Shown piece after piece: positions 1-64,000 of a DNA stretch of 64,000 nt. Every line of letters starts with the position of its first letter. Within the stretch, counting starts at the first letter, position 1. Origin of the DNA: Saccharomonospora sp. NB11 (GTDB lineage Bacteria; Actinomycetota; Actinomycetes; Mycobacteriales; Pseudonocardiaceae); the NCBI RefSeq assembly GCF_015910535.1, contig NZ_JACBJG010000005.1:186001-250000 (forward strand), read 5' to 3'. Made by a program: the position numbers and the translations under genes. A model generated the notes under the pieces. That model did not search any database. It saw only the letters and a list, made by a program, of their open reading frames with translations, and was not told where the DNA came from.

Positions 1-640
1 CCCAGGCGACCGTGTCGATCCGGCCCACGCGCACACCGTCCCGCATGAGCTCGCACAAATCCGCCCAGATGGCATCCCACTGCTCCCGCGCCAGCGACTT
101 GCCGGGCAGGGTGGGCGCGAGCTGTTGCCGGAACAGGACCTCGGCACGGTAGACGTTGCCGACGCCCGCGATCACCGACTGGTCCATCAGCAGGGCGGCC
201 ACCGACGTCCTGGACCGGCGGATGCGGTCCCACGCCCGCTCGGGATCGGCGTCGCGGCGCAGCGGATCCGGGCCGAGCCGCGCGACGATCTTCTCTGCCT
301 CAGGCAGAGTGAGCAGCTCGCACCGGGTCGGACCGCGCAGGTCGGTCCAGTGCGTGCCGCCCACAATGCGCATGCGCACCTGACCGACGGGTTCGGTGGC
401 GGGCAGGGTCTGCTCGGTGAACGCGCCGTACAGGCCGAGGTGCACATGGACGATCCCGTGTGGACCGTAGTGGTGGAACAGGTGCTTGCCGTGGGCCTCG
501 GCCGCCGTCATGACGTGCCCGTCGACGACGGCGGCCTCGGCGGCGAAACGTCCCTGCGGGCTCGACACCTCGACCGGAGTACCGACGTAGCGGCGGTGAT
601 GCAGCCGCGCCAACCGGTGCAGGGTGTGCCCTTCCGGCAT
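1..640 (-). CDS. nei: Fpg/Nei-family DNA glycosylase, C-terminus cut by window edge
   Basis: Base-excision-repair glycosylase/AP lyase for oxidised bases. The visible N-terminus begins MPEGHTLHRLA; Pro2 is the catalytic nucleophile and Glu3 the conserved acid of this family once Met is removed. Further in are the conserved stretches LRGPTRCELL and, near the edge, MDQSVIAGVGNVYRAEVLF, which starts the helix-two-turn-helix. The rest of that domain and any zinc finger lie outside the window. The start codon overlaps the rpiB stop by 4 bp (ATGA), indicating translational coupling. The same pair occurs in M. tuberculosis as rpiB/nei1 (Rv2465c/Rv2464c), which supports a Nei rather than Fpg assignment; this is inference from context. 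Confidence 0.9.
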   Translation of the reverse strand, partial: MPEGHTLHRLARLHHRRYVGTPVEVSSPQGRFAAEAAVVDGHVMTAAEAHGKHLFHHYGPHGIVHVHLGLYGAFTEQTLPATEPVGQVRMRIVGGTHWTDLRGPTRCELLTLPEAEKIVARLGPDPLRRDADPERAWDRIRRSRTSVAALLMDQSVIAGVGNVYRAEVLFRQQLAPTLPGKSLAREQWDAIWADLCELMRDGVRVGRIDTVAW

Positions 641-1131
641 CAGCTCTCCGGCAGCTCGGGAGCCGTGCCGGTGCGCTCGTAGTCGCTGATCTGTCCGACA
701 CGCCGCACGTGGCGGGCGTCGTCGGACGCAGGCGTGGTCAAGAACGCCTCGACGATCTCGGTGGCCTCGTCGAGGGAGTGCATCCGCGCGCCCACGCCGA
801 TCAACTGGGCGTGGTTGTGCTCGCGGGTGAGCTTCGCCGTCTCCACGCTCCAGGCCAGTCCGGCCCGAGCGCCGGGCACCTTGTTCGCGGCGATCTGCTC
901 GCCGTTGCCCGATCCGCCGATGACGACGCCGAGGCTGCCTTCGTCGGCCACCACCCGGCGGGCGGTCTCGATGCAGAACGCCGGATAGTCGTCCGCCGCG
1001 TCGTAGACGTGCGGGCCGACGTCGGTGACCTCGTACCCCTTCTCGCGAAGGTGGGTGGCGAGGTGGTTCTTCAGCTCGAAACCGGCATGGTCACTTCCCA
1101 GGTACACGCGCACGGCTGTCAAGTCTGCCAT
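640..1131 (-). CDS. rpiB: Ribose-5-phosphate isomerase B
   Basis: Interconverts ribose 5-phosphate and ribulose 5-phosphate in the cytosolic pentose phosphate pathway. The 163-residue product has the family N-terminus RVYLGSDHAGFELK, a central VIGGSGNGEQIAANK anion/phosphate loop and HNHAQLIGVGARM near the C-terminus, all typical of RpiB/LacAB isomerases. As in other actinobacterial RpiB, the catalytic residue within the GGSGNG loop region appears to be the Glu of NGEQ rather than the Cys of E. coli RpiB (family knowledge). I chose the ATG giving MADLTAVRVYLG because it matches the normal RpiB length; an upstream in-frame ATG at 1176 would add 15 unrelated residues. It is the first gene of a two-gene unit with nei. 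Confidence 0.95.
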   Translation of the reverse strand: MADLTAVRVYLGSDHAGFELKNHLATHLREKGYEVTDVGPHVYDAADDYPAFCIETARRVVADEGSLGVVIGGSGNGEQIAANKVPGARAGLAWSVETAKLTREHNHAQLIGVGARMHSLDEATEIVEAFLTTPASDDARHVRRVGQISDYERTGTAPELPES

Positions 1132-1196
1132 CCGTCGAGCGCATCGACGTAGCCACCCGAGTCCGGTGAGGGCCACGACACCGTACGCTTCCGGCC

Positions 1197-1937
1197 ATGG
1201 ACACCCGGTGGGCGGAGATCGGCGACGGCGTGCTGGTGCGTCGGTACGCGGAGCTCGATCTGTCGGTGGGTCTCGTCCTCGGCGACGAGCGTTGCCTGGT
1301 GGTGGACGTGCGCGGCGACGCGGAACAGGGTGCGGAATTCGCCGCCGCCGTCCGCGAGGTGACCCGCCTGCCGTGGACGGTGGTCCTCACGCACGACCAC
1401 TTCGACCACGCCTACGGGCTCGGCGCGTTCCTGCCGTGCGACGCGTGGGCCCACCCGGCCTGCTGGGACGAGCTGGTGCGGCTCGACAAGGTCGCCGAGC
1501 CGGGACTTCCCGTGGCCGACCGGGTCGAGCTGGACCTCGGTGGCCGCCGGGTGGTGCTCGCCCACCCCGGCGTGGCCCACACCGCGGGCGACGTCGTGGC
1601 GTACGTCCCCGACGCCGACGTGATGTTCGCGGGCGATCTCGTCGAGCACGTGCCCGACGGGACCTTCAGCGCCGAGTCGTTCGGCACCGACACGGTCCTC
1701 TCCCGCTGGCCCGCCGCGTTGCGGCGGCTCGCCGCGTTCGACGCGGCCACGGTGGTGCCCGGACACGGTGCCCCGGCAGGTCCCGAACTGGTCGAGACCT
1801 GCCGGGCTCAGCTTCTGGCGCTGCTCGACCTCCGCGCCGAGGTGCAGTCGGGACGGCTCACCCCGGACGACGCACTCGCCCGCTCGCCGCTGCCCGCCGA
1901 CGTCACCTCGGCCGCGTTGACCAAGCCCGCCGACTGA
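1197..1937 (+). CDS. MBL-fold metallohydrolase
   Basis: A 246-residue metallo-beta-lactamase-fold hydrolase. The dinuclear metal site is visible: H66-x-H68-x-D70-H71 (THDHFDH), a later His in PGVAHTAGD, Asp in FAGDLVEH, and a final His in VVPGHGAP. Glyoxalase II-like and other small hydrolases share this arrangement; the substrate cannot be read from sequence. No signal peptide is seen, so it is probably cytosolic. It is transcribed divergently from rpiB and converges on the DsbA-like gene with only 4 nt between stops. Start is ATG 24 nt before the conserved part. Confidence 0.85.
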   Translation: MDTRWAEIGDGVLVRRYAELDLSVGLVLGDERCLVVDVRGDAEQGAEFAAAVREVTRLPWTVVLTHDHFDHAYGLGAFLPCDAWAHPACWDELVRLDKVAEPGLPVADRVELDLGGRRVVLAHPGVAHTAGDVVAYVPDADVMFAGDLVEHVPDGTFSAESFGTDTVLSRWPAALRRLAAFDAATVVPGHGAPAGPELVETCRAQLLALLDLRAEVQSGRLTPDDALARSPLPADVTSAALTKPAD

Positions 1938-1941
1938 GCCG

Positions 1942-2565
1942 TCAGTCGAACTTCAGCGAACCCGTGCGCGTGCGCTTCAGCTCGAAGAAGTCGGGGTAGC
2001 TCGCCAGCATGCGGGCTCCCTCGAAGACCCGCACCGCGTCCTCGCCCTTCGGCACCGACGTCAGCACCGGACCGAAGAACGCCACGCCGTCGATGTGGAT
2101 CGTCGGCGTCCCCACGTCCTCACCGACCGGGTCCATGCCCTCGTGGTGGCTGGCGCGCAGCGCCTCGTCGTACTCGGTCGACGAGCCCGCCTTGAGCAGG
2201 TCGGCCGACCCGCCGACCTCCTCGACGGCCTGCTTGAGCACCAGCTCGACGTCCTTGACGCCCTCGTTGTGGTAGCGGGTGCCGAAGGCCGTGTAGTAGT
2301 CGCGCAGCACCTCCTCGCCCCGCTCCTGGGCGAGCGCGACGGCGACCCGCACCGGAGCCCACGACTTCTGCATCAGTTCGCGGTAGCCCTCGTCAAGGTC
2401 CCTGCCCTCGTTGAGCACCGCCAGGCTCATGACACGGAACCGCAGGTCGATGTCGAGCTGCTTCTCGACCTCGAGGATCCATCGCGACGTGATCCACGCG
2501 AAGGGACACATCGGGTCGAAGTAGAAGTCGACCCTCGTGCGCTCGGAACCGGCACCTGTCGTCAT
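1942..2565 (-). CDS. DsbA-family protein, Rv2466c-type (mycothiol-linked reductase family), atypical active site
   Basis: A 207-residue thioredoxin-fold protein of the DsbA/FrnE type, strikingly like M. tuberculosis Rv2466c (Mrx2), a mycothiol-dependent nitroreductase. Conserved blocks include [36 protein letters not shown] and the C-terminal FFELKRTRT. The thioredoxin-like cis-Pro is in GTPTIH. The active site reads C-P-F-A where Rv2466c, as I remember it, has C-P-W-C. The nucleophilic Cys is kept but the resolving Cys is replaced by Ala, so the enzyme cannot form an intramolecular disulfide there and would have to work by a monothiol mechanism (inference). It sits divergent from pepN, as in mycobacteria. 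Confidence 0.88.
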
Positions 2566-2747
2566 CGCAACTCCTCGGCGTCAGTGATTGCCCCGGGTAC
2601 GGGACGGGTATGCGACACCGACAACAACGTGATCCGTTGCGTTGTTCCCGTCGCCCTGCCCAGGCGCACATGATTGGATGCGCTGAGCACATCAGTTGCG
2701 ATCACAGACAGAACCATCCACGACAGACGAACAGCGCAGAGGTGCCC

Positions 2748-5312
<2,565 letters not shown>

Positions 5313-5325
5313 GCCCGACACGACG

Positions 5326-5360
5326 AAGGCCGCCGTCCCCGCGTGGGGGCGGCGGCCTTT
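5326..5360. terminator. Bidirectional hairpin terminator between pepN and DUF5130 gene
   Basis: A 15-bp stem with one G-T pair pairs AAGGCCGCCGTCCCC with GGGGGCGGCGGCCTT around a short loop, ending in TTT on the plus strand and flanked by AAGG that gives CCTT on the minus strand. It lies between two convergent genes. Confidence 0.85.
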
Positions 5361-5379
5361 CGCTGTCGTGGCCGGACGA

Positions 5380-5877
5380 TCAGGACTGCGGAGCGGAACC
5401 CGCCTGGTCGGCCATCATGCGCAGACCACTGACGAAGCCACCGGTCAGGTCGCCCTCCTTGAACGACGCGACCATGCTCATCACCGCGAGCTTGGCTCCC
5501 CGGTCCGACAGCCGCTGCTTGGCGTGAGCACCGGTGACCACCTCGACGACCCGCTCACCCGGCGACACGGCCACCAGCACGGCGTTGTCACCACGCTCGC
5601 CCAGGGTGTCGTGCAGGCTCTCCGCGCCCGCGCGCGGCTCGTCGCCCAGCTCGCCGACATAGATGCTGAAGTCGAGCCCCGTCTCCCGGCTCGCCAGGGT
5701 CAGCGCCTCGTCGATGCGCGCGAGCTGCGCGGTGGTGAAGGGGCCGGACGGAGCAGCCGGTTCGTACATCTGCGCGACCGACACACGCCCACTCGCCGTG
5801 ACGGCTGCACCCGGCTGCAGCTCGGTTCCCTCCAGCCCGGTCGACGGGCTCTCCTGGGTCAGTTCACCAGTTGCCAC
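5380..5877 (-). CDS. DUF5130 (TPM-like) protein, Rv2468c-type
   Basis: A protein of about 165 residues whose central part (FTTAQLARIDEALTLAS, then LDFSIYVGELG and DNAVLVAVSPGERVVEVVTG) looks like the TPM-like fold of DUF5130. Rv2468c in the same position of the M. tuberculosis map belongs to this family. Function is unknown. The start at GTG 5877 is chosen because GAGGAGG lies 5 nt upstream; an in-frame codon at 5928 would add 17 residues. The start lies inside the last codons of the upstream small membrane protein (14-nt overlap), so the two are probably translated together. Confidence 0.8.
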   Translation of the reverse strand: MATGELTQESPSTGLEGTELQPGAAVTASGRVSVAQMYEPAAPSGPFTTAQLARIDEALTLASRETGLDFSIYVGELGDEPRAGAESLHDTLGERGDNAVLVAVSPGERVVEVVTGAHAKQRLSDRGAKLAVMSMVASFKEGDLTGGFVSGLRMMADQAGSAPQS

Positions 5878-6112
5878 TGGCACCTCCTCGAACCTTCGAC
5901 GGAACGCTGCCGCCTTGCTCTGCGTCACCGGCGTGCCGCTGCCCGACGCCCTCCGGGTTGGCGGCCCACCACACGGGCGGGTAGTTCCATGCCTGCCCCG
6001 GCCGGTAGCGGGGCTTGCTCGCGAACTTCGACCGTAGCGTCACCAAGGCGAAGAAGCCGAAAACGGCCAGTGGTATCGCCACGAAGACCAGGATCGTCTC
6101 GAGGATGCTCAC
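5864..6112 (-). CDS. Small single-pass membrane protein, possible aa3 oxidase subunit CtaJ
   Basis: 82 residues starting at GTG. One hydrophobic helix (about residues 5-26, ILETILVFVAIPLAVFGFFA) is followed by a basic stretch and the motif RYRPGQAWNYPPVWWAANP, then a hydrophilic tail. Small proteins with one helix and a YPPVWW-type motif beside pepN in mycobacteria have been described as the accessory cytochrome aa3 oxidase subunit CtaJ; I make this link from memory and cannot test it. It overlaps the DUF5130 gene by 14 nt. If correct, it would sit in the inner membrane in the respiratory bcc-aa3 supercomplex. Confidence 0.6.
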   Translation of the reverse strand: MSILETILVFVAIPLAVFGFFALVTLRSKFASKPRYRPGQAWNYPPVWWAANPEGVGQRHAGDAEQGGSVPSKVRGGASGNW

Positions 6113-6400
6113 GGGCGCAGAGTAGCCGACCGCCGACGTACCTACTCACCTGCCACGGTGAAACGTCATGGTGACCACCGCAGACCCGGCCCCCTGGTCA
6201 CCCGCTTGCCTCTCCGCTCTTCCCACGTTGAGGCGAAGGCGAGGTGGCGAAAGGTTGCACGCTCACGTACGTGCGGTGGCACCCGCGGTGAAAGTCTTGT
6301 TCAGCCAGACAGCCACGTCGTACGTTTTTCACCTGTACGGGCCATTGCGCCACCACGTGAGTCCCTATCAGGTCACCACGCGGTCACAGGAGGACCTGCC
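6113..6400. other. Intergenic region upstream of the hexapeptide-repeat gene
   Basis: About 290 bases without a convincing gene. It contains the 10-bp palindrome CACGTACGTG at 6264-6273 and, closer to the next gene, a relatively AT-richer patch around 6310-6330 that could hold a promoter. A strong ribosome-binding site (AGGAGG, 6388-6393) ends the region, 7 nt before the ATG at 6401. An AC-rich GTTT element near 6326 lacks a matching -10. Confidence 0.4.
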
Positions 6401-6640
6401 ATGTTCACCGAATCGAGCGTCATTGCCGTCCCCGCTTCCACTCGGGGCACCCGAGTCACCGCGGGCACCCGGGTCACCTGCGTCGCGACGCGGGGTACGC
6501 GCGTCACGGCAGGTACGTGGCTCACGCGCGGCACGAGGGTCACCGCGGGAACCCGCGTCACCCGAGGCACCCGCGTCACCCGAGGCACTCGGGTCACGCG
6601 AGGCACCCGGGTGACCTGCGGCACCCGCGTCACCCGCTGA
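6401..6640 (+). CDS. 79-residue GTRVT hexapeptide-repeat protein, unknown function
   Basis: A short N-terminal segment (MFTESSVIAVPASTR) is followed by ten copies of a hexapeptide, mostly G-T-R-V-T-[RAC], with one degenerate interruption (VATR) after the second copy and one variant GTWLTR. The ATG is preceded at 7 nt by a perfect AGGAGG. The copies use different synonymous codons for the same residues (GGC/GGT/GGA for Gly, ACC/ACG/ACT for Thr, CGC/CGA/CGG for Arg), suggesting the peptide rather than the DNA is under selection. The product is strongly basic, with two Cys and no obvious signal or membrane segment. I recognise no family. Options are a polyanion-binding beta-repeat, a structural protein or a modified-peptide precursor; none is demonstrated. 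Confidence 0.7.
   Translation: MFTESSVIAVPASTRGTRVTAGTRVTCVATRGTRVTAGTWLTRGTRVTAGTRVTRGTRVTRGTRVTRGTRVTCGTRVTR
6446..6637 (+). repeat. 18-bp in-frame tandem repeat encoding GTRVTx
   Basis: Ten 18-bp units plus one 12-bp degenerate unit, in frame throughout and ending directly at the stop codon. The last five units are the most alike (for example GGCACCCGCGTCACCCGA) and the first are more diverged at third positions, consistent with expansion from the 3' end. Confidence 0.9.
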
Positions 6641-6657
6641 GCGACGCCGAGAACGGT

Positions 6658-7380
6658 TCAGGCAGCCGGAGCGCCCAGGTAGCGCTGCCAGAGCGGGTCG
6701 GCCTCCTTCGCGTGTGCGAGAAGTCGCCAGTGCGGGCCGCGCGGTTCCCTCGGCACGGTCCGCAGCCGCCACCCGAGTTCGGACAACATCTTGTCCGCCT
6801 TGCGGTGGTTGCACTTCGCGCAGCACGCCACGCAGTTCTCCCACGTGTGCCCGCCGCCCCGACTGCGCGGCACCACGTGGTCGATCGTCTCGGCCCTCCC
6901 GCCGCAGTAGGCGCACCGGAAGTGATCCCGGTGCATCAGACCTGCGCGCGTCAGGGGGACCTGCGCCCGGTAAGGTACCCGCACGTAACGGCTGAGCCTG
7001 ATCACCGACGGCACCTCCACGGTCGCCGTGGCGGAGTGAAGCAGGGTCCCCGCGGGGTCCTCGTGGACGATCTCCGCCTTGCCGCAGACGAGCAGCACGA
7101 TCGCTCGGCGCAGCGGTAACGCGGTGAGCGGCTCGAACGTGGCGTTGAGCAACAGAACCCGCCGCTTCCCCAACCCGGGGGACGTCGGCGTCGGCCCGGA
7201 ACTCCCACCGGGATCTCGCGATCGTCGATGGTGGGATCGGGTGATCCGGCCGGTCCGCGGGGGCGGACCCGCCGCCGACGGCACGACGACGCCCGGTACG
7301 CAGGGCGCGAACGGCTCGGGCGCCGACCCGGCGGGCTGCCGGGTTCTGACGCCGTGAGGGCTGGGTTGTCGGTCTGGCAC
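6658..7380 (-). CDS. HNH endonuclease, Rv2469c-type
   Basis: A protein of 240 residues with a nonconserved Pro/Arg-rich N-terminus (about 70 residues) and a conserved core beginning KRRVLLLNATFEPLTALPLR. The HNH domain shows CAYC ... TIDHVVPRSRGG ... WENCVACCAKCNHRK, giving the four zinc-binding cysteines (CxxC pairs) and the catalytic His. The family is widespread in actinobacteria next to glbO; the biological substrate is not established. The start at GTG 7380 has GGAGG 7 nt upstream. An extension to 7419 is possible. It converges on the hexapeptide-repeat gene with 17 nt between the stops. Confidence 0.88.
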   Translation of the reverse strand: MPDRQPSPHGVRTRQPAGSAPEPFAPCVPGVVVPSAAGPPPRTGRITRSHHRRSRDPGGSSGPTPTSPGLGKRRVLLLNATFEPLTALPLRRAIVLLVCGKAEIVHEDPAGTLLHSATATVEVPSVIRLSRYVRVPYRAQVPLTRAGLMHRDHFRCAYCGGRAETIDHVVPRSRGGGHTWENCVACCAKCNHRKADKMLSELGWRLRTVPREPRGPHWRLLAHAKEADPLWQRYLGAPAA

Positions 7381-7566
7381 GCGACCACCTCCACCTGTGC
7401 AGCCCTCAGTCGACCACACTTCACCCCTTCAACGCACGCGCGTTTGGGCACCGGACCCGTCTGAGTACCGTGGCGGACGAACCGATTCGCCTGAATCGAC
7501 CCCCGATCCGTGACCCGCGTGAACCGGATGTAATCCAGGTCACGCCGACAAGGAGTGCCCACCGCA

Positions 7567-8583
7567 GTGGAAGAGTTCCTCAGCGAGCCGCCGGCGTGCA
7601 CCGACGAAGTCGGAAGCTGGTGCGCGCAGGTGTACCGCATCACCGGCAACGAATGGCTCGCGGCCTCCGCCGACTGGCTCGTGGCCCGGCCGCTGCGCAT
7701 CGTGCTGATCCTGCTCGGTGCGTTCCTCGTCCGCTTCCTCGTGCGGAAGGTGATCGACCGCCTCACCCGCCCCCCTGCCGACGACCAGGGACTCGACTCG
7801 GAGAGCAAGGTCCCCGCGTTGCTGCGTCCGCTGAAGGAACGAGTCGCACCCGAGGTTCTCGGCCCGGTCGCGCTCGAACGCCGACGGCAACGCGCGCAGA
7901 CCATCGGTTCGGTGCTGAAGTCGATGACCAGCTTCGTCGTGTTCGGGCTGGCGTTCGTGCTGATCCTCGGAGAGCTGGGCATCAATCTCGCCCCGATCCT
8001 CGCCTCGGCGGGCATCGTGGGTGTCGCCATCGGTTTCGGCGCGCAGAACCTCGTGCGCGACTTCCTGTCCGGCATCTTCATGATGCTGGAGGACCAGTAC
8101 GGGGTCGGCGACGTCGTGGACGTCGGCGAGGCCGTCGGCACCGTGGAGTCCGTGGGTCTGCGCATCACGACGCTGCGCGACCTGAACGGCACCGTCTGGT
8201 ACGTGCGCAACGGCGAGGTGCTGCGGGTCGGCAACTTCAGCCAGGGCTACGCCGTCGCGGTCGTGGACATCCCGCTCGGTTACGAAACGGACGTCACCAA
8301 GGCCACCAGCGTCCTGGAGGACGTCACCAAGGAAGCGGTGAACCTGGAGTCGATCCGCCCCGACGTCCTGGAAGCCCCACAGCTCCTGGGCGTCGAGAAC
8401 GTGACGCCGGAAGCCATCCAGTTCCGCATCACGACGAAGGTCCGGCCCGGCCGCCAGTGGGCGGTGCAGCGTGCTCTGCGGGGCGAGATCATGCGTGCAC
8501 TGGAGCGGGAAGGCTTCGACCCGCCGCTCGGACGGCTCTTCGGCACGGTACGCGGCCGTGACGGAGAGGCCGCCCAGGACTGA
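7567..8583 (+). CDS. MscS-type mechanosensitive channel
   Basis: An inner-membrane protein of 338 residues. Predicted helices are [40 protein letters not shown] and the pore-lining, Gly/Ala-rich [20 protein letters not shown] followed by [18 protein letters not shown], the hallmark of MscS helix TM3b. A beta-rich cytosolic domain follows ([21 protein letters not shown]). The likely role is release of osmolytes on osmotic downshock. AAGGAG precedes GTG 7567 by 11 nt; an alternative GTG at 7555 lies directly on that sequence and is less likely. The next gene, glbO, starts 19 nt after its stop. Confidence 0.88.
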
Positions 8584-8602
8584 GACCCGGCAGAATGGAG
8601 AC

Positions 8603-9016
8603 GTGACAGACGTGAGCAGTGCGCAGCCCTCGGCACCGCAACCGCAGTCGTTCTACGAGGCGGTGGGCGGCGAGGAGACGTTCCGCAAGCTCGTCGGGCG
8701 GTTCTACGCCGAGGTCGCCAAGGACGAGATCCTCAAGCCGATGTACCCGGAGGAGGACCTCGGCCCCGCCGAGGAACGCCTCCGGCTCTTCCTCGTGCAG
8801 TACTGGGGCGGTCCGCACACCTATTCCGACCGGCGAGGCCACCCGCGACTGCGCATGCGCCACATGCCGTTCAAGATCGGCCCGATCGAACGCGACGCCT
8901 GGCTGCGCGCGATGCGGATCGCCGTGTCCGAGGCCGACATCGCAGAGCCCTACCGCTCGCAGCTCTGGAGCTACCTGGAGATGGCGGCCAACTCGATGAT
9001 GAACAGCTTCGAGTAG
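8603..9016 (+). CDS. glbO: Truncated haemoglobin GlbO (group II)
   Basis: Oxygen-binding group II truncated haemoglobin, 137 residues, very like M. tuberculosis GlbO. Diagnostic residues are present: Tyr B10 (Y35, RFYAEV), Tyr CD1 (Y48, MYPEED), the YWGGP motif, proximal His F8 (H87, RLRMRH) and Trp G8 (W100, RDAWLR). About 12 residues precede the usual FYEAVGG start and are probably disordered. GTG 8603 is chosen with GGAG close upstream; GTG 8612 is an alternative. Position between an MscS channel and a hairpin suggests co-transcription with the channel. Confidence 0.95.
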
Positions 9017-9033
9017 GAATCGCCCACACACGA

Positions 9034-9075
9034 ACGGGCGCCGGCCCACCGTCAGCGGTGGTCACCGGCGCCCGT
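9034..9075. terminator. Bidirectional hairpin between glbO and LVIVD gene
   Basis: An 11-bp outer stem (ACGGGCGCCGG with CCGGCGCCCGT) encloses a second perfect stem (CCACCG-TCAG-CGGTGG). It lies between convergent genes and has no U-tract. Confidence 0.8.
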
Positions 9076-9100
9076 CGTCGTCTCCGGCCCTCGACCCGTC

Positions 9101-10510
9101 TCAGCGACGGCCGTAGGAGGGCTGGGTCTGCGGGTTGAACTCGTCGAACTTCACCGACTTCGCCGGAGCGGTCCGCGGGTCACGGATGTCCAGCACGTCG
9201 AAGCCCTTCTGGATGTCGGCCGAGTAGATGTAGCCGTTGTAGTAGTACGCCGACCACGATCCACCGGTGATGTTCTCGGTCTCCGACAACGGGCCACGCT
9301 CGAAGAAGGCGATCTCCTTCGGCTGCGTCGAGTCCGTGAACTCCCACACCGACACACCGCCCTGGTACCAGGCCTGCACCATGATGTCGCGGCCCTCGAC
9401 CGGGATCAGCGAGCCGTTGTGCGCGACGCAGTTCTCGGTCTCGCCCTGGTGACGCGGGATCTTGTAGTAGCTCACGAACTCCAGGTGGGCTCGGTCGCCC
9501 TTGCCCTTGAGGTCGTAGATCCCGTTGGCGCCGCGCTCGGCGCCGATCTCGGCGTTGCAGGTCGCCATCCCGCCACCACCGAGTTCGTCGGTGAACACGA
9601 CCTTCGTGCCCGCGTTGTTGAAGGTGGCGCTGTGCCAGAACGCGAAATTCTCCTCGTCCTGCACCCGGTCGATCACCCGCGGGTTCATGCGGTCGCTGAT
9701 GTCGACGAGGATGCCGTCACCCATGCAGGCGCCCGCCAGGAGGTCCTTCTCCGGGTAGGCGGTCAGGTCGTGGCAGCCCGTGGTCTCCCGCGAGTAGCCA
9801 CCACCGGGGTTGCCGCCGTCCGGGAACAGCACGGGCGTGGCGACGAGCTCGGCGTCCTCCGGGTGGTCGACCGGAACCTCGACGATCGAGATCTTGTCGT
9901 GCGGAGGCTGGCAGTTCGGCAGCTCCGGCGCGGGCGAGTACGACGACACGTACAGCAACACCGAGTTCCGCTCGGGAGCGGGCACCATCGTGTGCGTGTG
10001 CGAGCCGCAGTCGGTGCGCACGGACGCCACGTACTCGGGCTTCGACAGGTCGCTGATGTCGAAGACCTTCACGCCCTCCCACGCGTTCGGGTCCGCCGCC
10101 GACGACGGTTCGCTCGTGCACGAGTCGTTCGTGCGGGCGTAGTCGGTGGACAGGAACAGCAGGTCGCCCGACACCGACACGTCGTTCTGCCCGCCCGGGC
10201 AGTACACCTGGCTGACGACGCGGGGCTTCCTCGGTTTCCTGACGTCGTAGACGGTGAAGCCGTCGTAGTTGCCGACGATGGCGTGTCCGCGGGTGAACGC
10301 GATGTCGGTGTTGAACGCCTCCAGGCTCGCGAACGGGCCTTCCTTGTCGAGGTGCGCGATGTGGTCGATGTTGCGACTGTGCACCACCTCGTCGACGTCC
10401 GGGATGTCGTCCTGCTGCGCGGAGGCAGGCGCGCCGAGGCCCGCGACCGCCAGCGCTCCGGCCGCGATCAGCGCTCCGGCGCGTAGTCCGCGTCTGCGCG
10501 TTGTGGTCAC
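9101..10510 (-). CDS. Secreted LVIVD-repeat beta-propeller protein
   Basis: 469 residues with an export signal: basic MTTTRRRGLRAG, a hydrophobic ALIAAGALAVAGLG and a likely cleavage after APASA. The mature part contains repeated blade-like segments (GFTVYDVRKPRKPRVVSQV, GVKVFDISDLSKPEYVASV, GFDVLDIRDP), characteristic of LVIVD propellers, plus HTHT and HQGETENCVAHNGS motifs that could bind metal (inference). It probably acts outside the membrane; no enzymatic role is established for the family. It is divergently transcribed from a DUF305 lipoprotein, and such pairs are common in actinobacteria in my recollection. Confidence 0.82.
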   Translation of the reverse strand: MTTTRRRGLRAGALIAAGALAVAGLGAPASAQQDDIPDVDEVVHSRNIDHIAHLDKEGPFASLEAFNTDIAFTRGHAIVGNYDGFTVYDVRKPRKPRVVSQVYCPGGQNDVSVSGDLLFLSTDYARTNDSCTSEPSSAADPNAWEGVKVFDISDLSKPEYVASVRTDCGSHTHTMVPAPERNSVLLYVSSYSPAPELPNCQPPHDKISIVEVPVDHPEDAELVATPVLFPDGGNPGGGYSRETTGCHDLTAYPEKDLLAGACMGDGILVDISDRMNPRVIDRVQDEENFAFWHSATFNNAGTKVVFTDELGGGGMATCNAEIGAERGANGIYDLKGKGDRAHLEFVSYYKIPRHQGETENCVAHNGSLIPVEGRDIMVQAWYQGGVSVWEFTDSTQPKEIAFFERGPLSETENITGGSWSAYYYNGYIYSADIQKGFDVLDIRDPRTAPAKSVKFDEFNPQTQPSYGRR

Positions 10511-10660
10511 GACTTCTCCTTCCCCCCATGGGGTGGGTGATCAATCGAGTCATTGTGGTCAGAACCACCCACTCGGCGGTAGCGGGCAATCGGACGACCC
10601 GCATGCGACTCAGGGTGATCACTTGACGCGAGAGGTGTGAGGCCGGTTGGCTTGGCAGCC
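10511..10660. promoter_or_regulatory. Divergent promoter region of LVIVD and DUF305 genes
   Basis: The spacer holds nested inverted repeats: GTGGGTG (10533-10539) with CACCCAC (10566-10572), and inside it GTGGT-CAGA-ACCAC (10555-10568). These could be an operator serving both genes. TTGACG at 10623-10628 is a possible -35 for the DUF305 gene; no convincing -10 was found. Confidence 0.4.
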
Positions 10661-11323
10661 ATGCGAGGTGCTCTGTCGGCCGGCGTGGCCGCTTTCCTGT
10701 TGCTCGTCACCGGTTGCACTGCCGAACCCGCGTCCGAGTCGTCCGAGCAGGCACCACCGGACGTGATCGTTCCTCGGGGCCCCGGGGAACAAGCCGACGT
10801 CCTCCCCGCCGACCGCGCAGCCGAACAAGCCGGTGACGTGCGGGTTTCCGCCGCCGACGTCGAGTACATGCGCATGATGATCCCCCACCACGAGCAGGCG
10901 ATCGTGATGACGGACCTGGTCGCCGACCGAGCCGAGAGCTCACGCCTGAAGACCCTCGCGGGCCGAATCGCCGACGCCCAGGAGGGCGAGATCTCGATGA
11001 TGGAGTCGTGGCTCGACCGGTACGAGGACCGGGTCCCCGACCACGAGCGTGACCATGAAAAAGGGCACAACGAGCACGGCCACGATCACGCCCACATGCC
11101 GGGAATGGCCACGGACGAACAACTCGACGCACTCCGCGCCGCGTCGGGAACGGAGTTCGACCGGCTCTTCTGCGAACTCATGATCACGCACCACGAGGGC
11201 GCGCTGACCATGGCCGAGGACTACCTGCCGCGCGGGATCGAGCCCCAGGCACTCGCGATGGCCCAGGAGGTCGTGACCACCCAGACCGCGGAGATCGAGC
11301 ACCTGCGCGACATCATGCCGTGA
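10661..11323 (+). CDS. DUF305 lipoprotein, probable metal binding
   Basis: About 220 residues. A lipoprotein signal (MRGALSAGVAAFLLLVTGC, lipobox Cys19) would anchor it outside the cytoplasmic membrane. Two DUF305 half-repeats carry MMIPHHEQAIVM and LMITHHEGALTM; between them is a very His-rich linker (HERDHEKGHNEHGHDHAHMPGM). Cyanobacterial CopM, a DUF305 protein, binds copper, so copper storage or detoxification is plausible, but here it is inference. The ATG at 10661 gives the cleanest signal; GTG 10637 adds eight residues and sits directly on AGAGG. Confidence 0.82.
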   Translation: MRGALSAGVAAFLLLVTGCTAEPASESSEQAPPDVIVPRGPGEQADVLPADRAAEQAGDVRVSAADVEYMRMMIPHHEQAIVMTDLVADRAESSRLKTLAGRIADAQEGEISMMESWLDRYEDRVPDHERDHEKGHNEHGHDHAHMPGMATDEQLDALRAASGTEFDRLFCELMITHHEGALTMAEDYLPRGIEPQALAMAQEVVTTQTAEIEHLRDIMP

Positions 11324-11330
11324 ACCGCGC

Positions 11331-11966
11331 TCACAGCAGCAACGGCAGCAGCGCGTGTCGACGCCGCAGCACGGCGCCGTAGCGGGCGTCGAGCCGGAAC
11401 CACGCGTCCGTCGCCGACACCCGCACCACGTCCTCGTCGAGGGACGAGTCGACGAACCCCATTCCGGACAGCGCGAACAGGCACCGCATGGGGACCTTGA
11501 CCTCGTCCTCGTCGCCGGACACCGTCAACACGGTCTGATCCATCAACGACGCGGGTGGGGTCCCGTGCGGGCCGACGTTCTCCCGCGCGAGTTCCACTCC
11601 CCGCTCGGCCAGGTCGCTGACGACACCGACCGGCAGCGAGTCGACGGAACGCCACCGCGTCCCCGACGGCAGCTCCGACCGCCACAACAGGTCGCGCGGC
11701 GGACCGGGGTCCATCACCTCGCCCCGGGCGACCGTCAACGCCGCCAGGAGTTCGTTGCCGGACACGGTGACGTCGGACGGAGTCACCTCGCCCACGACGG
11801 CCCGCGTGGCGAGCACCTCGAACGGGGTGGTCGCCCACGCCTCCACGACGCGCTCGTCCCGCTGCCGCAGCCGCACGGCGCACGCGGCGTCGAGCCGCAC
11901 CGCCCTGGCCACGAACGCTCCCAGACTCTCCCGGTCGGCGACGTCGGGGATACGCAGTGTCGTCAC
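11331..11966 (-). CDS. Conserved hypothetical, Rv2474c-type
   Basis: 211 residues, soluble, no recognised motif; predicted mixed alpha/beta with an acidic C-terminal half (VSGDEDEVKVPMRCLFALSG). It occupies the position of Rv2474c in M. tuberculosis, between glbO-side genes and the thioesterase, and is therefore likely its orthologue. Its ATG overlaps the stop of the thioesterase gene by 4 bp (ATGA), so gdh, thioesterase and this gene form one unit. No function can be assigned. Confidence 0.75.
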   Translation of the reverse strand: MTTLRIPDVADRESLGAFVARAVRLDAACAVRLRQRDERVVEAWATTPFEVLATRAVVGEVTPSDVTVSGNELLAALTVARGEVMDPGPPRDLLWRSELPSGTRWRSVDSLPVGVVSDLAERGVELARENVGPHGTPPASLMDQTVLTVSGDEDEVKVPMRCLFALSGMGFVDSSLDEDVVRVSATDAWFRLDARYGAVLRRRHALLPLLL

Positions 11967-12424
11967 GCCCGTCCTCCACTCGGTACGTGTGTGGCCAGAA
12001 AGTCGCGCTCGCTCTCGGTGAGCCGACGCGGTCTCCCTCGTTCGAGGTCGTAGGGAGCAAGCACGGTGGTGGCCGTGGCGGCCACCGGGTCCTCCTCGGA
12101 CGGCCCCGTCCGCACCCGGTAGTCGAGGGTGAAGGAAGCGTACTTCAGGTCGGCGAGTGCGATCTCCACGCGGATCTCCCCGCCGTCGACCACGATCGGC
12201 GCCCGGTAGTCGACGTGCAGCCGCACCACGACGATGCCCTTGGCGAACTGGGCGATGCCGCCCGTGCTGCTCTCGGAGGCCCCGGTGTCGCCGAACAACA
12301 GCGGCACCCGAGCCTCCTCCAGCAACGTCACCAACCGCGCGTGGTTGACGTGCCCGAACGCGTCCATGTCCGACCAGCGCGGCCGAACCCGCACGACGTA
12401 CCGGGTCGCCTCTCGTGTCGTCAC
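11963..12424 (-). CDS. Hotdog-fold acyl-CoA thioesterase, Rv2475c-type
   Basis: 153 residues of 4-hydroxybenzoyl-CoA thioesterase-like hotdog fold. The active-site segment WSDMDAFGHVNHARLVTLLE carries the conserved Asp and the HVNH motif; IVVVRLHVDYRAPI is the following strand pair. Probably hydrolyses an acyl-CoA in the cytosol; the substrate is unknown. The GTG start lies 11 nt after the gdh stop with GAGGA upstream, and the 3' end overlaps the next gene. An upstream open frame to 12565 lies inside gdh and is not needed. Confidence 0.85.
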   Translation of the reverse strand: MTTREATRYVVRVRPRWSDMDAFGHVNHARLVTLLEEARVPLLFGDTGASESSTGGIAQFAKGIVVVRLHVDYRAPIVVDGGEIRVEIALADLKYASFTLDYRVRTGPSEEDPVAATATTVLAPYDLERGRPRRLTESERDFLATHVPSGGRA

Positions 12425-12435
12425 GTCGTCCGTCC

Positions 12436-15400
12436 TCAGCGCACCGTGCCGCGGATCTGGCGCACCGCCACCGACAGGGTCGCCAGGTCGAGCCTGCCGG
12501 ACGCCTCGATCTGGTCGAGCGTGACCCGCGCGCGGGCCAGCGCCGACGAGTTCACCTGCTCCCACTTCGCGATCTTCTCGTCCGCGCTGTCGCCCGGGTC
12601 GCTGTGGCGCAGGGCGTCCAGCGTGAGCGCGCGCAACGACGAATACAGATCATCGCGCAGGGCGAGGCGGGCCAGGGCGTGCCACCGGTTGCCGCGTTCC
12701 AACGCGTTGACCGAGGTGAGCATGCGGTCCATGCCCAGGTGGTCGGACAACGCGTAGTACAGCTCCGCTGTCTCGATCGGACTGCGTTCGGCGGTGAGTC
12801 CGACCTCGCGTTCGGCCAGCTCCGCCACGTCGACGATGTCGAGCAGCGAGTAACTGGTGAGCAGCAACGCCACACGCCTGGCGAGCTCGGCGGGGACGCC
12901 CTGCGACACCAGCGACTCGGTCTCCCGCTGGAACGCCTCGGCCTCCTGCCCGCGCAGCAGCTCGCCCAACGCCGGGGCGAGCGCCGCGATCGGCTCGGCG
13001 AACCGGCTGATCTCCGCGCCGACCGCGAGCGGCTGCGGCCGGTTGGTGAGGAACCACCGCGCCGCGCGGTCGAGCAGCCGACGACTCTCCAGCACCATCG
13101 TGTCGGCGACCTCGGTGGGCACCACGTTGTCGAGCGCGTCGATGCCCGCCCACAGCGAGTGCAGGTCGTACACGCCGGTGACCACGGCGAAGGCCCGCAC
13201 AGCGTCCGTGCCCGTGGCGTTCAGTTCCTCGGCCAGGCGGAACGCGTACGACACGCCCGCACCGTCGACGACCTCGTTGACCAGCATCGTCGTGGTGATC
13301 TGCCGACTCAGCGGGTGCTTGGCGATCTCGGCGGCGAAGTCGCGGCGCAGCGGGGTCGGGAAGTACTCCGGCAACCTGCGGGCGAAGACGTCCGCGTCCG
13401 GGAGGTCGCTGTCGAGGATCTCGTCTTTCAGATCCAGCTTGACGTGGGCGAGCAGCGTGGCCAGCTCGGGCGAGCTGAGCCCCTCGCCCGACTTCTCCCT
13501 GGCGGCGAACTCGGCCTCGCTCGGCAGAGCCTCCAGTTCCCGATCCAGCGCGCCCTTCTCCTCCAGGGCCGCCACCAATCGGCGGTGCACCGAGGTCATC
13601 GGCCCGGCGTGGGCCCGGCTGACGCCCAGCACGGCGTTCTGCCGGTAGTTGTCGGCGAGCACGAGCGCACCGACCTCGTCGGTCATGTCCTCCAGCAGCC
13701 TGTTGCGCTCGTCGGCCTTCAGCTCCCCCTTCGCCACGAGCTGGTCGAGCAGCACCTTGATGTTGACCTCGTGGTCGGAGCAGTCGACGCCCGCGGAGTT
13801 GTCGAGCGCGTCGGTGTTGATCTTGCCGCCGTTGCGGGCGAACTCGATCCGACCCCGCTGGGTGAAGCCGAGGTTGCCGCCCTCGCCCACGACCTTGACG
13901 CGGAGCTGACCACCGTTGACGCGCACGGCGTCGTTGGCCTTGTCGCCCGCGTCGGCGTGGGTCTCGGTCTCCGCCTTGACGTAGGTGCCGATACCGCCGT
14001 TCCAGAGCAGGTCCACCGGCGCGAGCAGGATCGACCGGATCAGCTCGGCCGGAGCCATCGACGTCACGTCGTCGGGGAGTCCGAGCGCTTCCCGCACCTG
14101 CGGGCTGATCGGAATGGTCTTCGCCGACCTCGGGTAGATGCCGCCGCCCTCGCTGAGCAGCGACCGGTCGTAGTCGTCCCACGACGACCGCGGCAGCTCG
14201 AACAGCCGCTTGCGTTCCCGGTACGACGTCGCGGCGTCCGGGTTGGGGTCGAGGAACACGTGCAGGTGATTGAACGCGGCGACCAGCCGGATGTGCTCCG
14301 ACAGGAGCATCCCGTTGCCGAAGACGTCACCACCCATGTCGCCGATGCCGACGACCGTGAAGTCCTCGCTCTGGGTGTCCTTGCCCAGCTCACGGAAGTG
14401 GCGCTTGACGCTCTCCCACGCACCGCGGGCGGTGATGCCCATCGCCTTGTGGTCGTAGCCGCGGGAACCGCCCGAGGCGAAGGCGTCGCCGAGCCAGAAC
14501 CCGTAGCTCGCGGCCACCTCGTTGGCGATGTCGGAGAACGTCGCCGTGCCCTTGTCGGCGGCCACGACGAGGTAGTTGTCGTCACCGTCGTGCCGCACGA
14601 CGTTCTTCGCGGGCACCGTCACACCGTCGACGAGGTTGTCGGTCAGCTCCAGCAGACCGGAGATGAACATGCGGTAGCACGCCACGCCCTCGCGCTGGTG
14701 GTTCTCCCGGTCGATGCCGGGGTCACCGGTCGCCTTCGGCGGCTTCTTCACGACGAAGCCACCCTTGGCGCCCACCGGCACGATGACGGAGTTCTTGACC
14801 GCCTGCGCCTTGACCAGGCCGAGGATCTCCGTGCGGTAGTCCTCGTGGCGGTCGGACCACCGCAGCCCGCCACGCGCCACCGAACCGAACCGCAGGTGCA
14901 CACCCTCGACCCGGGGCGAGTACACGAAGATCTCGTACGCCGGGCGAGGCTCGGGCAGGTCGGGGATGCGCTGCGGGTCGAGCTTGAACGCCAGGTAGGG
15001 ACGAGGCTCACCGGACTCGTCGGTGACCCAGTAGTTGGTCCGCAACGTCGCCGTGATCACCGACAGCAGCCGTCGCAGGATGCGGTCGGTGTCGAGGCTG
15101 GTGACCTCGTCGATCATCGCGTTGATCTCGTTGACCTGGGCGTCGACGTCCTCGATGCGGTGGCTGTCGTCGCGGTCGGGGGCGAAGCGCAGCTCGAACA
15201 ACCGCACCAGGGCCTTGGCGACGTCGGTGTGCGCGAGCACGGCCGACTCGATGTAGCCCTGCGAGTACTGCGAACCCGCCTGCCGCAGGTACCGCGAGTA
15301 CGCCCGCAGCACCGCGGCCTGCCGCCACGTCAGGCCCGCCTTCAACACCAGTGCGCTGAAGCCGTCGGTCTCCGCGAGCCCGTGCCACGCCGCGGCGAAC

Positions 15401-17418
15401 GCCTCCTGGAACCGCACGCGCAGGTCGTCCTCGGCCCCGTCGCCGAGCCGGGCCAGCACGCCGGGCTCGATCCGCATGCCGAAGTCGTAGATCCAGCAGC
15501 GGTGACCGTCCTGGGTCTGCACCTCGTACGGCCGCTGGTCCACCACCTCGACGCCCATCCGCTGCAGCATCGGCAGCAGCGTGGACAGCGTGACGCCCTC
15601 CCGCAGGTAAAGCTTGAACCGCCGCTCCCCCGGCGCCGCGTCCACCGGCAGGTAGTACGCCATGTCGATGGCGTCGTCGGCGTCCAGCGCTTCGAGCTTG
15701 CGCAGGTCGGCCAGCGCCGTCTCGGCGTCGAAGTCCTCCTTGTACGCCTCGGGGAACGCGGAGGCGTAGCGCTGCGCCTGTTCGGTGGCCGACTCCTCGC
15801 CCGCCAACGTGACGGCCTTGCCGTCGCCCGCGCGCAACCGCCGCTCGGCGAGGATCGCCTCGACCAGCGAGTCGTCCCACGTGCGCACGGCCTCGTTCAG
15901 CCGCTCCTGGATGCGGAGCGTGTCGGGCTCGCCGACCGACTCCGGGTCGGTGTAGACGGTGAAGTGGATCTGCGCGAGCAGCGTCTCGCCGAGCCGCGTG
16001 CTGTACTCCAACGACGTCCCGTCGAGCTCGTCCAGCAGCACCTGCTGCATGGCCAGCCGCGACCACGTGGTGTACCGGTCACGGGGCAGGAACACCAGGC
16101 ACGAGTAAAAGCGTCCGTACGGGTCCTTGCGGAGGAACAGCCGCAGCCTCCGGCGGTCGGCAAGCGTGATCGCCCCCGTGGCCGTGGCGTAGAGCGAGTC
16201 CGCGTCGGCCGAGAGCAGGTCGGCCAATGGCCAGTTCTGCAGCACGTCCAGCATCCGCTGCCCGGAGTGCGACTCCATGGGGAAGCCCGCGCGATGGATG
16301 ACCTCACGCACGCGCCGGTTCACGACGGGGATGTCGAGGACGTCCTCGTGCAGCGCCGACGAGGTGAACATGCCGAGGAAACGGTGTTCCCCGGTCACCT
16401 TCCCCTGCTCGTCGAATGTCTTGACGCCCACGTAGTACGGATAAATCGGACGGTGCACAGTGGACGGAGAACTCGCGTGCGTGAGCACCAGCAAGGTCGG
16501 CGAGAGCACGCGCGCCGCCGTGTCGGGCCCCTGGGTGAGGCTTCGCGAGGCGAAGCTGTCCTGCCGAAGCACACCGAGGCCCGACGCGAGCACCGCCCGC
16601 AGCGCGGGCTCGTCACCGCTCTGCGAGTCGGGCACCACCTCGTAGTGCCGGTAGCCCAGGAACGTGAAGTGGTTGGCCGCCAACCACCGCAGCAACGCCG
16701 CCCCCTCGGCGACCTCCTCGGACGGCAGCGGCGGCGGGTTCTCCTCCAGCGCCCGCGCGATGTCGAGCGCGGCCTGGGTCATCTTGTCGGTGTCCTCGAC
16801 GACCTCGCGGACGTCGCTGAGCACCGAGACCAGCTTGTTGTCGAGGTCCCTCGCGCGCTCCGGATCACCGATCGGATCGATCTCCAGGTACATCCACGAC
16901 TCGGCGGACGCCCCGGGCGGCGGGTCGGCGACGTCGGCCTTCGGGTGCACCTCCTGCAGCGCTCCCGTGACGTCCCTGGTCACGACCACGATGGGGTGGA
17001 CGATGCGCTGCACCTGCACCCCGCTACGCGACAACTGCGCGGCCACGGAGTCCACCAGATAGGGCATGTCGTCGGTGACGACCTGCACCACCGTGGCCTC
17101 CCGCGCCCAGCCGTCGTGGGCGGCGTTCGGGTTGAACAACCGCACCGCCGGCCTTCCGGGCACGCGCTGCGCAGCGAGTTCGACATGTGACCTGACCGCA
17201 CCGACCAGATCGGTCGGATCGTCACCCAGAATCTCCTCGGCGGGCACGAGCCGGTAGTACAACCGTACGAGTTCGGCGATGTCCGGTGCCTGCGCCGCAG
17301 CGGCCTCGACGAGTTCGTCGCGGATCTGCTCCGGGCTGCGAGGACGGCCGGGCGGCTCGGTGTTCACGCCCTCCGTGCCGGGGTGGATGGATGTTCCGGT
17401 CGAGTGTATGTCAGACAA
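12436..17418 (-). CDS. gdh: NAD-specific glutamate dehydrogenase, 180-kDa class
   Basis: 1660 residues, the size of the large L-180 NAD-GDH class (Rv2476c). It deaminates glutamate to 2-oxoglutarate and ammonium with NAD, linking nitrogen and carbon metabolism. The N-terminal half carries ACT-like regulatory segments (PYLVDSVAAQLSRSGVQVQ). The catalytic region begins near residue 840: GGLRWSDRHEDYRTEILGL, then VKNSVIVPVGAKGGFV, and DMGGDVFGNGML in the nucleotide-binding part. The start is TTG 17418 with GGAGAG 5 nt upstream. It leads an operon with the thioesterase and the Rv2474c-like gene. A long antisense open frame covers most of it but is a codon-bias artefact. Confidence 0.95.
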   Translation of the reverse strand: MSDIHSTGTSIHPGTEGVNTEPPGRPRSPEQIRDELVEAAAAQAPDIAELVRLYYRLVPAEEILGDDPTDLVGAVRSHVELAAQRVPGRPAVRLFNPNAAHDGWAREATVVQVVTDDMPYLVDSVAAQLSRSGVQVQRIVHPIVVVTRDVTGALQEVHPKADVADPPPGASAESWMYLEIDPIGDPERARDLDNKLVSVLSDVREVVEDTDKMTQAALDIARALEENPPPLPSEEVAEGAALLRWLAANHFTFLGYRHYEVVPDSQSGDEPALRAVLASGLGVLRQDSFASRSLTQGPDTAARVLSPTLLVLTHASSPSTVHRPIYPYYVGVKTFDEQGKVTGEHRFLGMFTSSALHEDVLDIPVVNRRVREVIHRAGFPMESHSGQRMLDVLQNWPLADLLSADADSLYATATGAITLADRRRLRLFLRKDPYGRFYSCLVFLPRDRYTTWSRLAMQQVLLDELDGTSLEYSTRLGETLLAQIHFTVYTDPESVGEPDTLRIQERLNEAVRTWDDSLVEAILAERRLRAGDGKAVTLAGEESATEQAQRYASAFPEAYKEDFDAETALADLRKLEALDADDAIDMAYYLPVDAAPGERRFKLYLREGVTLSTLLPMLQRMGVEVVDQRPYEVQTQDGHRCWIYDFGMRIEPGVLARLGDGAEDDLRVRFQEAFAAAWHGLAETDGFSALVLKAGLTWRQAAVLRAYSRYLRQAGSQYSQGYIESAVLAHTDVAKALVRLFELRFAPDRDDSHRIEDVDAQVNEINAMIDEVTSLDTDRILRRLLSVITATLRTNYWVTDESGEPRPYLAFKLDPQRIPDLPEPRPAYEIFVYSPRVEGVHLRFGSVARGGLRWSDRHEDYRTEILGLVKAQAVKNSVIVPVGAKGGFVVKKPPKATGDPGIDRENHQREGVACYRMFISGLLELTDNLVDGVTVPAKNVVRHDGDDNYLVVAADKGTATFSDIANEVAASYGFWLGDAFASGGSRGYDHKAMGITARGAWESVKRHFRELGKDTQSEDFTVVGIGDMGGDVFGNGMLLSEHIRLVAAFNHLHVFLDPNPDAATSYRERKRLFELPRSSWDDYDRSLLSEGGGIYPRSAKTIPISPQVREALGLPDDVTSMAPAELIRSILLAPVDLLWNGGIGTYVKAETETHADAGDKANDAVRVNGGQLRVKVVGEGGNLGFTQRGRIEFARNGGKINTDALDNSAGVDCSDHEVNIKVLLDQLVAKGELKADERNRLLEDMTDEVGALVLADNYRQNAVLGVSRAHAGPMTSVHRRLVAALEEKGALDRELEALPSEAEFAAREKSGEGLSSPELATLLAHVKLDLKDEILDSDLPDADVFARRLPEYFPTPLRRDFAAEIAKHPLSRQITTTMLVNEVVDGAGVSYAFRLAEELNATGTDAVRAFAVVTGVYDLHSLWAGIDALDNVVPTEVADTMVLESRRLLDRAARWFLTNRPQPLAVGAEISRFAEPIAALAPALGELLRGQEAEAFQRETESLVSQGVPAELARRVALLLTSYSLLDIVDVAELAEREVGLTAERSPIETAELYYALSDHLGMDRMLTSVNALERGNRWHALARLALRDDLYSSLRALTLDALRHSDPGDSADEKIAKWEQVNSSALARARVTLDQIEASGRLDLATLSVAVRQIRGTVR

Positions 17419-17516
17419 CCCAACTCTCCACTGTCCTGGCTAGACCCCAACGTCACGCCTCTCGACGCTACTGTCCCACGACACCGAAGAGCGATCGCCA
17501 TGCCCCCTGTGGTCAC

Positions 17517-19763
17517 TCAGCCGTCGCCGCGATGCCTGCCGTTGACCCGCGGCTCATCGTCCTCCATCTTGAGCTGCTTGACCAACGCCGCGGCACTCGC
17601 CGTGCCCGCCTGGTGCTCGGCCAACGCCCGCGCGAGCAGTTCGGCGAGCCCCGCGTCCGGCGGCGGGTCGTCGGTCGGCACCCCGTAGAGAGGCGGCGTG
17701 CCGGTGAAGGACTCCTCAGCCGACGTGTCCTGCGCCGAGTCCTTCGACCCGCTCGTCGACTCCGTGGTCACGGTCGTTGCGTTCACGTCGTCACCGGCAT
17801 CGGACGTGCTCGTCTCGTCCGGCGTGCTCGGCACCGCCGAGAACTCCGTCGTCTCCGGTTCGTCGCGCACGGGCGCCAGCGAGGGCGGCAACTTCAGGCG
17901 AGGCAGCCAGCCCGCTCCGTCGGAGGGAGAGTCCGACACGCGCTCGGGCTCGTCGGTCGTGGGCTCCGGGGAGGACTGCGGCACCGACGTCGCGGTGGTC
18001 TCCGTGGTGGCCCCGTCGGTGGTGGAGTCGCCCGCCGACCGGTCGGCGGGTCTGGCGTCGTCGGCGGCACGCCGCCGTCCGCCGCCCTTCGGCGAGATCC
18101 CGAGCCGGTCGAGCACCGACCGAGCGGCGACGGAGCCGTGCTCGGCGTCGTGCCGGGTCTTGCGACCGCTCGACGGCGTCTCCTCGTCGTCCGGCTTGCG
18201 CCGTCGTCGCCGTGGCTCGGGCGACGGCGTGCTGTCGGTGATGATCGGGGTGATGGCCGTGACCTCGGTGGCCGAGACGTCGTCCTCCGAACTCGCCCTC
18301 GGCGCCGGGGTCGTCGGCACGCCGTCGTGCGTCTGGGTCGCGGACCGTTCGGCGGCCTCCGCCGCACTCGCCCGACCGTTGAGGGCGGAGGTCCGTCCGC
18401 GTCGGCCGGTCTCGGGCGTCTCCTCGGCCTGGTCGACCGCCGCGGGCGCCAGTCGCAGCATCGGCAGGACCACTCTCGGCCGCGAGGAACCGGGCCGCTC
18501 GTCCGCCCTGCGCCTGCCTCCGGAACGTCGCTCGCCCGACGTCGCCGAGTCCGTCCCCGGGGACGACGTGCGCTGGGCAGGAGGAGGCGGCGCGTCGGAC
18601 GCAGCCGCCGACGCGGCCTGCGCCGCCGCGGCCACCATCTCGGCGAGGTCCACGGGTGCCTGTTCCCCCGCGCCGAACGCGCCGGTCAACAACGCCCGGG
18701 CCTGACTGCTCACCCGCGTGTGCGCGTGCTCGGCGGACCGCGCGCGGTAGAGACACTGAATGGCCTCGCTCGCCTCGCCGATGCGCTCCTCGACGTGCGC
18801 CAGCTCCAGCCAGAGTCGAGCAGTGAGCGCGTACAGCCCGTGCCTGCTCGCGGTGTGCACGGCCTCCCGCAACGTGCGGGCCGCCGTCTCGGCCGAGCCG
18901 TTGATCAGGTGCACCCGGGTCGCCACGGCCAGGCGCAACCAGGCCGTCGGCGCGACCGCGGCAGCACGTTCGGGTGCGTTCAACAGCGGTTCGGCGACTT
19001 CCAAAGCCAGGTCGGCGTCGCCACGGTCCAGCAGGACACAAACCAGTTCGAGCACCAACCGGACCCTGGCGAGACCGCCGTCCACCCCCGGGTCGCTCAG
19101 CTCCTCCAGGAAACCGAGGCCCGTCCGGGCCGCGTCCGCAGCACTCACCAGGTCGCCGTGTCGCCGCCGGTGGGCCGACACCCCGACCCGCAACGACGCC
19201 CTCGCGAGCAACCGCTCGTCCTCCGACAACGACTGGTCGCGGGAAATGAGCCGGTCGCCCTCCATCAGGACGCGGTCCAACTCGGCCTTGCGGCCGAACG
19301 TGCCGAGGCACCCCACGAGATGACACAACGCGGCCGCACGTTGGATCGACGACAACCCATTCACGGTGAGCACCGGCCGGAGCGCCGCCAAGCCGGTCAA
19401 CGGAGCGCCCACGGACCGCGCGCACACCGCGAGATCGGTCCGCAACTGCGCGGCGATCACCGGATGTCCGGCGTCCTCGGCCGCCCGCAACGCCGTCACG
19501 GCGCGGCCGACCGTCGACGCCCGATGGCCCAGACGGACCTTCGCGTGCACGGCGAGACTCTCCGCCTTGACCCACAATTCGTTGTTCCCGGAGGCCTCCG
19601 CCAACGCGGCGGCCCGCTCACCGAGAATGAGCGCCAGCTCGGGCGACCGGGTCTGCAGTGCCGAAGCCTGCTCCACGAGTCGTTCGACCGAGCCCCCGCC
19701 GTGGGTCGTCGACGTTCTCCGGCCTCTCGCCGCGCTGTCGCCTGTCTGCTCAGTGGTCGCCAC
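17517..19763 (-). CDS. Large TPR-like protein with disordered tail, unknown function
   Basis: About 748 residues. The N-terminal half is alanine/leucine-rich helical repeat, TPR-like (for example ELALILGERAAALAEASG, EAVHTASRHGLYALTARLWLEL, EASEAIQCLYRARSAEHAH). The second half is low-complexity Ser/Thr/Pro/Arg/Asp, predicted disordered, with short basic patches (RRRRRK, KGGGRRRA) and a short helical C-terminus (LAELLARALAEHQAG). I place the start at GTG 19763, with TTGAGGA about 8 nt upstream; a GTG at 19859 would add a Pro/Arg-rich stretch without a good ribosome site. It lies between ettA and gdh, same strand. Scaffold or regulatory function is only a guess. Confidence 0.7.
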   Translation of the reverse strand: MATTEQTGDSAARGRRTSTTHGGGSVERLVEQASALQTRSPELALILGERAAALAEASGNNELWVKAESLAVHAKVRLGHRASTVGRAVTALRAAEDAGHPVIAAQLRTDLAVCARSVGAPLTGLAALRPVLTVNGLSSIQRAAALCHLVGCLGTFGRKAELDRVLMEGDRLISRDQSLSEDERLLARASLRVGVSAHRRRHGDLVSAADAARTGLGFLEELSDPGVDGGLARVRLVLELVCVLLDRGDADLALEVAEPLLNAPERAAAVAPTAWLRLAVATRVHLINGSAETAARTLREAVHTASRHGLYALTARLWLELAHVEERIGEASEAIQCLYRARSAEHAHTRVSSQARALLTGAFGAGEQAPVDLAEMVAAAAQAASAAASDAPPPPAQRTSSPGTDSATSGERRSGGRRRADERPGSSRPRVVLPMLRLAPAAVDQAEETPETGRRGRTSALNGRASAAEAAERSATQTHDGVPTTPAPRASSEDDVSATEVTAITPIITDSTPSPEPRRRRRKPDDEETPSSGRKTRHDAEHGSVAARSVLDRLGISPKGGGRRRAADDARPADRSAGDSTTDGATTETTATSVPQSSPEPTTDEPERVSDSPSDGAGWLPRLKLPPSLAPVRDEPETTEFSAVPSTPDETSTSDAGDDVNATTVTTESTSGSKDSAQDTSAEESFTGTPPLYGVPTDDPPPDAGLAELLARALAEHQAGTASAAALVKQLKMEDDEPRVNGRHRGDG

Positions 19764-19868
19764 TGGGTCTGTCCTCAACTGTCGGCTCCGGGGCTCGGAC
19801 TCGGTCGAAGCGCGACGCGGAGGGGCGGGGCGCGGCCGCCCCGCCTCCCCTTCCGTCACGCCGCGACG

Positions 19869-21545
<1,677 letters not shown>

Positions 21546-21625
21546 ACCCCCGATCGTAGAGCGACGCCGCCGACACCCTCACCCCGGTCACCGCTGGGTC
21601 ACCCACCGTGCCACGGGCGTGCCCG

Positions 21626-23707
21626 TCAGTCGCGCGAACCGCCTCGTTCGGCCAGTTGCTTCAGCATGGCGTTGTAGGCCGCGAGGTCCGCGTCACCACT
21701 CGCGTCCTCCCTGCGGTCCTGGCGCTTCGCCTCCCGCTCGTCGCTGCGGGTCCACTGCACGAGCAACGCGATCATGACGATGAGGACGGGCAGCTCCCCG
21801 GACGCCCATGCGATGCCACCCCCGACCCGCTGGTCGGCCAGCAGACCGTCGACCCACGGCAGGTCCAGCGCCCGGTAGAAGCCCTCCCCGATCACCGTCT
21901 GCATGTTCATCAGGATCACGCCGAAGAACGCGTGGAACGGCACCGACGCCATCAACAGCCCGAGCTTGCCCAGCGGTGGCAACGCCCGAGGCGCCGGGTC
22001 GATCCCGATGATCGGCCAGAAGAACGTGTACCCCACGAGCAGGAAGTGCGCGTTCATGGCCACGTGCGCCCAGTGGTGCTGCAACGCGACGTCGAACAGC
22101 CCCGAGTAGTAGAGGACGTAGAACGACCCGACGAAGAGCACCAACGCCACGATCGGATTGGTGAGCGCTCTCGCGACGGGTGAGTGCACCAGCGCCAGGA
22201 TCCACTCGCGCGGCCCGGGCGGCCGGTTGCGGCCCGCCGGGGGCAACGCCCGCAGTGCCAGCGTCACGGGTCCGCCGAGCACCAGCAGGATCGGCACCAG
22301 CATGTTCAGCGTCATGTGCGTGATCATGTGGATGCTGAACATCGCCGGGGAGTACCGGCCGAGGCCCGACGACGTGGCGAGGAGCAGCACCGCGCAGCCG
22401 ACCAGCCACGCCACGGTTCGTCCCACCGGCCAGGAGTCGCCCCGGCGGCGTAGCCTCCGCACCCCCGCGAGATACACCGCGGCGAGCACGATCGCCGCCG
22501 TGCCGTAGATCAGGTCGAACCGCCACTCCGTCAGCACGCCCGACGCCGTGAGCGCGTGGTCGAGGTCGTAGCCGATGAGCAGCTCGGTCGTCGACGGCTG
22601 GGCCGCGATCTCGCGCGGCGGTGGTGTCCTCGACAGCGCGGTCGCCAACCCGAAGGTCACGAACATGACCAGCACCTCGACGGCCGCCAGCCGCACCAGC
22701 GTGCCGCCACCCGCGCCGTCGGCGAGTTCCCGGACGCTGCGCTTGCGGTGCTGGTGGCCGAACACGCCGAGCACCGCGAGGGCGACGACCTTGGCCAGCA
22801 CCACGAGTCCGTAGTCGGTGTCGAACAACTGGTCCGGAGCCACCCGCACCAGCGCGTTCACCACGCCGGAGACACCCAGCACGAGCCACGCCACGAGCGC
22901 GAGCGTGGAGAAGCGCGCGGCGGCAAGGGGCAGATGGTCACCGCGCCGCCGGGCGTGAGCGAGCAAGGCGATGAGCCCACCCACCCACAACGATGCGCCG
23001 ACCAGGTGGAACAACAGGCTGTTGGTGGCCACGTCGTGCGAGCCGCCGCTCGCGGAATGACCCGTCGCGGCGATCGGCAGCAAACCGCCGAGCGAGCCCG
23101 CGAAGAGCACCACGGTCCAGCCCCACGACAGCACGAGTCGGGCACCGAGCGCGAGCAGCAACGCCACACCCGCGGTGATCAGCCAGCCCTTCGGCTGCTC
23201 GATGGCCTCGACGTAGTTCAACAGCACGACGGGGTCGAACACCTCGGTGACCGGCTTGCCCGCACCGTCGGCCGCCGTGAAGAAGACCGAGGCGATCGCG
23301 AAGCCGAACCAGAACCAGGCCGCCGTGCCCGCCGTGCGCAGCGCCGCATAGCCGTCGACGTCGAGCATCCCGGACTTCTGCGGTGGGACGAGGAACGCCG
23401 CCAACAGCAGCGAACCGACACACACGGCCGCGGCGAGGTCGGCACCCACACGCACGACCATGATCCCGTATCGGGTCACGTCGCCGGGGTCGGTCAGACC
23501 GGCGACCCCGTAGCTGAGCCCCCCGGTGAGCACGACGATGGCGACCGCCACCACGACGGCGAGGAGGCTGCCCACCAGCAGGAGCGGCCCCATCGCGGCG
23601 CGGCGACGTCGCGGCCCCTCCGGGTTCGGAACGCTCGGGGTGTTCCCACCATGGCCCGCACGCTCGGACGTGTTGTCGGGTGCGTCGGGTTCGACTTCCG
23701 CGGACAC
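21626..23707 (-). CDS. CopD/CtaG fusion, copper and cytochrome oxidase assembly membrane protein
   Basis: About 693 residues, polytopic. The first half resembles CopD copper-resistance membrane proteins (TGHSASGGSHDVATNSLLFHLVGASLWVGG). The second half is a caa3-type CtaG domain (MFSIHMITHMTLNMLVPILLVLGGPVTLALR, HAHFLLVGYTFFWPIIG), rich in conserved His. The family is thought to supply copper to cytochrome oxidase (Rv0102 is a similar fusion). The start at GTG 23707 (MSAEVEPDAP) is favoured because upstream residues are unlike a protein N-terminus; no good ribosome site is seen, so a leaderless start is possible. Confidence 0.88.
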   Translation of the reverse strand: MSAEVEPDAPDNTSERAGHGGNTPSVPNPEGPRRRRAAMGPLLLVGSLLAVVVAVAIVVLTGGLSYGVAGLTDPGDVTRYGIMVVRVGADLAAAVCVGSLLLAAFLVPPQKSGMLDVDGYAALRTAGTAAWFWFGFAIASVFFTAADGAGKPVTEVFDPVVLLNYVEAIEQPKGWLITAGVALLLALGARLVLSWGWTVVLFAGSLGGLLPIAATGHSASGGSHDVATNSLLFHLVGASLWVGGLIALLAHARRRGDHLPLAAARFSTLALVAWLVLGVSGVVNALVRVAPDQLFDTDYGLVVLAKVVALAVLGVFGHQHRKRSVRELADGAGGGTLVRLAAVEVLVMFVTFGLATALSRTPPPREIAAQPSTTELLIGYDLDHALTASGVLTEWRFDLIYGTAAIVLAAVYLAGVRRLRRRGDSWPVGRTVAWLVGCAVLLLATSSGLGRYSPAMFSIHMITHMTLNMLVPILLVLGGPVTLALRALPPAGRNRPPGPREWILALVHSPVARALTNPIVALVLFVGSFYVLYYSGLFDVALQHHWAHVAMNAHFLLVGYTFFWPIIGIDPAPRALPPLGKLGLLMASVPFHAFFGVILMNMQTVIGEGFYRALDLPWVDGLLADQRVGGGIAWASGELPVLIVMIALLVQWTRSDEREAKRQDRREDASGDADLAAYNAMLKQLAERGGSRD

Positions 23708-23977
23708 GCCTACGAGGGTATGCGCAGCTCGGTCGGGGTCCGTCGGCGGTGGGCGGCGGATGTGGGACGGCTCGCCCGGACTGCTCCGATACCACCTTTC
23801 CGGATGCCCGTCCTCCCCCTTCGGCCGCTGGGGACAACTCTCACCCGTCCGTGGCACTCTCGGGCACTTGTCCACAGGCCGCGTCCTTCCCCCTCGCCGC
23901 CTCTCCCTTGAACGGCCACTCTGAGATCACACCGATCACGACCCGGCCCGAACCGGGACGACGACGAGGGGGATCTC

Positions 23978-24478
23978 ATGAAGCACACCGGCTCTGGCCG
24001 CCAGTCCGCCCACCACGACACCGCCGCGCCTGCCCGAACCTCCGGCCGCACGCGCGACCGCCGCCGCGCGCTCGCGGTGGTGCCGGGGCTGGCGCTCGCG
24101 GTGGTGCCGGGGCTGGCGCTCGCGATGCTGCCCGGCGTCGCCGCCGCGGAGCCGATGGCCGAGCCCAGCGGCACGGAGTCCGCCGTGCGCAGCGCTGCCG
24201 CGGACGTGTGCGAGACCGGAGAGTTCTGCCTGTGGCCGGAGGCCGACTACAGCGGAACCGTCGTACGGCTCGACCTGCGCAACACCAACCCGGACGAGTG
24301 CGCACCACTGCCCGACGGGATGTCGGCGAGGTCCTTCACCAACCGCATCGACCGTCACGTGACCGTCTATCAGGACGCGGCGTGTTCGACCGAAGGGGAT
24401 TTCAGCACCTATCCCGGCCCGGAGACGTTCGTCCCGCGAAGTCCCTACGTGGTGCGCGCGGTGCAGATCTGGAACTAG
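23978..24478 (+). CDS. Secreted peptidase-inhibitor family I36 protein
   Basis: 166 residues. A long twin-arginine-poor, basic N-region (RTRDRRRA) precedes a repeated hydrophobic signal core (ALAVVPGLALAVVPGLALAMLPG) and a likely cleavage after AAAE or APA-like residues. The mature part CETGEFCLWPEADYSGTVVRLD ... SFTNRIDRHVTVYQDAACS is the beta/gamma-crystallin-like I36 fold, known from Streptomyces metalloprotease inhibitors. The target is unknown. GAGGGGG lies just upstream of the ATG. Confidence 0.82.
   Translation: MKHTGSGRQSAHHDTAAPARTSGRTRDRRRALAVVPGLALAVVPGLALAMLPGVAAAEPMAEPSGTESAVRSAAADVCETGEFCLWPEADYSGTVVRLDLRNTNPDECAPLPDGMSARSFTNRIDRHVTVYQDAACSTEGDFSTYPGPETFVPRSPYVVRAVQIWN
24068..24115 (+). 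repeat. 24-bp tandem duplication inside a signal peptide
   Basis: The unit from 24068 to 24091 is repeated exactly at 24092-24115, followed by a partial third copy to about 24130. In frame it encodes ALAVVPGL repeated, lengthening the hydrophobic core of the I36 protein's signal. Confidence 0.9.
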
Positions 24479-25022
24479 CCACCCCGCTCGCCCTCCGGTC
24501 CGAGTCGCGACGTCACCACGGCTGGGGAACCCGTGTGCCGACGTCGCGCGCTCGGGGGCCGCGAACTCGCCCCGACGCGCGGCCCCGTTCCCGGGACGTC
24601 CGACCGCCACCTGACGTCACCGGGACACCCGCCCGGCCCGACGAGCCGCCGCCGCGCAGGGCGCCTCACGGCTTCGTCGGGCCGGGCTCGGGCGGCGAGT
24701 TGAGCGCGAGTGCACGAACTCGGGTGCGCGGGCTCGGGTGGGTCGGACTCAACGGACGGGTTGGCTCGTTCGGTGACGCGCTCATCGGCTCGGACCCGCG
24801 CCGCCGAGCGTCGCACTGAACCGCCAGTTTCAGTCACATAGCGGAACGGGTTCGTAACCCAGCGAGCGTTTCATCGGCGCGGGTCACGATTACGCTAACC
24901 GTGGGCGAAGATTCGGTCACCGGACCGGGTGAGGGGTGAAACGAATCTCCAGTGCCGAACGATCAACCGGGCAGTGGTGACTAAGCTGGGGTGACGTGCC
25001 GTGACCGCAGCGGTCGCCACAA
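24479..25022. other. Gene-free stretch between I36 gene and tRNA-Arg
   Basis: No credible coding sequence. It holds two hairpins downstream of the I36 gene (24555-24586, 9-bp perfect stem; 24632-24686, 13-bp stem) and then the upstream region of the tRNA. Open frames here lack codon structure or ribosome sites. Confidence 0.6.
24632..24686. terminator. Long GC-rich hairpin, possible terminator after the I36 gene
   Basis: CCCGGCCCGACGA (24632-24644) pairs perfectly with TCGTCGGGCCGGG (24674-24686) across a 29-nt loop. No U-tract, so terminator function is tentative. Confidence 0.5.
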
Positions 25023-25096
25023 GCCTCCGTAGCTCAGCTGGATAGAGCAAGAGCCTTCTAATCTCTAGGTCGCAGGTTCGAATCCTGCCGGGGGCG
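25023..25096 (+). tRNA. tRNA-Arg (anticodon TCT)
   Basis: The cloverleaf reads: acceptor GCCTCCG/CGGGGGC (one U-G pair), D stem GCTC/GAGC, anticodon arm AGAGC-CTTCTAA-TCTCT, T arm GCAGG-TTCGAAT-CCTGC, discriminator G. Anticodon TCT reads AGA/AGG codons. The pair closing the anticodon loop (31-39) is C-U, a mismatch. CCA is not encoded. Confidence 0.95.
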
Positions 25097-25547
25097 CAAC
25101 GCCGTGGGTCGACGTCGACCTCGAACAGCGAAGCTGCCGCTTGACGCGGCGTGGAGTGCACAACCGTCCATAAGAGATCACGTACGGGACCGTCTTCGTG
25201 GCCACGTCGGCACTTCGGCTGGGCCATACCGACGACTCCAGAGCACCGGACTCGACTCCGGATGACTTCCTTGTGTGCCCTATCACGCACTTGCTGCCAC
25301 GCTCATGGGTGATTCTCTTCGCAGAGATTCTGCTCTGACTCGGCCACCCGATGAGTTTCCGGAAGGAGAGCCCGACTCCTCGAACGAGGTGATCCCCTGC
25401 ACGCCGAGAACGCGCCGGAAGATCCATTGGAGAGCGGAATCGAATTGCCCGAAGACGGTGGGGAGCGGCGGGGCGACGATTCGGAGAACGACCGAGCTAC
25501 GTCGTCACCTGACTCGGATCGCTCCGCCGCATCCCGGAGTCTCCGTG
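25097..25547. other. Gene-free stretch downstream of tRNA-Arg
   Basis: About 450 bases with visibly lower GC than the surroundings and no convincing gene. I looked for a repeated tRNA 3' end (an integration scar) and did not see one. The AGCS gene ends at its right edge. Confidence 0.5.
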
Positions 25548-27104
25548 TCAGTCCACCGGCTCGACCTCCGCGCGGTCGCTGGTACGGCGGGCGGCCACCG
25601 CGCTGGTGAAGGACGCGAGCTCTCGCTTCACCACCGGGGCAAGCAGGTAGAGGCCGATGATGTTGATGAACGCGAGCACGAACATCATCGCGTCCATGAA
25701 GCTCACCACCGCGTCGAGCGTCATCACCGCGCCCAGCACCACGAAGAAGCAGACGACGACCTTGAACACGATGTCACGCACCCGGCCGCGACCGAACAGG
25801 TACTGCCACGCCTTCTGGCCGTAGTAGGCCCAGCTCAGCACCGTGGAGAACGCGAAGAGCGTCACCGCGACCGCGAGCACGAACGGGAACCACGGCAGCA
25901 CCGTCGCGAACGCGTCGGAGGTCAGCACGACACCCTCGGGCGCGGCCGCTCCCGACGACACCGCCTCGCGTGCGCTCTCCCAGCTCGGCGTGCTCGCGAT
26001 GACGATGGTCAGTGCGGTCATGGTGCAGATGACGACGGTGTCGATGAACGGTTCGAGCAGCGCCACGAGCCCTTCGGTGGCGGGATGGCGCGTCTTCACG
26101 GCGGAGTGGGCGATCGAGGCCGAGCCGATGCCCGCCTCGTTGGAGAACAGCGCGCGCTGGAAACCGACGATCAACGCCCCGATCACACCACCGGCCACGC
26201 CCTCGGGCGCGAACGCGCCGGAGAAGATCTCGCCGATCGCAGCGGGAATGTGCGTGACGTTGACGGCCAGGACGGTAAGACATCCGGCCACGTAGACGAC
26301 GGCCATGAACGGCACGAGCCGGGCGGTCACCGTCGAGATCGACTTGATGCCACCCATGATCACCAGTGCGACCAGGCCCGCCATGCCGCCACCGACGACC
26401 AGCGCCGCGCCGCCGCCACCGAGCAGTCCGTCCTCGCCACCCGTCACCGACTGCAACTGGGCGAAGGTCTGATTGGCCTGGAACATGTTGCCGCCCGCGA
26501 TGCCGAACAGCAGGATGAGCACGGCCGCGGCGACGGCCAGCACCTTGCCGGGGAGCACACCACGTCGGCCGAAACGGTCGACCAGACCACGGCGCAGGTA
26601 GTGCATCGGACCACCGGAGACGGTCCCGTCCTCGTGCACCTCCCGGTACTTCACCCCGAGCGTGCACTCGACGAACTTCGTCGCCATGCCGAGGAAGCCG
26701 CAGAGAATCATCCAGAACGTCGCGCCGGGCCCACCGATCGTCACCGCGACCGCGACACCCGCGATGTTCCCGAGCCCCACCGTCCCGGACAAGGCGGCCG
26801 TGAGCGCCCGGAAATGACTCACCTCGCCCGGATCACGGCTGTCGGTGTGGTCACCCCGCACGACCTCGAACGCCAATCGCAGCCGGCGAATCTGGACGAA
26901 GCGGAAGTACAGGGTGAAGACCACCGCGGCGACCACCAGCCACAGGACGATCCAGGGCAACTCGGCGCCGAACACCGGGATCGTGGCGAACACGATGCTG
27001 TTCGCGACCTCCGATATCGGCCCGAACACGTCGTTGATCGCGGCTTCGACACCGGCCGTGCCCGTTTCCTCGGCGGCAAGAAAGCCCATTCCGCGTGGTG
27101 ACAT
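25548..27104 (-). CDS. AGCS-family alanine/glycine:cation symporter
   Basis: About 518 residues, polytopic inner-membrane Na+- or H+-coupled transporter for alanine or glycine. Family marks include FRALTAALSGTVGLGNIAGVAVA, GPGATFWMILCGFLGMATKF, and FSNEAGIGSASIAHSAVKT. About ten hydrophobic helices are visible. ATG 27104 (MSPRGMGFLAAEE) is chosen over the far upstream in-frame ATG at 27239; ATG 27089 is a further option. It is divergent from the sugar-uptake operon, separated by about 350 bases. Confidence 0.9.
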   Translation of the reverse strand: MSPRGMGFLAAEETGTAGVEAAINDVFGPISEVANSIVFATIPVFGAELPWIVLWLVVAAVVFTLYFRFVQIRRLRLAFEVVRGDHTDSRDPGEVSHFRALTAALSGTVGLGNIAGVAVAVTIGGPGATFWMILCGFLGMATKFVECTLGVKYREVHEDGTVSGGPMHYLRRGLVDRFGRRGVLPGKVLAVAAAVLILLFGIAGGNMFQANQTFAQLQSVTGGEDGLLGGGGAALVVGGGMAGLVALVIMGGIKSISTVTARLVPFMAVVYVAGCLTVLAVNVTHIPAAIGEIFSGAFAPEGVAGGVIGALIVGFQRALFSNEAGIGSASIAHSAVKTRHPATEGLVALLEPFIDTVVICTMTALTIVIASTPSWESAREAVSSGAAAPEGVVLTSDAFATVLPWFPFVLAVAVTLFAFSTVLSWAYYGQKAWQYLFGRGRVRDIVFKVVVCFFVVLGAVMTLDAVVSFMDAMMFVLAFINIIGLYLLAPVVKRELASFTSAVAARRTSDRAEVEPVD

Positions 27105-27359
27105 GCCGCCCGATCGAAGCACACATCCGAGCTCGGCACAGCCCCCTGTCTCGATGCGGGGCCGGCCGAGATGCCACCTGCTCGACCGGCGACGGCGACG
27201 GCTCGACAACCGTGTTGTGTGGCACAGCCGTTGTGTCACAAGGGAATTGGTAAGCGGAACGACACTCGGTCCGGCGTCCCCGCACCCGGTTCGAGCATGT
27301 CGACAAGTCCCCTTCTTTCGTCGGCGTCACGGCCACGGGAACCGACCCGCCTCCAGCGA

Positions 27360-27408
27360 CTTGCAGCATGAGTCCTGAAAGTTACAGAAAGATTCTTGCT
27401 GCTTGCAG
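27360..27408 (+). promoter_or_regulatory. CTTGCAG direct repeats, probable sugar-regulator site and promoter
   Basis: CTTGCAG occurs at 27360-27366 and 27402-27408, with a variant CTTGCTG at 27395-27401 immediately before the last copy. CTTGCAG/CTGCAAG direct repeats are known near maltose and amylase promoters of Streptomyces. A possible promoter is TTGCTG (27396-27401), 16-nt spacer, TTACCT (27418-27423). The LacI protein encoded at the end of the operon is the likely binder (inference). Confidence 0.5.
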
Positions 27409-27455
27409 AAACCGCGGTTACCTTCATGCGCACCCCGTTCTCAGCGAGGAGAGCC

Positions 27456-28751
27456 ATGACACGCAGCAGAGTGCTGGCGCTCGCCGCGGTGACCGCCCTG
27501 ACGGTGACCGCGTGCGGCGAGTCCGCCAACGACCAGAGCAACGCCGCGGAGCAGGCGGCCAACGACCCGCAGTCCGTGACGGGCACCGTCACCTTCTGGG
27601 ACACCTCCGACGCCACCACCGAGGCGCCCGCCTACAAGGAGCTGGCCGAGAAGTTCGAGGAGGAGTACCCGAACATCGAGGTCGACTACGTCTCGGTGCC
27701 CTTCGACGGCGCTGACGACAAATTCAAGACCGCCGCGCAGAATGGTGACGGCGCGCCGGACGTCATGCGCTCCGACGTCGGCTGGACGGCGACGTTCGCC
27801 GCGCTGGGCTACCTCCAGCCGCTCGACGGCACGCCCGCACTCGACGGCGCCGACGACTACCTGCCGGTGCCGATGGAGAGCAACGTCTACGAGGGCAAGA
27901 CCTACGGCATCCCGCAGGTCACCGACACCCTCGCGCTGCTCTACAACAAGGAGCACTTCGCCAAGGCCGGCATCGACGAGCCGCCCGCCACGTGGGACGA
28001 GCTGCGCGAGGCCGCCGAGCTGTTGGAGAAGAAGGTGCCCGGCACGACGGGCATCTTCCTCAACGCCGACTCCTACTACCTGCTGCCCTTCGTCTACGGC
28101 GAGGGCGGCGACTACGTCGACGTCGAGGGTGAACGCATCACCATCGACAGCCCCGAGGTGAAGGCCGCGATCGAGACCGTCGAGGACCTCACCGCGGACG
28201 GCGTCGGCACCACCGACACGAGCGCGAACAAGTACACCAACATGCAGGACGGGTTCAAGAAGGGCTCCGTCAGCATGATCATCAACGGGCCGTGGTCGGT
28301 GTCCGACGCGCTGTCCGGGGAGGCCTTCGAGGACGCCGACAACCTCGGCATCGCGCCGGTTCCGGCCGGCCCGAAGGGCCATGGCGGTCCGGTGGGCGGC
28401 CACAACTACACGATCTACGCCGGGTCGCCCGACCTCGCGGCCTCGTACTTGTTCGTGGAGTTCATGAACCGACCCGAGAACCAGGCGTTCGTGGCGAGCC
28501 GGAACACCACGCTGCCCACCCGGGCGTCCGTGTACGAGGAGCCCGAGGTCGCGGAGAACGAGATCCTCGCCGCGTTCCAGGAACCGATCGAGCTGGCCAA
28601 GCCGCGGCCGGCCGCACCGGGCGCGGGCACGCTGTACGACCTGTTCAGCCCGTTCTACGAGCAGATTCTCGGCGGCCAGGCCACCGTCGACGAAGGACTC
28701 GCGCAGGCGCAGCGCAAGGCCAAGGGCGCGGTGCCGGGCTTCGAGTCATGA
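27456..28751 (+). CDS. Sugar ABC transporter substrate-binding lipoprotein (MalE-like)
   Basis: 431 residues. The signal MTRSRVLALAAVTALTVTAC ends in a lipobox Cys, so the mature protein is lipid-anchored outside. The fold is family 1 extracellular binding protein (GTVTFWDTSDATTEAPAYKEL, YGIPQVTDTLALLYNKEHF, SVSMIINGPWSV). AGGAGAG precedes the ATG. Its stop overlaps the permease start (ATGA). The alpha-glucosidase in the same operon indicates alpha-glucoside or malto-oligosaccharide cargo. No ATPase gene is present; the partner is probably a shared MsiK-type ATPase elsewhere (inference). Confidence 0.92.
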   Translation: MTRSRVLALAAVTALTVTACGESANDQSNAAEQAANDPQSVTGTVTFWDTSDATTEAPAYKELAEKFEEEYPNIEVDYVSVPFDGADDKFKTAAQNGDGAPDVMRSDVGWTATFAALGYLQPLDGTPALDGADDYLPVPMESNVYEGKTYGIPQVTDTLALLYNKEHFAKAGIDEPPATWDELREAAELLEKKVPGTTGIFLNADSYYLLPFVYGEGGDYVDVEGERITIDSPEVKAAIETVEDLTADGVGTTDTSANKYTNMQDGFKKGSVSMIINGPWSVSDALSGEAFEDADNLGIAPVPAGPKGHGGPVGGHNYTIYAGSPDLAASYLFVEFMNRPENQAFVASRNTTLPTRASVYEEPEVAENEILAAFQEPIELAKPRPAAPGAGTLYDLFSPFYEQILGGQATVDEGLAQAQRKAKGAVPGFES

Positions 28752-29740
28752 CGACGACGGCCGTTCGTCCCCCCGCCGGGGCGGCACCCACGCCGGTGCC
28801 GCCCCGCGGGCGGTTGCGCGATTCCGCGAGCAGGCATTGGTACGCGTGGGCGATGGTGGCCCCGGTCGTGGTGGTCCTGGCGGTGCTCGTCTTCTACCCG
28901 TTGGTGCAGGGCGTCTACCTGTCCCTGACCGACGCGAACGAGATGAACAGCGCGCGCACGATCGGCGTCAACGAGATCGAGGCCACGTACGAGTTCGTCG
29001 GGTTGGCCAACTACATCGACGTGCTCTCCGGCGCCGAAGGGGCGTTCTACTCGCGCTTCGCCTGGACGCTGGTGTGGACGGTCACGTGCGTGGTGCTGCA
29101 CTACTCGCTCGGTCTCGGGTTGGCCCTACTGCTGAACCGGGCGCTGAAGGGCCGGTCGGTGTATCGGATGCTGCTGATCCTGCCGTGGGCGGTGCCCCCG
29201 TTCGTGGCGGCGTTCGCGTGGCGACTCATCCTCAACACCGAGGGCGGGGTGCTCAACTCGGTGTTGAACGCGCTGGGTTTCGCGAGCGTGGACTGGCTCG
29301 GCGACCCGACGGCCGCCAAGGTCGCGGTCATCCTCGTCAACGTCTGGCTGGGCGTGCCGTTCATGATGGTGGCGCTGCTCGGCGGGCTGCAGACGGTGCC
29401 GAAGGACCTGTACGAGGCGGCCGAAGTGGACGGTGCGACACCGTGGCAGCGGTTCCGTGCCGTGACGCTGCCGGGCCTGCGACCCGTGTCCGGGACGGTG
29501 ATCCTGCTCGGCACGATCTGGACGTTCAACCAGTTCGCCGTCATCGCGATGCTCACGGGTGGCGGACCGGGCGGTGCGACGAACATCCTGGTCACCGAGG
29601 CTTACGAACGCGCGTTCCAAGGAGTTCGCGACTACGCGGGTGCGGCGACGTACGGCGCGCTGATCGCGTCGATGCTCGTGGTGTTCGCGTTCTTCTACCG
29701 CCGCTGGCTCGACCGGCAGTCGAGTGAGGTGCTGTCATGA
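28748..29740 (+). CDS. Sugar ABC transporter permease (MalF-like)
   Basis: 330 residues with six predicted membrane helices and the permease EAA loop EAAEVDGATPWQRFRAVTLPGL, which docks the ATPase. The N-terminal 30 residues are Pro/Thr-rich and cytosolic. ATGA overlaps join it to both neighbours. It pairs with the next gene to form the translocation pore for the sugar captured by the lipoprotein. Confidence 0.92.
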   Translation: MTTTAVRPPAGAAPTPVPPRGRLRDSASRHWYAWAMVAPVVVVLAVLVFYPLVQGVYLSLTDANEMNSARTIGVNEIEATYEFVGLANYIDVLSGAEGAFYSRFAWTLVWTVTCVVLHYSLGLGLALLLNRALKGRSVYRMLLILPWAVPPFVAAFAWRLILNTEGGVLNSVLNALGFASVDWLGDPTAAKVAVILVNVWLGVPFMMVALLGGLQTVPKDLYEAAEVDGATPWQRFRAVTLPGLRPVSGTVILLGTIWTFNQFAVIAMLTGGGPGGATNILVTEAYERAFQGVRDYAGAATYGALIASMLVVFAFFYRRWLDRQSSEVLS

Positions 29741-30585
29741 CCGAGAAGGTGCGCCGCAGGGACCAGCGCAGCCTGCTGTCGTCGACGGCCCTGCACACGA
29801 CGCTGGTACTCGCGAGTGTCGTCGCGGTGTTCCCGGTGGCGTGGGTGGTGTTGACATCGCTCAAGACCGACCGCGGCACCTGGACGCGGCCCGACGAGCT
29901 CGGGAAGCTCGGTCTGGACAACTACGTCCAGGTGTTCGGGCAGACGCAGTTCCTCACGTGGTTCGCGAATTCGTTGATCGTGGCGTCGGCGACCACCGTG
30001 TTCGCAGTGCTCATCGCGGCCACGGCCGGGTACGCGGCCTCCCGCATGCGGTTCCCGGGCAAACGTCCGCTGATGTGGTCGTTCCTCGTCACGCAGATGT
30101 TCCCGGCCGCCGTGTTGATCGTGCCGCTGTACAACGTGCTGTCGGAGCTGGGGCTGCTCGACTCCTACGGTGGTCTCGTCCTCGCGTCGTCCACGGTGGC
30201 CGTGCCGTACTGCGCGTGGATGCTCAAGGGCTACTTCGACACGATCCCCGTGTCGATCGACGAAGCCGGCCGGGTCGACGGGCTCAGCCCGTTCGGCACG
30301 TTCTGGCGGCTCATCGTGCCCTTGGCCAAGCCGGGGATCGCGGTGACGGTGTTCTACTCCTTCATCACCGCGTGGGGCGAGGTGGCCTTCGCGGGAGTCT
30401 TCATGCAGAGCGAGGCGCACTACACGCTCCCGGTGGGGATGGCGACGTTCGTCAGCGACTTCAAGGCCGAGTGGGGGCTGCTCACGGCCGGCTCCGTCGT
30501 GGTCCTGGTGCCGTCGGCCATCGTGTTCTTCCTCGTCCAACGTCATCTGGTCGCCGGACTCACGGCGGGCGGCGTCAAGAGCTGA
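29737..30585 (+). CDS. Sugar ABC transporter permease (MalG-like)
   Basis: 282 residues, six predicted helices, EAA loop DEAGRVDGLSPFGTFWRLIV. Second half of the membrane pore; start codon overlaps the MalF-like stop by 4 bp. The glucosidase gene follows after 10 nt. Confidence 0.92.
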   Translation: MTEKVRRRDQRSLLSSTALHTTLVLASVVAVFPVAWVVLTSLKTDRGTWTRPDELGKLGLDNYVQVFGQTQFLTWFANSLIVASATTVFAVLIAATAGYAASRMRFPGKRPLMWSFLVTQMFPAAVLIVPLYNVLSELGLLDSYGGLVLASSTVAVPYCAWMLKGYFDTIPVSIDEAGRVDGLSPFGTFWRLIVPLAKPGIAVTVFYSFITAWGEVAFAGVFMQSEAHYTLPVGMATFVSDFKAEWGLLTAGSVVVLVPSAIVFFLVQRHLVAGLTAGGVKS

Positions 30586-30595
30586 AAGGAACTTC

Positions 30596-32164
30596 ATGAG
30601 CAACGAGTGGTGGCGCACCGCGGCGATCTACCAGGTGTACGTGCGGAGCTTCGCCGACGCCAACGGGGACGGCATCGGCGACCTGCCGGGCGTGCGGTCG
30701 AAGCTCGACTACCTCGCCGACCTGGGCGTGGACGCCGTGTGGCTGACGCCGTTCTACACCTCGCCGATGGCCGACGGCGGATACGACGTGGCCGACTACC
30801 GCGACGTCGACCCGGTCTTCGGGACGCTGTCCGACGCCGAGGCACTGATCACCGAGGCGCACGACCGCAAGCTCAAGGTGATCGTCGACATCGTGCCCAA
30901 CCACACGTCGTCGCAGCACCCGTGGTTCGTGGAGGCGCTGGCGGCGGAGCCCGGTTCACCCGCGCGTGACCGGTACCTGTTCCGCGACGGCCGGGACGGC
31001 GGTCCGCCGAACGACTGGGAGTCGATTTTCGGTGGTCCGGCGTGGACCCAGGTCGACGACGGCCAGTGGTACCTGCATCTGTTCGATCCGGGACAGCCGG
31101 ACCTGAACTGGGAGAACCCCGAGGTGCGGGCGGAGTTCGAGAGCATCCTGCGGTTCTGGCTCGACCGGGGCGTGGACGGCTTCCGGATCGACGTCGCCCA
31201 CGGCATGGTGAAGGCCGACGGGTTGCCGGACGCCGCGTGTTCCGACCAGGCGTCGCTGCTCACGTCGCGGGCACTGCCGTACTTCGACCAGGACGGCGTG
31301 CACGAGATCTACCGCGCGTGGCGCAAGATCCTCGACTCCTACCCCGGCGAGCGCATCGGTGTCGCGGAGGCGTGGGTGCCCAACGCCGAACGTCTGGCGC
31401 GCTACCTGCGTCCGGACGAGCTGCACCAGGCGTTCAACTTCCACTACGTCGAGGCGGACTGGTCAGCGACGGCGTTCCGGCAGGTGATCGACGACTCGCT
31501 CGCCGCCGTGGCCGGGGTGAACGCGCCGTCGACGTGGGTGCTGTCCAATCACGACGTCCAGCGGCACGTCACCCGCTACGGCGGCGGCGAGCAGGGCATG
31601 CGTCGTGCCCGCGCCGCCGCGCTGCTGACGATGGCGCTGCCCGGATCGGTGTACGTGTACCAGGGCGAGGAACTCGGGCTGGAGGAGATCACCGACCTGC
31701 CCGAGGAGGTGCTCGCCGACCCGATGTGGGAACGGTCGGGCCACACCGAGCGCGGCCGGGACGGCTGCCGCGTGCCGCTGCCGTGGTCGGGCAGCGAGCC
31801 GCCGTTCGGGTTCGGGGCGTCGTCGTGGCTGCCGCAACCCGCACACTGGGCGAGTCTCACCGCCGAGGTCCAACACGACGACCCGGACTCCATGTTGTCG
31901 CTGTACCGCACCGCGTTGCGGCTGCGCCGCACGCTTCCGGCGGACGGACTCGACTGGCTCGACGCGCCCGCGGGTGTCCTCGCGCTGCGACGCGGCGCGG
32001 ACTTCACCTGCACCGTGAACTTCTCCGCGGCGCCGGTGACGATCGCTCGCCCGGGCTCGGTCGAACTGGCGAGCTGCCCCGTCGCGGACCTCGGCGTCGA
32101 CGAGGACACCGTGACGTTGCCGCCGGAGAGTGCGGTGTGGTGGAGCGGAGACCGGGATGGCTAA
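30596..32164 (+). CDS. aglA: GH13 alpha-glucosidase
   Basis: 522-residue cytosolic glycoside hydrolase, family 13, releasing glucose from imported alpha-glucosides. The catalytic triad is visible: nucleophile D199 (DGFRIDVAHG), acid/base E258 (GVAEAWV) and D320 (LSNHDVQRH). The first conserved region is VDIVPNHTSS. No signal peptide. AAAGGA lies upstream of the ATG. M. tuberculosis aglA (Rv2471) lies next to glbO; here it is in a complete uptake operon instead. The stop overlaps the regulator start by 8 bp. Confidence 0.93.
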   Translation: MSNEWWRTAAIYQVYVRSFADANGDGIGDLPGVRSKLDYLADLGVDAVWLTPFYTSPMADGGYDVADYRDVDPVFGTLSDAEALITEAHDRKLKVIVDIVPNHTSSQHPWFVEALAAEPGSPARDRYLFRDGRDGGPPNDWESIFGGPAWTQVDDGQWYLHLFDPGQPDLNWENPEVRAEFESILRFWLDRGVDGFRIDVAHGMVKADGLPDAACSDQASLLTSRALPYFDQDGVHEIYRAWRKILDSYPGERIGVAEAWVPNAERLARYLRPDELHQAFNFHYVEADWSATAFRQVIDDSLAAVAGVNAPSTWVLSNHDVQRHVTRYGGGEQGMRRARAAALLTMALPGSVYVYQGEELGLEEITDLPEEVLADPMWERSGHTERGRDGCRVPLPWSGSEPPFGFGASSWLPQPAHWASLTAEVQHDDPDSMLSLYRTALRLRRTLPADGLDWLDAPAGVLALRRGADFTCTVNFSAAPVTIARPGSVELASCPVADLGVDEDTVTLPPESAVWWSGDRDG

Positions 32165-33188
32165 GGGCCCGCTGGACGGCGTTCGCCTCGCTGACCTCGC
32201 CGAACTGGCGAACGTCAGCGAGGCGACGGTGAGCCGGGTGTTGAACGGCAAGCCGGGGGTCGCGGCGGCCACCCGGCAGGCCGTGCTCGCGGCGATGGAC
32301 CGGCTCGGCTACGAACGACCGGCGCGGGCCCGGCAGCGCAGCTCCGGGCTCATCGGGTTGATCATCCCGGAGTTGGACAACCCGATCTTCCCGGCGTTCG
32401 CCCAGGTCATCGACCGCACGTTGGTGATGCGCGGGTACCGGTCGGTGCTCTGCACGCAGGCACCGGGCGGAGCCACCGAGGACGAGTTCATCGAGACGCT
32501 GACCGCTCGCGGCGTGTCCGGCATCGTGTTCGTGTCCGGCCTGCACGCCGACACCACCGCCGACCACGACCGGTACCGCCGTTTGATCGAGAGCGGGGTC
32601 CCGGTGGTGTTCGTCAACGGGTACGCGCCGGACGTGAAGGCACCGTTCTTCTCCGACGACGACGGGGCGGCCGTGGAACTGGCGCTCACTCATCTGCGGG
32701 AGCTCGGACACGAACGCATCGGCCTCGCGGTGGGACCGGCGCGTTTCGTGCCCGTGCAGCGCAAGGCCGAGAAGTTCCGCGAGCTCATGGCCCCCGTGGT
32801 GGGAGCCGGCGAGGTCGACGAGCTGATCGTGCACACGCTGTTCTCCGTCGAGGGCGGGCACTCCGCGGCCTGGACGCTGCTCGAACGGGACTGCACGGCC
32901 GTGGTGTGCGGGAGCGACCTGATGGCGCTCGGCGCGATTCGCGTGGCCCGTCGCCGCGGGCTGGAGGTGCCGAGGGACTTCTCGGTGGTCGGCTACGACG
33001 ACTCGCCGCTCATCGCGTTCACCGATCCCCCGCTGACGACCATCCAGCAGAAGGTCACGGCGATGGCCACCGCGGCGGTGCGCACGCTGCTGGACGAGGT
33101 CGCCGGCGCGGTCCCTCCCGCGGAGGAGTACCTCTTCCAGCCGGAGCTCGTGGTCCGCGGCTCCACGGCCGCGGCCCCGGCGCGGTGA
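32157..33188 (+). CDS. LacI-family transcriptional regulator
   Basis: 343 residues: an N-terminal helix-turn-helix with hinge (LADLAELANVSEATVSRVLN, residues 11-30) and a periplasmic-binding-protein-like sensor domain (GLIGLIIPELDNPIFPAFA, AVVCGSDLMALGAIRVARRRG). It is the last gene of the sugar operon and probably represses it in the absence of an alpha-glucoside, acting at the repeats upstream of the binding-protein gene. ATG 32157 has GGAG upstream and overlaps the aglA end. Confidence 0.92.
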   Translation: MAKGPLDGVRLADLAELANVSEATVSRVLNGKPGVAAATRQAVLAAMDRLGYERPARARQRSSGLIGLIIPELDNPIFPAFAQVIDRTLVMRGYRSVLCTQAPGGATEDEFIETLTARGVSGIVFVSGLHADTTADHDRYRRLIESGVPVVFVNGYAPDVKAPFFSDDDGAAVELALTHLRELGHERIGLAVGPARFVPVQRKAEKFRELMAPVVGAGEVDELIVHTLFSVEGGHSAAWTLLERDCTAVVCGSDLMALGAIRVARRRGLEVPRDFSVVGYDDSPLIAFTDPPLTTIQQKVTAMATAAVRTLLDEVAGAVPPAEEYLFQPELVVRGSTAAAPAR

Positions 33189-33191
33189 TCC

Positions 33192-33237
33192 CCGGTTCGC
33201 CGTTCGGGCCTGTGGTGCGGCCCGAACGGCGAACCGG
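33192..33237. terminator. 19-bp perfect hairpin between LacI and XRE genes
   Basis: The arm at 33192-33210 pairs perfectly with 33219-33237 around an 8-nt loop (TGTGGTGC). It separates convergent genes and should stop transcription from both sides. Confidence 0.9.
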
Positions 33238-33245
33238 CCAAGGCG

Positions 33246-33512
33246 TCAGGATGCGGCTTCGAACGCGGCGCCGTCGCGCCAGGCTTCGGCGAGTTTCTCG
33301 ACGGACACGCCGAGCGCGTCCGCGAGTCGCACCACGGTGCCGAAGGCCGGACTCGGCAGCCGCCCCGTCTCGATCTTGCGGAGGGTCTCCGGGGACATAC
33401 CGGCCGCGCCGGCGACGTCGTCGAGCCCCCGGCCGCCTCGCAGTTCGCGCAGCAACGCCCCGAGCCGGGCTCCGGCCTGGATCTGCTCGGGAGTGAGCGG
33501 CAGACGCACCAT
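33246..33512 (-). CDS. Small XRE-family repressor
   Basis: 88 residues, mostly one helix-turn-helix domain (LGALLRELRGGRGLDDVAGAAGMSPETLRKIETGRLPSPAFGTVVRLADALG). No sensor domain. It is divergent from a methionine aminopeptidase gene; the spacer carries two copies of GGTA-N6-TACC that are its likely operators. No clear ribosome site precedes the ATG, and GTG directly after it is an equally possible start. Confidence 0.88.
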   Translation of the reverse strand: MVRLPLTPEQIQAGARLGALLRELRGGRGLDDVAGAAGMSPETLRKIETGRLPSPAFGTVVRLADALGVSVEKLAEAWRDGAAFEAAS

Positions 33513-33528
33513 GCGACCAGACTAGAAC

Positions 33529-33544
33529 CGGTACAGAAATACCG
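33529..33544. promoter_or_regulatory. Operator 1, GGTA-N6-TACC palindrome
   Basis: CGGTA-CAGAAA-TACCG, 16 bp, placed just upstream of the XRE start codon. It shares the GGTA-N6-TACC core with operator 2, whose core begins 39 bp further right. Confidence 0.65.
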
Positions 33545-33567
33545 CTACGTGTTACGCTGCACGCGAC

Positions 33568-33583
33568 CGGTATTTTTATACCA
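33568..33583. promoter_or_regulatory. Operator 2, GGTA-N6-TACC palindrome
   Basis: CGGTA-TTTTTA-TACCA. It lies just upstream of the aminopeptidase ribosome site (AGGAG, 33587-33591), where bound repressor would block transcription of that gene. Confidence 0.65.
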
Positions 33584-33597
33584 CTCAGGAGTGTCGC

Positions 33598-34368
33598 GTG
33601 ATCGAGTTGAAGTCCCCCGCCGAGATCGAACGGATGCGCACCACCGGAGCGTTCGTCGCCGAGGTCCTCGCCGACCTCAAGGCGAAGGCCGCCGTGGGCG
33701 TGAACCTGCTGGACCTGGAACACCACACCCGGGCGTTGATCCGCGACCGCGGCGCCGAGTCCTGCTACTGGAATTACGCCCCGTCGTTCGGCCGGGGGCC
33801 GTTCCGCAACACGATCTGCCTGTCCGTCAACGACGCCGTGCTCCACGGCCTGCCCCACGACTACCCACTGCGGGACGGTGACGTGCTGAGCATGGACCTC
33901 GCCGTGTCGATCGACGGCTGGGTGGCCGACGCCGCCGTCACCATCATCGTCGGGACACCCACCGAGGCCGACGTCAGGCTCGTGCGCGCCACCGAGGACG
34001 CACTCGCCGCCGCCGTCGAGGCGGCACGCCCCGGCAACCGGCTCGGCGACGTCTCGGCAGCCGTCGCCGCCGTGGCGGACGACCGTGGTTACCGGGTCAA
34101 CACACAGTTCGGAGGGCACGGGCTCGGGCGCACCATGCATGAGGAACCCCACGTCCCCAATCGCGGCCGTCCCGGCCGGGGCCTCCTGTTGCGCCCGGGT
34201 ATGACGCTGGCGCTGGAGCCGTGGTTCACGGCGGGCAGCGCACGCATCGTCACCGACCCCGACGGCTGGACCATCCGCTCGGCCGACGGCTCACGCACCG
34301 CGCACTCCGAACACACCGTGGCCGTCACCGAGGACGGACCCGTGATCCTCACCCGACTCGCGGAGTGA
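33598..34368 (+). CDS. map: Methionine aminopeptidase, type I
   Basis: 256 residues; removes initiator methionine. The five metal ligands are present: D100, D111, H174, E207, E238, and the substrate-binding His83 in VLHGLPH. There is no N-terminal SH3-binding zinc extension, so it is the short class Ia form. AGGAG lies 7 nt before GTG 33598. Actinobacteria usually carry more than one map; dedicated control by a neighbouring XRE repressor suggests this is a conditional rather than the housekeeping copy (inference). Confidence 0.93.
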   Translation: MIELKSPAEIERMRTTGAFVAEVLADLKAKAAVGVNLLDLEHHTRALIRDRGAESCYWNYAPSFGRGPFRNTICLSVNDAVLHGLPHDYPLRDGDVLSMDLAVSIDGWVADAAVTIIVGTPTEADVRLVRATEDALAAAVEAARPGNRLGDVSAAVAAVADDRGYRVNTQFGGHGLGRTMHEEPHVPNRGRPGRGLLLRPGMTLALEPWFTAGSARIVTDPDGWTIRSADGSRTAHSEHTVAVTEDGPVILTRLAE

Positions 34369-34392
34369 ACCACCGGGTGGCTCGGCGTCGAG

Positions 34393-34947
34393 TCATCCGG
34401 CACCCCGCACCGCGGCCTCCACGCGCCGCAGGGAGCGGCGCACGTTGTCCTCGGTGGTCAGCTCCCGCGCCTCGGGCAGGTTCACCCACCGAAGCGGCGC
34501 GTCGGGTCGTTCGGCCCGCACGTCGTCCGGCCGGTCGGTGACGAACAGAAACCGCAGGTCGGCGTGCTCGACCACGGTCGAGCCCGACGTCGCGACCGGC
34601 ACGATCGCGACGTGCAGGAGCGCCGACGAGCCGGGCCGCACGTCGGTGAGCGCGGTCTCTTCCCGCGCCTCCCGCCGCGCGATCGCCACGGGATCGCCCT
34701 CCCCCGGGTCACCGTGTCCGCCGACGTGCAACCAGGCGCGCTGCCGGGGATGCCAGCGCAGGAGCACGCGGCCGGTGGCCGGGTGCACGACGAAGGCGGA
34801 GGCCGTGAGATGCAGCGGTGCGGCGCGATCCCACGGGTCGGTCGTGGTGTCGAGCCAACGGCGCACGCGGTCGAGGTCGGCATGCTCGACGTCGTCGGTC
34901 GGACGGTGGGAGTCCAGCAGGCGCGCCGGCGTCGACTCGGAGACCAT
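34393..34947 (-). CDS. NUDIX hydrolase
   Basis: 184 residues. The Nudix box is GHGDPGEGDPVAIARREAREE, with one residue more than the canonical spacing between the first Glu and REAREE; the catalytic REAREE is intact. Hydrolyses a nucleoside diphosphate linked to another group; substrate unknown. The start at 34947 (MVSESTPARLL) matches the conserved part. It converges on map. Confidence 0.87.
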   Translation of the reverse strand: MVSESTPARLLDSHRPTDDVEHADLDRVRRWLDTTTDPWDRAAPLHLTASAFVVHPATGRVLLRWHPRQRAWLHVGGHGDPGEGDPVAIARREAREETALTDVRPGSSALLHVAIVPVATSGSTVVEHADLRFLFVTDRPDDVRAERPDAPLRWVNLPEARELTTEDNVRRSLRRVEAAVRGAG

Positions 34948-35096
34948 GCGGCGCACGCTAGTGGCCGCACCACATCGCGGGCGATCGATTTTCCCCCTCC
35001 CCACCGCATCGGTCTCTGGTAGCCTCCCGGCCAGCGTCGCGTGTCGGTGGCAGACCGTGTCAGGCATGGAGGCGCCGGAGCCGAAGGAGCACGACG

Positions 35097-35132
35097 ATGT
35101 TGACGTCGTTCCCTTCGCCCTCGCATGGCTGA
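35097..35132 (+). other. Possible 11-codon leader ORF overlapping the hemerythrin start
   Basis: ATG 35097 has a good GAAGGAG site 6 nt upstream and encodes MLTSFPSPSHG before a TGA at 35130-35132. The hemerythrin ATG (35125) lies inside its last codons in another frame and has no ribosome site of its own. This arrangement suggests coupled translation. Confidence 0.45.
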
Positions 35133-35595
35133 GGGCGAGAAGACCAGGCTGATCGCCTGGAGTCGAGAACTGCACGCCGTCCACGAACGGCTTCGCGAGG
35201 CGCTGCGCGTCACGCGAGACACCCTCCACAGTGGTGGGACGCCCGACCCGCCGGTCCGAGAACTGCTGGTGTTCTGTCACGGCTTCTGCACTGCGTTGAC
35301 CGGACACCACGAAGGCGAGGACCGGACGCTGTTCCCCGCGATCGCCGCCGCCCACCCGGAGTTACGGGACACGCTGCGCCGGCTCGAACAGGATCACTCG
35401 ATGATCGCCTACCTGGTCGAAGGGCTGCGGGCGGCCTTGGACCGCGGCGCGTCCGACGACGAGCTCGAACGACATCTCGACGGCGTCGGCGCGATCATGG
35501 AGAACCACTTCCGGTACGAGGAGCGGCAACTGCTCGCGGTGCTCGACACGCTCGACCTAGACGTCGAACTCCGCGACGCCCTCGGACCGTTGTGA
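35125..35595 (+). CDS. Hemerythrin-like HHE domain protein
   Basis: 156 residues. A four-helix hemerythrin fold with HAVHERL, GHHEGEDRTLFPAI, EQDHSMIAYL and ENHFRYEERQLL, giving the His/Glu set that binds a di-iron centre. Possible roles are oxygen, NO or redox sensing. There is an extra CHGFC pair in the second helix. The start has no Shine-Dalgarno; a leader ORF overlaps it. Confidence 0.85.
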   Translation: MAEGEKTRLIAWSRELHAVHERLREALRVTRDTLHSGGTPDPPVRELLVFCHGFCTALTGHHEGEDRTLFPAIAAAHPELRDTLRRLEQDHSMIAYLVEGLRAALDRGASDDELERHLDGVGAIMENHFRYEERQLLAVLDTLDLDVELRDALGPL

Positions 35596-35661
35596 AGGCT
35601 CGGTTTCGGACGTTCGACGATGTTCTTCGCGTCGGCGCCTCTCTTCGCTACGCTCGGGCGC

Positions 35662-36483
35662 GTGGCCGACTATTCATCGCTCGACCTGAGCCGCCCGAGT
35701 TCCGGGCGCGTCTACGACTACTGGCTCGGCGGGACGAACAACTACGCCGTCGACCGGGAGTTCGCCGAGGCGCAGCTCGCCCGCGCTCCCGAGATCCGGG
35801 AAGCAGTCCGTGAAAACCGGGCGTTCCTCCGCAGGGCCGTCCGCTTCGCCGCCGCCGAAGGCATTCGGCAGTTCGTCGACATCGGGTGCGGTCTGCCGAC
35901 CCAGGGCAGCGTGCACGAGGTCGCCGACGAGGTGGCGCCCGGTGAGAGCCGCGTCGTCTACATCGACAACGAGCCCGTGGCCCACGCCCACGCGCAGATC
36001 CTGCTGGAGGACACCGCCGACCCGACCCGGCATCGCGCCCTGGCCGGGGACTTCTTCGACGGTCCGGACCTCTGGGACCGCGTGCTGGCCGAAGGCATCG
36101 ACCCGCGGGAGCCGGTCTGCCTGTTGACGGTGGCGCTGCTGCACCTGTTGCCCTCGGAGCGGAAGCCGGAGACCGTGCTCGCGTACTACCGCGACCAGCT
36201 CGCGCCCGGCAGTCTGCTGCTGCTCTCCCACGCGTGCCTCGACGACGGCGACGCGCAGACGCAGGAGGCGTTCGGCCGGATCAGCGACGACTATCGGACC
36301 CGGACCGCCAACAACGGCACCGGCGGCCTGCGCAGCCGCGCCGAGATCGCGGAGCTGTTCGGCGACTTCGACCTCGTCGAGCCGGGTCTGGTGTGGTTGC
36401 CGCAGTGGCGGCCCGAGACGCCGTTCGTCGGTGACCCCGCCCGCTCGCGTGCCGTGGCCGGAGTGGGTCGCAAGACGGCGTGA
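35662..36483 (+). CDS. SAM-dependent methyltransferase, SAV2177/DUF574 family
   Basis: 273 residues. Hallmarks of this actinobacterial family are RVYDYWLGGTNNYAVDREFAE at the start, FVDIGCGLPTQGSVHEVA as the SAM site, and YIDNEPVAHAHAQILL. Substrate unknown; numerous paralogues occur in streptomycetes. I prefer GTG 35662 (VADYSSLDLSRPS) to the open-frame ATG at 35620: TACGCT lies about 10 nt upstream, consistent with a leaderless transcript. A hairpin follows its stop. Confidence 0.88.
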   Translation: MADYSSLDLSRPSSGRVYDYWLGGTNNYAVDREFAEAQLARAPEIREAVRENRAFLRRAVRFAAAEGIRQFVDIGCGLPTQGSVHEVADEVAPGESRVVYIDNEPVAHAHAQILLEDTADPTRHRALAGDFFDGPDLWDRVLAEGIDPREPVCLLTVALLHLLPSERKPETVLAYYRDQLAPGSLLLLSHACLDDGDAQTQEAFGRISDDYRTRTANNGTGGLRSRAEIAELFGDFDLVEPGLVWLPQWRPETPFVGDPARSRAVAGVGRKTA

Positions 36484-36491
36484 CCGACGTC

Positions 36492-36527
36492 GGGTGGCCG
36501 ATCCGCCTGGTTGCGGACCGGCCACCC
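36492..36527. terminator. Hairpin between methyltransferase and ABC permease genes
   Basis: GGGTGGCC/GGCCACCC (8 bp), a two-base internal mismatch, then TCCGC/GCGGA with a 6-nt loop. Between convergent genes. Confidence 0.75.
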
Positions 36528-36529
36528 GT

Positions 36530-37264
36530 TCAGTGCCGAGGCTCCCAGCGGAAGTAGCGCTTCGCCGCGACCACGCCGACGATCGCCCAGAGCACCAGCC
36601 CGCCGATCGCCGGGAGGGCCTGACCGGACGGCGCCTCCGCGTACGCCAGGTGCATCAGTTGCACCGTCGCGCCGCCCGGCGTGAGCAGTTGCGGCACGCT
36701 CAGTCCCTCGGCGAGGTCCATGCCCGCCCAGACGGCGGTGCCGATCAGCACGAAGAACGCGGGCATCGCCACCGTCTGGGCCTGCTCCCCCGACGACGAG
36801 AACCCGGTGGTGGCCATCCCGATGCCCACGCTGCACACCGTGCCCAGGACGATGGCGGCGACCACCGGCCCGAGGTCGCGCGGTGCCGTCCCGGCAACCA
36901 CACCGACCAGCACGAGCATGAGCACGCACTGCACGAGCGTCACCAGCACCACCGGCGCGAGCACCCCGGCGAGGATCGTGGCGTCGGAGGCCTCCGAGCA
37001 CCGCAGCCGCTTCAGGTACAGCTCGTCGCGGCGGTAGCTGAGGGTTCCCGCGGCGGCGATGCAGCCCGACATGCCGAACACCGACAGCAGCATCAACGCC
37101 ACGAGGAAACCCCACTCCGGCTCCGACATGGTCTCCATGCCGGACACCACGAACATGCCTCCGATCACCAACGGCAGCAGCAGCGCGGACACCGCCACCG
37201 CGGTGTTGCGCACGAAGAGCCGCAGCGCGGCGGAGGAGACCGAGGTCAACGCGGTCGCGTTCAT
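36530..37264 (-). CDS. ABC-2 type exporter permease
   Basis: 244 residues with about six hydrophobic helices (VAVSALLLPLVIGGMFVVSG, PVVLVTLVQCVLMLVLVGVV, LPAIGGLVLWAIVGVVAAK). It matches the membrane half of drug/lipid-type ABC-2 exporters. The start overlaps the ATPase stop (ATGA). The next divergent genes are a DesK/DesR-type pair, a common arrangement in Gram-positives in which the sensor controls the exporter. Confidence 0.87.
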   Translation of the reverse strand: MNATALTSVSSAALRLFVRNTAVAVSALLLPLVIGGMFVVSGMETMSEPEWGFLVALMLLSVFGMSGCIAAAGTLSYRRDELYLKRLRCSEASDATILAGVLAPVVLVTLVQCVLMLVLVGVVAGTAPRDLGPVVAAIVLGTVCSVGIGMATTGFSSSGEQAQTVAMPAFFVLIGTAVWAGMDLAEGLSVPQLLTPGGATVQLMHLAYAEAPSGQALPAIGGLVLWAIVGVVAAKRYFRWEPRH

Positions 37265-38187
37265 GCGGCCACCTCCAGAGGACTCGTCGTCGAGATGACG
37301 TCGCGGAACACCTCGTCGAGCGAGGCGTGTCGGGCGGCCAGACCGTGCAGGCGCAGATCGTGGTGGCGGGCCCACGCGAGTACCCGCTCCAGGTCGGCCT
37401 GCAGGTGTTCGGTGGCGACTGTGACGTACCCGTCGGGCGTGACGTCGGCGTCGCCGAGCAGCTCCGGCAACGCGGGTAGCGCCGCCGTCGACGTCACCAG
37501 CCGGAAGTCGATGCGAGCCCGGTAACGGCCGAGCACGTCGGCGAGGCTGCCCTCGACGGCGATCCGACCCTCGTGCATGATCGCCAGCCGATGCGCCAGC
37601 CGTTCGGCTTCCTCCAGGTAGTGCGTGGTCAGCACGACCGTGGTGCCGTCGGCGAGCAGTTCCTCGACCAGCTCCCACGTCGCCTGCCGCGACTCCGGGT
37701 CGAGTCCCGTGGTGGGCTCGTCCAGGAACAGCACCTCGGGCCTGCCGAGCGTGGCGAGGACGAGGTCCAGCCTCCGCTGCTCACCGCCCGACAGGTTCTT
37801 CACCCGCACGTCCACCCGATGCGCGAGGTCGAGCCGGTGAAGCAAATCATCCACATCGGACTTCCGGGAGATCACGCCGCTCCACATCCGGGTCGTCTCC
37901 CTCACGGTGAGGTCGCCTGCGAAGCCCCCGGACTGCAGCATGATGCCGCACCGCGCGTGCACCACCGACCGGTCCCGGTGCGGGTCATGACCCAGCACCC
38001 GGACCGTCCCCGACGTCGGCGCGCGGTGCCCCTCCAGCGTCTCCATCGTCGTGGTCTTGCCCGCCCCGTTCGTTCCCAGGAGCGCGAACATCTCCCCCCG
38101 CCGCACCGACAGATTCACGTCACCGACGGCGACGAAGTCGCCGTAGACGCAACGCAGACCCTCCGCGGCCACCACTATGTCAGTCAT
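37261..38187 (-). CDS. ABC exporter ATP-binding protein
   Basis: 308 residues. Walker A GTNGAGKTTT, signature NLSGGEQRRLDL, Walker B VLFLDEPTTGLD and switch His in TTHYLEE. A C-terminal extension after residue 225 (ARIDFRLVTSTAALPALPELL) is typical of DrrA-type drug-resistance ATPases. Works with the downstream permease. Confidence 0.92.
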   Translation of the reverse strand: MTDIVVAAEGLRCVYGDFVAVGDVNLSVRRGEMFALLGTNGAGKTTTMETLEGHRAPTSGTVRVLGHDPHRDRSVVHARCGIMLQSGGFAGDLTVRETTRMWSGVISRKSDVDDLLHRLDLAHRVDVRVKNLSGGEQRRLDLVLATLGRPEVLFLDEPTTGLDPESRQATWELVEELLADGTTVVLTTHYLEEAERLAHRLAIMHEGRIAVEGSLADVLGRYRARIDFRLVTSTAALPALPELLGDADVTPDGYVTVATEHLQADLERVLAWARHHDLRLHGLAARHASLDEVFRDVISTTSPLEVAA

Positions 38188-38310
38188 GTCTCCAGCGTGC
38201 TGCGACCGCGAAGTCCCCGGTAGAGCTGCCTGTCAACGGTCCACATGGGATTTCGCACGCGTCGCCCGTGACATCTGTCATCCGGGTGGGACGGGGCTAT
38301 GCTCCGGGAC

Positions 38311-39498
38311 GTGAGCGACGTCAGGCCCGAGTACGGGACGATGCTGCGGCGACTGCACAAGTACACGTGGTGGTCGCTGGCCGCGCTGAGCTACCTCGCT
38401 CTGATCCCGTGGCTGCAGCTCGCGGCCGACGATCAGGAACCACGACCGGTTCTGCTCATGACGACGATCGGCGCGGGAGTGGTGGTGGTCGTGCAGCGCA
38501 CGCGCTTCGTCCACCACAGTCTGAGCCAGGACCACCGCGGTCCGACGGTCGAACACGTCCTCACGTTCGCGGCGGTCACGGCCGTCTGGGGCTACGCCGT
38601 GGCCGTGGTGGGCAATCCGACGTCGTGGGCGTTCCTGCCCGGCCTCGTCGCCGGTGGCGTGGTGCTCAACACCCCGAAGGGACGGCGGCTGCTCACGACC
38701 CTCGGGCTGGCGGTCGGGGCCGCCGGAGCGAGCCTGGCGGCGATCCCCGTCCGCGACGTCGACCCCGTCGGGATCCCGTGGTTCATGGCGCTGCTCGCCT
38801 CGGCGTTCGTGCTGTGTTTCGCGGCGCTCGATTTGACCCAGGTCTGGTTCTGGGACATGGTCGTGCAGCTCGACCGTTCGCGCGAACTCGCCGAGGAACT
38901 CGCCGTGGCGCGAGAACGCCTCCGCTTCGCCGCCGACCTGCACGACATCCAGGGTCACCACTTGCAGGCGATCATGCTGAAGGGCGAGCTCACCGAACGT
39001 CTCATCGGCCGTGACGACGAGGCGGCCAGGGAACACGCCGCCGAACTGACCGAACTCGCCAGAACCGCCATGACGGACACCCGGCGCGTCGTGCACGGCT
39101 ACCGGAGCACCGATCTGCGGCGCGAACTCGCCAATGCCGTGGAGCTGCTCGGCGCCGCGGGCATCGACACCCACGTGCGGGGTGACGCGCGGGCCGTGCC
39201 GCCGCCCCTCCAGACGCTGTTCGGCGCCCTGATCCGGGAGGGGACGACGAACATCCTCCGGCACAGCGACGCCAGCCGCTGCGACGTCGTGGTGGAGGTC
39301 GACTCCACGACGGCTCGCATCCGGCTGGTCAACGACGGCATCACACCCCGGAACAGTGGCCCCGGCAGCGGGATCACCGGACTGCGCGAGCGGTTCGCGA
39401 CACTGGGCGGTGACGTCGAGGGTCGGGTGATCGGAGACGGTGAGACGGCGGTGTTCGAGCTGGGCGGTCACGCGCCCACGCGGAGGCGGAACGACTGA
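38311..39498 (+). CDS. DesK-type sensor histidine kinase
   Basis: About 395 residues. The N-terminal half has four or five hydrophobic segments (WWSLAALSYLALIPWLQL, VLLMTTIGAGVVVVVQ, FLPGLVAGGVVLNT, FMALLASAFVLCFAAL). The dimerisation/phosphoacceptor motif is LHDIQGHHLQAI with H211, and the ATPase has IREGTTNILRHSDA and GSGITGLRERF. The start is GTG 38311 with TATGCT 7 nt upstream (probable leaderless start); ATG 38299 lies on the -10. It probably senses membrane state or a drug and controls the divergent exporter via the next gene. Confidence 0.9.
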   Translation: MSDVRPEYGTMLRRLHKYTWWSLAALSYLALIPWLQLAADDQEPRPVLLMTTIGAGVVVVVQRTRFVHHSLSQDHRGPTVEHVLTFAAVTAVWGYAVAVVGNPTSWAFLPGLVAGGVVLNTPKGRRLLTTLGLAVGAAGASLAAIPVRDVDPVGIPWFMALLASAFVLCFAALDLTQVWFWDMVVQLDRSRELAEELAVARERLRFAADLHDIQGHHLQAIMLKGELTERLIGRDDEAAREHAAELTELARTAMTDTRRVVHGYRSTDLRRELANAVELLGAAGIDTHVRGDARAVPPPLQTLFGALIREGTTNILRHSDASRCDVVVEVDSTTARIRLVNDGITPRNSGPGSGITGLRERFATLGGDVEGRVIGDGETAVFELGGHAPTRRRND

Positions 39499-40097
39499 TG
39501 CGCATCGTGTTGGCCGACGACGAGGACCTGATCCGCGGAGCGCTCGCCACGCTGCTCGGGTTGGAGGACGACATCGAGGTCGTGGGGCAGGCCGGGGACG
39601 GACACACTGCCGTCGACCTGGTGCGGTCGACCCGGCCCGACCTGGCGGTGTTCGACCTGGAGATGCCGGGCTGCGATGGCCTGGAGGCGGCGAGTCGGGT
39701 CCGCGCCGAGCTCGACGTCCCCGTCGTGATCGTCACCCGACACGCGCGTCCCGGCGTGCTGAAGCGGGCACTCGCCAGTGGGGTGCGGGGGTTCGTGCCC
39801 AAGACGACGGCCGCGAGTCGGTTGGCGGAGATCCTGCGGGACGTCCACGCAGGCAAGCGGTACGTGGACCCCGAGATCGCCGCGACCGCGCTCACGGCGT
39901 CGAGCTGCCCGCTCACCGAACGGGAGTTGGAACTGCTGCGGTACGCGCACACGGGCAGCACGGTGTCGGCCATCGCCGAGCAGGCGCACCTCGCTCCCGG
40001 GACGGTGCGCAACTACCTGTCGTCGGCCATGTCGAAGCTCGGCGTGTCCACTCGCTACGAGGCGGCCCGCCGCGCCTGGGAGGAAGGCTGGATCTGA
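39498..40097 (+). CDS. NarL/LuxR-type response regulator (DesR-like)
   Basis: 199 residues: receiver domain with acidic pocket ADDED, phosphoacceptor D53 (VFDLEMPG) and Lys in FVPKTT; then a C-terminal LuxR helix-turn-helix (LTERELELLRYAHTGSTVSA, LAPGTVRNYLSSAMSKLGV). The start shares one base with the kinase stop (TGATG). It is the partner of the upstream kinase and probably activates the divergent ABC exporter. Confidence 0.93.
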   Translation: MRIVLADDEDLIRGALATLLGLEDDIEVVGQAGDGHTAVDLVRSTRPDLAVFDLEMPGCDGLEAASRVRAELDVPVVIVTRHARPGVLKRALASGVRGFVPKTTAASRLAEILRDVHAGKRYVDPEIAATALTASSCPLTERELELLRYAHTGSTVSAIAEQAHLAPGTVRNYLSSAMSKLGVSTRYEAARRAWEEGWI

Positions 40098-40139
40098 CGT
40101 CGCGAGGTCGGGCGTGGCGACAGGACTAGGGTCGTTGCC

Positions 40140-41006
40140 GTGGTGACCTTGCAGTGCCGTGGCCGTGTCGTGGAACGCGACCGAGCGTTCGTCATGGCCA
40201 TCGTCAACCGGACCCCCGACTCGTTCTACGACCGAGGTGCCACCTACTCACTCGACGCCGCCGTCCGGGCCGTGGACACCGCCGTCGCCGACGGCGCCGA
40301 CATCGTCGACATCGGCGGGGTCAAGGCCGGGCCCGGCTCGGACGTGTCCGTGGCGGCGGAGATCCGCCGTGTCGCCCCTGTCGTCACCGCGGTCCGCGAC
40401 CGGTATCCCGACCTGATCATCAGCGTGGACACGTGGCGGTCGGAGGTCGGCAGGGCGGTGTGCGAGGAAGGCGCGGATCTGCTCAACGACACCTGGCAGT
40501 CCGCCGACCCCGCGTTGGCGGAGGTGGCGGCCGAGTTCGGCGCCGGTTACGTCTGCTCGCACACGGGCGGGGCCGCCCCACGGACCCTGCCCCACCGCGT
40601 GGCCTACGACGACGTGGTGGCGGCCGTGGCGGAGGAGGTCACCCGGCGGGCCGAGCACGTGGCCTCGCTCGGCGTGCCTCGCGGTGGCATCCTCATCGAC
40701 CCGACCCACGACTTCGGCAAGAACACCTGGCACGGTCTGGAACTGTTGCGGCGGCTGTCGGAGTTGACCTCGACCCCGTGGCCGGTGCTGCTCGCCCTGT
40801 CGAACAAGGACTTCGTCGGCGAGACCCTCGATGCCGAACTGGGCGACCGCGTCGACGGCACGCTCGCGGCGACGGCCGTCGCGGCGTGGGAGGGCGCGGC
40901 GGTGTTCCGCGCTCACGAGGTGCGCCGGACCCGGCAGGTGGTGGACATGGTGGCCAGCATCCGGGGCACCCGGCCCCCGTCGTTCGTCCTGCGGGGCATG
41001 ACGTAG
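40140..41006 (+). CDS. folP2: Dihydropteroate synthase-like protein FolP2
   Basis: 288 residues. Typical blocks are MAIVNRTPDSFYDRGATYS, DIVDIGGVKAGPG, ISVDTWRSEVGRAVC, LLNDTW and LIDPTHDFGKNTWHG. The GGVKAGPG form (instead of GGESTRPG) identifies it as the FolP2 paralogue of mycobacteria (Rv1207), which is reported not to be a functional dihydropteroate synthase; true role unclear. GTG 40140 has TAGGGT 7 nt upstream and looks leaderless. Confidence 0.9.
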   Translation: MVTLQCRGRVVERDRAFVMAIVNRTPDSFYDRGATYSLDAAVRAVDTAVADGADIVDIGGVKAGPGSDVSVAAEIRRVAPVVTAVRDRYPDLIISVDTWRSEVGRAVCEEGADLLNDTWQSADPALAEVAAEFGAGYVCSHTGGAAPRTLPHRVAYDDVVAAVAEEVTRRAEHVASLGVPRGGILIDPTHDFGKNTWHGLELLRRLSELTSTPWPVLLALSNKDFVGETLDAELGDRVDGTLAATAVAAWEGAAVFRAHEVRRTRQVVDMVASIRGTRPPSFVLRGMT

Positions 41007-41039
41007 GTCGAGGGCGGTCCGTGCGGGACGGTCGGGCAG

Positions 41040-41064
41040 GTATAGCCCCGTCCGGGTGGGGTAT
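41040..41064 (+). promoter_or_regulatory. SigB/SigF-like promoter (weak -35) for SRPBCC/epimerase unit
   Basis: GTAT-N15-GGGTAT, 9 nt before the ATG at 41074. The -10 is canonical; the -35 matches only the loose GNNT consensus. Confidence 0.45.
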
Positions 41065-41073
41065 GCCAGCGCC

Positions 41074-41508
41074 ATGACCGATTTCGAGCACACCCGAGTC
41101 ATCGACGCCGACCCCCGCGTCGTCTTCGACGTCGCCTCCAGCATCGCGTCGCTGGACAGTTGGACGCCCGAGGGCGTCGAGGTGGAACCGGAAGGGGACG
41201 GCACCCTGCACGCCTGGGTGGACAGCGGCAGCGAGGTCCGTGACGAGACCGGCTACGTCGACGCCGACCGCGACCGGATGCGCCTGCGGTGGGGCGGCGA
41301 CGACACCGGCTACGAGGGCTGGTTGCAGATCGAACCCCACGGTGGCGCCGGGTCGCGTGCCGCGCTCGCCACCCTGCACGTTGGTTTCGCTGGACCGGCA
41401 CCGGAGACGTTGGGCGGGGAGCGCAGCGCCGACGTCGACAGCCGGATCGAGCAGGCACTCGACCGGTTGGCCTCGCTCGTGCAGGACCGCACCGAGCCGA
41501 CCCCGTGA
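41074..41508 (+). CDS. SRPBCC-family protein
   Basis: 144 residues of START/polyketide-cyclase-like fold: FEHTRVIDADPRVVFDVASSIASLDSWTP is the usual first strand and helix pair, and a long C-terminal helix closes the cavity (RIEQALDRLASLV). Binds an unknown hydrophobic ligand. The last bases overlap a GTG start of the next gene (GTGA), so they are likely co-translated. Confidence 0.75.
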   Translation: MTDFEHTRVIDADPRVVFDVASSIASLDSWTPEGVEVEPEGDGTLHAWVDSGSEVRDETGYVDADRDRMRLRWGGDDTGYEGWLQIEPHGGAGSRAALATLHVGFAGPAPETLGGERSADVDSRIEQALDRLASLVQDRTEPTP

Positions 41509-42569
41509 CCGGTATGCGCGTCGTGGTGACCGGCGCGACCGGCAACCTCGGCACCAGCGTGGTGGAGGCGCTCGGAGCCGTCCCGGAGGTCGACTCGATC
41601 GTCGGTGTCGCCCGGCGCAAGCCCCGCTGGTCGCACCCGACGTTGACGATCGAGCAGCTCGACCTCGGCACCGCCGACGACGCCGAACTCGACTCGGCGT
41701 TCGCCGACGCCGACGCGGTCGTGCACCTCGCGTGGCTCTTCCAGCCCACCCGGGACCCGGCGACCACCTGGCGCGCCAACGTCCTCGGCAGTCTCCGGGT
41801 CTTCGAGGCCGTCGCCCGGTGCGCGGTGCCCGCACTCGTGCACTCGTCGTCGGTCGGGGCCTACTCGCCGGGGCCGAAGGACCACGCGGTCACGGAGGAC
41901 TGGCCCACCCACGGCTGGCCCGGCGCGGCCTATCCGAGGGAGAAGGCGTACCTGGAGCGGGCGCTCGACGCTTTCGAGGCCGAGCACCCGTCGATCCGCG
42001 TGGTGCGGTTGCGACCGGGTTTCGTCTTCCGGCGAGAGACGGCGTCGCAACAACGACGGTTGTTCCTCGGGCCGTTCGTGCCGACGTCCCTGGTGCGCCC
42101 CGGGGTGATCCCGGTCGTGCCGACCACGCCGTCGTTGCGCATGCAGGTGGTGCACTCCGCCGACGCCGGGCGCGCGTTCGCGCTCGCCGCGACCCGAGAC
42201 GTGCGGGGCGCGTTCAACATCGCCGCCGACGAGGTCGTGGACGGTGCCACCGTGGCGCGGTTGCTCGACGCCCGCCCGGTCACCGTGCCGTCCCGCCTGC
42301 TGCGAGCGGTCGTGGCGGCGGCCTGGACCCTGCGCTTGGTGCCCGCCTCACCGGGGCTGCTCGACGCGGTGCTGCGGTTGCCGTTGATGGACACCACGCG
42401 GGCGCGCACGGAACTCGGCTGGACGCCACGGCACACGGCCGACGAGGCACTCACCGAGTTCCTCACCGGGCTGCGCGAGCGAGCCGGTGAGGCCACGCCG
42501 CCGCTCGCCCCGTCGGTCCCCGGTGGCCGACTCGGCGAGCTGGCCACCGGGGTCGGCCGACGTCCCTGA
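41505..42569 (+). CDS. NAD-dependent epimerase/dehydratase, SDR family
   Basis: 354 residues, extended short-chain dehydrogenase. The nucleotide motif is VTGATGNLGTSV, the active-site Ser is in VHSSSVGAYSPG and the Tyr-Lys pair in YPREKAYLE. The substrate is unknown; similar proteins act on sugar nucleotides or steroids. GTG 41505 gives a 4-bp overlap with SRPBCC; ATG 41514 is the alternative. Confidence 0.85.
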   Translation: MTGMRVVVTGATGNLGTSVVEALGAVPEVDSIVGVARRKPRWSHPTLTIEQLDLGTADDAELDSAFADADAVVHLAWLFQPTRDPATTWRANVLGSLRVFEAVARCAVPALVHSSSVGAYSPGPKDHAVTEDWPTHGWPGAAYPREKAYLERALDAFEAEHPSIRVVRLRPGFVFRRETASQQRRLFLGPFVPTSLVRPGVIPVVPTTPSLRMQVVHSADAGRAFALAATRDVRGAFNIAADEVVDGATVARLLDARPVTVPSRLLRAVVAAAWTLRLVPASPGLLDAVLRLPLMDTTRARTELGWTPRHTADEALTEFLTGLRERAGEATPPLAPSVPGGRLGELATGVGRRP

Positions 42570-42594
42570 CGCCGGTCACCTCCCGGGCGGCACG

Positions 42595-43758
42595 TCACTT
42601 CCCGGGCGGCGGGACGGAGCGGGCCTCGCCTCTCCCGGCGACGAGGCTGCGCAGCGCCACGGCTCGGCTCACGTCGGTGGGCGTCACGATCCCGGCGAGG
42701 CGATCACCGTCGAACACCAGCGCGCGGCCGTCCGGCGCCTGCCCCAGCTCGGGCAGCAGGTCGACGAGCGGCGTGTCCGGGGTGACCGTCGGGACCTCGC
42801 GCACCGGACAGGCCACGTCGTGGACACGCGTGGTGCCCCGCTCGGAGAGCGGCACCGAGCGCAGGCGGTTCAGCGTGACGAGGCCCTCCACGTGTCCGCG
42901 CGCGTCGACCACAGGAAACGCCGAGTGTCGCCGCACGAGCACGACGTCGTGGAGGAAGTCGTCGACGGTGAGCGTCGCGTCGGTGGTGTCGGGGTCGGCG
43001 GTCATCACGTCGGCCACCGGCACGTCCTCCAGGGTGCTGCCGAGGCGTGCCTGACGTTCCTCGGCCCCGGCGACGGTGACGACGAACAGGCCGACCAGTA
43101 CCCACCACAGGCCACCGCCGATGCCCACGAACAGCAACTGCCACACGCCCGCCAGGATCAGCAGCACGCCGAAGCCCCGTCCGGCGCGAGCACTCCACAG
43201 CGAGGCCACGTGACGGTCGCCCTTCCATGCCCACAATCCCGCCCGCAGGATTCGGCCCCCGTCCAACGGAGCGGCGGGGATGAGGTTGAACACGGCGAGC
43301 ACCCCGTTGAACAGCGCGAGGTAGAGCGCCACCATCACCATGAGGAACGGCGCGTCCACGGTCACGAGCAGCCAGGCCAGCGCGCCGAAGAGCGCGCCGC
43401 ACAGCACGCTCACCAACGGCCCCGCCGCCGCGACCCGCAGGTCCGCCCCCGGCGTGCGGGCCTCGCCACGAAGGCGGGCGATTCCGCCCAGCAACCACAG
43501 GGTGATGTCGTCGACGTCGATGCCCTGCCGCCGCGCCACGACGGCGTGCGCGAGTTCGTGCGCCAACAGCGACGCCAGGAACAGCAACGCCGCCACCACG
43601 GCCGCCAGCACGTAGACGCCGTCGGGGTAGCCGGGTGCCAGAACCGGCCAGTTCCGGAAGCCGAGTGCCACCACGAGGACGAGCAGGATGCCGAGCACGC
43701 TCCAGTGCGCGCCGACGCGGATACCGGCGATCGTGCCGAGCCGCAACGTCGAGGACAT
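42595..43758 (-). CDS. rip3: Site-2 metalloprotease with CBS pair (Rip3-like)
   Basis: 387 residues. Intramembrane zinc protease of M50 family: H67-E-L-A-H71 in a membrane helix, NLIPAAPLDGGRI with the third metal ligand Asp, then two CBS domains (VMTADPDTTDATLTVDDFL; VPTVTPDTPLVDLLPELG) that may sense nucleotides. Similar to M. tuberculosis Rip3 (Rv2625c), which is in a dormancy region. Probable role is cleavage of a membrane regulatory protein. A SigB-like promoter lies upstream. Confidence 0.92.
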   Translation of the reverse strand: MSSTLRLGTIAGIRVGAHWSVLGILLVLVVALGFRNWPVLAPGYPDGVYVLAAVVAALLFLASLLAHELAHAVVARRQGIDVDDITLWLLGGIARLRGEARTPGADLRVAAAGPLVSVLCGALFGALAWLLVTVDAPFLMVMVALYLALFNGVLAVFNLIPAAPLDGGRILRAGLWAWKGDRHVASLWSARAGRGFGVLLILAGVWQLLFVGIGGGLWWVLVGLFVVTVAGAEERQARLGSTLEDVPVADVMTADPDTTDATLTVDDFLHDVVLVRRHSAFPVVDARGHVEGLVTLNRLRSVPLSERGTTRVHDVACPVREVPTVTPDTPLVDLLPELGQAPDGRALVFDGDRLAGIVTPTDVSRAVALRSLVAGRGEARSVPPPGK

Positions 43759-43784
43759 GTGACACCTCCACCAGCCTCCGAATG

Positions 43785-43809
43785 GGTTAACGCCGTCCCC
43801 GGTGGGCTA
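43785..43809 (+). promoter_or_regulatory. SigB/SigF-like promoter for the Rho_N-like gene
   Basis: GGTT-N15-GGGCTA, about 36 nt before ATG 43845. The -10 overlaps that of the minus-strand promoter for rip3. Confidence 0.5.
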
Positions 43810-43832
43810 CCCGCATGCCGTAGCCGGCAGAC
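43807..43832 (-). promoter_or_regulatory. SigB/SigF-like promoter for rip3
   Basis: On the minus strand GTCT-N16-GGGTAG, about 48 nt before the rip3 ATG. GGGTAG is the same -10 as upstream of the DUF2795 gene and four others. Confidence 0.5.
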
Positions 43833-43844
43833 CGGAGGAAGACC

Positions 43845-44051
43845 ATGCCGCAGCGGAACGACCTGCACGACCGAACCTGGGGTGAGCTGACCGAGACGGC
43901 CCACGAGGAGGGCATCCCGTTCGTCGCGCACATGAGCCAGGGCGAGCTGATCGAGGCGATCGAGCAGCAACGCGAGGCGAACTCTCACCAGCCACCGTCG
44001 CCGCGGCAGCCGAGCGACGAGGTGGACACCGACGGTGAGCCGACGAGGTGA
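43845..44051 (+). CDS. Small Rho_N-like acidic protein
   Basis: 68 residues. The middle (WGELTETAHEEGIPFVAHMSQGELIEAIEQQ) resembles the N-terminal Rho/SAP-like helix-extended-loop-helix fold that binds nucleic acid or proteins; the tail is disordered (PPSPRQPSDEVDTDGEP). Such small proteins are often stress induced in actinobacteria. GGAGGAAG lies a few nt before the ATG. The function is unknown. Confidence 0.7.
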   Translation: MPQRNDLHDRTWGELTETAHEEGIPFVAHMSQGELIEAIEQQREANSHQPPSPRQPSDEVDTDGEPTR

Positions 44052-44066
44052 GCCGATCACACGCGT

Positions 44067-44088
44067 GGGCGGTCCGGATCGACCGCCC
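44067..44088. terminator. Short hairpin between convergent small genes
   Basis: GGGCGGTC-CGGATC-GACCGCCC, 8-bp perfect stem, loop 6 nt. Between the Rho_N-like gene and the convergent 130-residue protein gene. Confidence 0.65.
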
Positions 44089-44114
44089 GCGCCGCCGTGT
44101 GCGGGGCGTGCCGC

Positions 44115-44507
44115 TCAGTCGCTGACCATGAGGTCACTGCTGGCGGACTGCGCCGCCTGGATCTCCCGGCTCAGGGCCGTCCCCATCCGGTGCGCCCGAG
44201 CCAGCGCGGACGCGACCTCGAAGATCGACTCGGCGACCTCCCCGTACGCACGCGGGTCCTGTCCCCCGACACGACCGCACCAGAGGCACTGTTCGAGCCA
44301 GGTGGCCATCTCGGGAAGACAGCGGGAGAGGTTGTCGACGAGCAGCTTCAACGAGCCCAGCACCTCGTGCATCTCCCCGGGACTCGCGAGGATGTCGCCG
44401 TCGACGGGGTTCGAGGTACGCAGCGACAATGCCCTGACCGCGTCCTCCGCGCGGGCGGCGAGCCGTGCGGGCGAGTTCTCCGCTTCGCCACTGCCGGATA
44501 GCTCCAT
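44115..44507 (-). CDS. Conserved-looking helical protein, unknown
   Basis: 130 residues, predicted helical, with a CLWCGR motif (LPEMATWLEQCLWCGRVGGQDP) and a final helix EVASALARAHRMGTALSREIQAAQ. AAGG lies 5 nt upstream of the ATG. No family recognised. A SigB-like promoter (44544-44569) ends 37 nt upstream and overlaps nothing but the spacer, so it is probably independently transcribed. Confidence 0.7.
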   Translation of the reverse strand: MELSGSGEAENSPARLAARAEDAVRALSLRTSNPVDGDILASPGEMHEVLGSLKLLVDNLSRCLPEMATWLEQCLWCGRVGGQDPRAYGEVAESIFEVASALARAHRMGTALSREIQAAQSASSDLMVSD

Positions 44508-44543
44508 GATCGCCTTACTCTCGTCGAGTCGTTCGCTGAACAG

Positions 44544-44569
44544 CTACCCGTGGGCCGACCCGGACAAAC
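44544..44569 (-). promoter_or_regulatory. SigB/SigF-like promoter for the 130-residue protein
   Basis: Minus strand GTTT-N16-GGGTAG, perfect for both boxes. It lies in the short spacer between the DUF2795 gene stop and this gene. Confidence 0.7.
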
Positions 44570-44572
44570 GGC

Positions 44573-44887
44573 TCAACTGCCCCGGTTCTCGCCGAGTTCC
44601 TCGACGATCGGATGGGGCTCGACCTCCGTGGCCTGCTCGGACAGGCCGGGCTTGGTGTGCTGACGCCGACGCTGCACGCGATCACGGATGTCCGCCGGCG
44701 TCACGAACGACACGGCTCGCTCGACCTCGCCCAGTCCGGCGTACGTCTCGTCGGGCATCCCCTTCAGTTCCCGCAGGGTGTCGGCGTCGGCCCCGGCCCG
44801 CTCCGCGCAGCGCACCAGCTCCGCGCGGTCGGCGGGGAAGTCAGCCTCGGCGAGCGCCGCGTGCAGGCGTCGTGTGGTCGTTGGCAT
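44573..44887 (-). CDS. DUF2795 protein
   Basis: 104 residues. The core FPADRAELVRCAERAGADADTLRELKGMPDETYAGLGEVERAV fits the DUF2795 family (the latter half of which resembles a small helical bundle acting on a partner protein). Common in actinobacteria, no function known. GGAGG lies 7 nt before ATG; a SigB-like promoter sits immediately upstream. Confidence 0.82.
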   Translation of the reverse strand: MPTTTRRLHAALAEADFPADRAELVRCAERAGADADTLRELKGMPDETYAGLGEVERAVSFVTPADIRDRVQRRRQHTKPGLSEQATEVEPHPIVEELGENRGS

Positions 44888-44908
44888 GTCGTCACCTCCA
44901 CGGCGCGG

Positions 44909-44934
44909 CTACCCCCGGGCCGGGGAGGTGAAAC
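44909..44934 (-). promoter_or_regulatory. SigB/SigF-like promoter for DUF2795 gene
   Basis: Minus strand GTTT-N16-GGGTAG, identical boxes and spacing to the promoter at 44544-44569, about 22 nt before the ATG. Confidence 0.75.
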
Positions 44935-44953
44935 GGTCACACGGACCGGCGGG

Positions 44954-46285
44954 TCAGTCGCCGAGCTCGTCCTCCGGGGCCGCACGCGCGAGCCGCGCCA
45001 GCACACCCACCGCGCTTTCCACTGTAGACGGATCGGGTCCCGCGAAGGCCAGCCGCACCGCGCAGGGGGCGTACGCGGTTCCCACGGCGAAGGAACCCGA
45101 GGGACTCACCGCGATGCCCCGGCGCGCTGCCGCGGCGACGAACGTGTCGGCGCGCCACGGCTGCGGCAGTTCCCACCAGCAGTGGTAGGCGGCGGGATCA
45201 CCCCGCAGAGCGAACCCTTCGAGTCCACTGCGGACGATCTGTGACTTGTGCGCGGCGTCGAGACGTTTGCGTTGCTGCACCGTGGCCACGGTGCCGTCCT
45301 CGATCCAGTGGGTGGCGGCGACGAGGGCGAAACCGGGCGCAGTCCACCCTCCGGAGCGCAGCGCACACGCCACCGGTCCCGACAACTCCCGGGGAGCGAC
45401 GAGGAACCCGAGCGTCAAGCCCGGCGAGAATCGCTTCGACAGACTGTCCACAAGGATCGTGCGGTCCGGCGCGTAGGCGGCCAGCGGCACCTCGTCGCGA
45501 AGGAAGGCGTAGATGGTGTCCTCCACCGCGCTGATGCCGAGCGCGTTCATCACCTCGGCCAGCTCCTGCCGACGTGACTCCGGCATCGTCGTCCCGAGCG
45601 GGTTGTGCAGCGTCGGTTGGACGTAGAGCGCACCGGGGCGGGCCTCGCGGACGGCCTCGGGTACGAGCCCGTGCTCGTCGACGGGCAAGGGCACGAGCGT
45701 CACGCCGAGTCTCGCGGCGATGCTCTTCACCACGGGATACGTGAGGGTCTCGACGCCGAGTCGCCCGCCGACGTCGACGAGGGCGGACACCGCCGCCGCG
45801 ATGGCCTGCCGACCGTTGCCCGCGAACATCACCGCGTCCGGGTCGGGCGTCCAGCCCTCACGGGCGAGCACCGTTGCCGCGGCGGAGCGCGCCGCCGCGG
45901 TTCCGGCCACCCCCGTGGGCCGCAGGGCCTCGGTGAGCACGTCGGGCCGCGACAGCCGGTCGAACCCCGCACGCAACTCGTCCGCCGAGTCCGGCAGGCC
46001 AGGAGGCAGCGCGATGTTCAGTTCGAGGTCCACCCGGGCCGCTCCCGGCTCGGCGAGCGCGGGTTCGGGGCGGGTCCGCATCGCGCGCACGTAGGTTCCT
46101 CGGCCGACCTCGCCGATGACGAGTCCCCGGCGAGTGAGCTCCTGGTAGACCCGCGCTGCCGTGGACACCGCGATGCCGTGGTCGCGAGCGAAGCGGCGTT
46201 GGGTGGGAAGGCGTTCACCGGAACGCAGGCGGCCGGCACGGATGTCGGCGGCCACGCGGTCGGCGAGCGCACGGTAGTCACGCAT
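44954..46285 (-). CDS. MocR-type GntR/aminotransferase regulator
   Basis: 443 residues. N-terminal winged helix-turn-helix of GntR type (ADRVAADIRAGRLRSGERLPTQRRFARDHGIAVSTAARVYQELTRRG) fused to a fold-I PLP aminotransferase domain with YVQPTLHNPLGTTMP and the PLP-lysine region DSLSKRFSPGLTLGF. MocR proteins sense PLP- or amino-linked ligands. It is divergent from an alpha/beta hydrolase gene that it probably regulates through the palindrome between them. The ATG at 46285 follows a TAATGC -10 by 5 nt, suggesting leaderless; ATG 46294 is on that -10. Confidence 0.9.
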   Translation of the reverse strand: MRDYRALADRVAADIRAGRLRSGERLPTQRRFARDHGIAVSTAARVYQELTRRGLVIGEVGRGTYVRAMRTRPEPALAEPGAARVDLELNIALPPGLPDSADELRAGFDRLSRPDVLTEALRPTGVAGTAAARSAAATVLAREGWTPDPDAVMFAGNGRQAIAAAVSALVDVGGRLGVETLTYPVVKSIAARLGVTLVPLPVDEHGLVPEAVREARPGALYVQPTLHNPLGTTMPESRRQELAEVMNALGISAVEDTIYAFLRDEVPLAAYAPDRTILVDSLSKRFSPGLTLGFLVAPRELSGPVACALRSGGWTAPGFALVAATHWIEDGTVATVQQRKRLDAAHKSQIVRSGLEGFALRGDPAAYHCWWELPQPWRADTFVAAAARRGIAVSPSGSFAVGTAYAPCAVRLAFAGPDPSTVESAVGVLARLARAAPEDELGD

Positions 46286-46302
46286 GGCGGGCATTATTGC
46301 AC

Positions 46303-46348
46303 CGAGGTCAATGTTTTCATTGAACCGAGGCAATGCACTCGATAGCGT
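46303..46348. promoter_or_regulatory. MocR operator and promoter of the alpha/beta hydrolase gene
   Basis: GGTCAATG-TTTT-CATTGAACC is an almost perfect inverted repeat (CAATG-TTTT-CATTG exact), flanked by direct copies of CCGAGG. It overlaps the -35 (TTGAAC, 46320-46325) of a plus-strand promoter with a 17-nt spacer and -10 TAGCGT (46343-46348), six nt before GTG 46355 of the hydrolase. Confidence 0.7.
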
Positions 46349-46354
46349 CGGGGC

Positions 46355-47173
46355 GTGACCTCGATATCACTCCCCGGACTGGCACTCGACTACGACGATG
46401 TCGGCCACGGTGACGTCGTGGTCCTCCTGCACGGCCACCCCTTCGATCGCTCGCTGTGGCGCCCCCAGGTGCAGCGACTCGCCGCCGAGGGTTTCCGCGT
46501 GGTGGCACCGGATCTCCGCGGCTACGGAGGCAGTCGACTCGACACCGCCACGCCCGACCTCACCACCCCGTTCGCGCAGCACGCCCTCGACGTGGCCGTC
46601 CTCCTCGACCACCTCGGCATCGACACGTTCGTCCTCGGTGGACTGTCGATGGGGGGCCAACTCGCCCTGGAGTGCCACCGCCAGTTCGGCGAACGGATCG
46701 ACGCGCTCGTGCTCGCCGCCACCTCGGCACGCGCCGACACGCCGGCCCAACGACGCGAACGACTGGAGACAGCCGAACGACTGTCCCGCAGCGGGGGGAT
46801 GGGCTCCCTCCCCGACGAGTTACTCCCCCGCATGCTCGGCGAACACAGCAGGCGGACGCTGCCCGCCACCGTGAAGCACGTGAGCCGGATGATGCACGCG
46901 GCCCCACCGTTGGGGGCGGCGGCCGCGATGCGGGGCCGGGCCGCGAGGCCCGACTACGTCGACCACCTCGACGACGTCACGGTGCCCACGCTCGTCGTCG
47001 TCGGCACCGAGGACACGTACACGCCCGTCGCGGAGGCCGAACTGCTCGCCCAGCGCATCCGGCATTCCCGGCTCGTGGTCCTCGACAGGGTCGGACACCT
47101 GCCGAACCTCGAACGGGAGACCGAGTTCAACGACCACCTCGTCACGTTCCTGCGGTCGACGCGCTCGGAGTGA
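46355..47173 (+). CDS. Alpha/beta hydrolase
   Basis: 272 residues. The nucleophile is in GLSMGG (Ser), the oxyanion region is HGHPFD, Asp is in VVVGTEDTYTP and His in RVGHLPN. Such enzymes include esterases and haloperoxidase-like hydrolases; substrate unknown. Start is GTG with a -10 six nt upstream, so the mRNA is probably leaderless. The MocR regulator is encoded divergently. Confidence 0.87.
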   Translation: MTSISLPGLALDYDDVGHGDVVVLLHGHPFDRSLWRPQVQRLAAEGFRVVAPDLRGYGGSRLDTATPDLTTPFAQHALDVAVLLDHLGIDTFVLGGLSMGGQLALECHRQFGERIDALVLAATSARADTPAQRRERLETAERLSRSGGMGSLPDELLPRMLGEHSRRTLPATVKHVSRMMHAAPPLGAAAAMRGRAARPDYVDHLDDVTVPTLVVVGTEDTYTPVAEAELLAQRIRHSRLVVLDRVGHLPNLERETEFNDHLVTFLRSTRSE

Positions 47174-47402
47174 CGAGCCGGACGACCACGCCCAGACCGG
47201 ACACTGTGGACAGGAGACCGACACGGCGACGACGCGGACGGTGACCACCGTCGTCGCCGACGGTAACCAGGCGTGTCGGGAACGGGCCATTGTGCCACAG
47301 GACCGGGGGCCGGACGGGCAATCCCTACCCGTGACGACCCACCGTCATGATCTACGGTAAGACAGCTCAGCTCGGCTGTTCCTGGTCCGGAGGGCTCAGT
47401 AC

Positions 47403-47999
47403 GTGGACAACGATGTGTCGGTGGCCCGGCTCCCCGACGACGACTGGAACGATCGGAATCCGCCGGGGCCGGGCTCGCGGATCCGCATGCTCGCGGTCAT
47501 GGGTGCCGTGGTGGTGGGGTGCGGAGTCGCGGCCATCGTCGTGAACCTCGCACCGAGCAACCGTGACGACCGGGCGGACGACGGCGGCGAGCGGATCGTG
47601 GTCATCGACCCCGAACGCACCGACCTCTACCCCACCCAGACCGTCGCTCCCACGTCGAGCCACGAGATCGTCTCCGAGACCACGAACCCCACTCGGCAGA
47701 TCTCGTCGTCCCCGCTGGAGGAACTCCCCGACGGCGGCGGCGAACCTCCGGGCGACACCGGCCCGGGCGACTCCGACGACGTCGGTGATCCCGGCGATCC
47801 CACCGATCCCGACGACGGCGACGAAGACCCCGACGAGGCCACGACCACTCCGTCGACACCGCCGTCGGGCCCGACCAGCACTCCCCCGCCGTCCACGCCG
47901 CCCACCACCACGCCGTCCGACGACCCCGACGACGGTGAGGACGAGGAGGAAGAAGAGGAGGAGTGCACTCCCAAGTGGTGGATCGGCTGCTGGTTCTGA
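47403..47999 (+). CDS. Single-pass membrane protein with acidic stalk and CTPKWWIGCWF tail
   Basis: 198 residues. Cytosolic N-terminus with RIRML anchors, one hydrophobic helix (residues about 29-51, AVMGAVVVGCGVAAIVVNLA), then about 130 residues of Thr/Pro/Asp/Gly-rich low complexity, a run of Glu, and a terminal segment with C188, W192, W193, C196, W197 and F198. Two Cys spaced by seven residues could form a disulfide loop presenting aromatic residues outside the cell (inference). GGAGG lies about 9 nt before GTG 47403. No family recognised; the stalk-like architecture suggests a surface receptor or displayed peptide. Confidence 0.75.
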   Translation: MDNDVSVARLPDDDWNDRNPPGPGSRIRMLAVMGAVVVGCGVAAIVVNLAPSNRDDRADDGGERIVVIDPERTDLYPTQTVAPTSSHEIVSETTNPTRQISSSPLEELPDGGGEPPGDTGPGDSDDVGDPGDPTDPDDGDEDPDEATTTPSTPPSGPTSTPPPSTPPTTTPSDDPDDGEDEEEEEEECTPKWWIGCWF

Positions 48000-48034
48000 C
48001 CCACCTCGACCGCACCGTCCACACCGCCGACGCG

Positions 48035-48060
48035 GTGTACCGCGAGCGCACCTCGGGTAG
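48035..48060 (+). promoter_or_regulatory. SigB/SigF-like promoter for the iron-redox enzyme gene
   Basis: GTGT-N16-GGGTAG, 9 nt before GTG 48070. With a transcript start about 7-10 nt after the -10 this would be leaderless. The -35 fits GNNT only. Confidence 0.5.
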
Positions 48061-48069
48061 CCCGCTCGT

Positions 48070-49119
48070 GTGAGTACGAGTGTGAGAGCCCCCGCCCCGT
48101 CGACCCCCGCCGAGGTGGCACCGCTGCCGCTTCCCCGCGGCCCGGTGTCGGCGGCCGTGGTGTCAGCGCTACGGGACGAACCCGGCCGCACCACGCTTCC
48201 CTCCGACGTCGCACCACTCGACCCCTACGGCGACGATCTCCAGCTCACCCTGCAAGTCTGCTACGAACTGCACTACCGAGGGTTTTCCGACGCCGCACCC
48301 GACTGGGAGTGGGACCCCGAGCTGTTGCGCCTGCGGTCGGAACTGGAGGCCCGATTCCTCACGGCGTTGCGAGCCGACGTGCCCGGTCGGGGGCGCGACA
48401 CCGACGTCGAGGGCACGCTCGACGAACTGCTGGTGGAGCCCGTCCACGGCTCCGGGCCGAGCCACTGGTTGCGCGACGAAGGCACGTGGGAACAGCTACG
48501 GGAGTACTTCGCCCTGCGCTCGATCTACCACCTCAAGGAGGCCGACCCCCACGCGTGGGCGATCCCCCGACTCCGCGGGCAGGCGAAGGCCGCGCTCGTG
48601 GCCGTCGAGTTCGACGAGTACGGCGGAGGTCGCCACGACCGCATGCACTCCCGGCTCTACGCCGATCTGCTCGACGCCGCCGGACTGCGCAGCGACTACC
48701 TCGGCTACCTCGACCAGGCCCCGCCGCAGGCGCTCGCCACCGTGAACCTGATGTCGCTGTTCGGTCTGCATCGGACGTTGCGTGCGGCCCTCGTGGGTCA
48801 CTTCGCGGCAGCCGAGATCAGCACGGCACCCAGCGCGAGCCGGATGGTGCAGGCGATCGACCGGCTCGGCGCGCCCGAGGCTTGCCGTTTCTTCTTCTCC
48901 GAGCACGTCGAGGCCGACGCGGTGCACGAGCAGGTGATGCGTCACGAGGTGATCGGCGACCTGCTGCGCCACGAACCCGACCTCGCCGCCGACGTGGTGT
49001 TCGGCATCCAGGCCACCGAGCTGCTCGAAGCCCACCTCGCCGACCACCTGATGAGCCACTGGCGGCGGGGCCTGCCCACGATCCCGCTGGAGACCGAGGT
49101 CACCGATCCTGCGCGCTGA
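48070..49119 (+). CDS. Iron-containing redox enzyme, heme-oxygenase-like fold
   Basis: 349 residues. Helical proteins of this class bind a di-iron site through conserved His/Glu/Asp residues, here probably in YHLKEADPHAW, VEFDEYGGGRHDRMH and FFFSEHVEADAVHEQVMRHEV. The chemistry is unknown in this group. It converges on the CDGSH gene (18 nt between stops); heme-oxygenase-like enzyme with CDGSH and HemK2-like neighbours is an arrangement I recall from other actinobacteria. Confidence 0.83.
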   Translation: MSTSVRAPAPSTPAEVAPLPLPRGPVSAAVVSALRDEPGRTTLPSDVAPLDPYGDDLQLTLQVCYELHYRGFSDAAPDWEWDPELLRLRSELEARFLTALRADVPGRGRDTDVEGTLDELLVEPVHGSGPSHWLRDEGTWEQLREYFALRSIYHLKEADPHAWAIPRLRGQAKAALVAVEFDEYGGGRHDRMHSRLYADLLDAAGLRSDYLGYLDQAPPQALATVNLMSLFGLHRTLRAALVGHFAAAEISTAPSASRMVQAIDRLGAPEACRFFFSEHVEADAVHEQVMRHEVIGDLLRHEPDLAADVVFGIQATELLEAHLADHLMSHWRRGLPTIPLETEVTDPAR

Positions 49120-49137
49120 GCCCGACGGCGACGCCGG

Positions 49138-49395
49138 TCAACGCCGCTTGCGGCGGTGGCTGGCGTCGCAGAACGGGTAGTTGCGGCTGCGACGGCACGC
49201 GCAGACGGCGACCTGGAACCGGTCCGACACCACGGTCGAGCCGTCGGGGAGCTGGAACTCCACCGGGCCCTCGACCAGCACGGGCCCCCCGGGCACCACG
49301 GTGACCCGGCGCGGCTGCCGCGCGATGCCAGGCGCCCGCGCGTCGCGGTGTGCGGAGACGGGACGGTCAGGCCGTCCGTTCGGTGCGGTCGGCAC
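49138..49395 (-). CDS. CDGSH iron-sulfur domain protein
   Basis: 85 residues. The Fe-S motif is C-A-C-R-R-S-R-N-Y-P-F-C-D-A-S-H with three Cys and one His ligands, as in mitoNEET-type CDGSH domains but with Ala for Gly after the Asp. The N-terminal half is a beta cap. It probably holds a [2Fe-2S] cluster with redox or cluster-transfer role (inference). The GTG start lies 29 nt inside the upstream methyltransferase gene. Confidence 0.85.
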   Translation of the reverse strand: MPTAPNGRPDRPVSAHRDARAPGIARQPRRVTVVPGGPVLVEGPVEFQLPDGSTVVSDRFQVAVCACRRSRNYPFCDASHRRKRR

Positions 49396-50035
49396 GGATC
49401 ACCACCAACTCCTCCTCGCGCTGGCCGTCGGCGATCAGGCCGCGCTGTTCGAGATACCGTGCCCGTCCTCGCAGCACCGGACCGAACGGCACCGGCTGGC
49501 GCGCCACGACCGACGTCTTCAGCCCGGCCTCCGCCAACGCCGACACCGTCGCCTCGACCCCGGACAACGACGACTGCACGAGCAGGAAGCACCCACCCTC
49601 GCACAGCAGAGTGGGGACGACGGCACACAGCGGATCGATCACCGAGCGACCGTCGTCGCCCGCGTCCCACCGACGTGAGCGCTTCGGCGACTCCGACGAC
49701 CACGGCACGTACGGCGGGTTGGCGAGCACCAAGTCGAACGGCCCGGGCGGTGGCGCGGTGACCACGTCCGTCCGGCACACCCGCACGGGCAGCCTCCGCA
49801 CCCGCGCGTTGAGCCACGCGGCGGCGAGCGCCCGGCGCGACACGTCCACGGCGAGGACCTCGGCCGCCCCGGCGCGCGCCGCCGTGAGAGCCAGTGCACC
49901 CGTGCCGGTGCCGACGTCGAGCACCCGCGCGTCCTCCGGCAGGGTCACCCCGCGGAACGCCTCCGTCAGCAGCTCGGTGTCGTCCTGAGGCCGATACACC
50001 CCGGGAGGTCGCAGCAACAGCATTCGTCTACTCAT
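49367..50035 (-). CDS. HemK2/MTQ2-type N5-glutamine methyltransferase
   Basis: 222 residues. SAM-binding VLDVGTGTGALALTAA and the catalytic NPPY motif (LVLANPPYVPW) put it in the HemK2/MTQ2 group of glutamine methyltransferases that modify a release factor or other GGQ-type protein. Start ATG 50035 overlaps the DUF4235 stop; its own 3' end overlaps the CDGSH gene, so all five minus-strand genes from 50970 to 49138 look like one operon. Confidence 0.85.
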   Translation of the reverse strand: MSRRMLLLRPPGVYRPQDDTELLTEAFRGVTLPEDARVLDVGTGTGALALTAARAGAAEVLAVDVSRRALAAAWLNARVRRLPVRVCRTDVVTAPPPGPFDLVLANPPYVPWSSESPKRSRRWDAGDDGRSVIDPLCAVVPTLLCEGGCFLLVQSSLSGVEATVSALAEAGLKTSVVARQPVPFGPVLRGRARYLEQRGLIADGQREEELVVIRADRTERTA

Positions 50036-50291
50036 TCCCCGGCCAGGCACCGGTCGCCTTCTCGTAACCCGCGGCACCGGCCCGGTCGACCGCCGCCCTC
50101 ACCGCGCCCGCGATCGCCCCCTGCGCGGCGGCGGCAGCGACGACCTGCCATGCGGTGAATCGTCGGTCGGTGGGTTTCGGGGCCTTCGAATCGCCCGTCA
50201 CCCGCTTCCACACCTGCCTGAACATCGCGCTGGACAGCAGTGCTCCCCCGAAGCTCACGATCAGGCTGAGCGGCCGGTAGAGCGCCTTCAT
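50028..50291 (-). CDS. DUF4235 membrane protein
   Basis: 87 residues. MKALYRPLSLIVSFGGALLSSAMFRQVWKRVTG is the family start; a second helix (WQVVAAAAAQGAIAGAVRAAV) follows. Small inner-membrane protein with unknown role, often next to DUF3618 and a holin-like gene. Overlaps DUF3618 by 4 bp upstream and the methyltransferase start by 8 bp downstream. Confidence 0.85.
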   Translation of the reverse strand: MKALYRPLSLIVSFGGALLSSAMFRQVWKRVTGDSKAPKPTDRRFTAWQVVAAAAAQGAIAGAVRAAVDRAGAAGYEKATGAWPGNE

Positions 50292-50560
50292 CGCTTGATC
50301 CTCCAGGTGAGCAGCCCCCCGAAGGCCAGTGCGAGCACGGAGCCGCAGGCCGCGACGAGCACGGGATTCGCGCGCATCGTGTCGAGCACGACCCGGGACC
50401 GATCCTGGAACTGCTCCTTGGCCCGTTCACCCACGTTCAACCGCTGCATGAGTTCCCTGGCCGTCTCGCGCAGCTCCTGGCGGGTCAGCTCGATGTCGGT
50501 GCGGGCCTGCTCCACCGTCTGCGGGAACTCGTCGGATTCGCTCGGTGTCGAGGCACTCAT
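50288..50560 (-). CDS. DUF3618 protein
   Basis: 90 residues. A cytosolic helix (VEQARTDIELTRQELRETARELMQRLNV, amphipathic) is followed by one membrane helix (PVLVAACGSVLALAFGGLLTW). Known family; unknown function. Middle gene of a three-gene membrane set with ATGA overlaps on both sides. Confidence 0.87.
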   Translation of the reverse strand: MSASTPSESDEFPQTVEQARTDIELTRQELRETARELMQRLNVGERAKEQFQDRSRVVLDTMRANPVLVAACGSVLALAFGGLLTWRIKR

Positions 50561-50970
50561 CGCCGCATCGACTCCTTCACCACGGCGATGTCCTTGCGCA
50601 CGCTCTCGATCGACTCCCGTGGCACGGGCGGTGACGCCTTCTGCATCTGACGTCTGCCCAGCAGCGCGAGCAGACCCGCCAGCAGCAACAGCGCGCCGCC
50701 CACCACGAGCGCCGCCGCCCAGGCGGGCAAGACGAGCGCGAGCGCCAGGATGGCCGCGGTGACGAGCACCGCGAGTCCGAACAGCGCGACGAGCCCCCCG
50801 GCCCCGGCCATTCCGGCGCCCACCCCGACCCGCTTGCCTTTGGCCTGCAGCTCCGCCTTGGCGATCATCATCTCGTCCCGGACGAGCCTGCTCACCTGCG
50901 CGGACAGGTCGTTGACGAGTTCCGCCACCGAGCGCTGTTCCATGGCGTCACGCTGTTGGTCGTACACCAC
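50557..50970 (-). CDS. Holin-like (phage_holin_3_6) membrane protein
   Basis: 137 residues. After SVAELVNDLSAQVSRLVRDEMMIAKAELQAK, a typical lead-in, two hydrophobic segments follow (GLVALFGLAVLVTAAILALAL; AAALVVGGALLLLAGLLALLG). The phage-holin name is a family label only; such proteins are chromosomal in most actinobacteria and not part of a prophage. GGAGG precedes GTG 50970. A SigB-like promoter lies upstream. Confidence 0.85.
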   Translation of the reverse strand: MVYDQQRDAMEQRSVAELVNDLSAQVSRLVRDEMMIAKAELQAKGKRVGVGAGMAGAGGLVALFGLAVLVTAAILALALVLPAWAAALVVGGALLLLAGLLALLGRRQMQKASPPVPRESIESVRKDIAVVKESMRR

Positions 50971-51033
50971 GGTTTCCTCCCGAGTTCGTCGTGCACAGGC
51001 GGCACCGAGTGGGCACCCGGCAGTGGTCACCGT

Positions 51034-51059
51034 GTGCCCCGCAGCGACCTGGCACAAAC
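51034..51059 (-). promoter_or_regulatory. SigB/SigF-like promoter for the holin/DUF3618/DUF4235 operon
   Basis: Minus strand GTTT-N16-GGGCAC, about 64 nt before GTG 50970. The -10 has C in place of T at the fourth position. Confidence 0.6.
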
Positions 51060-51121
51060 CTTCGCGACAGCCCGGCGAAACGCCCGCGAACGGCGGAATC
51101 CGCGGACTTGCACCCGGGTGA

Positions 51122-51146
51122 GTGTGGACATCGGACCTGGGGGTAT
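51122..51146 (+). promoter_or_regulatory. SigB/SigF-like promoter for the SpoIIAB-like gene
   Basis: GTGT-N15-GGGTAT, 12 nt before ATG 51159. The -10 equals the mycobacterial SigF consensus. Confidence 0.55.
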
Positions 51147-51158
51147 CCCGGCGGCATC

Positions 51159-51602
51159 ATGGGAAGACACGAATTGGTGGACTGGTTCGGCCCGAGGTGC
51201 CACGGGCCGATGGAGCTGCGGGTCCCGGCCGACCCGCGGCACCTGTCCGCGATCCGACTGCTGGCTCAGGCAGTGGCGCAACGCGAGGGGTTCGGGCCCG
51301 ACGAGGTCACCGACATCGTCCTCGCCGTCGACGAGGCGTGCGCGAGCCTGATCCGCGCCTCCGTCCCCGGCGCGCTGCTCACCTGCCGGCTGTCGGTCAC
51401 GTTCGGGACGCTGCGCGCAGAGGTGTTCGCCACGACCGTCTCCGGCGGCGTACCGAGTTCACAGTCCCTCGGGTGGCAGGTGCTGGGCACGGTCACCGAC
51501 TCCGTGTCGGCGTGGCGGTACGAGAACGACCCGCACCGGGACACCGACCGCGTCGTGCACATCGACTTCGCGAAGCAGGGGGCGGGACGCATGGCTCGCT
51601 AG
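51159..51602 (+). CDS. SpoIIAB/RsbW-like ATP-binding protein
   Basis: 147 residues of GHKL ATPase fold: MELRVPADPRHLSAIRLLAQAVAQREGF then DEVTDIVLAVDEACASLIRAS (N-box), where Asn of the usual EAxxNAI is replaced by Ser. Such proteins are anti-sigma factors or stress kinases controlling SigB/SigF; here it lies among SigB-like promoters. The altered N-box may reduce ATP binding (inference). Confidence 0.72.
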   Translation: MGRHELVDWFGPRCHGPMELRVPADPRHLSAIRLLAQAVAQREGFGPDEVTDIVLAVDEACASLIRASVPGALLTCRLSVTFGTLRAEVFATTVSGGVPSSQSLGWQVLGTVTDSVSAWRYENDPHRDTDRVVHIDFAKQGAGRMAR

Positions 51603-51658
51603 GCCGCTCGACCGCGCCGAGCGCGGCGGTCACGGTCCACGACGTCGGAAGGGGCACG

Positions 51659-52087
51659 ATGAATCCTTCGACACCGTCACCGTCCCCGACGCTGCGCATC
51701 GGGGTCGGGGTGATCGGGTTGGCCTACCTGGTGCTCGGCATCGCCGGGTTCGCCGTGGCCGGGTCGGACATGGGCTACGACCCGTCGCGCACGGTGTGGG
51801 TGTTCGGGGTCAGCGGCCTGTTGAACATCGGCCACACCGCGGTCGGGGCATTGGGGTTGGCCGCCACCCACAACGAGGGTAACCTGCGCGCCTTCGGGTG
51901 GTTGAGTTTCTTCGCGTTCACCGGGCTCTCGGCATACAGCATCCTCGCCGTCACCGTCTCGCCGCTCGGCAATCTGGCGAACGTCCACGTGGCCAACGCG
52001 TGCCTGTACGGGGTGACGGCGGTGCTCGGACTGCTGGCCACCGTGGTTCCCACCCGAGGCGGGACGGCCACCGGACACGCCACGTGA
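51659..52087 (+). CDS. DUF4383 membrane protein
   Basis: 142 residues with four hydrophobic helices (GVGVIGLAYLVLGIAGFAVAG; VWVFGVSGLLNIGHTAVGALGL; AFGWLSFFAFTGLSAYSILAV; LYGVTAVLGLLATVV). The HT motif in helix 2 is typical. Function unknown. AAGGGG precedes the ATG; 57 nt after the ATPase, so possibly the same transcript. Confidence 0.85.
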   Translation: MNPSTPSPSPTLRIGVGVIGLAYLVLGIAGFAVAGSDMGYDPSRTVWVFGVSGLLNIGHTAVGALGLAATHNEGNLRAFGWLSFFAFTGLSAYSILAVTVSPLGNLANVHVANACLYGVTAVLGLLATVVPTRGGTATGHAT

Positions 52088-52147
52088 CGAGCCCGCCGTC
52101 GCTCGCCACCGGGTGTCACCGACCGGCGACCCGCCGCGTCGTGCGCG

Positions 52148-52173
52148 GTTTAACACGCTGAACCGGCGGGCAA
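52148..52173 (+). promoter_or_regulatory. SigB/SigF-like promoter for the GT operon
   Basis: GTTT-N16-GGGCAA, 10 nt before ATG 52184. It falls inside a partial inverted repeat (CGGTT ... AACCG). Confidence 0.65.
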
Positions 52174-52183
52174 CTTCGGTGAC

Positions 52184-53128
52184 ATGGAACTGCTCGTGTG
52201 GCACGTCCACGGCTCGTGGACAACCGCGTTCGTCCAAGGGAAGCACACGTATCTGCTGCCTACTGTGGACGATCGCGGTCCGTGGGGCAGGGGCCGATGC
52301 GGACGACCTTGGCCGGAGTCGGCGATCGAGGTCACCCCCGACGAGCTGCGCGAGCGGACCGTGGACGCCGTCGTCCTCCAGCGCCCCGAGGAGATCGCGC
52401 TGACCCGGCGCTGGCTCGGCCACGAACCCGGGATCGACGTGCCCGCCGTCTACGTCGAGCACAACACGCCCCGCGAACACGCCGCGACCAGCCGACACCC
52501 GCTGGCCGCGCGACGCGACATCCCCCTCGTGCACGTCACGCACTACAACGAGCTGATGTGGGACAACGGCGTCGCCCCCACCGTGGTGATCGACCACGGC
52601 ATCGTCGACCCGGGCCACCGCTACACCGGTGAACTCGCCCGTGCGGCCGTGCTCATCAACGAACCCGTCCGCCGCGGGCGGGTGGTGGGCACCGACCTGT
52701 TGCCCGCGATCGCGAAGGCCGCCCCGGTCGACCTGTACGGGATCGGCGTCACCGACGTCGCCGTCGCCGGCGTGACCCCCGTCGGCGACCTGCCCAGCGA
52801 CGAGCTGCACGACGCGATGGCGGCCCGGCGCGTCTACGTGCACACCGCACGGTGGACGTCGCTCGGCCTGTCGCTGTTGGAGGCGATGCACCTCGGGATG
52901 CCCGTGGTCGCCGTGGCCTCCACCGAGGCCGCCACGGCCGTCCCCGCCGAGGCGGGTCTGGTGTCCACCGACGTCGACGACCTCGCCTCCGCGGTCTCGA
53001 CCCTCTGCTCCGACGCCGAACTGGCCACGCGCATGGGCAAGTCGGCCCGCGAGTACGCCCTCGCGCACTTCGGTCTTCCCGCGTTCCTGTCCCGCTGGGA
53101 CGCGTTGCTCGACTCGCTCACACCGTGA
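52184..53128 (+). CDS. Glycosyltransferase, GT4-like
   Basis: 314 residues. The C-terminal donor-binding half shows VYVHTARWTSLGLSLLEAMHLGMPVVAVAS, equivalent to the GT4 nucleotide-sugar loop (a Glu after Leu-Leu at the catalytic end). The N-terminal half is shorter than normal, with HNTPREHAA. Likely transfers a sugar from an NDP-sugar in glycan synthesis. It leads an operon with the next gene (14-nt gap). Confidence 0.82.
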   Translation: MELLVWHVHGSWTTAFVQGKHTYLLPTVDDRGPWGRGRCGRPWPESAIEVTPDELRERTVDAVVLQRPEEIALTRRWLGHEPGIDVPAVYVEHNTPREHAATSRHPLAARRDIPLVHVTHYNELMWDNGVAPTVVIDHGIVDPGHRYTGELARAAVLINEPVRRGRVVGTDLLPAIAKAAPVDLYGIGVTDVAVAGVTPVGDLPSDELHDAMAARRVYVHTARWTSLGLSLLEAMHLGMPVVAVASTEAATAVPAEAGLVSTDVDDLASAVSTLCSDAELATRMGKSAREYALAHFGLPAFLSRWDALLDSLTP

Positions 53129-53142
53129 CAAGCGGAGGCACG

Positions 53143-54354
53143 ATGAAGATCTCGATGGTGTCCGAGCACGCGAGCCCGCTGGCGGCCCTGGGCGAGGTCG
53201 ACGCGGGCGGTCAGAACGTCCACGTCGCCGAGCTGTCCGCAGGGCTCGTCCGAGCCGGGCACGAGGTGACGGTCTACACCCGACGAGACGACGAGGACCT
53301 CCCCGACGAGGTCACCACCCCCGCCGGGTACCGCGTCGTCCACGTACCCGCCGGTCCCGCCCGGTACCTGCCGAAGGACGAGCTGCTGCCCCACATGGGC
53401 GAGTTCACACGGTTCCTGTCGTCGCGGTGGGAGGTCGACCGCCCGGACATCGTCCACGCCCATTTCTGGATGTCGGGTCTGGCGGCGTTGATGGCCGCCC
53501 GCCCGCTGTCCGTCCCGGTGGTGCAGACGTTCCACGCGCTCGGTGTGGTCAAGCGCAGGCATCAGGGCGCCCACGACACCAGCCCCGCCGAGCGGATCGG
53601 CCTCGAACGACTCATCGGCAAGCACGCGGCGCGGGTCGCGACGACCTGTTCGGACGAGGTGTTCGAGCTGGTCCGCCTCGGGTTGCCACGCTCACGCATG
53701 TCGATCGTGCCGTGCGGCGTGGATCTGGAGCGGTTCTCCCCGTCGGGCCCGGCCGAGCAGCGACGCAACCGCTACCGGCTCGTGTCCGTGGGCAGACTGG
53801 TGCCGCGCAAGGGATTCGACGTCGCCATCGCAGCTCTGCGGTCGCTGCCGGAGACCGAACTGATCATCGCGGGCGGTCCGCAGGAGGGCAGGTTGACCGA
53901 GGACGCGGAGGCCACTCGACTGCTGCGCCTGGCCCGGCAGCTCGGGGTCGCCGACCGCGTGCACCTGCGCGGTCGGGTCGCCCGCGCCGACGTCCCCGCG
54001 CTGTTGCGGTCCGCCGACGTGGTCGTGTGCACCCCCTGGTACGAACCGTTCGGCATCGTGCCGCTGGAGGCCATGGCGTGCGGCGTACCGGTGGTGGCCT
54101 CGGCCGTGGGCGGACTCACCGACACCGTCGTCGACGGGGTCACCGGGCTGCACGTGCCACCGAAGCGCCCCGACGCGCTGGCCGCCGCCGTGCGCCGACT
54201 GCTGTCCGACGCCGCGCTGCGCGACGCGTACGGCATCGCGGGCGCCGACCGGGCTCGGTGCCGCTACTCGTGGGACCGCATCGCCTCCGACACGATGCGC
54301 GTCTACGAGCGGGTGGTCCCCGCGGCGGCGCTCAGCGGCGAGGAGACGGGCTGA
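53143..54354 (+). CDS. Glycosyltransferase family 4
   Basis: 403 residues. N-terminal GALGEVDAGGQNVHVAELSAGLVRAGHEVTVYTRR-like acceptor domain (here SPLAALGEVDAGGQ), C-terminal donor domain with WYEPFGIVPLEAMACGVPVV (the E-x7-E retaining motif). Resembles MshA- or sucrose-synthase-type GT4. GGAGG lies 5 nt before the ATG. Probably adds a sugar to the glycan built by the neighbouring cluster; substrate unknown. Confidence 0.87.
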   Translation: MKISMVSEHASPLAALGEVDAGGQNVHVAELSAGLVRAGHEVTVYTRRDDEDLPDEVTTPAGYRVVHVPAGPARYLPKDELLPHMGEFTRFLSSRWEVDRPDIVHAHFWMSGLAALMAARPLSVPVVQTFHALGVVKRRHQGAHDTSPAERIGLERLIGKHAARVATTCSDEVFELVRLGLPRSRMSIVPCGVDLERFSPSGPAEQRRNRYRLVSVGRLVPRKGFDVAIAALRSLPETELIIAGGPQEGRLTEDAEATRLLRLARQLGVADRVHLRGRVARADVPALLRSADVVVCTPWYEPFGIVPLEAMACGVPVVASAVGGLTDTVVDGVTGLHVPPKRPDALAAAVRRLLSDAALRDAYGIAGADRARCRYSWDRIASDTMRVYERVVPAAALSGEETG

Positions 54355-54396
54355 CCCCCGCCGCCCGGCGACGGGAATCAGCCCGGTGTCAGCAGC

Positions 54397-56931
54397 TCAG
54401 GTGCCCACCGGCGCGGTCACGTCGAAGGTCAGAGCACCGTCGCGCACCGTCACCCTCACGGTGGTGCCCGACCGAAGATCGCCCTTCAACAGCATGCGCG
54501 AGAGCACGTTGTCCACCTCGCGCTGGATGGTGCGGCGCAACGGCCGGGCCCCGAACTCCGGCTGGTAACCGGCCTCCGACAACCACCGCACCGCCTCCGG
54601 AGCGAACTCGACGTCCACTCCCTGCGCATGGGCCTTGCGACGGGTCTCCTCCAGCAGCAGCGTGGTGATCTGCTGGAGCTGCTCGGCCGAGAGCTTGCGG
54701 AACACGATGATCTCGTCGATCCGGTTGAGGAACTCGGGGCGGAAGTTGTCCCGCAACCGCCGCATCAACCGTTCGCGCAACGGCTCGTCGACCTGCTCCT
54801 CGTCCTTCGGCGAGAACCCGATCGCGCCCTGCGTCCCGCTCAGCACCAGCTCCGACCCGATGTTGCTCGTCATGATCAGGACGGTGTTGGTGAAGTTGAC
54901 CGTGCGACCCCGGCCGTCGGTGAGCCGACCGTCCTCCAGCACCTGCAACAGCAGGTTGAACACGTCGTGGTGGGCCTTCTCGATCTCGTCGAGCAACACC
55001 ACCGAGTAGGGCCGCCTCCGCACGGCCTCGGTGAGCTGTCCGGCGTCCTCGTAGCCGACGTACCCGGGTGGGGCGCCGATGAGCCTGCTGACCGTGTGCC
55101 GCTCGCCGTACTCCGACATGTCGAGCCGGATCATGCTGTCCTCGCTGCCGAAAAGCGCCTCGGCGAGCGCGCGGGCCAGCTCGGTCTTGCCCACCCCGGT
55201 CGGCCCGAGGAACAGGAAGCTCCCCGACGGCCGGTTCGGCTCGGACAGGCCCGCCCTCGCCCGGCGCACCGCCTCGGCGACGGCCTCCACCGCCTCGTCC
55301 TGGCCGACGACCCGGCCGTGGAGGTGTTCCTCCAGGTTCAGCAGCCGCTCCCGTTCCTCCTGCGTCAGTTGCGACACCGGGATGCCGGTGCTGCGGGAGA
55401 CGACCTCGGCGATGTCGGTGGCCGTCACGTCGGGGGCCTCGGCGGGCCGGTCCTGCAAGCGTTGCTGCTCGATGCGTCCGCGCAGGTCGTGGATCTCGTC
55501 GCGCAAGGCGGACGCGCGTTCGTAGTGTTCCTCGCTCACCGCCTGGTCGCGGTCCCGGCAGAGCTGTTCCAGCCGCGACTCCATGTCGCGCAACCGTTCC
55601 GGCCACCGCCCCGACCGCATCCGCACCCGCGCGCCGGCCTGATCCATGAGGTCGATGGCCTTGTCCGGCAGGTACCGGTCGGTGATGTAACGGTCGGACA
55701 GCGTCGCGGCGGCGCTGAGCGCCTCGTCGGTGAACCGCACCTGGTGGTGGGCCTCGTACTGGTCGCGCACGCCGTGCAGGATGGCGAGCGTGTCCTCGAC
55801 GTTCGGCTCGGGCACCAGGATGGGCTGGAACCGCCGCTCGAACGCCGGGTCGTTCTCGATGTTCTGCCGGTACTCGTCGAGCGTCGTCGCGCCGACGATG
55901 TGCAGCTCGCCGCGGGCGAGAGCGGGCTTCAACATGTTGCCCGCGCCCATCGACCCCTCCGACGACCCCGCGCCGACCACGGTGTGCAGCTCGTCGATGA
56001 AGACGATCAACTTCCCCTGGTTGCGCCGCAGCTCGTCGAGCAGCTTCGTCATCCGTTCCTCGAAGTCACCGCGATACCGCGTGCCCGCGACCATGGCGGC
56101 GACGTCGAGCATCACCACCCGCCGGTCCACCATCGGCTCGGGCACGGTGCCGTCCACGACACGCTGGGCGAGCCCCTCGACGATCGCCGTCTTGCCGACC
56201 CCCGCCTCACCGATGAGCACCGGATTGTTCTTGGTGCGCCGCGACAACACCTCGATGGTCTGCTCGATCTCGTCGTCGCGCCCCACCACCGGGTCGATCT
56301 CCCCGTTGCGGGCCATGTCGGTGAGGTCCTGCCCGTAGGTGTCGAGCGTGGGCGTGTCACTGGGCTGCTCCTGCGCCTGCGTGGTCTCACGCGCGTGCGT
56401 CGAGCCGGTGGGTCCCGAGATCGCCCGCTGCATGGCCTCCGGGGTCACGCCCGCCTCGGCCAGGATCAGACCGGCCCGCGAATCCGGGTTGGCCACCAGC
56501 GCCAGCAGGATGTGCTCGGGCCCGATGTACGACGAGCGCAGGCCCCGCGAGATCTGGTGCGCGTCGAGCAGGGTCCGCTTGGCGCCGGGCGTCAGCACCG
56601 GAGTGTCGTGCGGTGCCCGCCGGTCGGCCGCCTCCCGCTCGACCCGCTCGGCGAGCGCATCGGGATCGGCACCCGCCCGCTGGAGCAGCTCCCGGCTCCC
56701 CGGAACCCGCGTCGCCGCCCACAGCAGGTGGGTCGAGTCGAGCTCGTTCTGCCCCCACTCCCCGACCTGACGCACCGCCGCGGACACCAGGGCGAGCGCC
56801 TGCTCGCTCATCAGGCGGGTGATCCCCACGGCATGCGGACGCCGTCCCGGCATGGCGTTGCCGAAGAACTGGGCGAGCAACTGGTCGAACGGACTGGGGC
56901 TCGGTTCCCCGAAGAAGCCGGTCATCGACAC
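54397..56931 (-). CDS. ClpC-type AAA+ chaperone
   Basis: 844 residues: N-terminal Clp-N domain ([22 protein letters not shown] ... [15 protein letters not shown]), two AAA modules with Walker A GEAGVGKT and GPTGVGKT, Walker [11 protein letters not shown] and VVLLDEIEK, and a UVR-like middle domain ([27 protein letters not shown]). An IGF loop ([10 protein letters not shown]) sits where ClpC has LGF for docking ClpP, so partner protease docking is likely. It is not ClpB, which lacks that loop. SigB-like promoter 33 nt upstream. It is embedded between glycan genes. Confidence 0.9.
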
Positions 56932-56963
56932 ACTCCCTCTCGGCGGTTCCTCCTCCTCCCGGC

Positions 56964-56989
56964 CTACCCGGTGTGGCCGGAGGTCAACC
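56964..56989 (-). promoter_or_regulatory. SigB/SigF-like promoter for the ClpC-like gene
   Basis: Minus strand GGTT-N16-GGGTAG, 33 nt before the ATG at 56931, lying just after the stop of the upstream GT2 gene. This supports independent stress induction. Confidence 0.7.
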
Positions 56990-56992
56990 CCG

Positions 56993-57883
56993 TCACCCGA
57001 CGTAGCGCCGGGCGGTCGAGTGCCGCTGCGACTCCTCCAACGAACGCAGGCCCTCCTCCACCGACGGCGGCACCACCCGACGTTCGGCCAGCACCCACGG
57101 CAGTCCCCGCAGCGCCTCCGCCACCGCCGCGACCGTGGCGAGATCGCGGGGCGCGGAGCGCAGCACGTCGACGGTGCGGCGGGCCGCGGACCGCACGGGT
57201 CGGCGCAACCACATCGTCCACAGCGTGTTGCGGATACCGAGTTGCCGACGGCGGCGGGCGTCGCGCGCCTGCGAGGGAGCGTGGTGGATCACGATGTCGG
57301 GGTCCCAGCACATCCACCACCCGTGCGCGGCGAGGTCGAGGGCGAGCAGTTCCTCCTCCCCACCGAGCCACATCCGCGGCGAGAACCCGCCGACCTGCAC
57401 GAACGCCGACACGCGGAACGTCGTCAGCCCGGCCAGCACCCCGAGCAGGGCGGGGCCGGGCAACCAGTCGGGGCCGCGCACCGGCGAGTCCCGCAGTTCG
57501 GGCGTGATCGGGTCCTCCCGCAGGTCCGGCTCCACGAGACAGCGTCCGGTGACCGACGCCAGGCCGGGGTAGGTGTCGAGCAGCTCCACCGCGCGGGTCA
57601 ACGCACCCGGCTGCCAGCGGGTGTCGTCGTCGCAGAACGCGACGTAGGGGGTCTGGATCTGCCGGACGGCGAGGTTGCGGGCCAACGCCCCGAGATTGCG
57701 GTCGCAGCGCAGCAGCGACACGTTCGGGAAGAGGTCGGCGACGGCGTCGGCGGTGCCGTCGGTGGAGGCGTTGTCGGCGACCACGATCGGCGCCGCGTCC
57801 GGCAGCGACGTCATCGCCTCCAGGGTCCGCAGAGCCTCGTCCCGACGATTGTGGGTGATCATGACGACGCTGACCCGACTCAT
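56993..57883 (-). CDS. GT2 glycosyltransferase A
   Basis: 296 residues. GT2 fold: VVMITHNRRDEALRTLEAM, DNASTDGTADAVAD, and the metal-binding DDD in TPYVAFCDDDTRW. Followed by a helical C-terminus (ARRRRQLGIRNTLWTMWLRRPVRS). It is paralogous to the next gene, sharing TPYVAFCDDD, GALTRA and LLG-LA segments. The start overlaps the upstream stop (ATGA). Family members transfer rhamnose or hexose to polysaccharide; donor unknown. Confidence 0.87.
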   Translation of the reverse strand: MSRVSVVMITHNRRDEALRTLEAMTSLPDAAPIVVADNASTDGTADAVADLFPNVSLLRCDRNLGALARNLAVRQIQTPYVAFCDDDTRWQPGALTRAVELLDTYPGLASVTGRCLVEPDLREDPITPELRDSPVRGPDWLPGPALLGVLAGLTTFRVSAFVQVGGFSPRMWLGGEEELLALDLAAHGWWMCWDPDIVIHHAPSQARDARRRRQLGIRNTLWTMWLRRPVRSAARRTVDVLRSAPRDLATVAAVAEALRGLPWVLAERRVVPPSVEEGLRSLEESQRHSTARRYVG

Positions 57884-58710
57884 GCCAGCTCCCGGATCTG
57901 CTGTTCGACGTGGGCGGGCAACGGACGACGGGACCGCAACGCCTTCGGCAGTCTGCGCAGCGCACCCGCCGCCGCGAGCGGATCACGCAACACGATCCCG
58001 GCCGTGCGCGCGCAGTCGGAGAGGGGACGGCGCATCCACGTGATCAGGACGTTGTTGCGTCGTTCGATCCGCCGCCGCCAGCTCGCCGGAGGCCGGACAG
58101 TGGACGGGTGGTGGTGCGCCCGTACCCGGTCGACGTAGCAGAGTTCCCAGCCCCGCGCGGCGAGGTCGTAGGCGAGCAGCTTCTCCTCGGCTCCGAAGTG
58201 CAGCAGTGGATCGAACCCACCCGCGTCGAGGAACGCGCTGCGGCGCACCACGGCCGAGCACGCGAGAAAGCCCAGCACGCGCGGTCCGGGCAGGTCGGGC
58301 GCGGTGCCGAGTGGGCTCGTGGCCATCGCGTCGCACACCGGGTCGCGGCGGCGCTCGGGCCCCACCAGGGTCGTGGCCGCGACGAGCCCGAGCCGTGGGT
58401 AGGCGTCGAACAGCACCTCGGCCCGGGTCAGTGCTCCCTGCTCCCACCACGAGTCGTCGTCGCAGAACGCCACGTATGGGGTGTTCGCCGCCTCCACACC
58501 GAGGTTGCGCGCCGCCATCCCCACGTTCTCCGGCAGTCTGATGACCCGCACGCCCGGGAAGCGATGCCGCACCCGGCTGGTGGTGTCGTCGCGCGAGCCG
58601 TTGTCCACCACGATGACCGGCGGTGTCGGCGACAGCTCACGCAGCCGCGTGAGCGTGCGGGTGAGGTCGTCCACCCGGTTCCGCGTCGCGATCACCACGG
58701 TGGTCCTCAT
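57880..58710 (-). CDS. GT2 glycosyltransferase B
   Basis: 276 residues. Same organisation as glycosyltransferase A: VVIATRNRVDDLTRTLTRL, DNGSRDDT, PYVAFCDDDSWWEQGALTRAE, and a basic helical C-terminus (WRRRIERRNNVLITWMRRPL). Tandem duplication of GT2 genes is likely. Joined to both neighbours by 4-bp overlaps. Confidence 0.87.
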   Translation of the reverse strand: MRTTVVIATRNRVDDLTRTLTRLRELSPTPPVIVVDNGSRDDTTSRVRHRFPGVRVIRLPENVGMAARNLGVEAANTPYVAFCDDDSWWEQGALTRAEVLFDAYPRLGLVAATTLVGPERRRDPVCDAMATSPLGTAPDLPGPRVLGFLACSAVVRRSAFLDAGGFDPLLHFGAEEKLLAYDLAARGWELCYVDRVRAHHHPSTVRPPASWRRRIERRNNVLITWMRRPLSDCARTAGIVLRDPLAAAGALRRLPKALRSRRPLPAHVEQQIRELA

Positions 58711-59564
58711 CGGAGCACCTCCGCCACGAGGTCGTCAGCGAGCGTGCCGCGGCCTCCGGGACGCACGTCCTTGCCGACCGTGAGGCACCAGTCCCACCAG
58801 TGGTCGAGCGTCTCGGTGTCGAGCTCGTCGGCGCCGATCACCGCGGGCCAGCCGAGCGCCTCGGCCTGAGCGGTCACCTTGCCTCCGCCCGCGACCGGGT
58901 CCACCGCGATCGCGGGGACGCCCGCCCGGAGGGCGAGGACGAGCCCGTGCAGCCGCGTGGTCACCACGACGTCGAGGCGGGCGAGCACCGAACAGAACGC
59001 GTCGGGGGTGGCGCAGTGTCGCCAGTCCGTCGTGTCCAGCCGCGTGTCGAGCCCGAGTCGCGCGCACTCCCGCCCGGTGATCCAGTGCAGCAGCGTCTTG
59101 TGCACCTGCTCGTGCCTGCGGCGTCGGCCGTACTCGTACTGCCCCGGTGCGAGCATGATCCCGACCACGGGCACGTCCCGTGCGGCGGCGTCGTAGGAGA
59201 GGTCGGGACGCGGCTCGCCGAGCCCGTCCCGCGCGAGGATGCGGTGGAAACCGGCCGCCGCGGCGTTGCGTGGATCGATCACCGACACCCCGACCGCGAT
59301 ACGACGGCACGACGTGTACCGCCGGTGCAGCCACTCGACCTGTTCCCCGTGCGCGGGCCCGCACACGAACACCACGTGGGAGTACCGGCCCGGCTCCGCG
59401 TCGTCCAGGTGCAGGGCGTCGGGACACAGGACGGGACTCCACGCGGTGTCCACCGCGATGCCCGCCCCGGAGAGTGCGTCGGCGACCCGGAGCATGCTCA
59501 GCACGTCACCCGCGGTCGCCTCCCCTCGGAGGAAACTCGGCCATCCGGTCACCAGCACGCGCAT
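58707..59564 (-). CDS. Polysaccharide pyruvyl transferase-like protein
   Basis: 285 residues, PS_pyruv_trans family. Family segments include VLVTGWPSFLRGEATAGDVLSM, RLDVVVTTRLHGLVLALRAGVPAIAVDPVAGGGKV. The family adds pyruvyl acetals to sugars, or transfers other groups with the same fold. First gene of the minus-strand operon with the two GT2 genes. Its promoter is SigB-like and overlaps the divergent epimerase promoter. Confidence 0.85.
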   Translation of the reverse strand: MRVLVTGWPSFLRGEATAGDVLSMLRVADALSGAGIAVDTAWSPVLCPDALHLDDAEPGRYSHVVFVCGPAHGEQVEWLHRRYTSCRRIAVGVSVIDPRNAAAAGFHRILARDGLGEPRPDLSYDAAARDVPVVGIMLAPGQYEYGRRRRHEQVHKTLLHWITGRECARLGLDTRLDTTDWRHCATPDAFCSVLARLDVVVTTRLHGLVLALRAGVPAIAVDPVAGGGKVTAQAEALGWPAVIGADELDTETLDHWWDWCLTVGKDVRPGGRGTLADDLVAEVLR

Positions 59565-59574
59565 GAGGCGATCT

Positions 59575-59600
59575 GTACCCGTTGCCGGAGCGTTTCACAC
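59575..59600 (-). promoter_or_regulatory. SigB/SigF-like promoter for the pyruvyltransferase operon
   Basis: Minus strand GTGT-N16-GGGTAC, 10 nt before the ATG at 59564. GGGTAC is the Streptomyces SigB -10. Confidence 0.6.
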
Positions 59601-59616
59601 CGGAGCCCGAGGGTAA
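59592..59616 (+). promoter_or_regulatory. SigB/SigF-like promoter for the UXS-like epimerase gene
   Basis: GTTT-N15-GGGTAA, 10 nt before ATG 59627. Shares DNA with the divergent promoter on the other strand. Confidence 0.7.
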
Positions 59617-59626
59617 TCGGATCGAC

Positions 59627-60643
59627 ATGATCTCGGGCGCGGAACACGTGGTGGTGCTGGGCGGTGCGGGCTTCCTCGGAAGCCATGTGTGTGAACGACT
59701 TCTGGCCGACGGACACCGAGTGACCTGTGTGGACAGTCTGCTCACCGGAAGCCTCGACAACGTCGCCGCACTGCTGGAGCAGCCCGGGTTCCGGTTCGTG
59801 GAGCACGACGTCACCCGCCCGTTGGCGGAGTGGCCGGACCTTCCCGCCCCGGACTCGATCCTGCACCTCGCTTCCCCTGCCTCACCCCCGGACTACCTGC
59901 GGCTGCCGCTCCAGACGCTGCGGGCCGGCGCGATCGGCACCGAGAACGCCCTCGACCTCGCCACCCGGCACGGCGCCCGGTTCCTGCTCACCTCCACGAG
60001 CGAGGTGTACGGCGACCCGCTGGAGCACCCGCAGTCGGAGAGCTACTGGGGCAACGTCAACCCGATCGGTCCCCGCAGCGTGTACGACGAGGCGAAACGC
60101 TACGCCGAGGCGCTGACCCTGGCCTACCACCGGGAACATGGCACCGACGTCGCCGTCGCCCGGGTCTTCAACACCTACGGCCCGCGCATGCGGGTCGACG
60201 ACGGACGCATGATCCCCACCTTCGTCAGCCAGGCGCTGACGAACGCTCCCCTCACCGTCGCGGGAGACGGTGGACAGACCCGTTCGGTGTGCTACGTGGA
60301 CGACACCGTGTCGGGACTGCTCGCCCTGTGGCGCAGCGATCTCGTCGGCCCCGTCAACATCGGCAACCCGACCGAGCTGACGGTGCTCGCGCTGGCCGAA
60401 CGCATTCGCGCCGCGACACATTCGACGTCGGAGATCACCTTCGTGCCGGGAGCGGTCGACGATCCCCGTCGCCGCTGCCCCGACATCACGCTGGCGCGCA
60501 CGGCACTCGGGTGGGAGCCACGGACGGACCTGACCGAGGGACTGCGCCGCACCCTCGAATGGTTCACCCGCGTCGTCCCGACCACCCCTTCGACGTCCGC
60601 TCCCGAGCGACGCCGGCTCACCGAGAACGCTCACGGTCAGTAG
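59627..60643 (+). CDS. UDP-glucuronate decarboxylase/epimerase (UXS-like)
   Basis: 338 residues from ATG 59627. SDR fold with [12 protein letters not shown], and the UXS-type motif [30 protein letters not shown], and [11 protein letters not shown] (Tyr-Lys). The SPASPPDY motif marks UDP-xylose synthase-like decarboxylases. It makes an activated sugar (perhaps UDP-xylose) for the cluster. The ATG at 59582 would place the start inside the promoter and is rejected. Confidence 0.87.
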
Positions 60644-60671
60644 CGACGTCCTGGGGCTTTGCCCTCCACTC

Positions 60672-60696
60672 GTTTAGGCGTCGCTTCGGGGGGTAG
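60672..60696 (+). promoter_or_regulatory. SigB/SigF-like promoter for the carbamoyltransferase operon
   Basis: GTTT-N15-GGGTAG, both boxes perfect, about 57 nt before GTG 60754. This is the clearest site in the window. Confidence 0.75.
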
Positions 60697-60753
60697 CGAC
60701 ATAGTGCGGGTCGCGACGGCCGACTCCACCCGATCCGAGAGGGGTGCAAGCCA

Positions 60754-62394
60754 GTGCGGATACTCGGAATCAACGCGGTTTTCCACGATCCCGCCGCCGC
60801 GATCGTCGTGGACGGCCGGGTCGTGGCCGCCGCCGAGGAGGAGCGCTTCAGCCGCCGCAAGCACGGCAAGTCGCCGGTCCCCTTCTCCGCCTGGGAGCTG
60901 CCGGAGCAGGCGGCGGCCTGGTGTCTGGACCGAGCGGGACTCGATGTGTCCGAATTGGACGCCGTCGCCTACTCGTACGACCCCGCTCTGGTGGACGAGA
61001 CCCTCGACGGCGTGGACGCAGGCGGCTGGGAGAAGCTGCGCACGCTCTACGCCCGCCGCGCACCCGCCTTTCTGAGGACCGCCCTGCCGGGCCTGGACCC
61101 CGGCATCGTCCGCTTCGTCCGCCATCACGTCGCCCACGCGGCATCGGCGGCGTTGGCCGCCCCCTTCGGCGACTGCGCGGTGCTGACCTCCGACGGTCGT
61201 GGCGAGGCCGAGTCGGCCGTGCTCGGCGAGTACCGCGACGGCAAGTTCGTCGAACTCGCCCACCAGCGGCTTCCGCACTCGCTCGGACTCACCTACGAGG
61301 CGGCGACCGCGCATCTGGGTTTCCAACGCTCAAGCGACGAGTACAAGGTCATGGCGTTGGCCTCCTACGGCACTCCACGGTTCCTGCCCGAGCTGCGCGA
61401 GTCGGTGTTCTCCACCGGCGACGGCGGGTTCCGCACGGCGCGGATCGACTGGTCGCGCTTCGCTCCGGCCCGGCCCCGCGACGGCGCACTCCTGCCCGAG
61501 CACGCCGACCTGGCCGCCAGCGTGCAGCGGGTCACCGAGGAGGTGCTGCTCGACCTGGCGCGGTGGCTGCACCAGCGCACCGGGCACACCGACCTCGCGC
61601 TGGCCGGAGGCACGGCGTTGAACTGCGTCGCCAACACCCGACTCCACGCCGAGGGGCCATTCGAGCGGATCTGGGTGCAGCCCGCCGCAGGCGACGCGGG
61701 CACCGCGCTCGGGGCCGCCCTGCAACTGGCGGCCGACTTCGGTGAGGCGATCGAGCCGATGAGCGGAGCCGACCTCGGCCGAGGCTGGAGCGACAACGAG
61801 CTGGAGGACTGGCTCCGGCGAGCCAGGGTGCCGTACGAACGCTGTGACGACATCGCCGAGACCGTCGCGGCGGCCCTCGCCGACGACGCGATCGTGGCGT
61901 GGTTCCAGGGTCGGGCGGAGTTCGGTCCCCGCGCCCTGGGCCACCGCTCGCTGCTCGCTCATCCGGGTCGGGCCGAGAACCTGGAGCGGCTCAACGACGT
62001 GAAGGGCCGGGAGCAGTTCCGTCCGGTGGCGCCGATGGTGCTTGCCGACCGCGCACCCGAGTTGTTCTCGCGAGGACCGTTGCCCAGCCCGTACATGCTG
62101 TTCGTGCACGACGTCGCTCCACAGTGGCGTGATCGCATCCCCGCGGTGACGCATGTGGACGGTACCGCGCGCATCCAGACGGTGGCCGCCGACGACGAGC
62201 CGTTGCTGGCGCGGATGCTCACGGCGTTCGAGCGACGCACCGGGCTGCCCACCGTGGTCAACACCAGTCTGAACACGGCGGGTCGGCCGATGGTGGACGA
62301 CCCCCGCGACGCCCTGGAGTGCTTCGGGGCGGCCCCGATCGACCTGCTTGCCCTCGGCCCGTTCGCGGTGTGGCGCCGGGAGGCCACGGCATGA
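60754..62394 (+). CDS. Carbamoyltransferase, NodU/CmcH family
   Basis: 546 residues. The N-terminal kinase-like domain has ILGINAVFHDPAAAIV, EEERFSRRKH and the His cluster RHHVAHAASAAL; the C-terminal YrdC-like part has WFQGRAEFGPRALGHRSLLA, typical of the family. It transfers carbamoyl from carbamoyl phosphate to a sugar hydroxyl. GAGAGGGG precedes GTG 60754. Leads an operon with the next two genes (ATGA overlaps). Confidence 0.92.
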   Translation: MRILGINAVFHDPAAAIVVDGRVVAAAEEERFSRRKHGKSPVPFSAWELPEQAAAWCLDRAGLDVSELDAVAYSYDPALVDETLDGVDAGGWEKLRTLYARRAPAFLRTALPGLDPGIVRFVRHHVAHAASAALAAPFGDCAVLTSDGRGEAESAVLGEYRDGKFVELAHQRLPHSLGLTYEAATAHLGFQRSSDEYKVMALASYGTPRFLPELRESVFSTGDGGFRTARIDWSRFAPARPRDGALLPEHADLAASVQRVTEEVLLDLARWLHQRTGHTDLALAGGTALNCVANTRLHAEGPFERIWVQPAAGDAGTALGAALQLAADFGEAIEPMSGADLGRGWSDNELEDWLRRARVPYERCDDIAETVAAALADDAIVAWFQGRAEFGPRALGHRSLLAHPGRAENLERLNDVKGREQFRPVAPMVLADRAPELFSRGPLPSPYMLFVHDVAPQWRDRIPAVTHVDGTARIQTVAADDEPLLARMLTAFERRTGLPTVVNTSLNTAGRPMVDDPRDALECFGAAPIDLLALGPFAVWRREATA

Positions 62395-63869
62395 GCGGAC
62401 GGCCCGACTACACGGTCGTCGTGCCCACCACGGGACGCGACGCCCTCTCCGCCCTGCTGCGCGGCCTCGCGCTCGGCGACGGTCCCGCCCCCGCCGAGAT
62501 CGTGGTGGTCGACGACCGCCCCGGTGCGCCCCCGCCGTTGGCGGTGCCCGATCTCGCGCCCGTACGTGTGCTGACCTCGGGCGGTCGAGGGCCTGCGGCG
62601 GCGCGCAACATCGGCTGGCGCGCGGCCTCCACCGAGTGGATCGCCTTCCTCGACGACGACGTGCTGACCTCCCGCGACTGGCCCGCCCGGCTGGCCGACG
62701 ACCTCGCCGGGCTGGGCGAGAACGTGGCCGCCTCCGTCGCCCGCATCGAGGTCCCGCTCCCCGACACCCGTCGACCGACCGACGACGAACGCGACACACT
62801 CGCACTGACTCGCGCCCGATGGATCACCGCCGACATGGCGTACCGGAGAGCGGCGCTCGTGGAGGTCGGCGGCTTCGACGAACGGTTCCCGCGCGCCTAT
62901 CGGGAGGACGCCGACCTCGCGCTGCGCGTACGGCGGCTGGGATGGCGCATCGTGCAGGGCGACCGGGTGACGACCCACCCGCCCAAGTCCGGCGGGTTCC
63001 TCGCCAGCGTGCGTCGGCAGCGCGGCAACGCCGACAACGCGCTGATGCGCGCCAAGCACGGTCCCCGGTGGCGGGACGAGGCGGGCGAGGGCCCCGGACG
63101 GCTCGGCAGACACGCGCTGACGAGCGTCGCCGGGCTCGCCGCCGCCGGGCTCGCCGCCGCACGCCTGCCCCGTCCCGCAGCCCTCGCCGCGGGCCTGTGG
63201 ACGGGGTTGACCGCCGAGTTCGCGACCCGGCGGATCGCGCCGGGACCGCGCACCCCGCGCGAGGTGGCGCGGATGCTCGTCACGAGTGCGGTGATCCCGC
63301 CGGTGGCCTGTGCCCACCGGCTCGCCGGTGAGTGGCGCGTCCGGCGGGGACGAGCGGTGCTGTTCGACCGGGACGACACGCTCATCGAGGACGTGCCCTA
63401 CCTGTCGGACCCGGAGAAGGTCCGGCCCATGCCGGGCGCCGCCGAGGCGCTCGCCCTGCTGCGGGCCGAGGGAGTGCCGGTGGGCGTGGTGAGCAACCAG
63501 TCCGGCATCGCGCGTGGTGACATCACACCCGAGGAACTGCGCGCCGTCACACATCGCGTGGACGAATTGCTGGGACCGTTCTCCACCTGGCAGTTCTGCC
63601 CGCACGCCCCCGACGACGGCTGCGCGTGCCGCAAGCCGCGACCGGCGATGGTGCTGCGGGCGGCCGACGAACTCGGCGTGGACGTGCGTCGCTGCGTCGT
63701 CGTCGGTGACATCGGCTCCGACGTGGAGGCCGCGCTGACCGCGGGGGCGCGGGCGATCCTCGTGCCCACCGCGCGCACCCTGCCCGACGAGGTGGATCTC
63801 GCGCGCCGACACGCCGTCGTGGCTCCCGACATCCTGACGGCGGCGAGACTCGCGCTGGAGCTCCCATGA
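62391..63869 (+). CDS. GT2 glycosyltransferase fused to a GmhB-like HAD phosphatase
   Basis: 492 residues. The N-terminal domain (about 1-300) is GT2: VVVPTTGRDALSALLRG, EWIAFLDDDVLTSRDW, and FPRAYREDADLALRVRRLGWR. The C-terminal domain (from about 320) is HAD-IIIA: LFDRDDTLIEDVPYL (Asp-x-Asp nucleophile pair, with Asp for the usual Gly), VVSNQSGIARG, and CPHAPDDGCACRKPRP, the zinc loop of GmhB. GmhB dephosphorylates heptose 1,7-bisphosphate. The fusion suggests production and transfer of a heptose-like sugar by one protein. Confidence 0.88.
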   Translation: MSGRPDYTVVVPTTGRDALSALLRGLALGDGPAPAEIVVVDDRPGAPPPLAVPDLAPVRVLTSGGRGPAAARNIGWRAASTEWIAFLDDDVLTSRDWPARLADDLAGLGENVAASVARIEVPLPDTRRPTDDERDTLALTRARWITADMAYRRAALVEVGGFDERFPRAYREDADLALRVRRLGWRIVQGDRVTTHPPKSGGFLASVRRQRGNADNALMRAKHGPRWRDEAGEGPGRLGRHALTSVAGLAAAGLAAARLPRPAALAAGLWTGLTAEFATRRIAPGPRTPREVARMLVTSAVIPPVACAHRLAGEWRVRRGRAVLFDRDDTLIEDVPYLSDPEKVRPMPGAAEALALLRAEGVPVGVVSNQSGIARGDITPEELRAVTHRVDELLGPFSTWQFCPHAPDDGCACRKPRPAMVLRAADELGVDVRRCVVVGDIGSDVEAALTAGARAILVPTARTLPDEVDLARRHAVVAPDILTAARLALELP

Positions 63870-64000
63870 CGGGCCGGGTCCTCGTCGCGCGCCTGGACAA
63901 CCTCGGCGACGTGCTCCTGGCCGGTCCCGCCGTGCGGGCCGTGGCGGCACACGCCGACCACGTGGTCCTGCTCGCCGGTCCTCGCGGCCGGGCCGCGGCC
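63866..64000 (+). CDS. GT9 heptosyltransferase-like, 5' part only
   Basis: Only 45 residues are inside the window: MTGRVLVARLDNLGDVLLAGPAVRAVAA... The DNLGDVLLAGPAVRA start is the signature of glycosyltransferase family 9 (ADP-heptose:LPS heptosyltransferase). ATGA overlap with the GT2-HAD fusion. The neighbouring GmhB-like domain fits heptose transfer. Confidence 0.8.
   Translation, partial: MTGRVLVARLDNLGDVLLAGPAVRAVAAHADHVVLLAGPRGRAAA

Follow-up and report, generated by a model that had tools for sequence, protein, structure and literature searches.

A candidate general-stress island of SigB/SigF-type promoters reaching into a cwg-type cell-wall glycan pathway in Saccharomonospora

The window, a 64,000-nucleotide stretch of the Saccharomonospora sp. 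NB11 genome, holds thirteen SigB/SigF-type sites across 41040..60696; the original prediction had counted this many, with GTTT or GGTT as the -35 box in eight, and all thirteen were located and the eight recounted. The leftmost, GTAT-N15-GGGTA (41040..41063, + strand), lies 10 nt before the ATG at 41074 of an SRPBCC/Polyketide_cyc2 protein (41074..41508, +; Pfam PF10604) and recurs in 5/6 orthologue upstreams. A Rip3-like M50 site-2 protease with CBS domains (42595..43758, -; PF02163 and PF00571) is preceded by GTCT-N16-GGGTA (43808..43832, -; 8/13 orthologue upstreams), whose -10 is overlapped on the opposite strand by the -10 of GGTT-N15-GGGCTA (43785..43809, +), ahead of a 68-residue protein called RhoN-like in the original prediction (43845..44051, +; orthologues in 6/40 stretches). 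The latter site is the weakest of the thirteen, since the uniform pattern is found in 0/5 relatives and only the form GRTTAA...GGGNTA is kept, in 3/5. A conserved 130-residue protein (44115..44507, -; orthologues in 4/40 stretches) has GTTT-N16-GGGTA upstream (44545..44569, -; 4/4 orthologue upstreams); a Pfam search gave no match for this protein or for the RhoN-like one. The same boxes and spacer (44910..44934, -; 6/6) precede a DUF2795 protein (44573..44887, -; PF11387), and GTGT-N16-GGGTA (48035..48059, +; 8/9) lies 10 nt before the GTG at 48070 of an iron-containing redox enzyme of the Haem_oxygenas_2 family (48070..49119, +; PF14518). An operon of holin-X, DUF3618 and DUF4235 genes (50028..50970, -; PF07332, PF12277 and PF14019) is headed by GTTT-N16-GGGCA (51035..51059, -; 7/7), and an RsbW/SpoIIAB-like HATPase (51159..51602, +), which shares 39% identity with the sigF-operon RsbW, by GTGT-N15-GGGTA (51122..51145, +; 6/6), 13 nt before its ATG at 51159. 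A ClpC-like AAA+ unfoldase (54397..56925, -) is preceded by GGTT-N16-GGGTA (56965..56989, -; 8/8).

The remaining sites lie before glycan genes. Two glycosyltransferases, GT1 and GT4 (52184..54354, +), follow GTTT-N16-GGGCA (52148..52172, +; 7/13 orthologue upstreams), 11 nt before the ATG at 52184. A probable operon of a pyruvyltransferase and two GT2 glycosyltransferases (56993..59564, -) has GTGT-N16-GGGTA (59576..59600, -; 7/15) 11 nt before the ATG at 59564, and, divergently, an NAD-dependent sugar epimerase/dehydratase (59627..60643, +), UXS-like in the original prediction and of a sub-type that NCBIfam leaves unsettled, has GTTT-N15-GGGTA (59592..59615, +; 18/24) 11 nt before the ATG at 59627. 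The last site, also GTTT-N15-GGGTA (60672..60695, +; 23/27), heads a run that begins with a carbamoyltransferase with Carbam_trans N and C domains (60754..62394, +) and a GT2-HAD (GmhB-like) fusion (62391..63869, +). Beyond the window end, this run continues with GT9, GmhA-like, HldE-like and SDR genes and then a UDP-glucose-dehydrogenase-type gene, the glycan half thus passing into ADP-heptose-type genes.

The concentration of these sites had been proposed to be non-random, and its strength depends on how the motif is defined. Strict sites (G[TG]TT-N14-17-GGGTA) number five in the window, all at or beyond 44.5 kb and each with a predicted start 12-59 nt downstream, and none falls within 1-41 kb. 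In a genome-wide scan, no other 20 kb of the 4.3 Mb genome is as dense in strict sites as this region, which has five of about 73 where 0.33 would be expected (P 3e-5); as the genome has about 73 such sites, the concentration, though strong, is not exclusive to the region. Similarly, GNNT-N15/16-GGGTA, counted in the 150 nt before called starts, occurs nine times in the island and once in 1-41 kb, near 2600, where the original prediction had also noted a match. Eleven other 20-kb stretches of the same genome, hand-picked with the genome-wide lists already known rather than drawn at random, yielded two such sites among 187 genes. These stretches contained no strict N15/16 site and two strict N14 sites, both intragenic and on the opposite strand. 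First-order Markov simulation of the island (200 runs) gave a mean of 0.07 and a maximum of 2 strict sites against the five observed, and a mean of 1.1 and a maximum of 6 GNNT sites against 11. On the other hand, the loosest pattern, which adds GGGCA and GGGCTA, was observed 20 times with a simulated mean of 7.3 and a maximum of 20, and alone is not significant; consequently, the GGGCA and GGGCTA sites are supported by conservation and not by counts. Genome wide, GTTT-N14-17-GGGTA occurs 33 times and its backward pattern once, while the GGTT version occurs 44 times against 18 backward, so that chance may account for a sizeable share of the GGTT sites.

Conservation in relatives adds to the counts. 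The motif is present in 107/143 orthologue upstreams of claimed genes and in 13/98 of unclaimed ones (Fisher P 4e-22, a test that overstates independence because the compared genomes are related, and with a control made easier because several of the 13 unclaimed genes look operon-internal), and the reversed motif in 6/143 and 8/98, respectively; upstreams with less than 60 nt available were left out. Operon-internal-looking genes include GT4, GT2a, GT2b, DUF3618, DUF4235 and epimerase 1; DUF4383, an unclaimed control that is not among them, has the motif in 5/8. The two -35 letters left open in the pattern show 87% pairwise identity versus 43% in the spacers, so that the boxes are kept while the spacers drift, and gene-specific -35 variants (GTGT, GGTT, GTTT) are maintained across genera. 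Twelve of the thirteen sites, with conservation lowest at the pyruvyltransferase and GT1 genes, are also found ahead of the orthologue in one or more further genera; the same fraction has SigB/SigF-type boxes with a spacer of 14-17, the RhoN-like site having GGGCTA instead. Close relatives have that site in an altered form only, and with the uniform pattern it does not show the kept boxes. Chance clustering in a G+C-rich genome, which would account for the loosest pattern not exceeding its simulated maximum, is hard to hold for twelve conserved sites, the RhoN-like one excepted. We reject it as vanishingly improbable in view of the strict counts and of the conservation; taken by itself, the loosest pattern would not justify this. 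Thus, the strict and GNNT sites and their conservation uphold a non-random concentration, which the loosest pattern alone does not. Judged from their sequence, the thirteen sites are SigB/SigF-type promoters.

Two features of promoter layout stand out. The pyruvyltransferase and UXS-like promoters share a 9-bp element, GTTTCACAC / GTGTGAAAC (59592..59600), as the -35 of both. The element is exact in the window and in 5/11 relatives shown; another 5/11 have two separate promoters and 1/11 lacks the leftward one, and two further loci with another arrangement were left out of the comparison. With a common -35 element, a single polymerase should have to choose between the two directions, which would make them mutually exclusive. 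In addition, six promoters (SRPBCC, iron-redox, RsbW-like, GT1, pyruvyltransferase and UXS-like) have the likely start codon 10-13 nt downstream, a spacing that suggests leaderless transcripts, and their mRNAs are probably leaderless or nearly so. The starts used for the first five of these genes differ from those of the codon-usage caller, and the distances in relatives were measured to the nearest in-frame start downstream of the -10, a choice that biases them towards short values.

The promoter class agrees with the original assignment to SigB/SigF. The motif is identical to the SigF consensus published for mycobacteria, GTTT-N14-19-GGGTA (PMC4694148), and resembles the promoters of the S. 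coelicolor SigB homologues, GNNT or GTTT with GGGTAT or GGGCAT (PMC8346170). Other strict sites in the genome precede genes of stress type, namely ferritin-like, DJ-1/PfpI, LigD_N, CsbD-like and DUF4383 genes (12/19 scanned proteins downstream of strict sites matched a family, the CsbD-like match being just below its cut-off). SigBFG factors above the family cut-off are found in 80/80 sampled genomes of the family. Here there are two, both on contigs other than that of the island, and SigF is therefore not singled out. It is possible, if distinctly the less favoured option, that these real SigBFG-class promoters are read by the second factor (C6:132710-133378), or by both, and so answer a signal other than that of SigF. 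The nine cross-recognizing SigB homologues reported in S. coelicolor (PMC8346170) and the gene-specific -35 variants, which look as if tuned, are in line with this. However, the baeRF-rsbW-sigF operon has its own GTTT-N16-GGGTA 72 nt upstream, and some genomes of the family that keep the sites (G044, G025 and G055) show a single SigBFG factor at E 1e-60, so that one suffices in those genomes. SigF is the most likely reader of the island promoters.

A mycobacterial precedent exists for such an arrangement. The M. smegmatis SigF cluster (about MSMEG_1766-1804) has, like the island, dense GTTT/GGTT/GTGT-N14-17-GGGTA or GGGCA promoters (PMC4694148), and its rsbW3 (MSMEG_1787), which encodes an RsbW paralogue, has a SigF promoter to itself and lies beside GGGCA-promoter genes (PMC4694148, PMC7693655). 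The island likewise combines clustered SigF-type promoters with an RsbW paralogue under one of them. Both rsbW3 and MSMEG_1788-1790 (GGTT-N15-GGGCA), the latter being presumably the holin, DUF3618 and DUF4235 genes, fall in the sigF mutant (PMC4694148). Among the matches listed, Mycobacterium/Mycolicibacterium holin-type operons have GTTT...GGGCA in 6/6, and the motif is present at 43/79 holin loci of named actinobacteria (from the best 80 of 355, L167 being left out for too little upstream sequence), against 4/79 for the reversed motif. There are also differences. In the island, sigF lies outside, on another contig; RsbW3 is extended at its N terminus relative to RsbW1 (PMC7693655), whereas such an extension was sought in the island RsbW-like protein and rejected, as this protein has none over the operon RsbW; and the island, unlike the M. 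smegmatis cluster, reaches into a cell-wall glycan pathway.

Taken together, the locus is very probably a general-stress island under SigB/SigF-class promoters that includes a cwg-type glycan pathway. Thirteen promoters would drive about a dozen small operons, and one partner-switching sigma factor, most likely the SigF of the baeRF-rsbW-sigF operon, would turn all of them on at once under stress. The switched-on set would comprise stress-maintenance proteins (the Rip3-like protease, ClpC-like unfoldase, iron-redox enzyme, DUF2795 protein and holin-X operon), an RsbW paralogue with a possible feedback role towards the sigma factor, and the glycan pathway, which probably involves ADP-heptose, an acidic or pentose sugar, and carbamoyl and pyruvyl decoration. 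The SigF-type regulon, known mainly from mycobacteria, would extend to Pseudonocardiaceae, with promoter variants conserved for each gene, transcripts that are probably leaderless and two divergent promoters on one -35; the open-access literature listings searched showed nothing on SigF in this family.

The glycan half is a cluster of cwg and ADP-heptose type, and its predicted link with the stress proteins is conserved. In S. coelicolor, cwg (cell wall glycan; SCO6179-6190) is one 12-gene operon with a sigma-E promoter (PMC6767563), whereas the island genes lie on both strands, in several SigF-type operons joined to stress genes. The likeness to cwg goes via L206 (family f20), taken as a cwg locus from gene number and from its promoter (L102), which differs from the published one at 2/29 positions; it contains 11/14 query genes, ten of them in one 12-gene run. 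This run, which would correspond to S. coelicolor cwg, has the UXS-like epimerase first, followed by carbamoyltransferase, GT-HAD, GT9, GT1, GT4, GmhA-like, HldE-like and two GT2 genes, and the island UXS-like gene is a probable counterpart of cwgA. Streptomyces SigB-homologue promoters have the GNNT/GTTT and GGGTA/GGGCA boxes of the island, but no cwg gene was seen in the part of the SigB target list that was covered (PMC8346170). The open-access literature listings searched showed no link of SigF or SigB with heptose or cwg genes.

The presence of SigF-type sites at the cluster varies with lineage. All 7/7 same-order genomes examined have SigF-type sites before at least one operon of it; in those of f2 g47, GTTT...GGGTA lies 28-32 nt from the first GT gene in 5/5, and the carbamoyltransferase upstream has no site in 5/5. 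Among 29 carbamoyltransferase loci from 47 other genomes of the class with a match (one of the 29, with the motif, is same-order, and six more of the 47, all same-order, were examined separately), 22/29 lack the motif within 300 nt, which leads us to reject that a cwg-type cluster is always SigF-controlled. G[TG]TT...GGG[TC]A matches 5/29 and its reverse 1/29; two more match loosely, and, as the reversed loose pattern reaches 8/29, loose matches there mean little. It could be argued that the island sites are relics or low-activity matches and that the glycan genes are run by a housekeeping or ECF sigma factor, given the at least partly sigma-E-dependent cwg of S. coelicolor (PMC6767563) and the missing motif at 22/28 carbamoyltransferase loci outside the order. 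We regard this as improbable: -35 and -10 letters are held across genera while spacers drift, the UXS-like, carbamoyltransferase and GT1 genes each keep the motif separately, and the 300 nt ahead of the UXS-like gene of the window (L089) contain no sigma-E-type match. A sigma-E promoter was also rejected as a general f20 rule, since only 1/6 loci came close to the cwg promoter as published (L102 one hexamer mismatch, L101 a 3-mismatch candidate, the rest nothing better than four); sigma-E control hence rests on the S. coelicolor papers, and cwgA has been reported to be salt-induced without sigE induction (PMC13011467).

The island glycan half and cwg appear to be the same pathway under different stress sigma factors. 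We lean, with moderate confidence, towards one cwg-type pathway whose stress sigma factor changed between lineages, with ECF sigma-E, an envelope-damage sensor, in Streptomyces and general-stress promoters of SigF type in Pseudonocardiaceae, in further families of the order and perhaps in one genus outside it. In Saccharomonospora and its close relatives, the pathway would also have become physically linked to a SigF island that includes an RsbW paralogue and a divergent switch on a shared -35. If true, a heptose glycan coat would belong to the general stress response, and the locus would allow the transfer of a complete cell-envelope pathway between stress circuits to be tested, with candidate promoters for each lineage. 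In L206, a pyruvyltransferase gene also lies near the 12-gene run.

All 13 SigB/SigF-type sites that had been proposed ahead of stress-protein and glycan genes between 41040 and 60696 (the island) were located, which confirms the observation as such. Their -35 elements read GTTT in six cases, GTGT in three, GGTT in two, and GTCT and GTAT in one each, matching the eight GTTT or GGTT boxes of the original prediction, and their -10 elements read GGGTA (ten), GGGCA (two) and GGGCTA (one). The window occupies C25:186001-250000 of a 4.30-Mb genome in 29 contigs; genes were predicted with a codon-usage caller, with names taken from Pfam and NCBIfam. Genome-wide, GTTT sites of the strict form (G[TG]TT-N14-17-GGGTA) number 33 versus 1 for the backward pattern and GGTT sites 44 versus 18, their union amounting to 73. 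Five of these 73 fall within the 19.7-kb island, where 0.33 would be expected, making it the densest 20 kb of the genome; the pattern scan found none in the 1-41 kb part of the window. Eleven hand-picked 20-kb control stretches of the same genome contained no strict site with an N15/16 spacer and two with N14, both intragenic, and GNNT...GGGTA preceded two of their 187 genes. Once GGGCA and GGGCTA are allowed, the loosest pattern gives 20 matches against a Markov maximum of 20, no excess by counts alone.

Conservation among relatives was followed in the family Pseudonocardiaceae. A search for the carbamoyltransferase and rip3 in 80 sampled family genomes found them on the same contig, about 18-35 kb apart, in six (G062, G024, G077, G044, G058 and G020), and on separate contigs in G041. 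Across 40 relative stretches, with orthologues assigned by reciprocal BLAST, a uniform pattern (GNNT-N15/16-GGG[TC]A, at most 250 nt upstream) was present upstream of the orthologues of the 13 claimed genes in 107 of 143 cases versus 13 of 98 for 13 other genes, a control set in which some genes are operon-internal and one, encoding a DUF4383 protein, matches in 5 of 8 relatives. The reversed pattern occurred in 6 of 143 and 8 of 98, respectively. Pairwise identity among matched sites reached 87% at the two -35 letters left free by the pattern, to which this figure is limited as the other box letters are wholly or partly imposed by it, with 43% in the spacer, 35% in the 15 nt before and 45% in the 15 nt after. 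Gene-specific variants are also retained, namely GTGT at the RsbW-like gene (6/6 relatives) and GTTT...GGGCA at the holin gene (6/7). The exception among the claimed genes is the RhoN-like one, where the uniform pattern appears in none of five relatives; three of the five carry GRTTAA...GGGNTA on a near-palindrome common with the rip3 -10. In the window, the rip3 and RhoN-like promoters are convergent and overlapping (43785-43832), with their -10 boxes on the near-palindrome GGGCTACCC. The main line of the initial interpretation is supported, the kind of promoter being already known. The DUF4383 gene, whose matches in relatives are SigF-type, lies at 51659-52087, with no site claimed before the window copy; another DUF4383 gene of the genome (locus L025) begins 112 nt downstream of a strict site.

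The holin promoter was also followed across named actinobacteria by a contig scan, considering the best 80 of 355 loci, 79 of which were counted. Among these, boxes of the G[TG]TT type were found at 24 of 79 loci, GNNT-type boxes at 19 more and the reversed motif at four. All six Mycobacterium/Mycolicibacterium loci in this set (L139, L162, L176, L188, L190 and L194) display GTTT...GGGCA, and no motif match was detected in any Nonomuraea locus among the best 80. Because of this conservation upstream of the holin gene, GGGCA appears to be a true variant within the SigF promoter class, in agreement with the M. smegmatis SigF targets listed in Table 1 of PMC4694148.

The arrangement of the promoters presents several distinctive features. 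Those of the pyruvyltransferase (minus strand) and UXS-like (plus strand) genes overlap, and a single 9-bp element at 59592-59600 serves as the -35 of both, reading GTTTCACAC in one direction and GTGTGAAAC in the other. In a comparison from which two loci were skipped, L049, L050, L053, L054 and L060 had the exact shared element, like the window, two separate -35s were present in L057, L058, L062, L063 and L065, and no leftward site was found in this divergent region of L070; the more distant genera have two distinct promoters. At six promoters the gap to the likely start codon is 10-13 nt, corresponding to the intervals 41063-41074 (SRPBCC), 48059-48070 (iron-redox), 51145-51159 (RsbW-like), 52172-52184 (GT1), 59564-59576 (pyruvyltransferase) and 59615-59627 (UXS-like), and no clear Shine-Dalgarno sequence could be seen by eye at any of them. 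Measured from the -10 to the nearest in-frame start that follows, the distance in relatives is 10 in 5/5 for SRPBCC, 10 in 6/8 for iron-redox and 9-11 in 15/18 for the UXS-like gene; for five of the six genes the codon-usage caller had picked another start codon. Judging from this spacing, the six promoters likely produce leaderless mRNAs. Between 47403 and 47999 lies a gene for a 198-aa protein that is rich in Asp, Pro and Thr and by eye has a hydrophobic segment, and for which neither an orthologue in the 40 relative stretches nor a Pfam family was found.

Each of the 80 sampled genomes of the Pseudonocardiaceae has SigBFG factors, and two such genes score above the family cut-off here, C23:34316-34984 and C6:132710-133378. 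The former belongs to a baeRF2-rsbW-sigF operon with GTTT-N16-GGGTA 72 nt upstream of its first gene. Outside the window there are 29 GTTT sites; 18 of them precede a called gene by no more than 200 nt, one of these reaching into the end of the gene before it, and two are intragenic. A scan of 19 downstream proteins, one of them 321 nt from its site, assigned a Pfam family to 12 and none to seven; the families include ferritin-like, DJ-1/PfpI, LigD_N, DUF4383 and a [2Fe-2S] protein, with a CsbD-like protein just under the cut-off. In locus L011 (2565-3924), the second SigBFG gene is followed on the same strand by a [2Fe-2S] protein gene, which has GTTT...GGGTA 47 nt upstream; the oxidoreductase genes MSMEG_0684-0686 are among those that drop in the M. 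smegmatis sigF mutant (PMC4694148, Table 1). In locus L018 (7202-8853), downstream of sigF, a further strict site precedes a LigD_N-type gene and a gene after it that is Ku-like by eye.

The RsbW-like protein of the island and the RsbW of the operon share 39% identity. In M. smegmatis, a third RsbW has been described as SigF-dependent and acting as a booster (PMC7693655), and the island protein might play a booster role. The M. smegmatis protein bears an N-terminal extension according to the same source, whereas comparison with the operon RsbW revealed none in the island protein. Just right of the glycan cluster, locus L037 (5964-7029) encodes a protein with a CBS domain and a STAS protein of the anti-anti-sigma type, a possible partner of the RsbW-like protein.

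The run of glycan genes that includes the carbamoyltransferase continues beyond the window with GT9 (Pfam above cut-off), GmhA-like (NCBIfam models below their cut-offs), HldE-like (adenylyltransferase domain above cut-off, kinase domain below), SDR and UDP-glucose-dehydrogenase-type genes, and the HAD half of the gene at 62391 is GmhB-like, below cut-off. A second GmhA-like SIS gene of the genome (L027, 2278-2898) has a strict site 151 nt upstream. In genome G212, from another family (f20), ten of these genes have homologues in a 12-gene run headed by the UXS-like gene, and a pyruvyltransferase homologue lies close by (L206). Upstream of that first gene (L102) is a sequence with two mismatches over 29 positions to the sigma-E promoter published for the S. 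coelicolor cell wall glycan (cwg) operon, SCO6179-6190 (PMC6767563, Table 1). Because of the homologues in this run and the promoter match, the glycan half is taken as cwg-type. No published link between a cwg-type glycan cluster and SigF-type promoters was found in the open-access literature searched, and such conserved wiring, unlike that published for Streptomyces, seems to be new, as does the joined stress-glycan island.

Within the family, 23 of 27 loci have a match before the carbamoyltransferase and 18 of 24 before the UXS-like gene, and glycan matches persist where rip3 and DUF2795 are absent from the stretch (e.g., L069, L071 and L078). In all seven same-order genomes read, a SigF-type site precedes one or more of GT1, the UXS-like gene and the carbamoyltransferase. 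Five of them, from a single genus (f2 g47), carry GTTT...GGGTA 28-32 nt before GT1 in 5/5, a GTTT site at the UXS-like gene in 3/5 and a carbamoyltransferase site in 0/5, and L199 and L205, from the same order, carry such a site before the carbamoyltransferase. No SigF-type site was seen at the tested genes in four stretches from f20 and four from f18, and both f21 stretches had one at the carbamoyltransferase. Among 29 class-level loci, 22 lacked the motif upstream of the carbamoyltransferase. Because of this distribution across family, order and class loci, SigF-type regulation seems to be a lineage trait superimposed on a wider-spread cluster. In one f21 genus, all four loci read (L110, L115, L116 and L117) carry GTTT...GGG[CA]A before the carbamoyltransferase, three with GGGCA at 42-43 nt and the fourth with GGGAA at 40 nt, perhaps reflecting an independent capture by a SigB-like factor.
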